Source: Gammaproteobacteria bacterium
Lineage (GTDB): Bacteria; Pseudomonadota; Gammaproteobacteria; Pseudomonadales; Azotimanducaceae
DNA: 42,372 nucleotides
Assembly (NCBI GenBank): GCA_026705345.1
Contig: JAPPAV010000087.1
Location: 1 to 42,372 of the forward strand
Reading direction: 5' to 3'
Shown: positions 1 through 42,372 of the stretch, one piece after another
How the letters are laid out: each line of letters opens with the position of its first letter
Position numbering within the stretch: the first letter of the stretch is position 1
Made by a program: the position numbers and the translations under genes
Notes under the pieces: model-generated
Told to the model about the DNA's origin: nothing
The model's input: only the letters and a program-made list of their open reading frames with translations
The model's database searches: none

Positions 1-574
1 GCTCAACCGTGCCGTTGCGGCTCAGTTCGAATCCGCCGCCTTCGAGGCTGAATAGATCGAACCCGCTGGTCGTGCTCAGCCAGTAGTCGAACCCCAGCTG
101 GCCAGGACTGTGCGGGTCGTCGACGGGAAGCGGATGGCCTTTCACTGCCGCCTGGTTCAGGTGCCACTTGCCGAAGTGGGCCGTCGAATAGCCGGCGTCC
201 CTGAAGGCCGTGGAGAGCATCTTTTCCTGTTTGTTGATGGCGTGCCCAACGCGAAACGCCCCCGTTCGGTCGTTGGTCCGACCTGTCATTACCGATGCCC
301 GGGTCGGCGTGCAGCTCGGTGCCCCGGCGTAGAATCGGTCCATTCGCAGACCACTCTTCGCCATGTCGTCGAGGTTCGGGGTTTTCATGACGGGATGACC
401 GTAGTAGCCGGTCTGAGCCCACCCCATGTCGTCGGCCATGAGCAGAATGACATTGGGTCTGGTTCCGGCCACGGCTGCCCCGGTAAGCATCAGGATCGCA
501 ATGCCCAGGATCACCTTCCGTGCGTCTGGCACGGTCCGCCGCGTGTTCAGCCCTTGGCAGTCAGATCGGTACAT
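1..574 (-). CDS. Exported sulfatase, 5' part (runs off the left edge)
   Basis: Type I sulfatase, which hydrolyses sulfate esters in the periplasm or outside the cell. The visible 191 residues start with a charged N-terminus and a hydrophobic signal segment (VILGIAILMLTGAAVA, about residues 20-36). The metal-binding start of the fold follows (NVILLMADDMGW), and then the sulfatase signature APSCTPTRASVMTGR. Its cysteine, about residue 88, is the one converted to formylglycine in this family, and HFGKWHL follows downstream. I chose the ATG at 574 because a GGAG lies 7 nt before it; an in-frame ATG at 580 has the GGAG too close. The 3' end is outside the window, so the subfamily and substrate (carbohydrate, choline or aryl sulfate) cannot be decided. 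No sulfatase-maturing enzyme is visible in the window. Confidence 0.9.
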   Translation of the reverse strand, partial: MYRSDCQGLNTRRTVPDARKVILGIAILMLTGAAVAGTRPNVILLMADDMGWAQTGYYGHPVMKTPNLDDMAKSGLRMDRFYAGAPSCTPTRASVMTGRTNDRTGAFRVGHAINKQEKMLSTAFRDAGYSTAHFGKWHLNQAAVKGHPLPVDDPHSPGQLGFDYWLSTTSGFDLFSLEGGGFELSRNGTVE

Positions 575-672
575 GCCCATGCTCCAGGTGTTTCCGTCGA
601 GCCTAGCAATGAGGAATCGGCACCGACAGAGTGATTGACGCCGAAGCTCACCCAAAACAAGCCGCTGTGTCG

Positions 673-2601
673 TCAAACCGCGGATTCGGTCTGCAGTTCC
701 ACGAACCGGCGGTAGTTTCCATCCTCGCGCGCCATCAGTTCGGCGTGCGTGCCCTGTTCCAGCACCCGGCCGTCGTCGAGGAACACGACCTGATCGGCCA
801 GCGCCACCGTGGACAGGCGATGGGCAATGATGATGACGATGCGGTTCCTGGCCGCTTCCTGGAGCGCGTTGACGAGGTAGGCTTCGGTCTCCGGGTCGAG
901 GGCCGATGTCGGTTCGTCCAGGATGAGGATGCGCGAGTCCTTCAAGAGGCCGCGGGCAATCCCGATCCGCTGCTTCTGTCCTACCGACAGTTTGCTTGTG
1001 GAGGTGCCGAGCTTGGTGTCGTAGCCGTCGGGCATTGAGACGATGAAGTCGTGAATCCCCGCGGTTCGGGCGGCCCCCTCCACCAATTGCCGGCTCGCAT
1101 CCGGTTTGCCCAATCGGATGTTCTCGAGGATGGACTCGTTGACGGTCTGGGTCTCCTGGAACACGTAGCTGGTCTGCCCGCGCAGGCTCTCGAGCGTCGC
1201 GTCGGTCACGTCGTGCCCGTCGATAAGGACCTGGCCCTCGCTTGCGGCGTGGTAGCGGGGAATCAGGTAGGCAAGCGTCGTCTTTCCCGCGCCGGTCGGT
1301 CCCACGATGGCGACGATCTGTCCCATGCCAGCGTCGAGTGTCACGTCCCGAAGGGCACGTCGGCCGTCCGGGTAGACGAATCCCACTTGGCGGAACGACA
1401 CACCCCCCTCAACCGGTGGCAACGCGTAGCGTCCGGTCTCGGTTTCCGGCGGCGCCTCGAGCATCGCGAACACCCGGCGTGCCCGGGCGGCATCGCCCTG
1501 CAGGCCGATCCAGAGGTACGCGAGCTTCTGCGCCGGTTCGCGCATCAGGGCGAAGTATCCGACCACGACGACGAAGTCGCCTGGCGAGAAGTCCCCGAAG
1601 ATCACCTGGGCGACGACATAGACCGTGAAGCCCCACACGAGTAGCTGGGTGGCGATCTCGAGGAAGGTTCCCACGACATCGAAAGCCAGACCGTTGAAGC
1701 GGATCCGCTTGAACGTTTCGGCGCTGTCTTTGCGGAAACGTTCGCGTTCGGTTTTCTTCGCGCCGAGGGCCTGCACCGCCAGCATGTTGTCCATCCCTTC
1801 CTCGATATTGCTGGTAAAGGCGCTTTGCGCTGCGATCACCGCCTGTGAGCGGCGCCGCAGCATCCGGGAAAAAGGCACGATCACGAACAGATACATCGGC
1901 AGGGCGCCCACGGCGAAAACCGCAACAGCGGGGGAGTCCGGGTAGGCGCTGAGCAGGGTGACCAGGGCCACGGCGAACGCGGACACCGCACTGACCGGCT
2001 GAATCAGGACGGTGGTTATGACGTCGGGAATCACCCCCGTGTCGTTCACCACCCGGTACACGGAGTCGCCGATGGGTTGGTCGTCCAGCTTGGTCATGGG
2101 GAGAGCCTGCACGCTGCCGAAGAGGCGGCAGCGGACCAGGTGAACAACGGACTGATTCAATCGAGTGTCGAACAGTGCCATCACGTACCCATGCGCGAGC
2201 CCCGCCACCAACCCCGCCACCGAGAACAGGACCACCCAGAACAGGATTGGGCCCACGGAAGCGCCTTCGAGCATCTCGACCACCGGGAGCAGAAAGGACG
2301 GATAGCCAGAAACGTCCTCGACGGGCACCCCCAGGACCACATGGTCGATGAGAATCTTCCCGATCCAGGGCGCCAGTACGATCGCCAGGTTCTCGCGCAG
2401 CCAATGGCTCGCAAAGCTGATGACATACCGCAACCACACGTACCTCACGAAGAGGACGCTTCGGCCGATGAGGCGGAAGGTCCGGCGATAGTCGATGTCG
2501 GTCTCGAGGTCGGCAAGACTCGCGCGCGTATCGAGTGCCTTCTCGTCCTCGCGCAGCGTGCGAAGCGAGAATCGACGCCGCTGCTGCTCACCTTCAGACA
2601 T
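673..2601 (-). CDS. ABC exporter half-transporter (membrane domain plus ATPase), second subunit
   Basis: Fused permease/ATPase of the ABC exporter type (642 aa). An N-terminal six-helix membrane domain covers roughly residues 45-330. The nucleotide-binding domain has Walker A GPTGAGKTT (about 431), signature LSVGQKQ (about 535) and Walker B ILILDEPTSALD (about 555), followed by the switch histidine in IIIAHRLSTV. All catalytic motifs look intact. The start is the ATG inside the sequence ATGTCTGA that ends the upstream ABC gene, an 8-nt overlap; a TTG at 2628 is the alternative. The overlap implies translational coupling and a heterodimer with the larger subunit. The substrate is unknown: lipid, drug or peptide export are all possible, and no cargo gene is visible nearby. 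Confidence 0.92.
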   Translation of the reverse strand: MSEGEQQRRRFSLRTLREDEKALDTRASLADLETDIDYRRTFRLIGRSVLFVRYVWLRYVISFASHWLRENLAIVLAPWIGKILIDHVVLGVPVEDVSGYPSFLLPVVEMLEGASVGPILFWVVLFSVAGLVAGLAHGYVMALFDTRLNQSVVHLVRCRLFGSVQALPMTKLDDQPIGDSVYRVVNDTGVIPDVITTVLIQPVSAVSAFAVALVTLLSAYPDSPAVAVFAVGALPMYLFVIVPFSRMLRRRSQAVIAAQSAFTSNIEEGMDNMLAVQALGAKKTERERFRKDSAETFKRIRFNGLAFDVVGTFLEIATQLLVWGFTVYVVAQVIFGDFSPGDFVVVVGYFALMREPAQKLAYLWIGLQGDAARARRVFAMLEAPPETETGRYALPPVEGGVSFRQVGFVYPDGRRALRDVTLDAGMGQIVAIVGPTGAGKTTLAYLIPRYHAASEGQVLIDGHDVTDATLESLRGQTSYVFQETQTVNESILENIRLGKPDASRQLVEGAARTAGIHDFIVSMPDGYDTKLGTSTSKLSVGQKQRIGIARGLLKDSRILILDEPTSALDPETEAYLVNALQEAARNRIVIIIAHRLSTVALADQVVFLDDGRVLEQGTHAELMAREDGNYRRFVELQTESAV

Positions 2602-5077
2602 CGTCCTGGTCGTCTCCGCCGAGGCCAATCAAGTCGGCCTCGGATTGAACGAACGCCCGGTAACGACCGTCCGCCAGGCCCATCAGGGTCTCGTGGCTGC
2701 CGCTTTCGACGATGCGGCCGGCATCGAGATAGAGAATGTTGTCCGCCCGACGAATGGTCGAAATCCGATGCGTGACCAGGAAAACCGCACGCGCGCCCGT
2801 GGTGGTACCCGCCTCCCCCACGTGTCCGGCGCTCCACTGGGCCAAGTTCGTCAGAACCCGGAGTTCGGTCTCGGCGTCGAGCGCCGAGGTGGGTTCGTCC
2901 AAGACGAGAATCGGCGTATCGCGCACGACGGCGCGGGCTATCGAGAGGCGTTGTCGTTGGCCGGTGGACAACCTGCCACCGCGGTCGCCGAGGACGGTAT
3001 CGAGCCCTTCGGGCAATCCATCGACAAAGTCGTCCACGCAGGCTAGCCGGACGGCCTGGGCCACGGCTTCGCCACTGGCATCCCGGGCGGCGTAGCGGAT
3101 GTTGTCGCGGACCGATAGACGGAACAGAACGTCTTCCTGCAGCGCGACGCCGATGTTGGCGCGCAACGTGTCGAGGCGATAGTCGCGCAGGTCCCGGCCG
3201 TCGACGAGTATCGACCCTTCGTCGGGGTCGTAGAGGCGGAGCAGCAAATTCAGAACCGTGGTCTTGCCGGCGCCGGTCGGACCGACGATGGCGGTCACCG
3301 TCCCCGGCCGCGCGGCGAAGCTGACGCCGTTCAATACGCGGCGATCCTCCCCGTAGGCGAACGCCACGTTCTCGAACCGAATTTCTCGCCGAAAGGCGCC
3401 GAAGGGGACTGCGCCCGCCCGGTCCCGGACCTCGGGTTCCATGTCGAGAACATCGAACGCGCGGCGCAGTCCCATGGCCATGGTCTGGGCCTTGGCCCAG
3501 GCTTCGATGATGTTCGGAAAGGCCGCCGTCGCTTCGTTGAACTTCTCCTCGGCCCATCGATAGGCGGTCAGATTCCACACGACGAACGAGAACCCGGCCA
3601 GCGCGATCAGCTCGTTCGCGAAAGTCGGACGCTCCTGGTATGCCCAAAGGGCCATCAACAGGGTGCCGCCCAGCACGAAGGATCTGATGATGAGTCCCTG
3701 GCCCAGAAACACGACCGCGAACACCCGCGTCTGGCGGTATTCGGTATTGAGGGCCACTGTCGAATCCGACTCGAAACGGGCCTGGGACTGCTTCTCGACG
3801 CCGTAGGCCTTGTTGATCCGAACCGTGCGGAAGGCCTCCTGAATCCTGGACATCAGGTCGGCGTTGGCCATCCGCATGACGAGGTTCCGGGTGCGGATTC
3901 TGCGCATGGCCCAGTAGGCGAGCACAAGGGCGGGGAAAACGCCGCCGATGGCAATCAAGCCCAGCCAGGGCGACAGGAGCGTCACCAGTGCCAACAGGAA
4001 GACGCACAAGACGACGCTCCTCGATATCGCCAAGAGGACGTACAAGACCCCCGTGACCTCGCTGGCGTCGACCTGAATGCGGAAGATGGAGTCGCCGGTG
4101 CGGTGGTCGCCGTGGTACTTAAGCGACAGGCGCTGCCAACTGTCCGCCAGGGCAAGGCGCAGGTCCTGCTCGATGTTCTGCATGATCCACGTGCGGTAGT
4201 AGTCGACGAAGGGACCCATGAGCCAGAGCGGGGTGAACACCGCGACCTCGATCAAGACCACCTTCCAGATGAGGGTCATCCGCTGGACCTGCGTGAGCTG
4301 CTCCGTGACTTCCCGGGACATCTCGGGCTCGCCGAAGAGTTCCGCCCGACTGGCCGTCAACGGGTCGCTCTGGAGAATGGACTGGTTGAGGAGATCCGCC
4401 ATCACCAGTCCCAATACGAGCCAGAAGACCCCCTGAATCGCCGTGATGCCGTACCAGTAGACCAGGTGCGAGGCCAGGCGGACGCGGCATCGAATGCGTG
4501 CGCCCACTCCGGCGCCGTCGACTCGAAACTGCATTAGCCAGCCCAACATGCATACGCCGGTAACGGTCCCCGCGTACCAGCCGTCGGCGACACCTTCGAC
4601 GTACGTGTTTGCCGCGGCGTTGGCGGCGACGCCGAAGCCCAACAGGGCGAGTGCGGAGACCTTCTGGATCCTGCCTTTAGCAAGGGCAACCGGCCAAGCA
4701 CACAGGGCCATGGCCAGAATCGGCGCATACAAGAGATTGAAGGGATATTCGAGCGTCGTGGGAACGTAGCCTAGGTAGGGGCCACCGATGGCGACGGCAG
4801 CCACCAGGGGCGGCATGTAGGCGAATCCATAGCCCCGGCCCGCTACGGCCTCGGCCATTCGGTCCTCTACCCCTTCACCCGGCACCCACCAGCGGCCGTA
4901 GACCTGCGGCCTGATGTAGGGCCATGCACGCAACAGCAGGTAGAGAACCGCCTGGATGCTGCCTCTATCGTCGGCTTCGCGAAGATCCCGTCCACTAGGG
5001 ATCGGATCGCCGGCACCGAAGTACGGCAGCGCCTTCGCCAAGTCCTTGTTACGGCGATGATCGTCCGTCTTCAGCAG
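2594..5077 (-). CDS. ABC exporter half-transporter with an extra N-terminal membrane module, first subunit
   Basis: Large ABC exporter subunit (about 827 aa). An N-terminal block of about 80 residues is followed by extra hydrophobic segments (FAYMPPLVAAVAIGGPYLGY; FNLLYAPILAMALCAWPVAL; VSALALLGFGVAANAAA; a further helix). The normal six-helix exporter domain and the ATPase follow. The ATPase has Walker A GPTGAGKTT (about 595), signature LSTGQRQR (about 700) and Walker B ILVLDEPTSALD (about 717), then VTHRIST. The extra membrane module makes it longer than the usual 580-650 aa half-transporter. No ATG, GTG or TTG has a good ribosome site; a strong GGAGG at 5084-5088 sits six bases before a CTG at 5077, so I mark that as start. 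GTG codons at 5167 or 5140 are alternatives. It is the first gene of the pair with 673-2601. Confidence 0.85.
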   Translation of the reverse strand: MLKTDDHRRNKDLAKALPYFGAGDPIPSGRDLREADDRGSIQAVLYLLLRAWPYIRPQVYGRWWVPGEGVEDRMAEAVAGRGYGFAYMPPLVAAVAIGGPYLGYVPTTLEYPFNLLYAPILAMALCAWPVALAKGRIQKVSALALLGFGVAANAAANTYVEGVADGWYAGTVTGVCMLGWLMQFRVDGAGVGARIRCRVRLASHLVYWYGITAIQGVFWLVLGLVMADLLNQSILQSDPLTASRAELFGEPEMSREVTEQLTQVQRMTLIWKVVLIEVAVFTPLWLMGPFVDYYRTWIMQNIEQDLRLALADSWQRLSLKYHGDHRTGDSIFRIQVDASEVTGVLYVLLAISRSVVLCVFLLALVTLLSPWLGLIAIGGVFPALVLAYWAMRRIRTRNLVMRMANADLMSRIQEAFRTVRINKAYGVEKQSQARFESDSTVALNTEYRQTRVFAVVFLGQGLIIRSFVLGGTLLMALWAYQERPTFANELIALAGFSFVVWNLTAYRWAEEKFNEATAAFPNIIEAWAKAQTMAMGLRRAFDVLDMEPEVRDRAGAVPFGAFRREIRFENVAFAYGEDRRVLNGVSFAARPGTVTAIVGPTGAGKTTVLNLLLRLYDPDEGSILVDGRDLRDYRLDTLRANIGVALQEDVLFRLSVRDNIRYAARDASGEAVAQAVRLACVDDFVDGLPEGLDTVLGDRGGRLSTGQRQRLSIARAVVRDTPILVLDEPTSALDAETELRVLTNLAQWSAGHVGEAGTTTGARAVFLVTHRISTIRRADNILYLDAGRIVESGSHETLMGLADGRYRAFVQSEADLIGLGGDDQDDV

Positions 5078-5223
5078 TGTCTCCCTCCGAATTGCGCGCC
5101 GGACGGCGTGATCCGGACGAGAGCCACCACCGTAGCACACCGATGTGGCCGGCCTCCGTGGCCGCACATCGCGTCGTCGGTGACGTTTCTATCGGCAACG
5201 CAATGCCCTTACACTGGTTCGGC

Positions 5224-5229
5224 TATAAA
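5224..5229 (+). promoter_or_regulatory. Possible -10 element of the SDR operon
   Basis: TATAAA lies 52 bases before the SDR start codon in the divergent gap between the ABC genes and the SDR gene. No convincing -35 element is present at the expected distance. An imperfect palindrome (CGCCCGGG paired with CCCTGGGCG) follows at about 5232-5251 and could be an operator. Confidence 0.25.
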
Positions 5230-5281
5230 CGCGCCCGGGTGCCCCTGGGCGTCATCTTTTCTGTCAAGCACGAGGGTGAGC

Positions 5282-6079
5282 ATGGTCAAGATCGAAGACC
5301 TCTATTCCATGAAAGGAAAAATCTGCGTCGTCACGGGTGGTTCCACCGGCCTCGGCAGCTATATGGCCGAGGGATTTCTCGCCGCCGGCGCGGCACGGGT
5401 ATACATCACGGCGAGGTCGGAGAACACCCTCCAAGCCAAGGCGGCTGAACTGACGGGAATGTGCGATGGCGAATGCATTGCCATTGCCGGAGACCTCGCC
5501 ACGCTCGACGGCGTCGCCGCTTTGTCGACGACCCTCCACGACAAGGAGGACCACATCGACGTACTGGTCAACAACGCGGGAATCGGTACCGGCGGGTATT
5601 TCGAACAGCTGAGTGTGGACGATTGGGACAGGACCATGGACCTCAACCTGAGGTCGCCCCTGTTCCTAACCCAGGCGTTGCTTGACCTCTTGAAGCAGAA
5701 CGCGAGTCACGACGATCCCGCCCGGGTCGTCTTCATCAGCTCCGTCGCGGCCAGCGAAGTCTTCAAGCATGTCATGGCGTACTCCACCAGCAAGAAGGGG
5801 CTCGAGCACATGACCCCGCAACTCGCCTTGGCGCTGTGCGACGACCACATCCTGGTGAACTCGATCGCGCCGGGACGGTTCTATTCGGAAATGACCCGGG
5901 GTGCTTGGGAGGATCCCGAGGACGAGTCATTCAAACAGAGCCTTCTGAGAATCCCTGCCCACCGCTACGGGGGGCTCGAAGACATGGCCGGGGTAGCGGT
6001 GATGCTGTGCAGCCGGGCCGGATCCTATTTCACGGGCGAGGTGCTCAACCTGGACGGGGGACACCGACTGCGACACTGA
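5282..6079 (+). CDS. Short-chain dehydrogenase/reductase (SDR)
   Basis: Classical SDR oxidoreductase of 265 aa, cytoplasmic, using NAD(P)H. The cofactor-binding glycine motif is TGGSTGLG (residues 18-25) and NNAG lies near residue 98. The catalytic serine is in VFISSVAAS and the YxxxK pair is Y167/K171 in YSTSK. The C-terminal GEVLNLDGGH is typical of the FabG/RhlG-like branch. The ATG at 5282 follows GAGGGTGAGC, a good ribosome site. A longer in-frame stretch upstream (from 5057) lacks SDR character. The next gene starts 8 bases after the stop, so the gene heads an operon with a DUF2891 protein and a PhyH dioxygenase. The substrate cannot be read from sequence; a sugar- or lipid-derived alcohol or ketone is plausible. 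Confidence 0.93.
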   Translation: MVKIEDLYSMKGKICVVTGGSTGLGSYMAEGFLAAGAARVYITARSENTLQAKAAELTGMCDGECIAIAGDLATLDGVAALSTTLHDKEDHIDVLVNNAGIGTGGYFEQLSVDDWDRTMDLNLRSPLFLTQALLDLLKQNASHDDPARVVFISSVAASEVFKHVMAYSTSKKGLEHMTPQLALALCDDHILVNSIAPGRFYSEMTRGAWEDPEDESFKQSLLRIPAHRYGGLEDMAGVAVMLCSRAGSYFTGEVLNLDGGHRLRH

Positions 6080-6087
6080 TCCGAACG

Positions 6088-7065
6088 ATGGATCCTGAGC
6101 ATCTCGTCGGCTTGGCGCTTGCCTGCCTAGGGCGCGAGTATCCCAACCACATCAGCCACCTCATGGAGTCCGATGCAGACGCCCTGCCCCCCCGCCGCCT
6201 CACCCCGGCCTTCTTCGGTTGCTTCGACTGGCACAGTGCCGTCCACGCGCATTGGTTGCTAGCGCGAATGTGCCGATTGGAACCCGATGCGGACTACATG
6301 CCCGACGCAAGGGCGGCGCTGGCGCGAGCGTTCACCCCGGAAAACATCGCAGGCGAGATCGGCTACGTGGCGGCGAGACCGGCATTCGAAAGGCCATACG
6401 GGATGGCGTGGCTGCTACAGCTTGTCGCCGAACTGCACGAGTGGGAGGATCCTGAAACGCGAATCTGGCGTGATGCGTTGCGTCCACTCGAGGACCATGC
6501 CGCAGCCGTGTTCGAGGACTGGCTGCCCAAGCTCTCGCACCCGGTGCGCAGCGGGACTCACGACCAGACGGCGTTCTCCCTGGGCCTGGTGCATGACTGG
6601 GCTCGGATTACCGGCACATCGCGGGTCCGGAGTCTGGTGGAACGCAAGAGCCATGCCTTCTACGCCGCCGACCGGGATGCACCGCTGTCCTACGAGCCCT
6701 CCGGGCACGATTTTCTGTCGCCGAGCCTCGCGGAAGCGGACCTGATGCGGCGCGTCCTGCCAGCCGACACCTACCGCGAATGGTTCGCGGGTTTCCTGGG
6801 GATATTCGAACTCGACCCCGTAACCGTCCCGGACGCGAACGACGGACACTTGGTGCACCTCGCGGGACTGAACCTGAGCCGCGCCTGGATGCTCGAAGGC
6901 ATCGCCTCGGTGGCACCCTTCGATTCACTTGCGACGATGACGACGCGCCATCGCGCTGCGGGGCTCTCTGCCTTCGACTCGCTCACCTATGCCGGCGCGC
7001 ATTGGCTGGCCACCTTCGCTGCCTACCTCACCACCCAGCGCGGACTCGAAACAACGTACGATTAG
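6088..7065 (+). CDS. DUF2891 family protein
   Basis: A 325-aa protein that I recognise as the DUF2891 family from its N-terminal block (CLGREYPNHISHLM, then FFGCFDWHSAVHAHWLLARM) and the later segments GMAWLLQL and GTHDQTAFSLGL. The family has no established function. The helix-rich composition with many conserved Trp, His and Asp residues recalls alpha/alpha-barrel sugar-processing proteins, but that is inference. There is no signal peptide, so it should be cytoplasmic. It begins 8 bases after the SDR stop and ends 23 bases before the PhyH start, indicating co-transcription. Confidence 0.85.
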   Translation: MDPEHLVGLALACLGREYPNHISHLMESDADALPPRRLTPAFFGCFDWHSAVHAHWLLARMCRLEPDADYMPDARAALARAFTPENIAGEIGYVAARPAFERPYGMAWLLQLVAELHEWEDPETRIWRDALRPLEDHAAAVFEDWLPKLSHPVRSGTHDQTAFSLGLVHDWARITGTSRVRSLVERKSHAFYAADRDAPLSYEPSGHDFLSPSLAEADLMRRVLPADTYREWFAGFLGIFELDPVTVPDANDGHLVHLAGLNLSRAWMLEGIASVAPFDSLATMTTRHRAAGLSAFDSLTYAGAHWLATFAAYLTTQRGLETTYD

Positions 7066-7088
7066 ACGCAAGGATCAAGGGGCCAACA

Positions 7089-7847
7089 ATGTCAAGAGAG
7101 CAATTGTCGCGGGACGGATTGGCCGGTCCCTACGAGTTGGCGGACAAGTCGGGACTCGACGCGGCACGCGACGCCGTCTTCGAGCTGAAGGCCCTGCGCC
7201 GACAGCAGAACCTCACGGCGCAGAAGGCCGGCACCGAGAACACCCACGTCAACCCGTTGATCGACAGACACATGGACGTGCCCGCCATCAGGGATTTGTG
7301 GTTCGACGCCAACCTGCAGGCGGTGGCAACGGACCTTTTCGGCAGCGGTCTCTTTCTCTGGCGATCCAACTTCTTCGTCAAGAGCGACGGAACCGGGCAA
7401 AACAAGTGGCACCACGACCGTCATTTCGAGAACGGCAATGCGTCGATCGATCTTTTCGACACCAGCAATCACTTCACGGCCACGCTGGCATTGACCGACA
7501 TCAGTCTCACCGAGGGTCGAATCGAGTACGTCAGGGGATCGCATTTGCCGATCGAGGGGTTCGACCGGGATATTCCCCGTCACATCCTGGAAGTGCCGCA
7601 GGTCGTCCAGGACAGGGTCACGCCACTGCCTCTCAAACGAGGCCAGTTCGTGTTGTTCCATTCCTCGTTGCTGCACCGAAGCCTGGCGTTCGGTGAGGGG
7701 AACCGCCGGGTCTCGATGGCCGGTCGGCTCGCGAGAACCGGGACCGCGATTCCCGAATACGGCGCGTCGAATCCGGCCGGTGGCGCACAGACGGCGGCGG
7801 AGCCCAACGTCTACTACCGGGAATCCGGAATCATGCCCTTCAACTAG
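7089..7847 (+). CDS. PhyH-family Fe(II)/2-oxoglutarate dioxygenase
   Basis: Phytanoyl-CoA dioxygenase family protein of 252 aa. The metal-binding facial triad is visible: H108-H109-D110 in NKWHHDRHF forms the HxD part, and H196 in SSLLHRSLAF is the distal histidine. The arginine that would hold 2-oxoglutarate lies just after it (NRRVSMAGRLAR). Proteins of this family hydroxylate fatty acids, small metabolites or natural products, so the fold does not give the substrate. It is the last gene of the SDR/DUF2891/PhyH operon. The start ATG lies 23 bases after the DUF2891 stop. The gene is convergent with the DUF2961-type gene. Confidence 0.9.
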   Translation: MSREQLSRDGLAGPYELADKSGLDAARDAVFELKALRRQQNLTAQKAGTENTHVNPLIDRHMDVPAIRDLWFDANLQAVATDLFGSGLFLWRSNFFVKSDGTGQNKWHHDRHFENGNASIDLFDTSNHFTATLALTDISLTEGRIEYVRGSHLPIEGFDRDIPRHILEVPQVVQDRVTPLPLKRGQFVLFHSSLLHRSLAFGEGNRRVSMAGRLARTGTAIPEYGASNPAGGAQTAAEPNVYYRESGIMPFN

Positions 7848-7881
7848 CCTTGCGTGGCCTTACCGGACGCAGCCGAACGAT

Positions 7882-8997
7882 TCACTCATCGGGCACGCCG
7901 CGCATCTCGTCGGTGCGGCGGATCGGCGGCGAGTCCGTTTGGCCGGCAGGATCCTGCATCCAATCGCCCGTCAGATTGTCGCGTCTGACCGCGAAGCGTT
8001 GCCGCACGGGTGGACAATCCCGCACCGGGCCCGGCGTATCCGCGTACCAGTACGCCACGCTCGACATCTCGTTGGCGAGGTGGTTGCCGTGGCCGTGCTC
8101 GATGGTGACCTTGACTTCGCGCTGGAACCGAACGGGATTCTCGATGTGGTGCACGTAGCTCGTCTGGTAGCCGCGGGTGTTGTGCTCGAAGATCGACGAG
8201 CCACTGCGTAGGAACGCGTTGTCCTGCATGCCCCACGCCTGGTTCAGGTAGTCCTCGGAACCGGTGCCGTGCAGGTCCGGCGGCCACTTGTAGCCGTCCA
8301 CCCAGATCATGTCGTCGCCCTCGCCCCACCAGGTGCCTTGGAAGTTGGTCACCGACAGGTTGCAGCCGATGTAGTGGCCCCGGCCGGTCGTGTCCAGGAT
8401 CACATAGTTGTTGTCCCAGGCCAGGCGTTCCTTGTTCGCGATGTTCGCGGCAGGCGTATTGACCCGAACATCGCCGCCCCAGCCCGGGAACGGGTTCGTC
8501 CGGCGGAACTCGGCATGCAGATAGCCAGCGTCCGCCGCCACCTCGCCACGCTCGTAGTCGACGTAGAAATACTGGCGGTGGGTCTCGCCGCTTTCGTTGA
8601 GAAGCTCGACCCGGGCGTGTTCGCGGAATGGCATGGGCAGGTAGGCGTTGAGCGCGCAGCCCTGGTTGAAGCGGTTGTTGGCACGCGTGGAGGCGGAGAA
8701 CAAGAGCGACTGGTAGGAGTTCACGATGCTGTGCCCGAGCCCGAAGAAGTCGCCTAGCGGGCAGACGATGCTGGGTTCAACGGCGTGGTCCCACGTGAAG
8801 AGCAGCAGGCATTCCCGGTAGTGGTTGCGCTGCGTCATCCAAAGGTGGGTGATGGTTCCCGGACCCTCGATGTCGGCGAGCACGCGCCGCTCGCCGGGTT
8901 CGATGTTCCAGGCGTCGTCGTTGCGGCCGGTGGTGTCCCAGGAGGATTTGCGACCCGTCGTCGGGTCGCCGATCAACGCTAGCCGTGTGAGGTTCAT
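7882..8997 (-). CDS. DUF2961 / GH172-like protein
   Basis: A 371-aa protein of the DUF2961 family, some members of which are now classed as glycoside hydrolase family 172 acting on fructofuranoside or D-arabinofuranoside linkages. Diagnostic segments are GPGTITHLWMT near the N-terminus, the block WWGEGDDMIWVDG and then GTGSEDYLNQAWG. The glutamates in GEGDD and GSEDY are 22 residues apart, close to the spacing I recall for the GH172 catalytic pair. No signal peptide is visible, so a cytoplasmic enzyme acting on imported oligosaccharides is likely. AGGACA precedes the ATG at 8997. It lies 81 bases downstream of the carboxylesterase gene on the same strand. The glycosidase activity is inferred from the family. 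Confidence 0.88.
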   Translation of the reverse strand: MNLTRLALIGDPTTGRKSSWDTTGRNDDAWNIEPGERRVLADIEGPGTITHLWMTQRNHYRECLLLFTWDHAVEPSIVCPLGDFFGLGHSIVNSYQSLLFSASTRANNRFNQGCALNAYLPMPFREHARVELLNESGETHRQYFYVDYERGEVAADAGYLHAEFRRTNPFPGWGGDVRVNTPAANIANKERLAWDNNYVILDTTGRGHYIGCNLSVTNFQGTWWGEGDDMIWVDGYKWPPDLHGTGSEDYLNQAWGMQDNAFLRSGSSIFEHNTRGYQTSYVHHIENPVRFQREVKVTIEHGHGNHLANEMSSVAYWYADTPGPVRDCPPVRQRFAVRRDNLTGDWMQDPAGQTDSPPIRRTDEMRGVPDE

Positions 8998-9078
8998 GAA
9001 GCTTGTCCTGACAACCGAGAGACTCGCCCGAGAGTATTACGGGTAACTGTCGCCGATGCGATTGCTTGTGATCGGCCC

Positions 9079-10581
9079 TCAGTGGCGTTGATCCTGCAGA
9101 ATCCGGTCAAGGGCGTCGCAGTGACGCCCGCGCAGGTGGTCGCCGATGCGGATCGTCTCGTCGAGTTCGAGGTGACGCTCGGTACCGTGTTCGAAGGCGG
9201 GCCAAGGCGGAAGGCCCGGTCCGTTTGGGTCGCCGGCGGTGGCGAAGCGGGTCCAAAGCGAACTCATCGTCTCGGCAAGTTCGCAGTCCGCAGCCTGTCC
9301 GCCGGGACGTAGATTGTTGAACACGTATTGGATCTCCCGGCCGTGGTGCGCCCCCGGGATGGCGTTGCCCCCGCCCCGCCCAAAGCGATACAGGTAGGCA
9401 TTGCTTTGGAGATCGCCCATGGCTCGGGCCACCGATCGGGTGTCGCGCACGAAGGTGGTGTCGCCGAAGTACTGCACAAAGGCCTCCCGCACCGCTTCCG
9501 GTCGATCCGCCGGGTACAGCGCCAGCAGTTCGTCTGACAGCGATCCGGCACGCCAGCGCACGAACGACCGGTATCCGGCGACGCTGTCGAGCACCGTTGC
9601 GAGATCCTCGAGTTCCGCCCAATAGCTGCCCTCCTCGGCGTTGACGCCGAGCAGCAACGGCACGTCGCACGGGGCTTCTCCGGACCGCAGAACCCAGCCA
9701 TCGGCCACCGGTGCGAATTGAAATCCCCCTCGCCCCGTACCCGCCATCAACTCGGCCAACGCTACCTGCGGTGCTGCCGCACCGACGAGCGCATCCGGCG
9801 CGACCGTGCGCAGCCGGTCGATGTCGTCCGCGCAATCGCTGCCAAGAACCGTCCGGGCATACGCAATCCCCGTTGCTTCGCCGGCGGCCAGCGGCGGGCC
9901 GAGGCCGGTTCCGCCCGGCGCGCTTTGGCAGATCCCCCGGTGGAACAGGCCTCGGGCGAGCGGCGAAACACGCAACAGGTTGACGCTAAGCCCGCCCGCC
10001 GACTCGCCGAACACCGTTACGTTACCCGGATCGCCGCCGAACGCCGCGATGTTGGCCTGCACCCAGGTGAGGGCCGCGATCTGATCCAGCAGTCCGTAGT
10101 TGCCTGAAACGGATCTCGGCGACTCGGCCGACAACGCCGGATGGGCCAGGAATCCGAGCGGCCCCAGGCGATAGTTCAGGGTGACGACCACGACCCCCTT
10201 GCGGCCGAGTGCAGTCCCTTCGAAGTCCCGCTGATGGCCCCATCCGTTGCCAAAACCGCCGCCGTGGATCCATACCATGACCGGGTACCTGGCCTCGGGA
10301 TCCAAACCCGGCGTCCAGATGTTGAGGTAGAGGCAGTCCTCGTCGAGGCGTTCCGGAAACTCCACGATTGTCGGGTCCGCAAAGAAGCGGCGGGGCTGCG
10401 GACATGCAGGTCCGAAACTCGTACACCGGCGAATGCCGGTCCAGTTTGGCGGCGGGCGCGGAGCCCGCCACCGCAACGCGCCGATCGGCGGCGCCGCATA
10501 CGGCACGCCCCGGAAAACGGCGATCCCGTCCGCCGTCGCTCCAGCGACTAGACCCGCGTCGGTAGGGACCGCCGTGGACAC
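9079..10581 (-). CDS. Type-B carboxylesterase/lipase
   Basis: Alpha/beta-hydrolase of the type-B carboxylesterase family, 500 aa. The N-terminal GVPYAAPPIGALRW block is typical. The oxyanion-hole motif HGGGF is at 106-110, and the nucleophile is S194 in FGESAGG. An acidic residue lies in NAEEGSYW, and the histidine region is GAHHGREIQYVF near 407. The expected triad positions are all occupied. It starts at a GTG and has no signal peptide, unlike many secreted members. The stop of the DUF1801 gene lies 9 bases upstream, so the two genes are probably co-transcribed. The natural substrate is unknown; hydrolysis of acyl esters on sugars or aromatic acids would suit the neighbourhood. Confidence 0.94.
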   Translation of the reverse strand: MSTAVPTDAGLVAGATADGIAVFRGVPYAAPPIGALRWRAPRPPPNWTGIRRCTSFGPACPQPRRFFADPTIVEFPERLDEDCLYLNIWTPGLDPEARYPVMVWIHGGGFGNGWGHQRDFEGTALGRKGVVVVTLNYRLGPLGFLAHPALSAESPRSVSGNYGLLDQIAALTWVQANIAAFGGDPGNVTVFGESAGGLSVNLLRVSPLARGLFHRGICQSAPGGTGLGPPLAAGEATGIAYARTVLGSDCADDIDRLRTVAPDALVGAAAPQVALAELMAGTGRGGFQFAPVADGWVLRSGEAPCDVPLLLGVNAEEGSYWAELEDLATVLDSVAGYRSFVRWRAGSLSDELLALYPADRPEAVREAFVQYFGDTTFVRDTRSVARAMGDLQSNAYLYRFGRGGGNAIPGAHHGREIQYVFNNLRPGGQAADCELAETMSSLWTRFATAGDPNGPGLPPWPAFEHGTERHLELDETIRIGDHLRGRHCDALDRILQDQRH

Positions 10582-10590
10582 GCGGTTGGT

Positions 10591-11001
10591 TCAGCCCTCG
10601 GCCGCGACGAACTCACGAGCCTCTCGATACGCTGCCTGGATCAGCGCAGCCAGCGCACCGGCATCGACATCCGTACCGGGGAATAGCTTGACGTGCCGCA
10701 TGCGCTTGCCGGTGCCTTGCAGCAGCGCCGCCGGGTCGGGAAAGAACGCGCCCCTGAAGAAGCCGACGTTGACGTGCTTCGTGAACGCGTTGACGTAGGC
10801 GAAGGGAACGTCCTCCACGCAGGCGACAGGGCCGCCGTCGTGAACCAGTTCGACAACGTCCTCGCCGCAATCACGCATCTGGGCGAACCATGTGCGCGCG
10901 ATCATCCCCAGCGAATCGGTCCGCTCGGCGAACCAAGCATCCACCTGCGGATCCCGCGGTAGGGCACCGTCGAAACGCAGTCGGGCTTCGATGTTCGTCA
11001 T
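10591..11001 (-). CDS. DUF1801 domain protein
   Basis: Small cytoplasmic protein of 136 aa related to DUF1801 (YdhG-like) proteins. The recognisable core is VNVGFFRGAFFPDP followed by LLQGTGKRMRHVKL. The biochemical role of the family is not established. The ATG at 11001 is preceded by an excellent ribosome site (CGGAGGGACC), so I rejected the longer reading frame beginning at 11022. It lies 9 bases upstream of the carboxylesterase and 186 bases downstream of the unrecognised protein at 11188-11826. The intergenic gap contains two strong hairpins. Confidence 0.8.
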   Translation of the reverse strand: MTNIEARLRFDGALPRDPQVDAWFAERTDSLGMIARTWFAQMRDCGEDVVELVHDGGPVACVEDVPFAYVNAFTKHVNVGFFRGAFFPDPAALLQGTGKRMRHVKLFPGTDVDAGALAALIQAAYREAREFVAAEG

Positions 11002-11146
11002 GGTCCCTCCGAACGTTGGCAATCGGGTTGCGTTTCCTCGATGCCGCCGTGGGCGCGATCCAATCGCGTCTGCTGGACCGCCTTCGCCAGTTCAGGACAC
11101 CGCTGGCTCGGTCACACGGTACGAGAATGCGGTAAGTGTTCTCGAT

Positions 11147-11164
11147 CGCGCCCTTTCGGGCGCG
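11147..11164. repeat. Perfect GC-rich hairpin next to a REP element
   Basis: CGCGCCC and GGGCGCG pair perfectly around a four-base loop (TTTC on this strand, GAAA on the other, a GNRA-type loop). It is separated by two bases from the REP-like hairpin at 11167-11187, making a hairpin doublet that recalls BIME structures. It could act as a transcription terminator or attenuator for the gene at 11188-11826, although there is no T tract. Confidence 0.6.
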
Positions 11165-11166
11165 CC

Positions 11167-11191
11167 GGGACGGGACAAGCCCGTCCCCTAC
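11167..11191 (-). repeat. REP-like palindrome with GTAG foot (copy 1)
   Basis: Read on the minus strand: foot GTAG, arm GGGACGGG, loop CTTGT, arm CCCGTCCC, an 8-bp perfect stem. The GTAG foot directly before a hairpin is the hallmark of REP sequences recognised by RAYT transposases. TAG of the foot is the stop codon of the 212-aa gene 11188-11826. The copies at 15019 and 39470 share the foot and loop but differ in stem bases. Confidence 0.75.
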
Positions 11192-11826
11192 GAATCGACC
11201 GCCAGGAGCTTCAGGAAGTCCTTCTTCTGTTGTTCGGTCATCTCCTCGAAGATCGGAACCAGCATCTCGGTGACGGGCAGATCCGCGAACTCCGGTGACT
11301 GGGTCTGCATCGCCGCAGCGATGTTGTGCAACCCGTTGCCTTCTTCGGAGCCGGCCATCAAGGGACCGCTCACGTCGTCGGGCCAGTACATTTCGGAGGG
11401 CTGCTCCTCGCCATAGGGGTTCTCCCGTCCGACGTGCTTCTCGATCGCCGCGAGTAGCGCCTGCTGGCCCTCGCGCCGTTTGCGCCCGCCCTCCCGACCG
11501 TAGAACGCGCCGGATTGGTTGCAGATCGCGGCCCATCGCGCGCGGATATGAAAGCCGCGAACGGCCAAGGCTTCTTCCGGTTCGCCGTCACCGCCCCAGA
11601 TCTCGCCGTCTTTGACGATGATGTAGTAGCCGGCCTTCTCCCGTCCCCCTTCCATGAGGCGGTCAGGCGGATGCGTATAGCACTCCGTGAACGCCCATTC
11701 GAAATCCTTCGGCAGATCGGCCGCCTTGAGAATCTTGACCGCTGCTGCGGCACAGGCTTCGCCCCACTCCTTCGAACCGAATTCGCCTTCCTTTTTCAAG
11801 GTGGACATGTCAATCACGTAGGCCAT
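11188..11826 (-). CDS. Unrecognised 212-aa protein
   Basis: I do not recognise a family. The protein is soluble, charged and without signal peptide or membrane segment. The central part contains GYYIIVKDGEIWGGDGEP and FHIRARWAAICNQSGAFYGREGG. The C-terminal third is acidic and helical (TEMLVPIFEEMTEQQKKDFL). I chose the ATG at 11826 because upstream in-frame codons overlap the promoter region of the divergent pntA gene and look non-coding; the ATG at 11808 is an alternative. The stop codon TAG is formed by the foot of a REP element, so the last residues could have been trimmed by that insertion. It is transcribed toward the DUF1801 gene. Confidence 0.7.
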   Translation of the reverse strand: MAYVIDMSTLKKEGEFGSKEWGEACAAAAVKILKAADLPKDFEWAFTECYTHPPDRLMEGGREKAGYYIIVKDGEIWGGDGEPEEALAVRGFHIRARWAAICNQSGAFYGREGGRKRREGQQALLAAIEKHVGRENPYGEEQPSEMYWPDDVSGPLMAGSEEGNGLHNIAAAMQTQSPEFADLPVTEMLVPIFEEMTEQQKKDFLKLLAVDS

Positions 11827-11907
11827 TTCACACTCGCAAGTCTCCACAAACCCCCGCGACCGTAGCACACTCTCCCGAGACCATTGATCGCGAACCACCG
11901 ACCGGGT

Positions 11908-11936
11908 TTGTCGATTTTCACAGCTTCGGCTACTGT
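11908..11936 (+). promoter_or_regulatory. Candidate sigma-70 promoter of the pnt operon
   Basis: TTGTCG (11908-11913) and TACTGT (11931-11936) are separated by exactly 17 bases and lie about 50 bases before the pntAA start. The -10 element is a weak match, so this is a candidate only. Confidence 0.4.
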
Positions 11937-11986
11937 TGATCGTTGGCGTCGCCCGAGCGGGCGGCGCCGGCAGGGAGGTACAGCGA

Positions 11987-13150
11987 GTGAAGATAGCCGT
12001 GGTGCGGGAGTCGCGCCCGGGCGAGCACCGGGTTGCGTTGGTTCCCGAGTCGTGCGAGAAGTTGCGACGCGCGGGGTTCGGTGTCGCCATCGAGTCCGGT
12101 GCGGGCGTGGCCGCCGGGTACGACGACGACGCCTACCGGTCGGCGGATGCCGGAATCGAGACCGATGCCGAGTCGCTGGTGCAGTCGGCGGACATCCTTC
12201 TCACGGTCAATCCGCCTGCCAACCGCGATGGACGCGCGGCGCTCGACTGGATCAATCCCTCGACCATCGTCGTGGGCTCGCTGATGCCGCTGCGGGATCC
12301 ACGGCAGATGGAGGCCCTCGCCAAACGCGGCGCCACCGCCTTCTCCACCGACTCGATTCCGCGCACGACGCGCGCCCAGGCGATGGATACGCTGTCGTCC
12401 ATGAGCAGCGTCAGTGGCTACAAGGGCGTGCTACTCGCCGCCGTGGCGCTTCCCAAGTACCTGCCGATGCTGAGTTCGGCAGCCGGCACGGTCTTCGCGG
12501 CGAGGGTGTTCGTCATCGGGGCCGCCGTCGCCGGCCTCCAGGCCCTGGCGACGGCCAAGCGACTCGGTGCGACGGTGTCGGCGACCGATGTACGCCCCGA
12601 AGTCCAGGAGCAGATCGAGAGTGTCGGCGCGAGGTATGTTGGCGTCGAGCTAAAGAAAGACGCCTCGACCGGTGGCGGCTATGCCGGAGAACTCAGCGAG
12701 GAGGACCGAGAGCGTCAGCGGGAGATGCTCCTCGATGAGTTGGCGAAGTCGGACGTCGTCATCACCACCGCATTGATCGGCGGCGTCTTTGCGCCGAAGA
12801 TCATCACCCGCGAGATGGTCCGGTCGATGCGTCCCGGTTCGATCATCGTCGATCTCGCTGCCGACGGCGGCGGCAACTGTGAGCTGTCCGTGCCCGGCGA
12901 AGACGTCGAGGTCCGGGGCGTGCGCGTCATGGCACCCCTGAACCTGCCGGCGACGATGCCCGAACACGCCAGCCTGCTGTTCTCCAGGAATCTGACGAAC
13001 TTCGTCGAGGCGTTCTCGAAGGAGGGCGAATTCGAAGTCGACGCCGACGACGAGATCCAGGGCGAGTGCCTCATTGCCACGGACGGCGAGATCGTCCATG
13101 ACCGCACCCGCGACGCCTTGCGCGAATTGGTGAACGAGGCCACGTCATGA
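11987..13150 (+). CDS. pntAA: NAD(P) transhydrogenase subunit alpha part 1 (NAD-binding domain I)
   Basis: Soluble NAD(H)-binding subunit (387 aa) of the proton-translocating transhydrogenase. It passes hydride between NADH and NADP+ with PntB and so supplies NADPH from the proton gradient. The N-terminus MKIAVVRESRPGEHRVALVPE, the SMSSVSGYKGVLLAA block and AGTVFAARVFVIGAAVAGLQ are diagnostic. The length matches the separate domain-I subunit of the Rhodospirillum rubrum type. The start is GTG at 11987, with GGGAGG eight bases upstream; the frame from 11936 is longer but has no ribosome site. The nucleotide-binding glycine motif reads GAAVAG where GxGxxG is usual. The last four bases overlap the next gene as ATGA. 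Confidence 0.95.
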   Translation: MKIAVVRESRPGEHRVALVPESCEKLRRAGFGVAIESGAGVAAGYDDDAYRSADAGIETDAESLVQSADILLTVNPPANRDGRAALDWINPSTIVVGSLMPLRDPRQMEALAKRGATAFSTDSIPRTTRAQAMDTLSSMSSVSGYKGVLLAAVALPKYLPMLSSAAGTVFAARVFVIGAAVAGLQALATAKRLGATVSATDVRPEVQEQIESVGARYVGVELKKDASTGGGYAGELSEEDRERQREMLLDELAKSDVVITTALIGGVFAPKIITREMVRSMRPGSIIVDLAADGGGNCELSVPGEDVEVRGVRVMAPLNLPATMPEHASLLFSRNLTNFVEAFSKEGEFEVDADDEIQGECLIATDGEIVHDRTRDALRELVNEATS

Positions 13151-13575
13151 AACCCGATCGTTACCTGCCCCGATGGGCAATCGCGGTGCTCTCCGTGGCC
13201 GTCGGCGCAATCGGAATCGCCTTGGTAACCCAAACCGACGCGGCCTCCGTCGCGGAAACCGCGTCGTCCTCGAAAAACGCGGAAGGCGCCGTCGACTACT
13301 GGCCGATGGTGTTCGTCTTCCTTCTGTCCACGTTCATCGGTCTTGGTGTCATCCGCCGCGTGTCTCGGCTGCTTCATACGCCGTTGATGTCGCTCACCAA
13401 CGCGATCTCGGCGATCGCCGTCGTGGGGGCGATTCTCGTCGCGGGGCCCGATGTCCCGCCGACGATCCGACTGCTCGGCGGCATCGCCCTGTTTGCCTCG
13501 GTTACCAACATCGTCAGCGGGTTCCTCATCACCGACCGCATGCTGAAGATGTTCAAGCGGGACGATCCGTCATGA
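13147..13575 (+). CDS. pntAB: NAD(P) transhydrogenase subunit alpha part 2 (membrane domain)
   Basis: Small membrane subunit of the three-part transhydrogenase, 142 aa, forming part of the proton channel domain II. An N-terminal hydrophobic segment (WAIAVLSVAVGAIGIALVT) is followed by three helices beginning with the conserved FVFLLSTFIGLGVI. Then come TPLMSLTNAISAIAVVGAILV and the C-terminal SVTNIVSGFLITDRMLKMF. The length agrees with the PntAB type. It overlaps pntAA and pntB by ATGA at both ends, so the three genes are translationally coupled. Confidence 0.94.
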   Translation: MKPDRYLPRWAIAVLSVAVGAIGIALVTQTDAASVAETASSSKNAEGAVDYWPMVFVFLLSTFIGLGVIRRVSRLLHTPLMSLTNAISAIAVVGAILVAGPDVPPTIRLLGGIALFASVTNIVSGFLITDRMLKMFKRDDPS

Positions 13576-14984
13576 GCGCAGGTTGGGTCGAACTCTTCTA
13601 TCTCGTCGCCACGGCGCTGTTCATCTTCTCGCTGTATTGGATGAACGATCCCAAGACGGCACGCCGGGGCGTCGGCGCCGGGGCGTTGGCCATGCTGCTC
13701 GGCGTGGTCGCCACCTGGGCGCAGCCGTTCGTGGTCAACCACGGCTGGATGGTTCTCGCGGTCGTGGCGGGCATCGCGGTGGGCTATCCGCTGTCACGGG
13801 TCGCCCTGACGGCGGCCCCGCAACGGACGGCCCTGTCGCATGCCTTTGGCGGCCTCGCCGCAGCTCTGGTCGGCACCGCCAAGTACTACCTGTGGCTCGG
13901 CGAGGGCCCCGAGGAACTGACTACCTTTCGGATGGTGGCGATCATCGCCGAGGTCATTCTCGGCTGCATCACGTTCACCGGCAGCCTGTTTGCCGCGGGC
14001 AAGCTTCAGGAGCTTAAGTGGGTGCCCCAGCGCGCGGTCACCTACCCGCTGCAGAACGTGTTCAACATCGCCCTGCTGCTGGTCGCCATCGGCATCGGCA
14101 CATGGCTCGTGCTCAATCCGGCGGCACCGGTCGCGGCGTTGCTCTTTCCCGCGATAATCGTCATCGCGCTGATGTTCGGCATCCTGCTGATCGTTCCCAT
14201 CGGCGGCGCGGACATGCCGACGGTCATCGCCATACTCAACTCCTACGCCGGTCTTGCGGCGGTGGCGATGGGGTTCGTGCTCGAGAACAACCTGCTCATC
14301 ACGGCCGGGGCGCTCGACGGGTCGAGTGGTTTGATCCTCTCGATCATCATGTGCAAGGCGATGAACCGGTCGTATCTGAACGTGCTGTTCGGTGCCTTCG
14401 GGTCCGTTCCGCAGACCGCACCCGAGGGTGCCGAGCAAGGAGAGTACAAGGCGGATACGCCGCAGAGCGCCGCCCAGATCATGGAACAAGCCAACAGCGT
14501 CGTCATCATCCCCGGCTACGGGATGGCGGTGGCGCAGGCGCAGCACCGCGTGCGCGAACTCTACGACCACCTGAAGAAACGCGGCATCACGGTACACTTC
14601 GCCATTCATCCGGTCGCCGGACGCATGCCCGGTCATATGAACGTGTTGCTGGCCGAGGCCGACGTGCCCTATACGGATCTGGTCGAGATGGACGACGTCA
14701 ACCGGGACATGCCGCAGTGCGATGTCGCGCTGGTAATCGGCGCCAACGACGTCGTCAATCCAGCCGCGAACCTCGACGAGTCGAGCCCGATCTACGGAAT
14801 GCCCATCATCGAGGCAAGCAAGGCGCGGACGATCTTCGCCATCAAGCGGTCGAAGAACCCCGGCTTCGCCGGCATCGACAACGCCCTCTACTTCGACGAC
14901 AAGACCTGGATGCTGTTCGGCGATGCCAAGCAAGTCGTGGGCGAACTGAACAAGGAGCTCGCCGGGGAGTCGGCGACTCACTGA
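13572..14984 (+). CDS. pntB: NAD(P) transhydrogenase subunit beta
   Basis: Beta subunit (470 aa), with about nine membrane helices in the N-terminal 260 residues and a soluble NADP(H)-binding domain III. The membrane part includes GGADMPTVIAILNSYAGLAAVAMG. Domain III includes IIPGYGMAVAQAQHRV, HPVAGRMPGHMNVLLAEA and CDVALVIGANDVVNPAA, and later IFAIKRSKNPGFAG. All hallmark segments are intact. The ATG at 13572 overlaps the pntAB stop in ATGA; longer frames starting upstream are out of context. It is the last gene of the operon. Confidence 0.96.
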   Translation: MSAGWVELFYLVATALFIFSLYWMNDPKTARRGVGAGALAMLLGVVATWAQPFVVNHGWMVLAVVAGIAVGYPLSRVALTAAPQRTALSHAFGGLAAALVGTAKYYLWLGEGPEELTTFRMVAIIAEVILGCITFTGSLFAAGKLQELKWVPQRAVTYPLQNVFNIALLLVAIGIGTWLVLNPAAPVAALLFPAIIVIALMFGILLIVPIGGADMPTVIAILNSYAGLAAVAMGFVLENNLLITAGALDGSSGLILSIIMCKAMNRSYLNVLFGAFGSVPQTAPEGAEQGEYKADTPQSAAQIMEQANSVVIIPGYGMAVAQAQHRVRELYDHLKKRGITVHFAIHPVAGRMPGHMNVLLAEADVPYTDLVEMDDVNRDMPQCDVALVIGANDVVNPAANLDESSPIYGMPIIEASKARTIFAIKRSKNPGFAGIDNALYFDDKTWMLFGDAKQVVGELNKELAGESATH

Positions 14985-15018
14985 CCAATCAACGCCCCTG
15001 CATGGCGCAAACCCGGCC

Positions 15019-15043
15019 GAGGCAGAACAAGCCTGTCCCCTAC
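15019..15043 (-). repeat. REP-like palindrome with GTAG foot (copy 2, one arm decayed)
   Basis: Minus-strand reading: foot GTAG, arm GGGACAGG, loop CTTGT, then TCTGCCTC, which pairs only partly. The foot and loop are identical to copies 1 and 3. TAG of the foot ends the frame of the AraC-like remnant at 15040-15117. Confidence 0.55.
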
Positions 15044-15117
15044 CGCGCCCGGTAGGCTCCGGGCGTGATCCTCGGGTTTTGCTTGAACCAGCGCGTCAGG
15101 CGGGACTCGCGACAAGA
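15040..15117 (-). pseudogene. C-terminal remnant of an AraC-family regulator
   Basis: The last 25 codons read SRLTRWFKQ then TPGAYRAR, the usual end of an AraC/XylS-type DNA-binding domain (second helix-turn-helix). The preceding in-frame sequence to 15288 does not resemble the rest of such a domain and there is no room for a 250-300 aa regulator. I read it as a decayed gene tail, stopped by the TAG of a REP foot. Confidence 0.45.
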
Positions 15118-15199
15118 ATCCGCAGATCCCGGCAATGGCGGCCAGGGCCTGTGAACGTCCGTGCCGCCCTCCCCCACAGCCAGGCTCGGCACGACAACG

Positions 15200-15475
15200 T
15201 CAGCCGGCGTCTTCGCCTTCGACCTGACGGTGCATCGCCCGTCGTAGAAGATCGCGGTATTCGCGGATCTCGGCGTCCAACTCGTCAATCGCCATCTTGT
15301 CCGACTTGTCCCTAAACTCGCCGGCGGTGTTCGTCCAATCGTCGTACAGCACGTTCCGCTCCAAGACGAGATTGTCGGTCAGCGCCTCGATCGCCCGACA
15401 GAGTTCTTCGTAGGTTGGTTTGATCTCGGAATCCCCAACGACCTCCGAATCAGGTCCCAGGTTCAAATTCTGCAC
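15200..15475 (-). CDS. Small hypothetical protein (91 aa), unrecognised
   Basis: A GTG-started frame with amphipathic, acidic helical composition (YEELCRAIEALTDNLVLERN; later MAIDELDAEIREYRDLLRRA), as in a short coiled-coil or antitoxin-like helper protein. I recognise no family. No membrane segment is present, and the ribosome site before the GTG is weak. It stands alone between the AraC remnant and the regulator at 15721, which is transcribed the other way. It is more protein-like than its frame alternatives, but it may be spurious. Confidence 0.4.
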   Translation of the reverse strand: MQNLNLGPDSEVVGDSEIKPTYEELCRAIEALTDNLVLERNVLYDDWTNTAGEFRDKSDKMAIDELDAEIREYRDLLRRAMHRQVEGEDAG

Positions 15476-15720
15476 AGAGCACCACCACGCGATTTCGCCC
15501 AGACGATCGTCAAGGGACTACGGCAGTTCGATTAAACGCGTCTTCGGAACCTAGACAGGCGGTAGACCGGTGCCGTGCGTGGTCTCGCGAAGCGATTACC
15601 GTGGACTACCGAAATGGTGCGCGCTTTTTCGTCTCACCTGGCCGAATGAGCGAGGGTTTTGGGGGCAAAATGCCGTAGCACTGGACATTCAAACCACTGT
15701 TTCGGTAGTACACTGGTCGT

Positions 15721-18543
15721 TTGACGTTCGTTTCGATGCCGGGACGACGATTGGTGACGAAGATGGTTCCGACCGACGGCAAACAGATTTCGGAGCAGTC
15801 TGACCCCGAAGACTCCAGAAGGATCGCAGACTCGCCCACCCCGTGGTTGCTCACCCACAAGGTGCAGATTCCGGATGTCGTCGCTGGCTATGTCGGCCGA
15901 CCGGAACTGGAGAAGCGGTGTTCGCCGCTTAGCCGCCAGTTGACGGTGTTGCAGGCTCCCGGCGGCTTTGGCAAGACCGCGCTGCTCGCGCATTGTTGTA
16001 GTCGCCTGCGGGACAACGGCAGCATCGTTGCGTGGCTCGCGGTGGACGAAGAGGACGGTCCCGTCGCGATGGCGACCTACCTGACGGTCGCATTCGAGCA
16101 AGCGGGCATCACCACGTTCGATGCGGCCGGCCAATCGGCCGATGCCATGGCGACGGAGAGGGAGTCGGACACCCAAGCCGGGTACCGGGTCAACTTGCTG
16201 ATCCGTGCGATCGAGCGGCACGGGCAGCCCTGCCTGCTCGCCCTGGACGAACTCGAACGGCTGCGCGATACGCAAGCGGTGGAGGTGCTGAACACACTCC
16301 TCGGTCAATCTCCCGACAATCTGCGGTTTGCGATGGCGTTCCGGGAACGTCCGCCGGGCCTCGATATCGCCATGTTCCTCCTCGAGGGGCGCGGCCAAAC
16401 CATTACCGCCGAGGACCTCCGGTTTTCGTTGCCCGACATCGCGCGGTTCTTCGATACCGAGCTTTCACGTCGGGAACTCGCGACCGTTGCGGCAAGTTCG
16501 GCGGGCTGGCCGATAGCGCTTCGGATCTACCGCAACGCGGCGCCTGCGGCACCGCTAGACGACCCCGTGAGCGGAAAGGAGACGGTCGCCGCATGGATCG
16601 AGTCTCGGCTCTGGCGCGGCGTTCCGGACGAGGACCGGGAATTCATCCTGGACGTGTCCCTGTTCGACTGGATAGAGCCGGACCTAATCGACGAGGCGAC
16701 CGGCCAACGGCATTCGCGGCGCCGAATCGAGTCGATGGCATCTCTCGCCGGTCTGTTGCAAATCACCGGCAGCGGCAAGACGACCATGAAACTGCACCCC
16801 TTGATCCGGGAGTACTGCGCGAACAAGCTGTTTCGCGAGAATCCATCCCGGTTTCGGTCCGTCCACGCGGGCATCGCGCGAGGGCTTGCACGCCGGGGCC
16901 ATATCGAGGATGCCCTACGCCACAGCGCCGAAGCCGGCGACGCGCAGCTGACCGGTAAGATCGCCACCGACGCGGGCGGGGTCCACATCTGGATCGGTCG
17001 CGGATTCGACGCGCTGCGTGGGATGGACGGCTGGCTCACCCCGGATGCCATCGGGGCCTACCCGAGACTCGCGCTCATACGCTGTATCTTGCTCTCCCTG
17101 TCGGGTGACATGGATGGTGCGAGACGCGTCTATCAGCAGACGGCCATCGAAAGCGCCGGTTTTTCTCGGAGTCCTAGCGGCGACGAGGACCCGGAAATGA
17201 TGCGGGACCACCTGATCGTGCTCGGCCTGATGCTCGTCTTGAGTTGCAGTCCACTGTCGCGTTACGAACCGCTCGTCTCCACTGTCGCGGAAATCGCTCT
17301 CCAACCGGATACGGATCCTTTGCTGCGCGGGATCATCCGCTACGGGTTGTGCCTTGTCATGACCGAGAAGACCGAGTTCGAACGGGCCGCTGAGTGGGCC
17401 GAACGCGTCCGCGCGGACCTCCGCCAGCATACGCTCTACATCACGCCACATCTGGATTGCCAACTCGGCCTTGCGGCCATGGCGCAAGGCCGGACCGAGG
17501 ACGCGGCAAACCGTTACGGCAGGGCGCTGGAGCTGGCTCGCGTTGGCCATCTTGGCAACACGGGTACAGCCATGGTCGGCGAGCTCCTCATGACCGAATT
17601 GGAAGTGGAACGGAGCGCGCACACGCCGCGTCGCCACACGCCGGTGTCGCTTCGGCTACTCGGCGAGTGGGGCACGTGGTTCGATGTCTACGCCGCGAAT
17701 GCCGCCATCGCGATGGAACTCGCGCTTCGCGACCAGGGCATCGACCGCGCCTTGACCGTGTTGGAGACCTCCATGGATTTCGCGCGCGCCACGGAGCGCC
17801 CCGCCTTGATCACGTTCCTGTCGGCGCTGCGTGTTTCGGTGCTCACCATGGGCGACCGAGTCGACGAGGCGGCAGGAGCCTGGCGCAGCGAAGACCTTCC
17901 CCGCGAAGACGAAGACTGCGTGGACTTCAAGGCCTACCGGTGGCGCGAGGTCGAGGCCCTTGCGGAAGGGCGGTTGCGTCTGCTGATCGCGCAGGCGGAA
18001 TTCGACGCGGCTCGGCGCTTCGCGTCCCTCGTGAGGCAGGCGACCAATGAACGACGGCTGGTTCGAACGCACATGCGCATGCTGGTGCTGTCAATGCGAC
18101 TGGAGGTGCTCGCCGGCGAGCCGGAACGGGCGACAGAGCATCTCATAGCCTACCTCGCTCTATACGCGGATTCGGACTACCTCCGACCGCTGGCGAGGGA
18201 AAGAGGGCTTACGGCACCGATGCTGGATGCAATAGTCGATTCACAGGCCGCCCGGTCGATCATCGACACGGCCATCGAACTGCGCGACGCATTGGCGGCA
18301 CCCGACCAGTCGACACTGGATCAGTCGGAGCCGGCGCTGAGTTCCCGGGAAATCGAGGTGCTGCGACGTCTGGAGTCTCAATCGGACAAGATGATCGCGA
18401 AGGAACTCAACCTGAGCTACGACGGCGTTCGCTACCACGTGCGGAGGATATTCGCGAAACTGGGGGCACGCGGGAGATTTGACGCGGTACACCGCGCACG
18501 TGCGCTGCGTCTACTCCCCGCCGAAGATTCGCAGAACCTCTGA
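15721..18543 (+). CDS. MalT-like LuxR-family transcriptional regulator
   Basis: Large STAND-ATPase regulator (up to 940 aa). A short N-terminus leads into the P-loop APGGFGKTALLAH (about residues 79-91), followed by LLALDELERL as the likely Walker B. A long helical TPR-like sensor region fills roughly 380-860. A LuxR-type helix-turn-helix at about 877-938 begins LSSREIEVLRRLESQSDKMI and contains AKELNLSYDGVRYHVRRIF. The architecture matches MalT, which binds an inducer and ATP before activating transcription; the inducer here is unknown. The start is uncertain: TTG at 15721, ATG at 15736 and ATG at 15763 are all possible and none has a strong ribosome site. It precedes the Sel1 lipoprotein gene by about 98 bases and is a candidate regulator of that pair or of the neighbouring enzyme operons. 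Confidence 0.92.
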   Translation: MTFVSMPGRRLVTKMVPTDGKQISEQSDPEDSRRIADSPTPWLLTHKVQIPDVVAGYVGRPELEKRCSPLSRQLTVLQAPGGFGKTALLAHCCSRLRDNGSIVAWLAVDEEDGPVAMATYLTVAFEQAGITTFDAAGQSADAMATERESDTQAGYRVNLLIRAIERHGQPCLLALDELERLRDTQAVEVLNTLLGQSPDNLRFAMAFRERPPGLDIAMFLLEGRGQTITAEDLRFSLPDIARFFDTELSRRELATVAASSAGWPIALRIYRNAAPAAPLDDPVSGKETVAAWIESRLWRGVPDEDREFILDVSLFDWIEPDLIDEATGQRHSRRRIESMASLAGLLQITGSGKTTMKLHPLIREYCANKLFRENPSRFRSVHAGIARGLARRGHIEDALRHSAEAGDAQLTGKIATDAGGVHIWIGRGFDALRGMDGWLTPDAIGAYPRLALIRCILLSLSGDMDGARRVYQQTAIESAGFSRSPSGDEDPEMMRDHLIVLGLMLVLSCSPLSRYEPLVSTVAEIALQPDTDPLLRGIIRYGLCLVMTEKTEFERAAEWAERVRADLRQHTLYITPHLDCQLGLAAMAQGRTEDAANRYGRALELARVGHLGNTGTAMVGELLMTELEVERSAHTPRRHTPVSLRLLGEWGTWFDVYAANAAIAMELALRDQGIDRALTVLETSMDFARATERPALITFLSALRVSVLTMGDRVDEAAGAWRSEDLPREDEDCVDFKAYRWREVEALAEGRLRLLIAQAEFDAARRFASLVRQATNERRLVRTHMRMLVLSMRLEVLAGEPERATEHLIAYLALYADSDYLRPLARERGLTAPMLDAIVDSQAARSIIDTAIELRDALAAPDQSTLDQSEPALSSREIEVLRRLESQSDKMIAKELNLSYDGVRYHVRRIFAKLGARGRFDAVHRARALRLLPAEDSQNL

Positions 18544-18641
18544 ATCGCTAGATGGCAGGTCCGATTGCGGTACGACAGTCCCCGCACAGGGGCGTAATAT
18601 CAGAGCAACAAGGGCCGGAAGCGGGATTTCTCCGAACATCC

Positions 18642-20153
18642 ATGTCGCAGTCAAGACCGTACGAACACCCGTACCCGACTGACGCGGGGGTCGCGACGGA
18701 CCGCCTGCGGCGATCGCTCGCCGTTGCAGCGGTGGCGACCCTCGCGGCGTGCGGGTCGCTGGGCGCCCACGCGCTAGAACGCGATGCTGCGCAAAGCACC
18801 CCAGACGCGCAGCCGTCCATCCCGCAACTGCGCGAGATGGCCCGCCAAGGCGACCCGTCGGCGCAATACGTGCTCGGTGCACACTACCTCGCTGGCCGCC
18901 GCGTCCCGGTCGACAAGCCCAAGGCGCTGTATTGGATTCGTCGCGCCGCCAAACAGGACTTGGCCATCGCTCAAGAGATGCTCGGCGCCATGTACGACCA
19001 TGGCAACGGGGTTCAGTCCGACGACGCCGAAGCGGCGCATTGGTATCGGCTGGCGGCGGAGCAAGGTCGCCCGAAGGCCCAGTTCCGGTTGGGCACCCTC
19101 TACAAGGAGGCGTTGGGCGTCGCGCAAGACGAGGCAATCGCCTTGGACCTCTACCGTCGGGCTGCCGAACAGGGTCTGGCACCCGCCCAGCTGGAATTGG
19201 GACTTCACTTCCGGAGTCCCGGCGAGGACCAAGACCACTCGGAAGCGGTGAAGTGGTTCCGGCTTGCAGCGGACCAAGGCATGGCACCGGCGCTGTTCAA
19301 CCTGGGCTTGGCCTATGCGTTGGGTCAAGGCGTCAATCAAGACGATGTCGAAGCTGCGAACTGGTACCGAATGGCCGCCGAACGCGGCATCGCACCGGCG
19401 CAGAACAACCTCGGCGCGATGTACAAGCATGGTCAGGGCGTGCCTCAAGACCTTGGCGAAGCCGCTAAGTGGTACCGGATGGCTGCCGAGCAGGGCAACA
19501 TGGTCGGCCAGTACAACTTCGCAGTGGCGGTTGGGTACGGTCGGGGCGTCCCGCGCGACTTGGAGCAGGCGCGGCAGTGGTACCGGCTATCCGCGGAACA
19601 AGGTTTCGCTGATGCACAGAACAACCTCGGGGCTTTCTATCTCCGCGGTGTGGGCATGGAGGCGGACTTCGACGAGGCGTTGAAGTGGTATCGCCAGGCA
19701 GCGGCACAGGGACATCCACGAGCGTTGCACAGCCTGGGCTACATGTACCGCACCGGTCGGGGCGTAGAACGTGATCATGCCGAAGCGGTCGAGTGGTATC
19801 GCAAGGCGGCAGAACGCGGTCTCGCCGTGGCGCAGCTCTGGCTTGGACTGATGCATCAATACGGCCAAGGCGTTCCCCAAGACCACGGCGAAGCCGCGGC
19901 CTGGTATCGCTTGGCGGCCGAACAGGGCCACGCTGCCGGCCAGCACAATCTAGGGCTTCTCTACGCCAAGGGCACCGGGGTGCCCCAAGATCTTGCCGAA
20001 GCGTACAAGTGGTTCAGCCTCGCTGTCTCGCGCGTGAACGAGGAACTCCGGACCGACGCGATCGAAATCCGCGACAAGACCGCCGAGGGCATGTCGCCCG
20101 AGGAGCTCGACGAAGGCCGGCGTCGTGCGCGGGAATGGGAACGCGACCACTGA
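18642..20153 (+). CDS. Sel1-repeat lipoprotein
   Basis: A 503-aa protein with a signal peptide ending in a lipobox (VATLAAC, cysteine 37), so probably lipid-anchored. Eleven tandem Sel1-like repeats of about 36 residues follow, each of the form AQxxLGxxYxxGxGVxxDxxEAxxWYRxAAEQG. The fourth and seventh repeats deviate (GLHFRSPGEDQD; QYNFAVAVGYGRGV). Sel1 repeats form an alpha-solenoid that binds other proteins. The ATG at 18642 puts the signal peptide near the N-terminus; the frame is open from 18552 but that extension is not signal-like. A membrane protein gene follows after 29 bases, suggesting the two products act together in the envelope. Confidence 0.9.
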   Translation: MSQSRPYEHPYPTDAGVATDRLRRSLAVAAVATLAACGSLGAHALERDAAQSTPDAQPSIPQLREMARQGDPSAQYVLGAHYLAGRRVPVDKPKALYWIRRAAKQDLAIAQEMLGAMYDHGNGVQSDDAEAAHWYRLAAEQGRPKAQFRLGTLYKEALGVAQDEAIALDLYRRAAEQGLAPAQLELGLHFRSPGEDQDHSEAVKWFRLAADQGMAPALFNLGLAYALGQGVNQDDVEAANWYRMAAERGIAPAQNNLGAMYKHGQGVPQDLGEAAKWYRMAAEQGNMVGQYNFAVAVGYGRGVPRDLEQARQWYRLSAEQGFADAQNNLGAFYLRGVGMEADFDEALKWYRQAAAQGHPRALHSLGYMYRTGRGVERDHAEAVEWYRKAAERGLAVAQLWLGLMHQYGQGVPQDHGEAAAWYRLAAEQGHAAGQHNLGLLYAKGTGVPQDLAEAYKWFSLAVSRVNEELRTDAIEIRDKTAEGMSPEELDEGRRRAREWERDH

Positions 20154-20182
20154 CTGCGCCGCCGCGAACCTATGGGAAAACC

Positions 20183-21337
20183 ATGCCTCGTTGGATTCTC
20201 GGAAACCCGATCGGCCGAGGCGAGAGGAGAACGCTACTCCACCTGATCTGGCTGGCGTGTCGGATTGCCATCGTCGTGGCCGTGGTCGTCGTGCCCTTCG
20301 GCTACGCGGTCACCGCGGCGCACACCGATGTCTTGAAGAGCGCCGGTTGCGGGATTGCCATCGGGCTGGGCGTGGGCGTCAGGGGCGGTCCCAGGAGCGG
20401 TCCTTGGACCGGTGTTCTGGTCGGCGTGATCATCGGCGTGGCCACCGCGCTCATTGCCGGGTTGTCACCCCTCCGAGGGTTTGCCGTCCTCATCATGCCC
20501 ATCCTGGCGCTTGCGCTTGGCCTGATCGCCGGTTTGCGCGGGCCGTCCCTAACCGGCTATCGCGATATGACCCGCGAGGCATTCATCGTGTCGGTGCTCC
20601 TGGCATTGGGATTCCTTCCGGCCTGGATCGCCCAGGGCGAATTCTCGTCGGACCCTTTCTCCGACGGCCTGGTGCTGGTGGGATCAACCCTGGTTTTGTT
20701 CATCTGGAATGCGCTGGTCGCCGGCCTCGTCAGCCACCGCCGGGAGGGATGGCGCGACACCCGCCCTCCCCTGTTGCTGATCCTCGGTTGGGTTGCGCTG
20801 GCAATTCTTATCGCGCTCGCCGTGGCTACAGGAATTTTCGAGGAAGGCCGCGGACTCTCGGGCATCTACCTGGTCGCGATGATCGCCGCCATGCTCGTGG
20901 TGACCGTGACGGTACCGGCAGCGGTGTTCGTACTAGGACGCACCGTCATCATCTGGCTCGAGCCTCGGCTTCGCGTGTACGGCTACCTCGCGGACTACCT
21001 GAGGGTCATGTGGGTGCCGATGGGGGCGTTCGCCGTGGGCTACCTGACGATCATCGTCCTGTTCGCCGGCTTCTACGGAACGCTGGCGCGCTTCCAGCCC
21101 GCCGCGTTTGCCAATCCGGCTACCGGAATCACCGAATGGCTGTCCTTTTCGTTCTACGCGGCTGTCGGCCAAGACTTCCTGACCACGGCCCCGGTTTCGG
21201 TCGGCGCCAGGATCCTCGTCGGAACGCACCTGATACTCTCGGCGGGCTGGGCGGTCGTCATGTTCGCGGCGGTGATGTCATCCATCGGCCCGAGATTGGA
21301 CCGGATCGCCCGTCGCCACGCCGAGGACGACGACTGA
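20183..21337 (+). CDS. Polytopic membrane protein with a potassium-channel-like C-terminal module
   Basis: A 384-aa protein with about nine to ten hydrophobic segments, starting with WLACRIAIVVAVVVVPFGYAV. I do not recognise the N-terminal part. The C-terminus has the layout helix, pore loop, helix seen in two-TM ion channels: YLTIIVLFAGFYGTLARF, then WLSFSFYAAVGQDFL, TAPVSVGARILVG and HLILSAGWAVVMFAAVMSSI. The position of the potassium filter (TVGYG) reads AVGQD, so it should not be a normal potassium channel. The ATG at 20183 gives a typical charged N-terminus; the longer frame from 19793 overlaps the Sel1 gene and is rejected. It is probably co-transcribed with the lipoprotein. Confidence 0.75.
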   Translation: MPRWILGNPIGRGERRTLLHLIWLACRIAIVVAVVVVPFGYAVTAAHTDVLKSAGCGIAIGLGVGVRGGPRSGPWTGVLVGVIIGVATALIAGLSPLRGFAVLIMPILALALGLIAGLRGPSLTGYRDMTREAFIVSVLLALGFLPAWIAQGEFSSDPFSDGLVLVGSTLVLFIWNALVAGLVSHRREGWRDTRPPLLLILGWVALAILIALAVATGIFEEGRGLSGIYLVAMIAAMLVVTVTVPAAVFVLGRTVIIWLEPRLRVYGYLADYLRVMWVPMGAFAVGYLTIIVLFAGFYGTLARFQPAAFANPATGITEWLSFSFYAAVGQDFLTTAPVSVGARILVGTHLILSAGWAVVMFAAVMSSIGPRLDRIARRHAEDDD

Positions 21338-21472
21338 TCGCCCCGTTTGTTGCGGCTCGCTCGCATGCCCGATTCGTCGAATGCTAGGGCAGGAGCGCTA
21401 CCTCTCGGCGCCAGCACCCTCGAACCAACGACCAGGCCTCCCTCGCTCGTGCCGCCAAGGGCGCGCTTCGTA

Positions 21473-21481
21473 TGCCATAAT
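21473..21481 (+). promoter_or_regulatory. Extended -10 promoter candidate for the oxygenase operon
   Basis: TGCCATAAT matches an extended -10 element (TG, one base, CATAAT) and lies 27 bases before the ATG at 21509. A clear -35 element is absent, as is common with extended -10 promoters. The gap 21338-21508 holds nothing else that I can identify. Confidence 0.4.
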
Positions 21482-21508
21482 TTCGAGGTTGCCGACTCCC
21501 GAGATGCC

Positions 21509-22783
21509 ATGAACAGCCCTGTTGCCGCTGATACGTTGACCAACGGTACGCAAACCGGCTCGTCTGCCTTTGTACCCGCGTTCCAACTCACCGAAGGACA
21601 GCCCCCTCCGGTCGCCGCGAACGGCGGCGTCTCCTACATGTCGTTCGACCGGGACGGGGACGCCGGAACCGCGGCGGCCACCGAGGCGGCATTCGCCCTG
21701 ATCGCCACCGGCGACGGGCAGGCAGTCATCGACATGATCGAGAACGCGCCGCCGGGCCCAATCGAAACGAAGTGGGGATCCGCGTTTCGCACCTACGACG
21801 AGTGCCTTGAATACATTCGGGCCACCGACATCGAAGCGCCCGAGGGCGGGTTGGCGCTTCCATTGCGCTACACCGTGCACGAACAGCCGTCGTATTCCAT
21901 CGTTTCGTCCAACGCGCTGTGGCGCGACCCCGCACGCAAGGCGGACGCCATGGTGCTGCGCAAGGAAGAGCGGGACATCGCCCGACGCTGCCTCTACTTC
22001 CCGCAGGTGCTGCGCGATGCACGTCGAATCGAGGAGTACTACCCCGGCCTCAAGCCGACGAGTGCCGAATGCATGGACAAGCTGGGGCTCTCGCTGGCAC
22101 ATCTGGAGTCCAAGTGCCGAAACTTCTACGACTCGGAGGAGGTGGAACGCGTCTTCTACCTCGAAATCGAGAAGCTACTGCTCGATTTCTTCCCCGGGGC
22201 GACAGACGCCCTGGTGTACAACCACGACGTGTTCAACAAGGACTACGAGGGCGATCGCACCGAGGACCAGGAGAACAAGAACCCGGGTGTGAACCGGGGC
22301 TACGCGAACCTCGTGCACAACGACCTGAACGACAACAGCGGTCGCGTCCGTTGCCGGGAGTTGCTGACCAAGAACCTGCGCAATTTCGGGCGTACGCAGC
22401 ACTACACGGACGCCGAAGCCGACGCCAAGATGTCGCGGCGGTTCATGTCGATCAACCTGGCCAAGCCGATGGAGACCGTGGGCCAGTACCCGTTCGTACT
22501 CTGCGCATGGCCTTCGTTTGCCGATCAGCCGTACATCACGAACTACCGCATCTACGATGATCGCGTCGGCGAGACTACGCGCTTCACCTATCGCCCCGGC
22601 CACGAGTGGTACTGGCTCCCGCAGCAGCAATCCAACGAGGTCTCGATGCTCAAGTGCTACGACTCGGTGACGGACGGTTCCGTCTCGCGCTGGTCTTTCC
22701 ACACGGCGTGCGTCGACCCCACGGCGCCCGAGGATGCACCGTGCCGCAAGAACGTGGTGGTCAGGTCCTTCGTGTTCTTCTGA
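21509..22783 (+). CDS. CmcJ/NvfI-like non-haem iron oxygenase
   Basis: A 424-aa protein resembling the CmcJ/NvfI/AsaB family of oxygenases known from beta-lactam and fungal natural-product pathways. The HxD part of an iron site is visible as H270-N271-D272 in ANLVHNDLND, and a distal histidine H398 lies in SFHTACVDP. Other family-like segments are VYNHDVF, FMSINLAKP, VLCAWPSFAD, EWYWLPQQQSNEVSMLKCYDS and the C-terminal VVVRSFVFF. The ATG at 21509 was chosen because it follows the likely promoter; the frame upstream to 21347 looks non-coding. It is the first of three oxygenase genes, with PhyH 15 bases downstream. The substrate is unknown; family membership is from my reading, not a search. 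Confidence 0.78.
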   Translation: MNSPVAADTLTNGTQTGSSAFVPAFQLTEGQPPPVAANGGVSYMSFDRDGDAGTAAATEAAFALIATGDGQAVIDMIENAPPGPIETKWGSAFRTYDECLEYIRATDIEAPEGGLALPLRYTVHEQPSYSIVSSNALWRDPARKADAMVLRKEERDIARRCLYFPQVLRDARRIEEYYPGLKPTSAECMDKLGLSLAHLESKCRNFYDSEEVERVFYLEIEKLLLDFFPGATDALVYNHDVFNKDYEGDRTEDQENKNPGVNRGYANLVHNDLNDNSGRVRCRELLTKNLRNFGRTQHYTDAEADAKMSRRFMSINLAKPMETVGQYPFVLCAWPSFADQPYITNYRIYDDRVGETTRFTYRPGHEWYWLPQQQSNEVSMLKCYDSVTDGSVSRWSFHTACVDPTAPEDAPCRKNVVVRSFVFF

Positions 22784-22798
22784 TCCCACGCGCTGCCC

Positions 22799-23971
22799 AT
22801 GTGCTCGGAGCAAGCTGGCGCAAGAGGAGTCCTTACCGCCGAGGACTACGCAACGCGGATGGAGGCGTACGCCAGCGCCGGCATGGCGCGGGCGCGCCGT
22901 ATCGGCAACCGTGGGCCCGTGCGCTTCGACGAATGCGGCAAGGTGCACCCCGACATCGTCGACGCATACTGGAAGCACGGCTTCTACGTCTTCGAAAACG
23001 TCCTGCACGAGGTCGAAGTCGAGGAACTCCGCCGGGACGTGAACGACCTTCTGGCGCGTGCGCCGATCCGTCCGGGGGCGATCGTGGACGCCGAGGGGAA
23101 TCCCGCCCTCGGGATCGACATGAAGCGCAATCCCTACTTTTTCGTGAAGCCCCTGTCGGATCCGGTGGGTGGCACGTCGGCGTCCCACGGTAGACACCAA
23201 AGCAAGATGACCGAGGCTGCGCCCGCCGAGGGCGCGCCGGAGTACGTCGTGCAGATCATTGCGGGAATGTGCCAACTCATCGAGTCCGGTCTGCGCGTCT
23301 ACGGTCATCCACACCTGCTCGCGGTCGCCGAGGCGATCAACGGGCCGGACTTCGTGCCCTACAACGATGCGATCTTCACCAAGCAACCCGGCCTCGGAGG
23401 TTCGGTGGCGTGGCATCAGGACGGCGTGACCCATTGGGACAGCCCCGATTGGGACGAGGGCATTCACGGCGTCAACTTCCAGGCGCAGTTGAACCGGACC
23501 TCGGCGTTCAGCTGCCTTTGGGTTGTTCCCGGCACGCACAAACTCGGCAGGGTCGACATACAAGCCAGGGTCGACGCCAATGGCGGATCGGATCAATTGC
23601 CCGATGCGATTCCCCTCCACTGCGAGCCGGGTGACGTCACCATCGTCAACCGACAGACGTTGCACAGTTCGTTTGCGAATACGTCGGATGATTTCCGCGT
23701 ATCCGTGTCGTGGGGCTTCCACCGACGCAAAGCCGTGGCGGGGCAACACGGTCACCTGATGCAGCCAGCGGATGTGGTCTACGACGACGACTTCATCGAC
23801 CAACGAGCCAGTGTCGTCCAGGTGGCCATCGATGCCAGGCGGCAGGTCTACCGGGACGAAACGCCCTTCGTCTACCAGCCGTTCAAAGGCGCGGCCGACC
23901 GGTTCCGGTGGTGTCCAGAGACATTCGAACGGGTCATTCGCGACTACAACACCCGGGATATCGCGATATGA
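22799..23971 (+). CDS. PhyH-family Fe(II)/2-oxoglutarate dioxygenase
   Basis: A 390-aa phytanoyl-CoA dioxygenase family protein. The facial triad is H206-Q207-D208 in VAWHQDGVTHW and H289 in RQTLHSSFAN, with a following arginine (DDFRVSVSWGF) for 2-oxoglutarate. The N-terminal 50 residues precede the usual DAYWKHGFYVFENVL start of the fold. The C-terminal 90 residues, including KGAADRFRWCPETFERVIRDYN, are an extension beyond the core. It follows the CmcJ-like gene by 15 bases and overlaps the TauD-type gene by ATGA, so it is in the middle of a coupled operon. Confidence 0.92.
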   Translation: MCSEQAGARGVLTAEDYATRMEAYASAGMARARRIGNRGPVRFDECGKVHPDIVDAYWKHGFYVFENVLHEVEVEELRRDVNDLLARAPIRPGAIVDAEGNPALGIDMKRNPYFFVKPLSDPVGGTSASHGRHQSKMTEAAPAEGAPEYVVQIIAGMCQLIESGLRVYGHPHLLAVAEAINGPDFVPYNDAIFTKQPGLGGSVAWHQDGVTHWDSPDWDEGIHGVNFQAQLNRTSAFSCLWVVPGTHKLGRVDIQARVDANGGSDQLPDAIPLHCEPGDVTIVNRQTLHSSFANTSDDFRVSVSWGFHRRKAVAGQHGHLMQPADVVYDDDFIDQRASVVQVAIDARRQVYRDETPFVYQPFKGAADRFRWCPETFERVIRDYNTRDIAI

Positions 23972-25101
23972 CCAACCGCGACGTTGAAGAGCTCTTCGAG
24001 CCGCGCGGTCTGAACAAACGCGGCGCAACGCAAGGCCGAGCCGATGGATGGGTCGGCGGTCGAGCGCATACCTGGCACGGTCACTACCGGGAGAATCCAG
24101 CCAGCCGGGCGGGCGCGGACTCCCATCGCATGGCGAGTGACGCCAAGTATGCCGCCGCGGTCGCCGAGGAACTACGCAGACGAGACGCCACCGTCCCGCA
24201 CGGAGATTCCGTCGGCGACGGACTCGAGGTCGAACCGGTCTCGCCGGGCATCGGCACCGTTGTACAGGGTGTCGACATGGCCACCCTTACCGATGCCCAG
24301 GCAAACGGGATCTGGAATCTGTTGATGGAACGCAAGGTCGTGTTCCTCCGGGACCAGGGACATATCACTCGCGACGAGCACATCGCCTTCGCCAAGCGGT
24401 TCGCCGAGACCGGGCTGGCGTTCGGCCGACAGCACGCCCTTGCCGCCAGCAAGCCGCCATCGGAGTATCCCGAGATCCTGCGCCTCTACTCGGATGAGGC
24501 TCGCCCGTTCGCGGCCTCCAACTGGCACTCGGATGTAACGTGGTCGGATCGTCCCCCGCTCGGTTCCGTCCTGCTCGCCCGAAAGGCGCCGCCGGTCGGC
24601 GGCGACACGGTGTTCGTCGATTGCATCGCCCTGTGGGATAGCCTCAACTCGACGCTGAAGGAATTCCTCGAGGGGCGGACTGCCACACACGGCCGCAGGG
24701 GCAATGACGAGGTCGAGCATCCGGTCTGTCGCACCCACCCCGTGACCGGGAAAAACGCGCTATACATCAACCCGACGTTCACGAACTCGATCTGCGGCAT
24801 GGAACCGGCCGACTCGGCGCGCCTGTTGGCGCGGCTCTACGCCAAGATGTACTCGACGCCGGAACACACCTGCCGATTTCCGTGGCGGGATGGGTCGGTC
24901 GCGATGTGGGACAACCGGAGTTGCCAGCACTACGCGGTGTCCGACTTCTGGCCACACGAACGGCTAATGGAGAGGGTGACCCTGGTGGATCCGTCGGAAG
25001 AGGACGAAGTGCCGTTCTGGCTGGACGCCAACGGCGAACGCCACTACAGCGTGATGCTCGCCTCCCGCGAAGCCATCGACACCCCGCTCGGGTACGCGTA
25101 G
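23968..25101 (+). CDS. TauD/TfdA-family Fe(II)/2-oxoglutarate dioxygenase with N-terminal extension
   Basis: A 377-aa dioxygenase of the TauD/TfdA fold. The core begins near residue 88 with LEVEPVSPGIGTVVQGVDM. H187-S-D189 in NWHSDVTW forms the HxD motif, H321 in SCQHYAVSDF is the distal histidine, and R336 in LMERVTLVD should bind 2-oxoglutarate. TauD-type enzymes hydroxylate substrates such as taurine or aryloxyacids, often releasing an aldehyde. About 85 extra residues, rich in charged and polar amino acids, precede the core. The ATG at 23968 overlaps the PhyH stop (ATGA), which supports this start; ATG codons further in (for example MASDAKYAAA) are possible. It is the third oxygenase in the operon. 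Confidence 0.9.
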   Translation: MTNRDVEELFEPRGLNKRGATQGRADGWVGGRAHTWHGHYRENPASRAGADSHRMASDAKYAAAVAEELRRRDATVPHGDSVGDGLEVEPVSPGIGTVVQGVDMATLTDAQANGIWNLLMERKVVFLRDQGHITRDEHIAFAKRFAETGLAFGRQHALAASKPPSEYPEILRLYSDEARPFAASNWHSDVTWSDRPPLGSVLLARKAPPVGGDTVFVDCIALWDSLNSTLKEFLEGRTATHGRRGNDEVEHPVCRTHPVTGKNALYINPTFTNSICGMEPADSARLLARLYAKMYSTPEHTCRFPWRDGSVAMWDNRSCQHYAVSDFWPHERLMERVTLVDPSEEDEVPFWLDANGERHYSVMLASREAIDTPLGYA

Positions 25102-25103
25102 CA

Positions 25104-25132
25104 CCCCACCCTGGAGCCCTGGGGCGGTGGGG
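25104..25132. terminator. Hairpin between convergent genes
   Basis: CCCCACC (25104-25110) pairs with GGTGGGG (25126-25132) three bases after the TauD-type stop codon. There is no T tract, so it is only a possible bidirectional terminator between this operon and the convergent GH127-like gene. Confidence 0.35.
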
Positions 25133-25211
25133 GCTGGGGCCAGACGGCGAGGGCGCGTCCAGCGGGCGCGATCGGGTCGCCCCGCGAACGACGTCGCACT
25201 CCGAGTTTGGC

Positions 25212-26984
25212 CTAGCGGCACTTGAAGTACGTTCTCGGTCCCGAATCGTCGGTACAAGCCAGGTGGTACGGCATCAGCGCGATGCCGGTGTCGCCGACGC
25301 GAACCGAGCCATCCGCCGCCAGCTCGAGCATCGCCAACGCCTCCGCGGGCGATCGCCCGTCAAAGGGCTCGTCGTCGGGAAATGCCGAGACCTTCTGTGC
25401 CAGCGCAATCGGTCCCTTCGTGAACGCCACCCAGCGGCCGTCGTTCTCGCCGTCCTGGGTGCGCATCGCGAGCTCCGACACGGCTTCGATTGCGAGAACA
25501 TCGCCGCTCCCCCACCGCCGCCGCAGTTCGTAGAAGCCACGACCATTGAGCGCGACAGAAGCCGACTCGCCGTTGACCCGCGCCTGCAACAGCACCACCC
25601 CGGCAGGCAGTCTGAATTCGCACGTATAGGTTCGGGCGCTCTGAGGCTCGAAATGGATTTCGGTCATCGGATCGGCGGGGAATTCGCTCGCGACTGTCAA
25701 GGTGCCGCCGCCGAACGCATCGCTCAACGACACGGTGCACGGCGCCAGGGTGCCAATTGCGAGGTGGCCGTCAATCTCGCCGACGAGGTGGCTGGCGAGC
25801 ATTTCCATCGCCCTGGGCATGCTCGACGCACAGCAGTGGATCGTGTCGGCGTAGGTCGGTTTCGCCTCGTTGGGCGCGGTGTAGTAACACCACCGGATCC
25901 CGTCGCCGTGCTGGTGGCCGTGGAGACTGTTGTAAAGGGTCGTCTCGGCGGCATCGAGATACTTGCTCTCGCCCAGCAGTTCGAAGAGGTGCAGGCAAAG
26001 CTGAATCCAGGTCGCGTCACAGCAGCCCTCCACCGAGATCTCCCGGGGATCGAAGTCTTCGCTGCGCGCAAAGCACTCGCGGTTGCCGTTGTAGTCCGTG
26101 TGACGGGTCCATGGACCGCCGGTTACGAGAAGGTGCTTGTCCCTGATTTCGGTCCAACCGTTGACCGCCGTACGGAGGTATTGCCGCTTGCCGGTACACC
26201 GATAAAGGCCCAGGTAGCCCAGCAGGTTGGCCATGAGCTGGTAGCCCTTGCCCTCACCCGGTTCAACCACCCCGCCGCCTGTCAATAGGGTGCTCATCAG
26301 CCGCAAGGCGGGATTGGCCTCCATCCGTTCGACGATGTGCTCGGCGAAATCCAGGTACTTGGCATCCCCCGTGCGCTCGTAGAGCATCACGATCGACTCC
26401 AGCAAAGTTGTCGCGGAGATTCCCTTCCGCGTTCCGTAGTTCGTGAGATCCGCGCCGTCGCCGCCGTAGACCTCGACCAAGAGGTCGGCCATTCGCCGGC
26501 AGGCATCGACTACGGCCCCATCGGGGAAGACGCGCTCGTAGGTGAGCAGACCGTAGAGGTTGTAGCGGTGCGTCCAAGTGTCCCACCCGATCCCGCGCCT
26601 CTTCGCCATGGCGACATCCGACTCGTCGTGCGCGTTCGCGCGGGTGGCGTTTTCGGGTCGCGCCACGAAGGTAGCATCGGGTGCGTAGGTCCCGAGATAG
26701 CCATCGGCCAATTGGGTCGCCAGCAGTCGCTCGACGTTGTTCCGAAGCGACGCCCGGAGTTCCTGATCTCCGGTCATCCGCCAAGCAAGCGTGGCGGCAT
26801 GGAGCCATTTGCCCAGGTGCTCTCCCTGCCAAGGATGCACGCCCGGCCTGTGCTCGAAGCCATCGATGAGATAGCCGGACTCCGCCACGAACCGGAGTCG
26901 ATGGTGTCGCCACAGATCAAGCCTGGTGCCCTGCGATCCCGCCACCCTCACCGTTGCGAGGGCTTGCCATTTGTTCACGGTCAC
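25212..26984 (-). CDS. GH127-like beta-L-arabinofuranosidase family protein
   Basis: A 590-aa protein of the DUF1680/GH127 fold, an alpha/alpha-barrel with a C-terminal beta domain. Recognisable parts are GEHLGKWLHAATLAW near the N-terminus, LADGYLGTYAP, the block ISVEGCCDATWIQLCLHLFEL and ADTIHCCASSMPRAMEML. In GH127 a zinc ion and a cysteine nucleophile are held by a Glu-x-Cys motif and a Cys-Cys pair; VEGCC and HCC match those positions. No signal peptide is present, so it acts inside the cell. The start is uncertain: a GTG at 26984 has GGAG nine bases upstream. GTG 27026 and TTG 27044 are alternatives, but the last overlaps the hairpin at 27039. The enzyme is convergent with the oxygenase operon. 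Confidence 0.87.
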   Translation of the reverse strand: MTVNKWQALATVRVAGSQGTRLDLWRHHRLRFVAESGYLIDGFEHRPGVHPWQGEHLGKWLHAATLAWRMTGDQELRASLRNNVERLLATQLADGYLGTYAPDATFVARPENATRANAHDESDVAMAKRRGIGWDTWTHRYNLYGLLTYERVFPDGAVVDACRRMADLLVEVYGGDGADLTNYGTRKGISATTLLESIVMLYERTGDAKYLDFAEHIVERMEANPALRLMSTLLTGGGVVEPGEGKGYQLMANLLGYLGLYRCTGKRQYLRTAVNGWTEIRDKHLLVTGGPWTRHTDYNGNRECFARSEDFDPREISVEGCCDATWIQLCLHLFELLGESKYLDAAETTLYNSLHGHQHGDGIRWCYYTAPNEAKPTYADTIHCCASSMPRAMEMLASHLVGEIDGHLAIGTLAPCTVSLSDAFGGGTLTVASEFPADPMTEIHFEPQSARTYTCEFRLPAGVVLLQARVNGESASVALNGRGFYELRRRWGSGDVLAIEAVSELAMRTQDGENDGRWVAFTKGPIALAQKVSAFPDDEPFDGRSPAEALAMLELAADGSVRVGDTGIALMPYHLACTDDSGPRTYFKCR

Positions 26985-27038
26985 CTGCTTCAACTCCGCC
27001 GGGAAGATGTCGCCAACTGTAGCCACTGCTCTCGAACC

Positions 27039-27063
27039 GGACAAATTCAGCGTTGTCCCCTAA
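27039..27063 (-). repeat. REP-like hairpin, TTAG variant
   Basis: Minus-strand reading: foot TTAG, arm GGGACAA, an eight-base loop CGCTGAAT, arm TTGTCC (six pairs). It shares TAGGGGACA with the GTAG elements but has a different loop. It sits between the divergent GH127-like and PhyH genes. Confidence 0.4.
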
Positions 27064-27176
27064 GGCGGCTTCTCGACCGACACACGCCCGAGTTTTGGGT
27101 GAACACCGTCAAGCGGCCACCGTCGTCAGACGCGCCTAGGCGATAAAATCCCACCGTCAGAACTTGGAGGGCAAAC

Positions 27177-27845
27177 GTGAGCCAGGAGACCGCAGCGCTC
27201 AAGGCCGATTTCGACCGCGACGGAGTTGTCGTCATCCGGGACTTCGTTGGCCCGGAAACCGTCCGGAAAATCTGTACCCGCGCCGAAAAGGCGACCGAGG
27301 GCGACTCCCGCGAGGACATGTTCAGCAACATCACCAAGGGTCTGGAGAGACGGGACGGCTATTTTGGCGAACTGCTCAACGACGGGCCCCAAGTCCCCAT
27401 CCTCGAACAGCTTCTCGGCAAGAAACCCGAACCCACCACCGCCAGTTTCTTCACCAAGAGCGTGAACCAGCAGGAGGTGCATCCGCATTCGGATGCCCTC
27501 GAGGGCGTCGTCACCTGGATCGCCCTCGACGAGACGAACGAACGCAACGGCTGCCTGCAGTTCCTGAAGGGCTCTCACAAACGCCAGGAGGAGTTTCGGC
27601 ACCTGAGAGCCCACGAGCCCACGGACCTGGCCGGCCACCCCGACCTCTTTGAGGCCGCCATGAGTCCCGGCGACATCGTGATCTTTCGTCCCACCACGGT
27701 CCACTGGTCGGGTCCTAACCTCGACGGATCGCCGCGCCGGGGATTCAACTGCTTCTACGTCGGCGCCCCGTCCAATTGGAAGAGAGGCCGCAAGAAGGAC
27801 TGGGAAGCCGCGAAGAAGGCAAAACTCGCACTTACGGCCAAGTAG
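27177..27845 (+). CDS. PhyH-family Fe(II)/2-oxoglutarate dioxygenase (short form)
   Basis: A 222-aa phytanoyl-CoA dioxygenase family protein. The HxD motif is H104-S105-D106 in VHPHSDALEG, and the distal histidine is H176 in TTVHWSGPN, followed by an arginine pair (GSPRRGFNCFYVG). It ends in a lysine-rich tail (KRGRKKDWEAAKKAKLAL). The start is GTG at 27177, with TTGGAGGG seven bases upstream. A possible -10 (TAAAAT) lies near 27144. It is divergent from the GH127-like gene and convergent with the amidase, ten bases away from its end. Confidence 0.9.
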   Translation: MSQETAALKADFDRDGVVVIRDFVGPETVRKICTRAEKATEGDSREDMFSNITKGLERRDGYFGELLNDGPQVPILEQLLGKKPEPTTASFFTKSVNQQEVHPHSDALEGVVTWIALDETNERNGCLQFLKGSHKRQEEFRHLRAHEPTDLAGHPDLFEAAMSPGDIVIFRPTTVHWSGPNLDGSPRRGFNCFYVGAPSNWKRGRKKDWEAAKKAKLALTAK

Positions 27846-27855
27846 CGTCGCCGTC

Positions 27856-29241
27856 TCAATCGAGGGTCGGGTACTCGAACCCCGCAGACCTCTCGAACGC
27901 GCCGCCGATCCCGACCAGTCCGGCCTCGCCGAGATACCGCCCGACGAGTTGAAACGCCCGGGGCATGCCGTCGGCATCGATGTCGATGGGCAGGGTGATC
28001 GACGGGTGGCCGGAGTAGTCGAACGGCGCCGTAAACCGGATGAAACGTTCCCTTGATCCCCGGTCGTTGAACGGTTGTGACCGTTCCGCACCCGGTATCC
28101 GGGTGGGGAGGCAGGGGGCGATCAAGGCGTCGACCTCGCTAAGCACCTCGTCGAGTCCCCTACGGAAGCGGAGGCGCTCTCCTTCGAGCCGTTCATAGAC
28201 GCCCAGTGGCGCGTGTAGACCCGTCTCGATCAAGGCGGCCAATGCCGGACCGTATTCGTTGCTCCGCGATGGATAGGTCGCCGCATGGGCGCGGGCACAG
28301 TCCACGCCGCAGGTGATGGACCAGTTCTCGGTCAGTGTCGTGTGATCCGGCATACTGACCTCGATGGCGACCGCGCCGAGACCGGTCAACACGGCCAGCG
28401 CATCGCGTACGGCGTTCACGGCGGACTCGTCCACGTCCTCCGCCACGTAGGACCAATCGACGCCGATCCTGACGTCGTCAAGCCGCTGCCGAAGCATCGC
28501 CGCGTAGGTCGGAACCGGCGCGTCCAGCGAAGTGGGATCCCGGGCGTCCTTTCCAGACATCACGCCAAGCATCCGCGCGGCATCCTCCACGTTGCGCGTC
28601 ATGGGGCCGACGTGATCCAGGGATTCCGCGAGCGGGAAAACCCCGTACCGGCTTACCCGGCCGTAGGTCGGCTTGATGCCCACTAGGCCGCAGGCCGCCG
28701 AAGGAAACCGGATGCTGCCGCCCGTGTCCGTGCCGATGGCACCATGCGCGAGCCCCGCCGCTACCGAGACACCGGATCCCGACGACGAAACACCCGTCCA
28801 GCGGTTGGACTTCCATGGGTTTGTCGGCGGCTGAACCGAGGGGTGGTGTTCGCTGAAGGCACCTTCCGTGAGCTTTACCTTGCCGAGTACAACGGCACCA
28901 GCGGCTTCGAGCCTTTGCACGACGGTTGCGTCTTCGTCGGGTCGCCAGTCCGCGAGTACCGACGTGCCGCAGGTCGTTGCAATGCCGCGCGTATACAGCA
29001 AGTCCTTCAGCGCAATCGGTGCACCTTGCAGCGGCCCCGGCGCCTCGCCCCGCACCCTCGCGGCGTCCAGAGCGTGGGCACGCTCGACAGCGCGGTCAGC
29101 CAGAACCAGGACGTAGGCGCCGAGTTCCGGGTCGAGACGCTCGATGCGTTCGAGCATCGCTTGGGCGACCCGCACGGCCGTCAGCGCACCGCTCTTCACG
29201 TGACGGGTCACATCGGAAAGGGAGAGGCGGTGGATGTCCAT
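27856..29241 (-). CDS. Amidase-signature family hydrolase
   Basis: A 461-aa amidase-signature enzyme that cleaves carboxamide bonds in the cytoplasm. The catalytic Lys-cisSer-Ser triad can be placed at K79 (PIALKDLL), S152 (TGVSSSGSGV) and S176 (GTDTGGSIRFPS); the spacing fits the family. GLVGIKPTYGRVSRYGV and the C-terminal PFDYSGHPSITLPI are also typical. It is shorter in the middle than GatA, and there are no gatB or gatC neighbours, so a stand-alone catabolic amidase is likely rather than a tRNA-amidotransferase subunit. The ATG is the first in frame. It is divergent from the APC permease gene, 90 bases away. Confidence 0.93.
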   Translation of the reverse strand: MDIHRLSLSDVTRHVKSGALTAVRVAQAMLERIERLDPELGAYVLVLADRAVERAHALDAARVRGEAPGPLQGAPIALKDLLYTRGIATTCGTSVLADWRPDEDATVVQRLEAAGAVVLGKVKLTEGAFSEHHPSVQPPTNPWKSNRWTGVSSSGSGVSVAAGLAHGAIGTDTGGSIRFPSAACGLVGIKPTYGRVSRYGVFPLAESLDHVGPMTRNVEDAARMLGVMSGKDARDPTSLDAPVPTYAAMLRQRLDDVRIGVDWSYVAEDVDESAVNAVRDALAVLTGLGAVAIEVSMPDHTTLTENWSITCGVDCARAHAATYPSRSNEYGPALAALIETGLHAPLGVYERLEGERLRFRRGLDEVLSEVDALIAPCLPTRIPGAERSQPFNDRGSRERFIRFTAPFDYSGHPSITLPIDIDADGMPRAFQLVGRYLGEAGLVGIGGAFERSAGFEYPTLD

Positions 29242-29331
29242 CGCGGAAACAGCACCTCCTGCAGGGAACGCTCTGTTAGCATTCCGTCGCGGTTGAATTT
29301 CGATCCGACTCTATCCTAGTACGCGGGTTTC

Positions 29332-30666
29332 TTGCGCTTGACTTCCGCTCCCTACAGCGCGCGGACGGCTTTCGCCGTCGTCGTCGCCAACATGATCGGC
29401 ACCGGGGTATTCACCAGCCTCGGCTTCCAACTGCTCGACATCCAGTCCGGTTTCGTCATCCTGGTGCTCTGGTTCGTGGGAGGCGTGACCGCACTCTGCG
29501 GTGCCCTGTGCTACGCCGAACTGGGCGCGTCGCTGCCGAGGTCGGGGGGCGAGTACAACTTCCTCTCCGAGACGTACCACCCGGCCGTGGGCTTCGTATC
29601 GGGCTGGATCTCCGCAACCATCGGCTTCGCCGCACCCACCGCCCTCGCCGCGATCACCTTCGGAACCTACCTGTCGTCGGTCATGCCGCGGCTTTCGGCC
29701 AAGTGGCTCGCGGCAGCGCTGATCGTCGCGATGGCGGCCGCACACGCGACGACCCGGCGTGCCAGCGGCGGCACCCAACGCGCGTTTACGTACCTGAAGC
29801 TGATGCTCATCGCCGGTTTCTGCGTCCTGGGCTGGATTCTGACCGAAGCGCCGCAGGACGTCGTGTTCCTGCCCGGTGCCGGCGACGGCACACTCATCGC
29901 ATCCGGTGCGTTCGCCGTGGCGTTGATCTACGTCAACTATGCCTACGCAGGCTGGAACGCCGCCACCTACGTGCTCGACGAACTGGACCGCCCCCGGGAG
30001 ACCCTTTCCCGGGTCCTGCTGACCGGCACCGCGGTCGTCATGGTTCTCTACCTCATGCTGAACTACACGTTTCTCTACGCGGCCCCGATCGAGGCGTTGG
30101 CCGGCAAGCTAGAGGTCGGCTACGTCGCCGCGCAGTTCGTCTTCGGCGAGACCGGTGCTGCGATCATGGGCGTCGCGCTGGCCCTCCTGTTGATCTCCAC
30201 CGTGAGCGCCATGACCCTGGCCGGCCCCCGCGTCCTGTTGGTGATCGGACAGGACTTCCACGCCCTGCGCTTCCTCGCCCGCACCAATGCCCACGGCGTT
30301 CCAGTGGTCGCAATCCTGTTGCAGTCCGCCTTGGCGGTCATACTCGTGCTGACGGCCACCTTCGAGTCCATCCTGGTGTTTGCCGGGTTCACGCTCGGCG
30401 TCAGCACCCTGTGCACCGTGGCCGGACTGTTCGTCTTGCGGTGGCGGCGTCCCGAGCTCGAGCGACCCTACCGCGTGCCGTTGTATCCCCTGCCCCCGGT
30501 TGCTTTCCTCGGGCTCATGGGCTGGACGTTGGCCTACCTTCTCATGCAGCGACCGAAGGAGGGTCTCGCGGGTGTCGCGATCCTGGCAAGCGGCGCCGCT
30601 TTCTACGCCCTGAGTCGTCGTCTTTCCGCCGGGACCGGCCGGATCAACCAGCGCCGACGCAAATGA
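29332..30666 (+). CDS. APC-superfamily amino acid permease
   Basis: A 444-aa transporter with about twelve hydrophobic helices. The first helix carries the substrate-binding glycine segment ANMIGTGVFTSLG, and ALCYAELGASLPRSGGEYNFL is the usual second signature. NYAYAGWNAATYVLDELDRPRETL is typical of LAT/amino acid-polyamine exchangers. It imports or exchanges amino acids across the inner membrane. The start is uncertain: a TTG at 29332 gives a short N-terminus before helix 1, and no strong ribosome site is present. It is divergent from the amidase, which could act on imported amides. Confidence 0.9.
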   Translation: MRLTSAPYSARTAFAVVVANMIGTGVFTSLGFQLLDIQSGFVILVLWFVGGVTALCGALCYAELGASLPRSGGEYNFLSETYHPAVGFVSGWISATIGFAAPTALAAITFGTYLSSVMPRLSAKWLAAALIVAMAAAHATTRRASGGTQRAFTYLKLMLIAGFCVLGWILTEAPQDVVFLPGAGDGTLIASGAFAVALIYVNYAYAGWNAATYVLDELDRPRETLSRVLLTGTAVVMVLYLMLNYTFLYAAPIEALAGKLEVGYVAAQFVFGETGAAIMGVALALLLISTVSAMTLAGPRVLLVIGQDFHALRFLARTNAHGVPVVAILLQSALAVILVLTATFESILVFAGFTLGVSTLCTVAGLFVLRWRRPELERPYRVPLYPLPPVAFLGLMGWTLAYLLMQRPKEGLAGVAILASGAAFYALSRRLSAGTGRINQRRRK

Positions 30667-30777
30667 GGTTGTCGCCCCCGGAAACGCCCGTACCTATGCG
30701 ACGGTATGATTCGAACAGGTCGAGGCCGCGTTGTCCGTGGCAGGCCGAGTTCAGCCAACGGGGCCGTTAGTCTGGGA

Positions 30778-32349
30778 ATGGAAACGCAGGCAGCCGGGAC
30801 GCCGGCACCCAACACGTCGGACAGGACACGGGTCATCGGGCTCGTGCTCGGCGTCGTGGCATTCACGGTATTGACGGTGTTTCCCGTCGATCCGGGCAAC
30901 GCGCCGGCCAGTCGCCTGGCGGCAGTCGCGGCGCTGATGGCGGCCTGGTGGATCACCGAGGCCATCCCGCTATTCGCGACCGCGCTGCTGCCCCTGGTGC
31001 TGTTCCCGCTGCTCGGGATCATGCCCGGCAAGGAGGCCGCACCCCAATACATCAACAGCACCATCGTGCTGTTCATCGGCGGTTTCATGATCGCGCTGAC
31101 CATGCAGCGTTGGAACCTGCACCGCCGGATCGCGCTCAACATCATTCGCCTGGTCGGCGGCGGCCCGGCTCGCATCGTGCTCGGCTTCATGCTCGCCGCC
31201 GCATTCCTGTCGATGTGGATCTCCAACACGGCCACTGCGGTCACGATGGTACCCATGGGCCTCGCGATCGTGCTCCAGGTCGAGGAACGCATGACTGCCG
31301 GAAACCCCGGCGCACACCGGTTCTCCGTCGGACTGATGCTCGGAATCGCCTACGGCTGTTCGGTGGGCGGGATGACGACGCTGGTGGGAACGCCGCCAAA
31401 CCTGTCGCTGGTGCGGATCTTCGAGATCCTGTTCCCGGAGGGACCGACGATCGCGTTCGGGCAATGGATGATCGTCGCCTTTCCGGTCGCCGCGATCATG
31501 CTGGTGACGGCCTGGTTCGTCATCACGCACGTACTCTACCGGGCGCCGCCCGAGGTCAAGATCGAGTCCGCCGTCGTCGAGCGCGAACTCGCCCGGCTCG
31601 GACCCATAACCTTCGAGGAGCGGGCCGTGCTGATGGTATTTGCCGCCACCGCGCTGCTCTGGGTGTTCCGGGTCGACCTCAATCTGGGCGCCTTCACACT
31701 GCCCGGTTGGTCCCGGCTGCTGCCTTGGCCGGGCCTCGTCGACGACGGTACGGTGGCCATCACCATGGCGTCGCTGCTGTTCTTCATCCCCGGACGCGGC
31801 CCCGACGGCGAGTCGACGCGGCTCATGGGCACCGAAGTCATCCCCCGATTGCCGTGGAACGTCGTGCTCCTGATCGGCGGCGGTTTCGCGCTGGCGGCGG
31901 CATTCGTGCAGACGGGACTGGCCCAGTTGATCGGCAGCCAGTTCGATGCCGCCGGTGCACTGCCGGTCTTCGTCCTGATCCTGCTGGTGTGTCTCGCCCT
32001 CACGTTCCTCACCGAACTCACCAGCAATACCGCGACGACCGAGATGATCCTGCCGATCCTCGCCTCCGCCGCGGTGGTCACCGGCTCGCATCCGCTGATG
32101 CTCATGATCCCGGCGACGATGTCCGCGTCCTGCGCCTTCATGATGCCGGTGGCCACGCCGCCGAACGCCGTCGTGTTCGGCAGCAACCGGCTGACCATCG
32201 CGGAGATGGCGCGCGCAGGCATCATCCTGAACCTGATCGGCGCCGTGGTCATCGCGAGCATCGTCTACACCCTCGGCCTCCTCGTGTTCGGTATCGAGCC
32301 GGGCGTTCTGCCGGCGTGGGCGGAGTCGCTGGCGAGCGGCGATCACTGA
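30778..32349 (+). CDS. SLC13 (DASS) family anion transporter
   Basis: A 523-aa sodium-coupled carboxylate/anion transporter of the SLC13 type. The paired SNT motifs (WISNTATAVTMVPMG and TELTSNTATTEMILP) form the sodium and substrate sites of the two inverted repeats. Each is followed by its glycine/proline motif (TTLVGTPPNLSL and PVATPPNAVVFG). Substrates of relatives are dicarboxylates or sulfate. The ATG at 30778 lies before the cytoplasmic N-terminal tail METQAAGTPAP; the in-frame region from 30706 is unlikely to be translated. MmcQ/YjbR follows 20 bases later. TauD-type enzymes that release sulfite, or the sulfatase at the left edge, could supply sulfate-type anions, but that is speculation. 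Confidence 0.93.
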   Translation: METQAAGTPAPNTSDRTRVIGLVLGVVAFTVLTVFPVDPGNAPASRLAAVAALMAAWWITEAIPLFATALLPLVLFPLLGIMPGKEAAPQYINSTIVLFIGGFMIALTMQRWNLHRRIALNIIRLVGGGPARIVLGFMLAAAFLSMWISNTATAVTMVPMGLAIVLQVEERMTAGNPGAHRFSVGLMLGIAYGCSVGGMTTLVGTPPNLSLVRIFEILFPEGPTIAFGQWMIVAFPVAAIMLVTAWFVITHVLYRAPPEVKIESAVVERELARLGPITFEERAVLMVFAATALLWVFRVDLNLGAFTLPGWSRLLPWPGLVDDGTVAITMASLLFFIPGRGPDGESTRLMGTEVIPRLPWNVVLLIGGGFALAAAFVQTGLAQLIGSQFDAAGALPVFVLILLVCLALTFLTELTSNTATTEMILPILASAAVVTGSHPLMLMIPATMSASCAFMMPVATPPNAVVFGSNRLTIAEMARAGIILNLIGAVVIASIVYTLGLLVFGIEPGVLPAWAESLASGDH

Positions 32350-32369
32350 CACAGACCCAGGACAGTCGC

Positions 32370-32759
32370 ATGGCACGAGAGCCGGTTCCCATCAAGTTTC
32401 CACCCGACAAGCCCCTGGCCGAACGCTTCGCCCGCGCCGTCGAAATCGCGCTACGGTTCCCCGGCGTCCAGGAAAGTCGCAGCTACGGCACGCCCGCGAT
32501 CAAGGTGAAGCGCAAACTCCTGGCTCGACTGCGTTCCGAGGCGGAAGGCGGCCTCGCCATCGTGTGCGACTTCATGGAACGCGAAATGCTGATGCAGGCG
32601 GCCCCGGAGACCTTCTACATCACCGACCACTACGCCGACTGGCCCATGGTGTTGATCAACCTGGAAACCGTGCGTTGGGACGCCATGCCCGACATCCTCG
32701 AGCGGGCGTGGCGCCGCGTGGCCACGCCGACACTGATCAAGCAATACGAGGCGCGCTAG
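32370..32759 (+). CDS. MmcQ/YjbR-like protein
   Basis: A 129-aa small protein resembling the MmcQ/YjbR family, which has a CyaY-like fold and has been linked to DNA binding. Typical segments are RFPGVQESRSYGTPAIKVKRKLLARL and the closing WRRVATPTLIKQY. It starts 20 bases after the SLC13 gene and is probably co-transcribed. The function of the family is not settled. Confidence 0.82.
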   Translation: MAREPVPIKFPPDKPLAERFARAVEIALRFPGVQESRSYGTPAIKVKRKLLARLRSEAEGGLAIVCDFMEREMLMQAAPETFYITDHYADWPMVLINLETVRWDAMPDILERAWRRVATPTLIKQYEAR

Positions 32760-32864
32760 CCCCGACCAGGTTGCTGCCCGCTGCCGTGGACCGAAGTCCG
32801 CTCGATTCGTACGCAAGACACCCAAGCTTGTCTTCGGCAACAGATTCGTTTCTCATGGTGTCCC

Positions 32865-34283
32865 ATGGGGGATGAGATTCGCCAACGCCACTTCAATGCG
32901 GAGGACTTCAGTCGTTTCCGACGCCGGCTGGATGCCGAGACGGATCTCGTCGCGGAACTTTTCCACGACAATACGCTCAGTCGGCGTGGCGACATTGTCG
33001 GTTTCGAGCTCGAGGCATGGATCGTCGATGCCGATGGCCAGCCCCATGCGCAGAACCAACAGTTGATCGAACACGTCGGCAATCCGCTGGTCGTTCCGGA
33101 ACTCGCTGCATTCAACGTCGAACTGAACGGTTCGCCCACGGCATTGTCCGGAAACGTCTTCTCGCGGATCGACGACGAACTGTCCGCCACCTGGGCCATG
33201 TGCCGCCAGGGAGCGGCGGATCTCGGTTGCCGCCTGGTCACCGTCGGTATCCTGCCGACCATCCGGCCGGATCTTCTGAACTCGAATTACATGTCGGCCA
33301 TGGTGCGCTACCAAGCGCTGAACGATCGCGTACTCGCGTTGCGCGACGGCGCACCGCTGCACATCCGCATCACCACCGGCGATGGTCTCGACATGACCCA
33401 CGACGACGTGATGCTCGAGGCGGCAACGACGTCCTTCCAAATACACCTGCAATGCAAGCCGGAACGCGCGGTGCGCGACTTCAACGCCGCGATCGTCGCG
33501 TCGGCCCCGATGGTCGCTCTGGCCGCGAATTCCCCCTTCCTCTTCGGGCGCTCGCTGTGGGAGGAGACCCGCATACCGCTCTTCGAGCAAGCCGTCGCCG
33601 CGGGTCCCCGCACGCCGGCGCGGGTCACGTTCGGCACGGGCTATGCTCAATCGTCGCTAGTCGAGATCTTCCGTGAGAACCAGAACGATCACGTGATCCT
33701 GCTGCCCTTCGTGCAAGCGGACGAACCGCCGCACAAGTACGCCCACGTTCGATTCCAGAACGGCACCGTCTGGCGTTGGAACCGGCCACTGCTCGGTTTC
33801 GATTTCGACGGCCAGCCGCATTTGCGTATCGAGCACCGGGTGGTGCCGGCAGGACCCACGATTCACGACTGCGTCGCCAACGCCGCCGCCTGGCTCGGCA
33901 TGGTCCGCGGCCTGGTGGACCGGGACGATCCCATCGAGACGAGGATCGGCTTCGAGACAGCCAAGAGCAACTTCTACGCGGCGGCGAAGTTCGGACTGGA
34001 CGCGCCGCTCACTTGGGTCGGCGGCGTTGAGCGTTCGGCGCGCGAGTTGCTCGCCGACGAACTGCTACCCCTTGCCGCAGAGGCCCTCGGCAAACGCGAT
34101 ATTCCGGATGCCGAGGTCAAGCGCTACATCGGCACAGCGCAGGCGCGCGTGGAACGGGATCGCACCGGGGCGCGCTGGCAGCGCGCCTGGGTGGCCAAGC
34201 ACGGCACCGACTGGGCCGCCTTGACCCGGGCCTACGCCGATGCCCAGGACAGCGGCGAACCGGTGCACGAGTGGCCTGTGTGA
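32865..34283 (+). CDS. Glutamate-cysteine ligase-like (GCS2 / carboxylate-amine ligase) protein
   Basis: A 472-aa ATP-dependent ligase of the GCS2 (YbdK-like) fold. The N-terminal DIVGFELEAWIVDADGQP carries the family's Gly-x-Glu-x-Glu-type signature, and AFNVELNGSPTAL and MTHDDVMLEAATTSFQIHLQ follow. Enzymes of this fold join an amino group to the gamma- or alpha-carboxylate of glutamate-like acids. Whether this one makes gamma-glutamylcysteine or another amide cannot be decided. The ATG at 32865 is preceded by no strong ribosome site; the frame begins there. It is followed by an AstE/AspA-type amidohydrolase, which points to a make-and-break pathway for an acylated amino acid. Confidence 0.82.
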   Translation: MGDEIRQRHFNAEDFSRFRRRLDAETDLVAELFHDNTLSRRGDIVGFELEAWIVDADGQPHAQNQQLIEHVGNPLVVPELAAFNVELNGSPTALSGNVFSRIDDELSATWAMCRQGAADLGCRLVTVGILPTIRPDLLNSNYMSAMVRYQALNDRVLALRDGAPLHIRITTGDGLDMTHDDVMLEAATTSFQIHLQCKPERAVRDFNAAIVASAPMVALAANSPFLFGRSLWEETRIPLFEQAVAAGPRTPARVTFGTGYAQSSLVEIFRENQNDHVILLPFVQADEPPHKYAHVRFQNGTVWRWNRPLLGFDFDGQPHLRIEHRVVPAGPTIHDCVANAAAWLGMVRGLVDRDDPIETRIGFETAKSNFYAAAKFGLDAPLTWVGGVERSARELLADELLPLAAEALGKRDIPDAEVKRYIGTAQARVERDRTGARWQRAWVAKHGTDWAALTRAYADAQDSGEPVHEWPV

Positions 34284-34285
34284 AC

Positions 34286-34329
34286 GCGACCGCTGCGCGG
34301 TCGCCCGAGAATTCGCTACGCGAATTCTC
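34286..34329. repeat. Two adjacent perfect palindromes
   Basis: The first hairpin is GCGACCG (34286-34292), loop CTGCG, CGGTCGC (34298-34304). The second is GAGAATTCGC (34307-34316), loop TAC, GCGAATTCTC (34320-34329), a 10-bp stem. They lie between the GCS2 stop and the AstE/AspA start, close to a ribosome site, so they could form an mRNA structure that separates expression of the two genes. They are not of the GTAG REP type. Confidence 0.7.
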
Positions 34330-34389
34330 CACCGGGACATGCAAACAACCGTGGCGCGGTTTGGGCCCCGGTTTGTGCAAGGGAGGCCT

Positions 34390-35358
34390 ATGCGCCTGAA
34401 CGTCGCCAACGTCTTGCCGGACTCCCTGGCCGACGTGCCGGCGACCGCGCTCGCCGACGAACTGGGCGGCCCGACGCTGTTCGACTTGCGCAAGGGAAGC
34501 CATGCGCCGCTGTTCGTATCGGTGTTGCTTCACGGCAACGAGGTCTCCGGTTGGGATGCGGTCCGGGGATTGCTTGGCGACTTCTGCGATGTGTCCGCGT
34601 TGCTGTTTGTTGCCAACGTCGACGCGGCGCGAGAAGGCGTCCGCGCCCTCCCGGGACAGGTCGACTTCAATCGGGTCTGGGAAGGCGGCAACACCGCCGA
34701 AGCGGCGGTTGCCGCCGAGCTTACCGCCTTCGTCGCCGGGGCGAACCCCTATCTCGCTGTCGATATTCACAACAATACGGGGCAGAACCCGCCGTACTCC
34801 GTGATCTGCCGCGCGGATCCTCGGACCCTCGAGTTCGCCGGCGCGTTCGCCCAACGGGTGTTGCTGGCCAGCCAGCCTGGCGGGTTCCAGACCCGCCGCT
34901 TTACGCGCTTCTGTACGGCGGTGACGGTCGAGGTGGGGACGCCCGACGACCCGGAAAGCACGACCCGCGCATCGGAGTTTCTTGCGAAGTTGCTTGGCAA
35001 CTATCCCGAACCACCTGCCGAGACCTGGAATCCCGAGACACTGTCGTTGTTCGAAACGGTTGCCCGGGTCACGGTCACCGACACCACCGAGATCGAACCG
35101 GCCATGCAGCGTTTCAACTTCCGGAGCGCCCCGGCGGGCACCGCGCTAACCCGAAGCGGTCCATTGAGCGCGCAGGCGGCGGACGGAACGCCTATTGGCA
35201 GCCGTTACTTCACCTCGGACGGCAACACGGCCGTTCTAACGCGTCCAACGATTCTTGCCATGTACACGCGCGACTTAGAGAGCGCCCGGCGGGACTGCCT
35301 CTGCTACTTCTTGGAACCCCTCGAAACCAGGCCCGACGCGAGCCCCAGCGCTGCCTGA
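34390..35358 (+). CDS. Succinylglutamate desuccinylase/aspartoacylase (M14) family hydrolase
   Basis: A 322-aa zinc amidohydrolase that releases acyl groups from N-acyl amino acids. Zinc ligands H48 and E51 are in LLHGNEVSGWD and H127 in AVDIHNNTGQNPP. The general base E181 is in TVEVGTPDD. The ATG at 34390 has GGGAGG four to nine bases before it; the longer frame from 34240 overlaps the palindromes and is not credible. It forms a gene pair with the GCS2-type ligase and ends four bases from the convergent dehydrogenase-SelD gene. Confidence 0.87.
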   Translation: MRLNVANVLPDSLADVPATALADELGGPTLFDLRKGSHAPLFVSVLLHGNEVSGWDAVRGLLGDFCDVSALLFVANVDAAREGVRALPGQVDFNRVWEGGNTAEAAVAAELTAFVAGANPYLAVDIHNNTGQNPPYSVICRADPRTLEFAGAFAQRVLLASQPGGFQTRRFTRFCTAVTVEVGTPDDPESTTRASEFLAKLLGNYPEPPAETWNPETLSLFETVARVTVTDTTEIEPAMQRFNFRSAPAGTALTRSGPLSAQAADGTPIGSRYFTSDGNTAVLTRPTILAMYTRDLESARRDCLCYFLEPLETRPDASPSAA

Positions 35359-35362
35359 AGCT

Positions 35363-37528
35363 TCAGACGACGATTTCGAGGCCAGCGGGGGTGACCGCCC
35401 CGACGACGGCGGCCGTCGCATAGCCTTCGCGGCGTAGCGCCTGCACGCAATCTCCCGCCGCCGGGCCGGGTATGCCCGCCAACAACCCTCCCGATGTCTG
35501 GGGATCGGCCAGCAAGCGTAGCGCGGGCGCATCGGGTGCGCCGCCTCGGTTCTCGTAGTCCTCCAACGCCTGCTGGTTGTTCTCCTGGAGAGAGCTTTCG
35601 ACACCCGACGCCATCAGCTCGAGGGCGCCGGGCAGGATCGGCACGTCGTTCACCCGGAGGATTGCGCCCGTGCCGGACGCGCGCGTCATCTCGGACAGGT
35701 GGCCGGCTAGCCCAAACCCCGTGACGTCCGTGCACCCCCGCGCACCGTGTTCGCGCAATACCTCGGCGGCAGCGGCGTTGGAGCGGTCCATGAGATCGAT
35801 GGCCCCAAGCAGATGTTCGGCCCTCGTACGACCCTCCATGGCCCCGGCGAGCAACGTTCCCGTGCCGAGGGCAGCGGTAAGCACCAACGCCTCACCGGGA
35901 CTCAGTCCGCCCTTGGTCAGCGGCTCGCGAACAAGCGTTCCCGTGACGCTGAACGCCACTCCGAGTTCGCCACCCTCAGCGGAGTGGCCGCCGACGAGAT
36001 CGACGCCGTGGGCGGTGAACACGTCGAGGGCACCCGACATCACCTGGTAGAGATCCTCCTCCATCATTCGGTCCGCCATCAGCGGCACGGTCGCGATGGC
36101 CAGGGCGAACTTGGGTTGTGCACCCATGGCAAAGAGATCGTTCAGCGCATGATGGGCACTGATGCGGCCGAACCGGTAGGTGTCGTCGATCATCGCCCGG
36201 AATCCGTCGCAACTCACCGCCAGGTTCCCTTGCGAGACCTGCACGACGGCCGCGTCCTCGCCGATGCCCAACAGCGTCGTTGGCGACTGGGGAACATCAA
36301 GACGACGGAGTACGGCGTTGAGACTGCCGGCACCTAGTTTCGCCCCGCAACCACCGCATCGCATGGACGGCGGCAGTTCTTCCTGCAACGAGGACGAAAC
36401 TTCAACGGCTTCCTCGGACATCTCTGGCAAATCATTGAATTTGCGCATGAACCTGCGGTCAATCCACTGCTTGAGGAACCAAACCCACCTCCCGGCCGCG
36501 TAGCGCCCCCCACGGTTCGCGACTGCGGTTCCGGTACCGAGCCCGACGATCGCCATGGCATGGCGCTGCGCCCGGAAGCGACGCAACCTCCGACCGGTGG
36601 CGAAACGCCTCAGGTTCTCCGCCAGCACGGGACCTTGGCGAACCGCGTACACGCCGGCCTTGGGACGCGGCCCGGCACCCAAATGCGCCACGTCCCCCGC
36701 GGCAAATATCTCGGCGTGCGACGTGGACTGGAGGTATTCGTTCACCGAGACGAAGCCTCGTGAATCCGTATCGATACCGGCATCGGCGAACCAAGCCGGG
36801 GCTTCGACGCCCGTTGTCCAGAGTGCATGATCGATGCTGATCGACGTGTCCCCCGCGAGGAGTTCTCCCTCTCGTGCCCCGGTGACCCGCGCCCCCGTCA
36901 CCACGGAAACGCCGCGTTTGCGAAGCGCGTCCTCCAGCCGCCGCCGGGGCTTGTCTGCGAAACCACCCAGGATCTTGTCCTCGCCGTCCACGAGAGTGCA
37001 GCGCGTGCCTGGATAGCGGTGATTGATCGCCAGCGCCAACTCGACTCCGCCCGGTCCGGCCCCGACGATACCCAGGCTGCGCGGCGGCGCGCCGTTGGCG
37101 GTGAGTTCCTCCCAAACCGGAATGAACCGGCCGATCGGCTTGACCGGCGTCACGAACTCCGAGGCAAATCGCTCGCCGGGAACGCCCCCGGTGTTGATGG
37201 CCAGCACGTCGTAGCGGAGCGGGGGGCGGTCGGCGAACAGAATGCGATGTTCGGTCGCGTCGATGCCCGTCGCCTCCGCGGCGATGAACCGCGCCTTCGC
37301 AAACCGGGCGAGCTTCGCCAAGTCGATGTGGATTTCGTCCCAGTCGTAGACACCCGCAACATACCCCGGGAGCATTCCGGTGTACGGCGAATGCGGCTCC
37401 CGGGCGACGATCGTCAACCGAAGGCCCGGTTCCGGTCGCATTCCCAGCCGCTTCAATACCTGGACGTTGGCATGTCCGCCGCCCAAGAGCACGATATCGC
37501 GGAGCGGCGGTGGGTCTGCTGACTTCAT
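35363..37528 (-). CDS. selD: FAD-dependent NADH-dehydrogenase-like protein fused to selenophosphate synthetase (SelD)
   Basis: A 721-aa two-domain protein. Residues 1 to about 375 are a type-II NADH dehydrogenase-like flavoprotein: FAD motif LLGGGHANVQVL, second nucleotide motif GIVGAGPGGVELAL, and EIFAAGDVAHLG. Residues from about 388 are SelD: the catalytic cysteine is C394 with K397 in CGGCGAK, and LGIGEDAAVV, MGAQPKFALAIATVPL, GGHSAEGGELGVAFSVTG and TDVTGFGLAGHL follow. SelD makes selenophosphate from selenide and ATP. The catalytic residue is TGC-encoded cysteine, not selenocysteine. Both halves look complete, so the flavin part may deliver reduced selenide. No SelA, SelB or SelU is in the window. 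Confidence 0.93.
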   Translation of the reverse strand: MKSADPPPLRDIVLLGGGHANVQVLKRLGMRPEPGLRLTIVAREPHSPYTGMLPGYVAGVYDWDEIHIDLAKLARFAKARFIAAEATGIDATEHRILFADRPPLRYDVLAINTGGVPGERFASEFVTPVKPIGRFIPVWEELTANGAPPRSLGIVGAGPGGVELALAINHRYPGTRCTLVDGEDKILGGFADKPRRRLEDALRKRGVSVVTGARVTGAREGELLAGDTSISIDHALWTTGVEAPAWFADAGIDTDSRGFVSVNEYLQSTSHAEIFAAGDVAHLGAGPRPKAGVYAVRQGPVLAENLRRFATGRRLRRFRAQRHAMAIVGLGTGTAVANRGGRYAAGRWVWFLKQWIDRRFMRKFNDLPEMSEEAVEVSSSLQEELPPSMRCGGCGAKLGAGSLNAVLRRLDVPQSPTTLLGIGEDAAVVQVSQGNLAVSCDGFRAMIDDTYRFGRISAHHALNDLFAMGAQPKFALAIATVPLMADRMMEEDLYQVMSGALDVFTAHGVDLVGGHSAEGGELGVAFSVTGTLVREPLTKGGLSPGEALVLTAALGTGTLLAGAMEGRTRAEHLLGAIDLMDRSNAAAAEVLREHGARGCTDVTGFGLAGHLSEMTRASGTGAILRVNDVPILPGALELMASGVESSLQENNQQALEDYENRGGAPDAPALRLLADPQTSGGLLAGIPGPAAGDCVQALRREGYATAAVVGAVTPAGLEIVV

Positions 37529-37570
37529 CGAACGCGGCTTAAGCGAACGCCCGCCGAAGTCGCATCAGGG

Positions 37571-38182
37571 CTAGTGGTGGTGCTTCTGTGGTCTAGACGC
37601 CTCGCCTCGACCGGGGAAGTTGATCAGGCAGCCGATGGCTGCGACCGACCGAACGGCAGGTTCCTCGCCAGCCAACACCGCGTTGACGGCATCGACGACG
37701 TAGTGGCTGTCCGCCTTTTCGCGTTGGCGTTCGTAGACCAAGCGATCGTTGATGGGTCCCCGGTAGGCAATGGACCGCGACCGCGCGTCGATGACCAGGA
37801 CCTCCGCCGTACGCGTCAAGGCCAGGGCCTTCCCGACCTCCTGGGTATCGTCCACCAGGATGGGCAGATCGATACCCCATTCTTCGGCTTCCGCGCGAAT
37901 GGACGCCGGATCGTCCTGCAGGTTCGAATTGATCATCAGGAACCGGACCGGATCGCCCCCGAAGTGCTCCCGCACGGATGCGAGATCGATCAGCGCGTTG
38001 CGCACGATCGGGCAACCGTTGCCCTGCACCATGAGCACGACCACCTTCGCGTTCCCATCGTCGAAGAGCCCACGGTCAGCCCCGGACTGGTCCGCCAGCG
38101 TGAAGCCGTCGACCGGCTTGGCCGAAACCGTCGTCGCCAACAACGCGGCAACCACCGCAAAGAGGGAGAGACGATGGGACAT
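37571..38182 (-). CDS. Exported redoxin-domain protein with His-rich C-terminus
   Basis: A 203-aa protein with an N-terminal signal peptide (LSLFAVVAALLATTVSA) and a thioredoxin-fold peroxiredoxin-like domain. VVVLMVQGNGCPIVRNAL contains cysteine 57, and FLMINSNLQDD, LPILVDDTQEVGKAL and the SIAYRGPINDR stretch are typical of redoxins. A second cysteine, C185 in AIGCLINFP, precedes a tail ending in KHHH. It is likely a periplasmic thiol or metal-handling protein. The ATG at 38182 gives the signal peptide; the frame continues upstream over the MFS gene but that part is a shadow. It lies 42 bases before the SelD fusion on the same strand. Confidence 0.8.
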   Translation of the reverse strand: MSHRLSLFAVVAALLATTVSAKPVDGFTLADQSGADRGLFDDGNAKVVVLMVQGNGCPIVRNALIDLASVREHFGGDPVRFLMINSNLQDDPASIRAEAEEWGIDLPILVDDTQEVGKALALTRTAEVLVIDARSRSIAYRGPINDRLVYERQREKADSHYVVDAVNAVLAGEEPAVRSVAAIGCLINFPGRGEASRPQKHHH

Positions 38183-38235
38183 GCCGAGGGTCCGTTGGGT
38201 TTGGCCGCGAGTATAGCAGCCGCCACCCCGATCCA

Positions 38236-39420
38236 TCAGGTGCCGGGTCGACCTGTGGCGTACCACCGCCGGGTCCACACCAACACGAACATGGTCGCCA
38301 AAACCGGCGGTATCGACGCCCACAGCACGGCGTGCCAGCCGAATAGCTGGATCACCACACCCGCACTCAGCGACCCGATGGCCGAGAGTCCGAACACACT
38401 GAAGTCGTTGACGGCCTGGGCGCGAAACCTCTCCGCCGGCCGGTGTGCGCCGGCAAGCAGCGTGGTGCCACCGATGAACAGGAAGTTCCAGCCAATGCCC
38501 AGGGCCACCATCGATGCGCCGTAGTGGAGCACCTCGCGGCCGAGGAATCCGATGACTACCATCACGCAGAAGATCGCAGTGCCCGTGAGCATCACCCTTC
38601 CGGGGCCAAATCTGCCGATCAACGCGCCCGTGAACAGCGAGGGGAGATACATCGCGAGGACGTGTGCTTGAACCACGGCTGCGGCGGTAGCGAGTGGGTG
38701 ACCATCCGAGACATGCATCGCTAGCGGTGCCGCGGTCATCACGAATACCATCACCCCCTGCCCGACCGCCGCACCCAGTACCGGCACGACAAAGATCCAT
38801 CGGCCGACCATTTCGCCCAAGGGGCGAATCTCCCCGGTCTTTGGCGCGTGGGTTTGCGGCCCGCCTTCGCGCAGCATTAGCAATAGGGCGCTAGCAATCA
38901 CGTAGCAGACCGCGATTCCCAGGAAGGTGCCGGCAAACGGCGCACCGCCAATCCAGGACTCCCCGCGCACCGCGAGTTCCGGCCCGAGCATGGCGCCGGC
39001 GATGGACCCCAGGAGGATCACGGACACCGCCTGTGCGGCATAGGCCTCGCGAACGCTTTCCGCAGCCGCGAAGCGGTATTGCTGCGAGAACGCCGCGGCG
39101 AACCCCACGAACAACCCGCCAAGACAAAACGTCGAGAAACTCGCGGTTGTCATCGCCACGATCGAGATCAATGCGCCTACCAGTCCCAGCCCAGCACCGC
39201 AGGCAAAACCGCGAGCACGGCCAATCTTTGACATCGACCACGCAGCCGGAACGGTGGCCATGGCGGTCCCCACTACGAACAACGACAGAGGCAGCGTCGA
39301 CAACGCCGGCGTCGGGGCCAGCACGCGACCCACGATCCCGCCCAACGTCACAAGCGAGATCGTCGCGGTGATCGCGATCATCTGCGCAACGAGCAGGATC
39401 GCGATGTTGCGTTTCAGCAA
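38236..39420 (-). CDS. MFS transporter
   Basis: A 394-aa major facilitator superfamily protein with twelve hydrophobic segments in two halves. The first half carries a basic loop (SMSKIGRARGFACG) after helix 2, and the second half has TGALIGRFGPGRVML at the matching place, as in the family. The long middle loop is REGGPQTHAPKTGEIRPLGEM. The substrate is not predictable. It precedes the redoxin gene by 53 bases on the same strand, and the REP-like hairpin and dinB end lie upstream. Confidence 0.9.
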   Translation of the reverse strand: MLKRNIAILLVAQMIAITATISLVTLGGIVGRVLAPTPALSTLPLSLFVVGTAMATVPAAWSMSKIGRARGFACGAGLGLVGALISIVAMTTASFSTFCLGGLFVGFAAAFSQQYRFAAAESVREAYAAQAVSVILLGSIAGAMLGPELAVRGESWIGGAPFAGTFLGIAVCYVIASALLLMLREGGPQTHAPKTGEIRPLGEMVGRWIFVVPVLGAAVGQGVMVFVMTAAPLAMHVSDGHPLATAAAVVQAHVLAMYLPSLFTGALIGRFGPGRVMLTGTAIFCVMVVIGFLGREVLHYGASMVALGIGWNFLFIGGTTLLAGAHRPAERFRAQAVNDFSVFGLSAIGSLSAGVVIQLFGWHAVLWASIPPVLATMFVLVWTRRWYATGRPGT

Positions 39421-39469
39421 CTCGGCAAGGATTGGTCCGCCTCCGGTTTTTCGGCCTAGCCTAAACGAC

Positions 39470-39494
39470 GGGACACCACAAGGGTGTCCCCTAC
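39470..39494 (-). repeat. REP-like palindrome with GTAG foot (copy 3)
   Basis: Minus-strand reading: foot GTAG, arm GGGACACC, loop CTTGT, arm GGTGTCCC, an 8-bp perfect stem. The foot and loop match copies 1 and 2, and the stem differs with compensating changes. TAG of the foot is the dinB stop codon. Confidence 0.75.
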
Positions 39495-40714
39495 GCGTCT
39501 TCCGGCCCCGTCGTTTCCAAGTAGTCGAGATTGACGCCTTCGTTCGCGACAGTCGCCCAGTCCGCGAGGTCCCGTGCGCGCATCAACACGCCGCCGCCGA
39601 AGCGATGCATCAGGTCGTCGACCGTCATCTCCAGTTCGCGGGCCGCACGGTCTTCGAACAGGTCGAGCTGCCGGTCTCCTTCGCGCTCGGCCAGGTCGAA
39701 AGCGGCCATGCCAACCAGGCGAAACGGCCCCGGGTCGTCGAATTGATCGAGCAGGCTCTCGGCCGCAACCCGCAGTTCGGCGCCCAGGTCGACGCCCTGG
39801 CGGAGCTTGCGCTGCCGGGTCAGCATCTGGAATCGGTTCGTCCTCAACCGGACCCGAACCCCGTGCGCCACGTAGCGCTTCGCGCGCAGCCGCCGCCCGA
39901 TTCGGTCCGACGCCCGCCGCAGGTGCAATTCGATGTCCTCGCGACGGGACACGTCGGCAACCAATGTTCGATCCGACCCGATGCTTCTCGCTACCCGCGT
40001 CCGGTTCACCGGCCTCGGGTCGGTGGCGTTCGCCAAAGCAGAGAAGTGGGCGCCGAGGCTACCCAAGCGCCCGAGTACGCGCGCGTCCGCGGTCGCGACA
40101 TCGCCAATGGTCCGCAGACCCAGCGCGTGCAGACGCGGGACCGTCTTCCTGCCGGCCCCCCATAGCCGAGAAACAGGCAACGGCGCCAACCACGCCCTGG
40201 CACCATCTGCAGGCACCACGGTTAGGCCGTCTGGTTTGTCGTGGGCACTCGCCACTTTCGCCACGTACTTGGTACTCGCGACACCCACCGAGATGTTGAG
40301 CCGCGTCACCTTCCGAACCGCCTCCTTGATCTTCCGGCCCATCTGGGTGGGAGACCCGAACAGGCGTCCGGCCCCGGTCATCTCAACGAACGCCTCGTCC
40401 ATAGAGAGCGCCTCGACGCGCGGCGAGAAGTCGGCCAAGGTGTCCATGACCTGCGAGGAAATCTCCTGGTAGCGGTCGAAACGCGGCCCGACGATGATCG
40501 CGTCCGGGCACCGACGCAGCGCCGCGCCGACGGGCATGGCGCTGGAGACTCCGTATGCCCGGGCTTCGTAGCTCGCCGTCAAGACAACGCCGCGGGCACT
40601 CTTGGGTCCCACCAATACGGGCTTGCCGCGCAGGCTCGGGTCATCGAGTTGCTCCACCGCGGCATAGAAGGCATCCATGTCGGCGTGGACCACGATGCGC
40701 GGCCAAGGCTCCAT
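39491..40714 (-). CDS. dinB: DNA polymerase IV (Y-family)
   Basis: Error-prone Y-family DNA polymerase of 407 aa that copies past damaged bases. The palm motif HADMDAFYAAVEQL holds the first metal aspartate (D12), and SMDEAF (D106, E107) supplies the second acidic pair. SVGVASTKYVAKVASAHDKPDGL is the fingers/palm segment characteristic of DinB. The length is slightly above the usual 350 aa because of the C-terminal little-finger region. The ATG at 40714 sits 12 bases from a LexA box, so the frame running further upstream (to 40912) is not real. The gene ends in a REP foot whose TAG is the stop codon. Regulation by the SOS response is well supported by the box. Confidence 0.95.
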   Translation of the reverse strand: MEPWPRIVVHADMDAFYAAVEQLDDPSLRGKPVLVGPKSARGVVLTASYEARAYGVSSAMPVGAALRRCPDAIIVGPRFDRYQEISSQVMDTLADFSPRVEALSMDEAFVEMTGAGRLFGSPTQMGRKIKEAVRKVTRLNISVGVASTKYVAKVASAHDKPDGLTVVPADGARAWLAPLPVSRLWGAGRKTVPRLHALGLRTIGDVATADARVLGRLGSLGAHFSALANATDPRPVNRTRVARSIGSDRTLVADVSRREDIELHLRRASDRIGRRLRAKRYVAHGVRVRLRTNRFQMLTRQRKLRQGVDLGAELRVAAESLLDQFDDPGPFRLVGMAAFDLAEREGDRQLDLFEDRAARELEMTVDDLMHRFGGGVLMRARDLADWATVANEGVNLDYLETTGPEDA

Positions 40715-40726
40715 CCGCCCAAGATA

Positions 40727-40742
40727 CTGTACGGATAGACAG
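40727..40742. promoter_or_regulatory. LexA (SOS) box of dinB
   Basis: The sequence is CTGT, eight bases, ACAG, flanked by TA and TT, so it matches the gammaproteobacterial LexA consensus at all eight key positions. It lies in the 31-base gap between the methyltransferase stop and the dinB start, where it would block dinB transcription. Confidence 0.85.
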
Positions 40743-40745
40743 TTT

Positions 40746-41390
40746 TCAATGGTCGTCTCGAACGTCCGGGTCCGGCAGTGGCCGTGTGCCGGCGACAATC
40801 CAGAGGGGGTCGGCACGCGGCGGCGAACGGTCTTCGAAGGCGATGTCGACGAACCCCGCCTGGTGCAGGTAGGTCGACACCAAGCGGACACGGTCCCTTG
40901 GTCCCAAGGCACGGAAGGCCAGGATGGCCTTGGTGGGGAAACACCGATGGGACATGGCTATCGCCACCCGGCCGCCCGGCACTAGGACGCGGACCAAGTC
41001 CCGGAACACTTCCATCGGTCGGACCAGGTACTGGATCGAAACCGCGATCACTGCCCGCTCGAAAGCGGCGTCTTCGTACGGCAGCCGGGGATCGACGTTG
41101 AGGTCATGCACGACGGCATCGGTCAGGCGCGGATTCGCCGCGAGTTCGCGTTCGTTCATCCCGAGGCCGGAGACGCGGGCGTAGGCGTCGTCCGGCAGAT
41201 GCGAAATCCACGACGACATCAGGTCGAGTACCCGCGATCCCGATGGGAGGAATTCCCGGTAGTAGGCGGTCAGCGCCGAGATGGTTTCGTCGTCGATATG
41301 GGCGACGAATCGCGGTTCGCCGTAGAAGAGCGAGTCCGGCGTCTCATCCTCCCGTTCGAAGAACCGCTCGGGGAACTCGGGTTCGGGCAT
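40746..41390 (-). CDS. Class I SAM-dependent methyltransferase-like protein
   Basis: A 214-aa protein with the layout of a Rossmann-fold methyltransferase: SRVLDLMSSWISHLP (motif I), the acidic VHDLNVDPRLPYEDAAFERAVIAVSIQYLVRPM (motifs II-IV) and VRVLVPGGRVAIAMSHRCFP. The usual glycine-rich GxGxG of motif I is replaced by DLMSSW, as in some members of this subfamily. The substrate is unknown. The ATG at 41390 was preferred over a long upstream frame that overlaps the ferredoxin gene. It ends four bases before the dinB LexA box and follows the ferredoxin by about 32 bases. Confidence 0.82.
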   Translation of the reverse strand: MPEPEFPERFFEREDETPDSLFYGEPRFVAHIDDETISALTAYYREFLPSGSRVLDLMSSWISHLPDDAYARVSGLGMNERELAANPRLTDAVVHDLNVDPRLPYEDAAFERAVIAVSIQYLVRPMEVFRDLVRVLVPGGRVAIAMSHRCFPTKAILAFRALGPRDRVRLVSTYLHQAGFVDIAFEDRSPPRADPLWIVAGTRPLPDPDVRDDH

Positions 41391-41422
41391 GGTCACACGG
41401 TGCGCGGGTCGACGCAGCAAGC

Positions 41423-41740
41423 CTACTCGGGCGGCGGCACGTGGATGACGATGCCGTCTAGATCGTCCCGGATCACGATCTGGCAGGTCAGCCGGCTGGT
41501 GACCCGTCGACCGGGTACGAAATCCAGGATATCGGCCTCGTCGTAGACGGGTGCGCCGACCCGGTCGAACCAGGCCTCGTCGACGAATCCGTGGCATGTC
41601 GAACACGTGCAGCCACCGCCGCATTGCGCACGGATGCCCGGGACGCCGTTGTCCACCGCGCAATCCATGATGCTGCGGCCGGATTCTCCGACGTGCGCTT
41701 CGCACGACCCATCCGGCTGAACGAAAACGATATTCGGCAC
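41423..41740 (-). CDS. 2Fe-2S ferredoxin
   Basis: A 105-aa plant/adrenodoxin-type ferredoxin, a small electron carrier. The four cluster cysteines are C40, C46, C49 in AQCGGGCTCSTC and C86 in RLTCQIVI, with the C-x5-C-x2-C pattern and a 36-residue spacing to the last one. The GTG at 41740 gives MPNIVFVQPDG, the normal N-terminus of such ferredoxins; a GTG at 41758 is the alternative. It is not next to its usual isc assembly genes. It could feed electrons to an oxygenase, but the Fe/2-oxoglutarate enzymes do not need one. Confidence 0.9.
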   Translation of the reverse strand: MPNIVFVQPDGSCEAHVGESGRSIMDCAVDNGVPGIRAQCGGGCTCSTCHGFVDEAWFDRVGAPVYDEADILDFVPGRRVTSRLTCQIVIRDDLDGIVIHVPPPE

Positions 41741-41796
41741 GGTCTGTCTCGAAACCACGGACGAACCACTCTAGCGGTCGCCAACGATCGCTGCCA

Positions 41797-41812
41797 GCGA
41801 CCGAAGGGTCGC
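41797..41812. repeat. Short perfect hairpin downstream of the RAYT gene
   Basis: GCGACC, loop GAAG, GGTCGC in the 170-base gap between the RAYT gene and the ferredoxin gene. No GTAG foot and no T tract are present. It may be a weak terminator; I see no other structure I can name in 41759-41929. Confidence 0.35.
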
Positions 41813-41929
41813 CGGTTCAGTTGAGATTCGGTCCGGGTCGGAAACATTCGCATTCTGAGACGAACGTGTCTGACGTTCCGACGGTAATCGCCAACGGCCG
41901 TGTTCCGGACGAAAAGCCTAGGACCTGGG

Positions 41930-42372
41930 CTATCGCAACCGCCGCCTGTTCCCCGGCACCTCCGCCGGATCCACCAGCCCGATCCGCCGCCAGCCCTTCT
42001 CCAGCAGCCACGTCCGCGCCGCCGCCACCTCGCACCGCCGAAGCGCGTCCGCGTACTTCCCCAACCGCGGCGGCGACCGCCCCTTCCACCCGTCGAACCA
42101 CAGTCCCGAACTCGCCCCGTCCAGCACCACCGGCGGCTTCCGGCCCCGACGCTGACGGTAGTGCTTGCGCGCGTTCAGCAGCACGTACGCCAAGGCGTTG
42201 CGAACCTCCGTCGGCGTCCGCTTCGCGACGTGGTGGAACCGCGTCGCCAGCACCCGCCCCGTGCGCCGGTACACCCGGTTCACGCACCGCGCGAAACGCG
42301 CCCCCAGGCTCTTCATGCCGTTGGCCAGGCACACCTTGTCGTCCGCCTCGACCAGGAAGTGGGCGTGGTCGT
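41930..42372 (-). CDS. REP-associated tyrosine transposase (RAYT), C-terminal part, cut by the right edge
   Basis: A protein of the HUH/Y1 (IS200-like) superfamily that is open at the window edge; 147 residues are visible. The HUH motif is HAH at 42359-42367, within DHAHFLVEADD. The helix LGARFARCVNRVYRRTGRVLATRFHHV follows, and the likely catalytic tyrosine is in ALAYVLLNARKH (codon 42185-42187). The C-terminus has WFDGWKG and TWLLEKGWRR. RAYT proteins nick and join single-stranded REP DNA, recognising a hairpin with a 5' GTAG. The first ATG in the window (42328) is internal and not the start. This gene makes the REP-like repeats in the window meaningful. Confidence 0.75.
   Translation of the reverse strand, partial: DHAHFLVEADDKVCLANGMKSLGARFARCVNRVYRRTGRVLATRFHHVAKRTPTEVRNALAYVLLNARKHYRQRRGRKPPVVLDGASSGLWFDGWKGRSPPRLGKYADALRRCEVAAARTWLLEKGWRRIGLVDPAEVPGNRRRLR

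Follow-up and report, generated by a model that had tools for sequence, protein, structure and literature searches.

The TAG in the foot of a small REP hairpin often coincides with the stop codon of the upstream gene, and this coincidence is real. Judged from sequence comparisons, the exact-stop overlap is probably in the main a coincidence of target sites, not a stop-making habit of the element. The overlap itself has been known since 2013; what is added here is mainly numbers and the likely cause.

The window, i.e., the whole stretch of 42,372 nucleotides that was analysed, contains three minus-strand hairpins with the foot GTAG and the loop CTTGT. Sequences, feet and places had been given correctly for all three in the initial annotation, but folding could be verified for two only. 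Copy 1 (11167..11191, minus strand) has a perfect 8-bp stem, GGGACGGG/CCCGTCCC; its folding energy, -10.1 kcal/mol, is equalled by none of 200 shuffles. By sequence and gene call, part of its foot is the TAG stop (11188..11190, minus strand) of a gene at 11188..12090 of the same strand, which measures 300 amino acids counted from the first ATG, or 212 with the start that our own gene model places at 11826. A Pfam profile search found no family for it. Among the relatives, G002 and G006 have ATGTAG at the same position without a REP, G011 has TAG plus a REP remnant, and G004 has TGA. Directly 3' of copy 1 the sequence contains a companion hairpin, GGCGCGCCC..GGGCGCG (11147..11166, minus strand), a motif that recurs after many copies of the CTTGT-loop REP. 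Copy 3 (39470..39494, minus strand) likewise has a perfect 8-bp stem, GGGACACC/GGTGTCCC (-9.0 kcal/mol, equalled by 1 of 200 shuffles). Its foot comprises, again by sequence and gene call, the TAG stop (39491..39493, minus strand) of an IMS-family, DNA polymerase IV-like gene (39491..40912, minus strand; 473 amino acids from GTG), the end residue of which is matched in none of five relatives.

Copy 2 (15019..15043, minus strand) is decayed and lacks a distinctive fold; 75 of 200 shuffles fold equally well. Its TAG (15040-15042) closes an open frame that is not a called gene: no ORF of at least 100 amino acids ends at 15040, and our gene model sees no same-strand gene there. Searched in pieces against Pfam, the frame yielded nothing at E 1; a putative AraC-like look is our own, unconfirmed reading. 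The claim that the foot TAG is the upstream stop in three out of three cases thus shrinks to two, 11188 and 39491.

The element consists of GTAG, an 8-nt arm, CTTGT and a second 8-nt arm. It is a GTAG REP by all its observed traits: a palindrome with an unpaired 5' GTAG, present in high copy number, extragenic, and with a stem that varies in a compensatory manner. GTAG is the foot in 159 of 171 core matches; genome-wide, the strict pattern is matched 240 times and the reversed control never. Of the 159 GTAG-footed copies, 4 overlap called genes. The arms occur as GGGACGGG/CCCGTCCC (n = 92), GGGCGACC/GGTCGCCC (n = 25), GGGCGGGG/CCCCGCCC (n = 9) and rarer pairs, and nearly every copy, whatever its location, has C as the base at position -1. 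Inverted clusters with outward feet (REPIN/BIME doublets) number 23 in the own-genome sample, aligned pairs spanning about 80 nt; in 2 of the 23 both end feet are the stops of convergent genes. The genome also has a gene for a REP-associated transposase (contig C29, 82860-83183; PF01797, 37.2 bits at a cut-off of 23; NCBIfam REP_Tyr_transpos, 72.5 bits, under the cut-off of 80). REPs flank it, one at 82661 and one at 83428, and the gene's own TAG stop doubles as the foot of a REP.

The initial annotation had judged the coincidence too frequent for chance and had proposed to count the copies of the whole genome. The counts bear it out. Our catalogue covers 729 kb of the own genome and holds the 171 core matches, the 12 without GTAG being kept apart; genes were called by a home-made Markov model that was trained on this genome and also applied to the others. 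A same-strand gene lies upstream of 102 of the 159 GTAG-footed hairpins, and in 36 of these 102 the foot TAG is its exact stop. None of the 102 lies 1-12 nt past a stop, and 29 lie 13-60 nt past one. With the strict pattern, the foot TAG is the stop in 26 of 67 copies that have a same-strand upstream gene; 26 of 43 stand at distance 0 (p ~1e-35 against a uniform spread over 0-60 nt). The congeners replicate the result: after removal of 11 copies near locus ends, 24 of 76 are at the exact stop, 3 are inside a same-strand gene and 1 lies at 1-12 nt. A separate cause for the gap at 1-12 nt was considered and rejected, as the own sample has merely 5 GTAG sites there, 2 of them with remnants.

In a GC-rich genome, a foot TAG may of course close open frames by chance and so feign a stop. 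The gene caller is home-made, and the frame at 15040 is just such a case. Conserved protein ends, however, match in REP-free relatives (ArgJ and others), and the stretch 1-12 nt past the stop, with 0 copies in the own sample and 1 in the congeners, equally speaks against it. On the strength of the orthologue ends, a gene-calling artefact appears largely refuted; as a general explanation it is scarcely credible.

IS200/IS605 (IS608-type) elements sit 3' of a short fixed tetranucleotide. Two readings of the coincidence had been proposed at the outset: either the REP inserts, in a similar way, at a pre-existing TAG stop, or it supplies a new one. The second, in its strongest form, states that the REP carries CC-GTAG and inserts anywhere near gene ends, that an in-frame TAG becomes the new stop, and that such insertions alone survive. 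We consider this rather unlikely. In the own sample, a single GTAG-footed copy is read through within a same-strand gene and 37 are in the stop frame, although without selection the other frames should lead by 2:1; the congeners show 3 read-through copies versus 24 at the stop. Nor is the pattern seen in E. coli, where 1 of 31 REP feet is at a stop, that of an unannotated ORF.

The initial annotation had also suggested a comparison with REP-free orthologues. For the REP-stop genes it was made in five close congeners and restricted to own genes with a score of at least 15 and a length of at least 240 nt, to orthologues of at least 75% identity, of which the best match per genome alone was kept, and to alignments that reached within 20 residues of the end; loci that broke off ahead of the stop or shortly behind it were dropped. 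For REPs away from stops, the search for clean empty sites turned up few, or sites that had diverged too far. Of 63 such orthologues, 41 stop with TAG, 14 with TGA and 8 with TAA, the "remnant" class being set by a pattern rule that called rows q102, q312, q361 and q379 empty though a disrupted hairpin remains. Among control orthologues of ordinary TAG genes (n = 51) the figures are TAG 36, TGA 5 and TAA 10; among those of TGA genes (n = 103), TAG 9, TGA 92 and TAA 2. TAG is found in 25 of the 32 REP-free orthologues of equal length. Counted per gene, TAG is the majority in 18 of 28 REP-stop genes (33% expected; p 0.0007, rough like all p-values here, since related species are not independent), and for REP-stop sites private to the own genome in 4 of 4. 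For ArgJ, three relatives that carry no REP at the stop, G002, G003 and G006, have the ACG-TAG stop and the protein end unchanged; the downstream 60 nt are intact and common to G002 and G003, the latter branching outside G004 plus (G000, G002). At q457 the sister G002 has CCGTAG, and its downstream sequence is alignable to that of G004. By parsimony, sequence comparison suggests that at several sites the TAG predates the REP, and for most testable sites a pre-existing TAG is the better supported of the two readings.

Other observations point the opposite way. For CoaE, the own copy of the REP supplies the TAG; the protein is 7 residues longer and stops with TGA in the sister G002 and in G003, and it is shorter by 2 residues in G004 and by 4 in G011. 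At q315, the stop falls on the same residue in three relatives and reads TGA in two of them and TAA in the third. The C-terminal length differs in 31 of the 63 REP-free orthologues (20 longer, 11 shorter) versus 6 of 51 TAG and 21 of 103 TGA controls. One of the 63, q440 in G006, is 128 residues off and probably not a genuine end match. The last residue is less conserved in REP-free orthologues of equal length (identity 0.62) than in TAG (0.91) or TGA controls (0.82), though in TAA controls it is likewise 0.60 (n = 20). Proline is the last residue in 22 of 37 REP-stop proteins versus 10-16% otherwise. GTAG itself is not enriched in the REP-free orthologues (26 of 63) over those of ordinary TAG genes (19 of 51), and 8 own TAG genes with a REP remnant alone have TAG in just 11 of 23 REP-free orthologues. 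Moreover, excision of doublets leaving about 6 bp is reported in PMC3116915; by analogy, it could leave GTAG at sites that are now empty. Judged by CoaE and the length differences, insertion that alters the stop or supplies a new one seems to occur too.

REPs might also raise the use of TAG. This was rejected: TAG makes up 36-39% of the stops in four congeners that have at most one copy, 33% in the REP-rich G004 and 37% in G011. The exact-stop excess and the equal use of TAG with and without REPs are shown by plain counting and comparison.

Much of the exact-stop effect is the availability of GTAG at gene edges. Of the genes in six congeners that were sampled at arbitrary positions (G004, G007, G008, G011, G012 and G013), 11-17% end in a GTAG stop; in E. 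coli, 4 of 178 ORFs of at least 300 codons do so. In the own sample, REPs occupy 3 of 3460 coding GTAGs, 37 of 114 at stops and 0-52% in the other non-coding classes, among them 28 of 54 at 13-60 nt past stops, the occupancy and the TAG share there being inflated because these stretches were picked for holding REPs. In a 200-kb arbitrary sample of G004, 6 of 20 stop GTAGs are occupied versus 17 of 141 other non-coding ones (p 0.04), so that any special preference for stops can be modest at best. These occupancies also bear on the idea that a hairpin at the stop is favoured for its function, in tuning termination, message stability or ribosome release. Translation in E. coli is said to be reduced by REPs at most 15 nt from the stop (cited in PMC12306157), and the same stop may be held by different hairpin types across species (genes 6, 15 and 32). 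Occupancy, however, is at most modestly higher at stops in G004 and, in the own sample, lower there than at 13-60 nt, and at 45 of 131 orthologous stops a remnant alone is left. Selection for function is improbable as the main cause.

The favoured explanation, target-site coincidence, may be pictured as follows. The elements are non-autonomous REPs, many of them arranged as inverted doublets (BIME/REPIN), and the REP-associated tyrosine transposase encoded in their own genome presumably mobilises them. GTAG is the guide tetranucleotide of the element, and GTAG or TAG may act as target besides forming the foot. New copies would settle, by a presumed strand-transfer step, in dispensable DNA that already offers TAG, often GTAG, and those landing inside genes would be lost by selection. 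Since GTAG stops are common in the genus, the TAG stop of a gene is a ready target at its edge; the element would then adjoin the stop and leave the protein largely unharmed. On insertion, the bases before GTAG appear to be pushed towards CC, whereby the last codon would be altered, often to CCG (proline), and at a minority of sites the protein end seems to have been changed. A point against this picture is that CCGTAG stops free of a REP show no depletion (the own sample has 10, and low-copy congeners have 5 among 273), so that in many cases the CC probably comes with the element.

A wider proposal is more tentative: in TAG-rich genomes, the TAG stop could be the preferred safe landing site of GTAG-guided REPs, where different types land or replace each other with little alteration beyond the last codon. 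The stop of gene 15 holds a short hairpin in the own genome, a long-loop one in G002 and a bare GTAG in G004; that of gene 32 holds a short hairpin in the own genome and long-loop ones in G003 and G009, with a bare TAG shifted by one codon; that of gene 6 holds short and long-loop hairpins. If the proposal is true, a species' share of REPs at stops should track its frequency of GTAG stops. The mechanism of REP dissemination is called poorly understood in the abstract of PMC8266576. Should the foot tetranucleotide also be the target, stop-codon usage would help to decide where the most abundant repeats sit, a rule that can be checked across species by counting, and an old remark in the literature on TAG stops would be explained without any stop-making activity.

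That remark disposes of the notion that the rule had not been described. Di Nocera, De Gregorio and Rocco (2013, PMC3733652) state that GTAG-tagged REP termini "often provide" a TAG stop, there called "opal". Their superfamily shares with ours the short palindrome, the unpaired GTAG at one end, the many copies and the mostly extragenic location near gene 3' ends, but differs in stem, loop and host; section 15 and other passages of that paper state neither how often stops are overlapped nor a null expectation, and contain no test of empty sites. The Group 3 TnpA-REP/REPtron systems of Stenotrophomonas maltophilia and Marinomonas, as described in PMC8266576, likewise have a perfect stem, a short loop and a RAYT among REPs, and GTAG is linked there to the choice of a CT or CA cleavage site. 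In contrast to those systems, the guide here coincides with a host TAG stop, and the RAYT is predicted from its gene. The REPIN/BIME doublets of Bertels and Rainey (2011, PMC3116915) resemble ours in being inverted pairs with outward feet, but their excision was reportedly seen by sequencing, whereas our evidence is comparative. With IS200/IS605 (IS608-type; summarised in PMC8266576) our element shares its position 3' of a short fixed tetranucleotide; the difference is that in REPs GTAG is the guide of the element itself, and its role as target is what our comparisons suggest.

The coincidence of the REP foot, GTAG, with the TAG stop of the upstream gene is real, and it is general across the sampled members of the genus. 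A strict pattern for this short mobile hairpin matches 240 times in the window's own genome (5.07 Mb, 151 contigs), its reversed control not once. In 729 kb of fetched own sequence, selected mostly for holding copies, 171 cores were found, 159 of them footed by GTAG; their stems differ by compensatory change. From this sample we used a strict-pattern set of 102 copies and a wider set of the 159 GTAG-footed ones. Of the strict set, 67 copies have a same-strand gene on their left, 32 stand after an opposite-strand gene, 2 lack a left gene and 1 lies inside a gene. The distance past the stop is zero for 26 of the 67, 1-12 nt for none, 13-60 nt for 17 and larger for 24. The corresponding numbers in the wider set are 36, 0, 29 and 37 for 102 copies with a same-strand left gene (37 at the stop with the inclusion of one copy that overlaps an opposite-strand call); 50 follow an opposite-strand gene and 4 are inside. 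Replication at 80 congener loci, with 11 copies near locus ends dropped, yielded 24, 1, 21 and 30, besides 50 copies after an opposite gene, 3 inside same-strand and 2 inside opposite-strand genes, and 4 without a left gene. For a uniform spread over 0-60 nt, p is about 1e-35 (own strict set) and 1e-30 (congeners), both rough values, related species not being independent. The excess of TAG stops at the foot, by which the initial annotation proposed to judge its idea, is thus found in the own genome (36/102) and in congeners (24/76 with a same-strand gene).

The window itself holds three copies, and their positions and minus-strand orientation are borne out. That all are hairpins holds for 11167-11191 and 39470-39494, which fold into a perfect 8-bp stem closed by a CTTGT loop, but 15019-15043 has lost its stem. 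Similarly, the foot was said to be a stop in all three; called genes indeed end at 11188 and at 39491 (both minus strand, the latter an IMS-family, DNA polymerase IV-like gene), but 15040 ends no called gene. The first copy is joined at 11147-11166 by a companion hairpin of the form GGCGCGCCC..GGGCGCG. This hairpin recurs directly 3' of many REP copies at many loci, and GAGAATGCT often comes next.

The supply of GTAG has to be considered. In the own sample, whose stretches were chosen for REPs, a copy occupies 3 of 3460 coding GTAGs and 37 of 114 stop-codon GTAGs. Beyond the stop the figures are 0 of 5 (1-12 nt), 28 of 54 (13-60 nt), 32 of 116 (61-300 nt) and 5 of 71 (farther away); after opposite genes it is 53 of 315. 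An arbitrary sample of the congener G004 gave 6/20 at stops, 17/141 at other non-coding sites and 2/1004 in coding sequence. Genomes with and without REPs do not differ in their TAG share of stops: 29/80, 21/54 and 28/75 in G013, G012 and G007, which lack copies, 23/64 in G008 (one copy), 47/143 in G004 and 54/145 in G011.

Two readings had been offered: the element lands at a pre-existing TAG stop, or it supplies a new stop and trims the protein. The 131 orthologues of 33 REP-stop genes, found via three chimeric C-terminal queries in five close congeners, comprise 23 with a REP, 45 with a remnant and 63 with neither. These 63 empty sites end with TAG in 41, TGA in 14 and TAA in 8 cases. Among controls without REP, orthologues of own TAG genes use TAG, TAA and TGA 36, 10 and 5 times (n = 51), those of TGA genes TGA, TAG and TAA 92, 9 and 2 times (n = 103), and those of TAA genes TGA, TAA and TAG 11, 10 and 6 times (n = 27); own TAG genes with a remnant only gave TAG 11, TGA 9 and TAA 3 (n = 23). 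GTAG itself is present in 26/63 empty sites versus 19/51 orthologues of ordinary TAG genes. TAG is the majority among the empty sites of 18/28 REP-stop genes (expected, 33%), and in 4/4 where no close relative has a REP or remnant.

In a tree built from 66 gene ends, G002 is the own genome's sister, with G004, G003, G006 and G011 following in that order. In ArgJ, with its conserved protein end, G002, G003 and G006 have ACG-TAG at the stop and no REP there. Because G002 and G003 share the intact 60 nt downstream, this GTAG predates, by parsimony, the own and G004 copies. The gene q457 ends with CCGTAG in G002, where the flanks can be aligned, with CCT-TAG in G004 and G011, and with CGT-TAG in G006. 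The window's first site (11188) reads TCGTAG plus REP, its counterparts ATGTAG (G002, G006), ATGTAG plus remnant (G011) and GTGTGA (G004); at the third (39491), the five relatives compared all end at other residues. The likeliest cause is a GTAG-guided element that mostly lands where a TAG stop already exists, a minority of its insertions changing the protein.

Some results speak against this reading. TGA or TAA is used in 22/63 empty sites, and length differs in 31/63 (20 longer, 11 shorter) versus 6/51 TAG and 21/103 TGA controls. CoaE ends 7 residues later than the own protein in G002 and G003, and 2 and 4 earlier in G004 and G011. The last residue is less conserved in equal-length REP-free orthologues of REP-stop genes (0.62) than in TAG (0.91) and TGA (0.82) controls; TAA controls give 0.60 (n = 20). 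C precedes GTAG in nearly all listed copies, at stops or elsewhere, and proline is last in 22/37 REP-stop proteins versus 10-16% of others (own-genome sample). C-terminal proline combined with a stop-codon hairpin might slow down termination. The own sample is no poorer in free CCGTAG stops than low-copy congeners are. From the changed ends, last residue, proline and undepleted CCGTAG it follows that the element probably often brings along the bases that precede GTAG, and at times a new stop as well.

One stop may bear different hairpins. In gene 32, the short hairpin of the own genome and a long-loop one in G003 and G009 share the same codon; G004 also carries the short type, and in G002 there is a bare GTAG, shifted by one codon. 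Gene 15 has the short hairpin in the own genome, the long in G002 and a bare site in G004. This second, GTAG-footed type, GGGCGACC-CTAACGCGCCC..GGGCGCG-C-GGTCGCCC, has 17 copies over all sequences (e.g., loci L084, L176, L181) and occupies stops where other species carry the CTTGT type, as if loops were swapped in place. Inverted doublets are common (23 outward-footed clusters in the own sample). Between the convergent genes 21 and 22 one doublet is the entire gap, both feet being stops, as in G002 and G004; in G003 the hairpin of one foot is slightly altered. Such a gap-filling inverted doublet, with both feet as stops, lies at locus L066 (C49:8555-14672, about 2500-2580), and G002, G003 and G004 have a doublet at the corresponding place.

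The own genome has five Y1-transposase matches. The one on contig C29, within a REP cluster, scores 72.5 bits on the REP-associated tyrosine transposase model, below the cut-off of 80; the TAG stop of this REP-associated transposase gene is itself a REP foot (L031, 1372-1374, minus strand). Five copies stand beside the transposase gene at 95-96-nt spacing (C29:82279-82684). Two more Y1-transposase-like proteins (L032, L033) belong to a different type, and their stops bear no REP. Among the matches listed, exact copies of the 26-base repeat are also present in further gammaproteobacterial MAGs, whose names suggest an origin in sponges.

E. coli K-12 has 42 GTAG-footed REP-like sites in the 350 kb sampled. 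An ORF of at least 90 codons ends within 200 nt upstream of 31 of them; one of the 31 is at distance 0, its ORF unannotated in the record. In the open literature searched, including passages of PMC2817692, PMC3686654 and PMC6006769, no empty-site or rate analysis of the stop overlap was found. Published work describes a guide role of GTAG (PMC8266576), excision of REP doublets (PMC3116915) and, as cited in PMC12306157, reduced translation in E. coli by REPs within 15 nt of a stop. The initial annotation knew the stop-linked habit as no described rule; the overlap of REP termini with TAG is, however, stated in one sentence by Di Nocera 2013 (PMC3733652), and is thus already known in outline.
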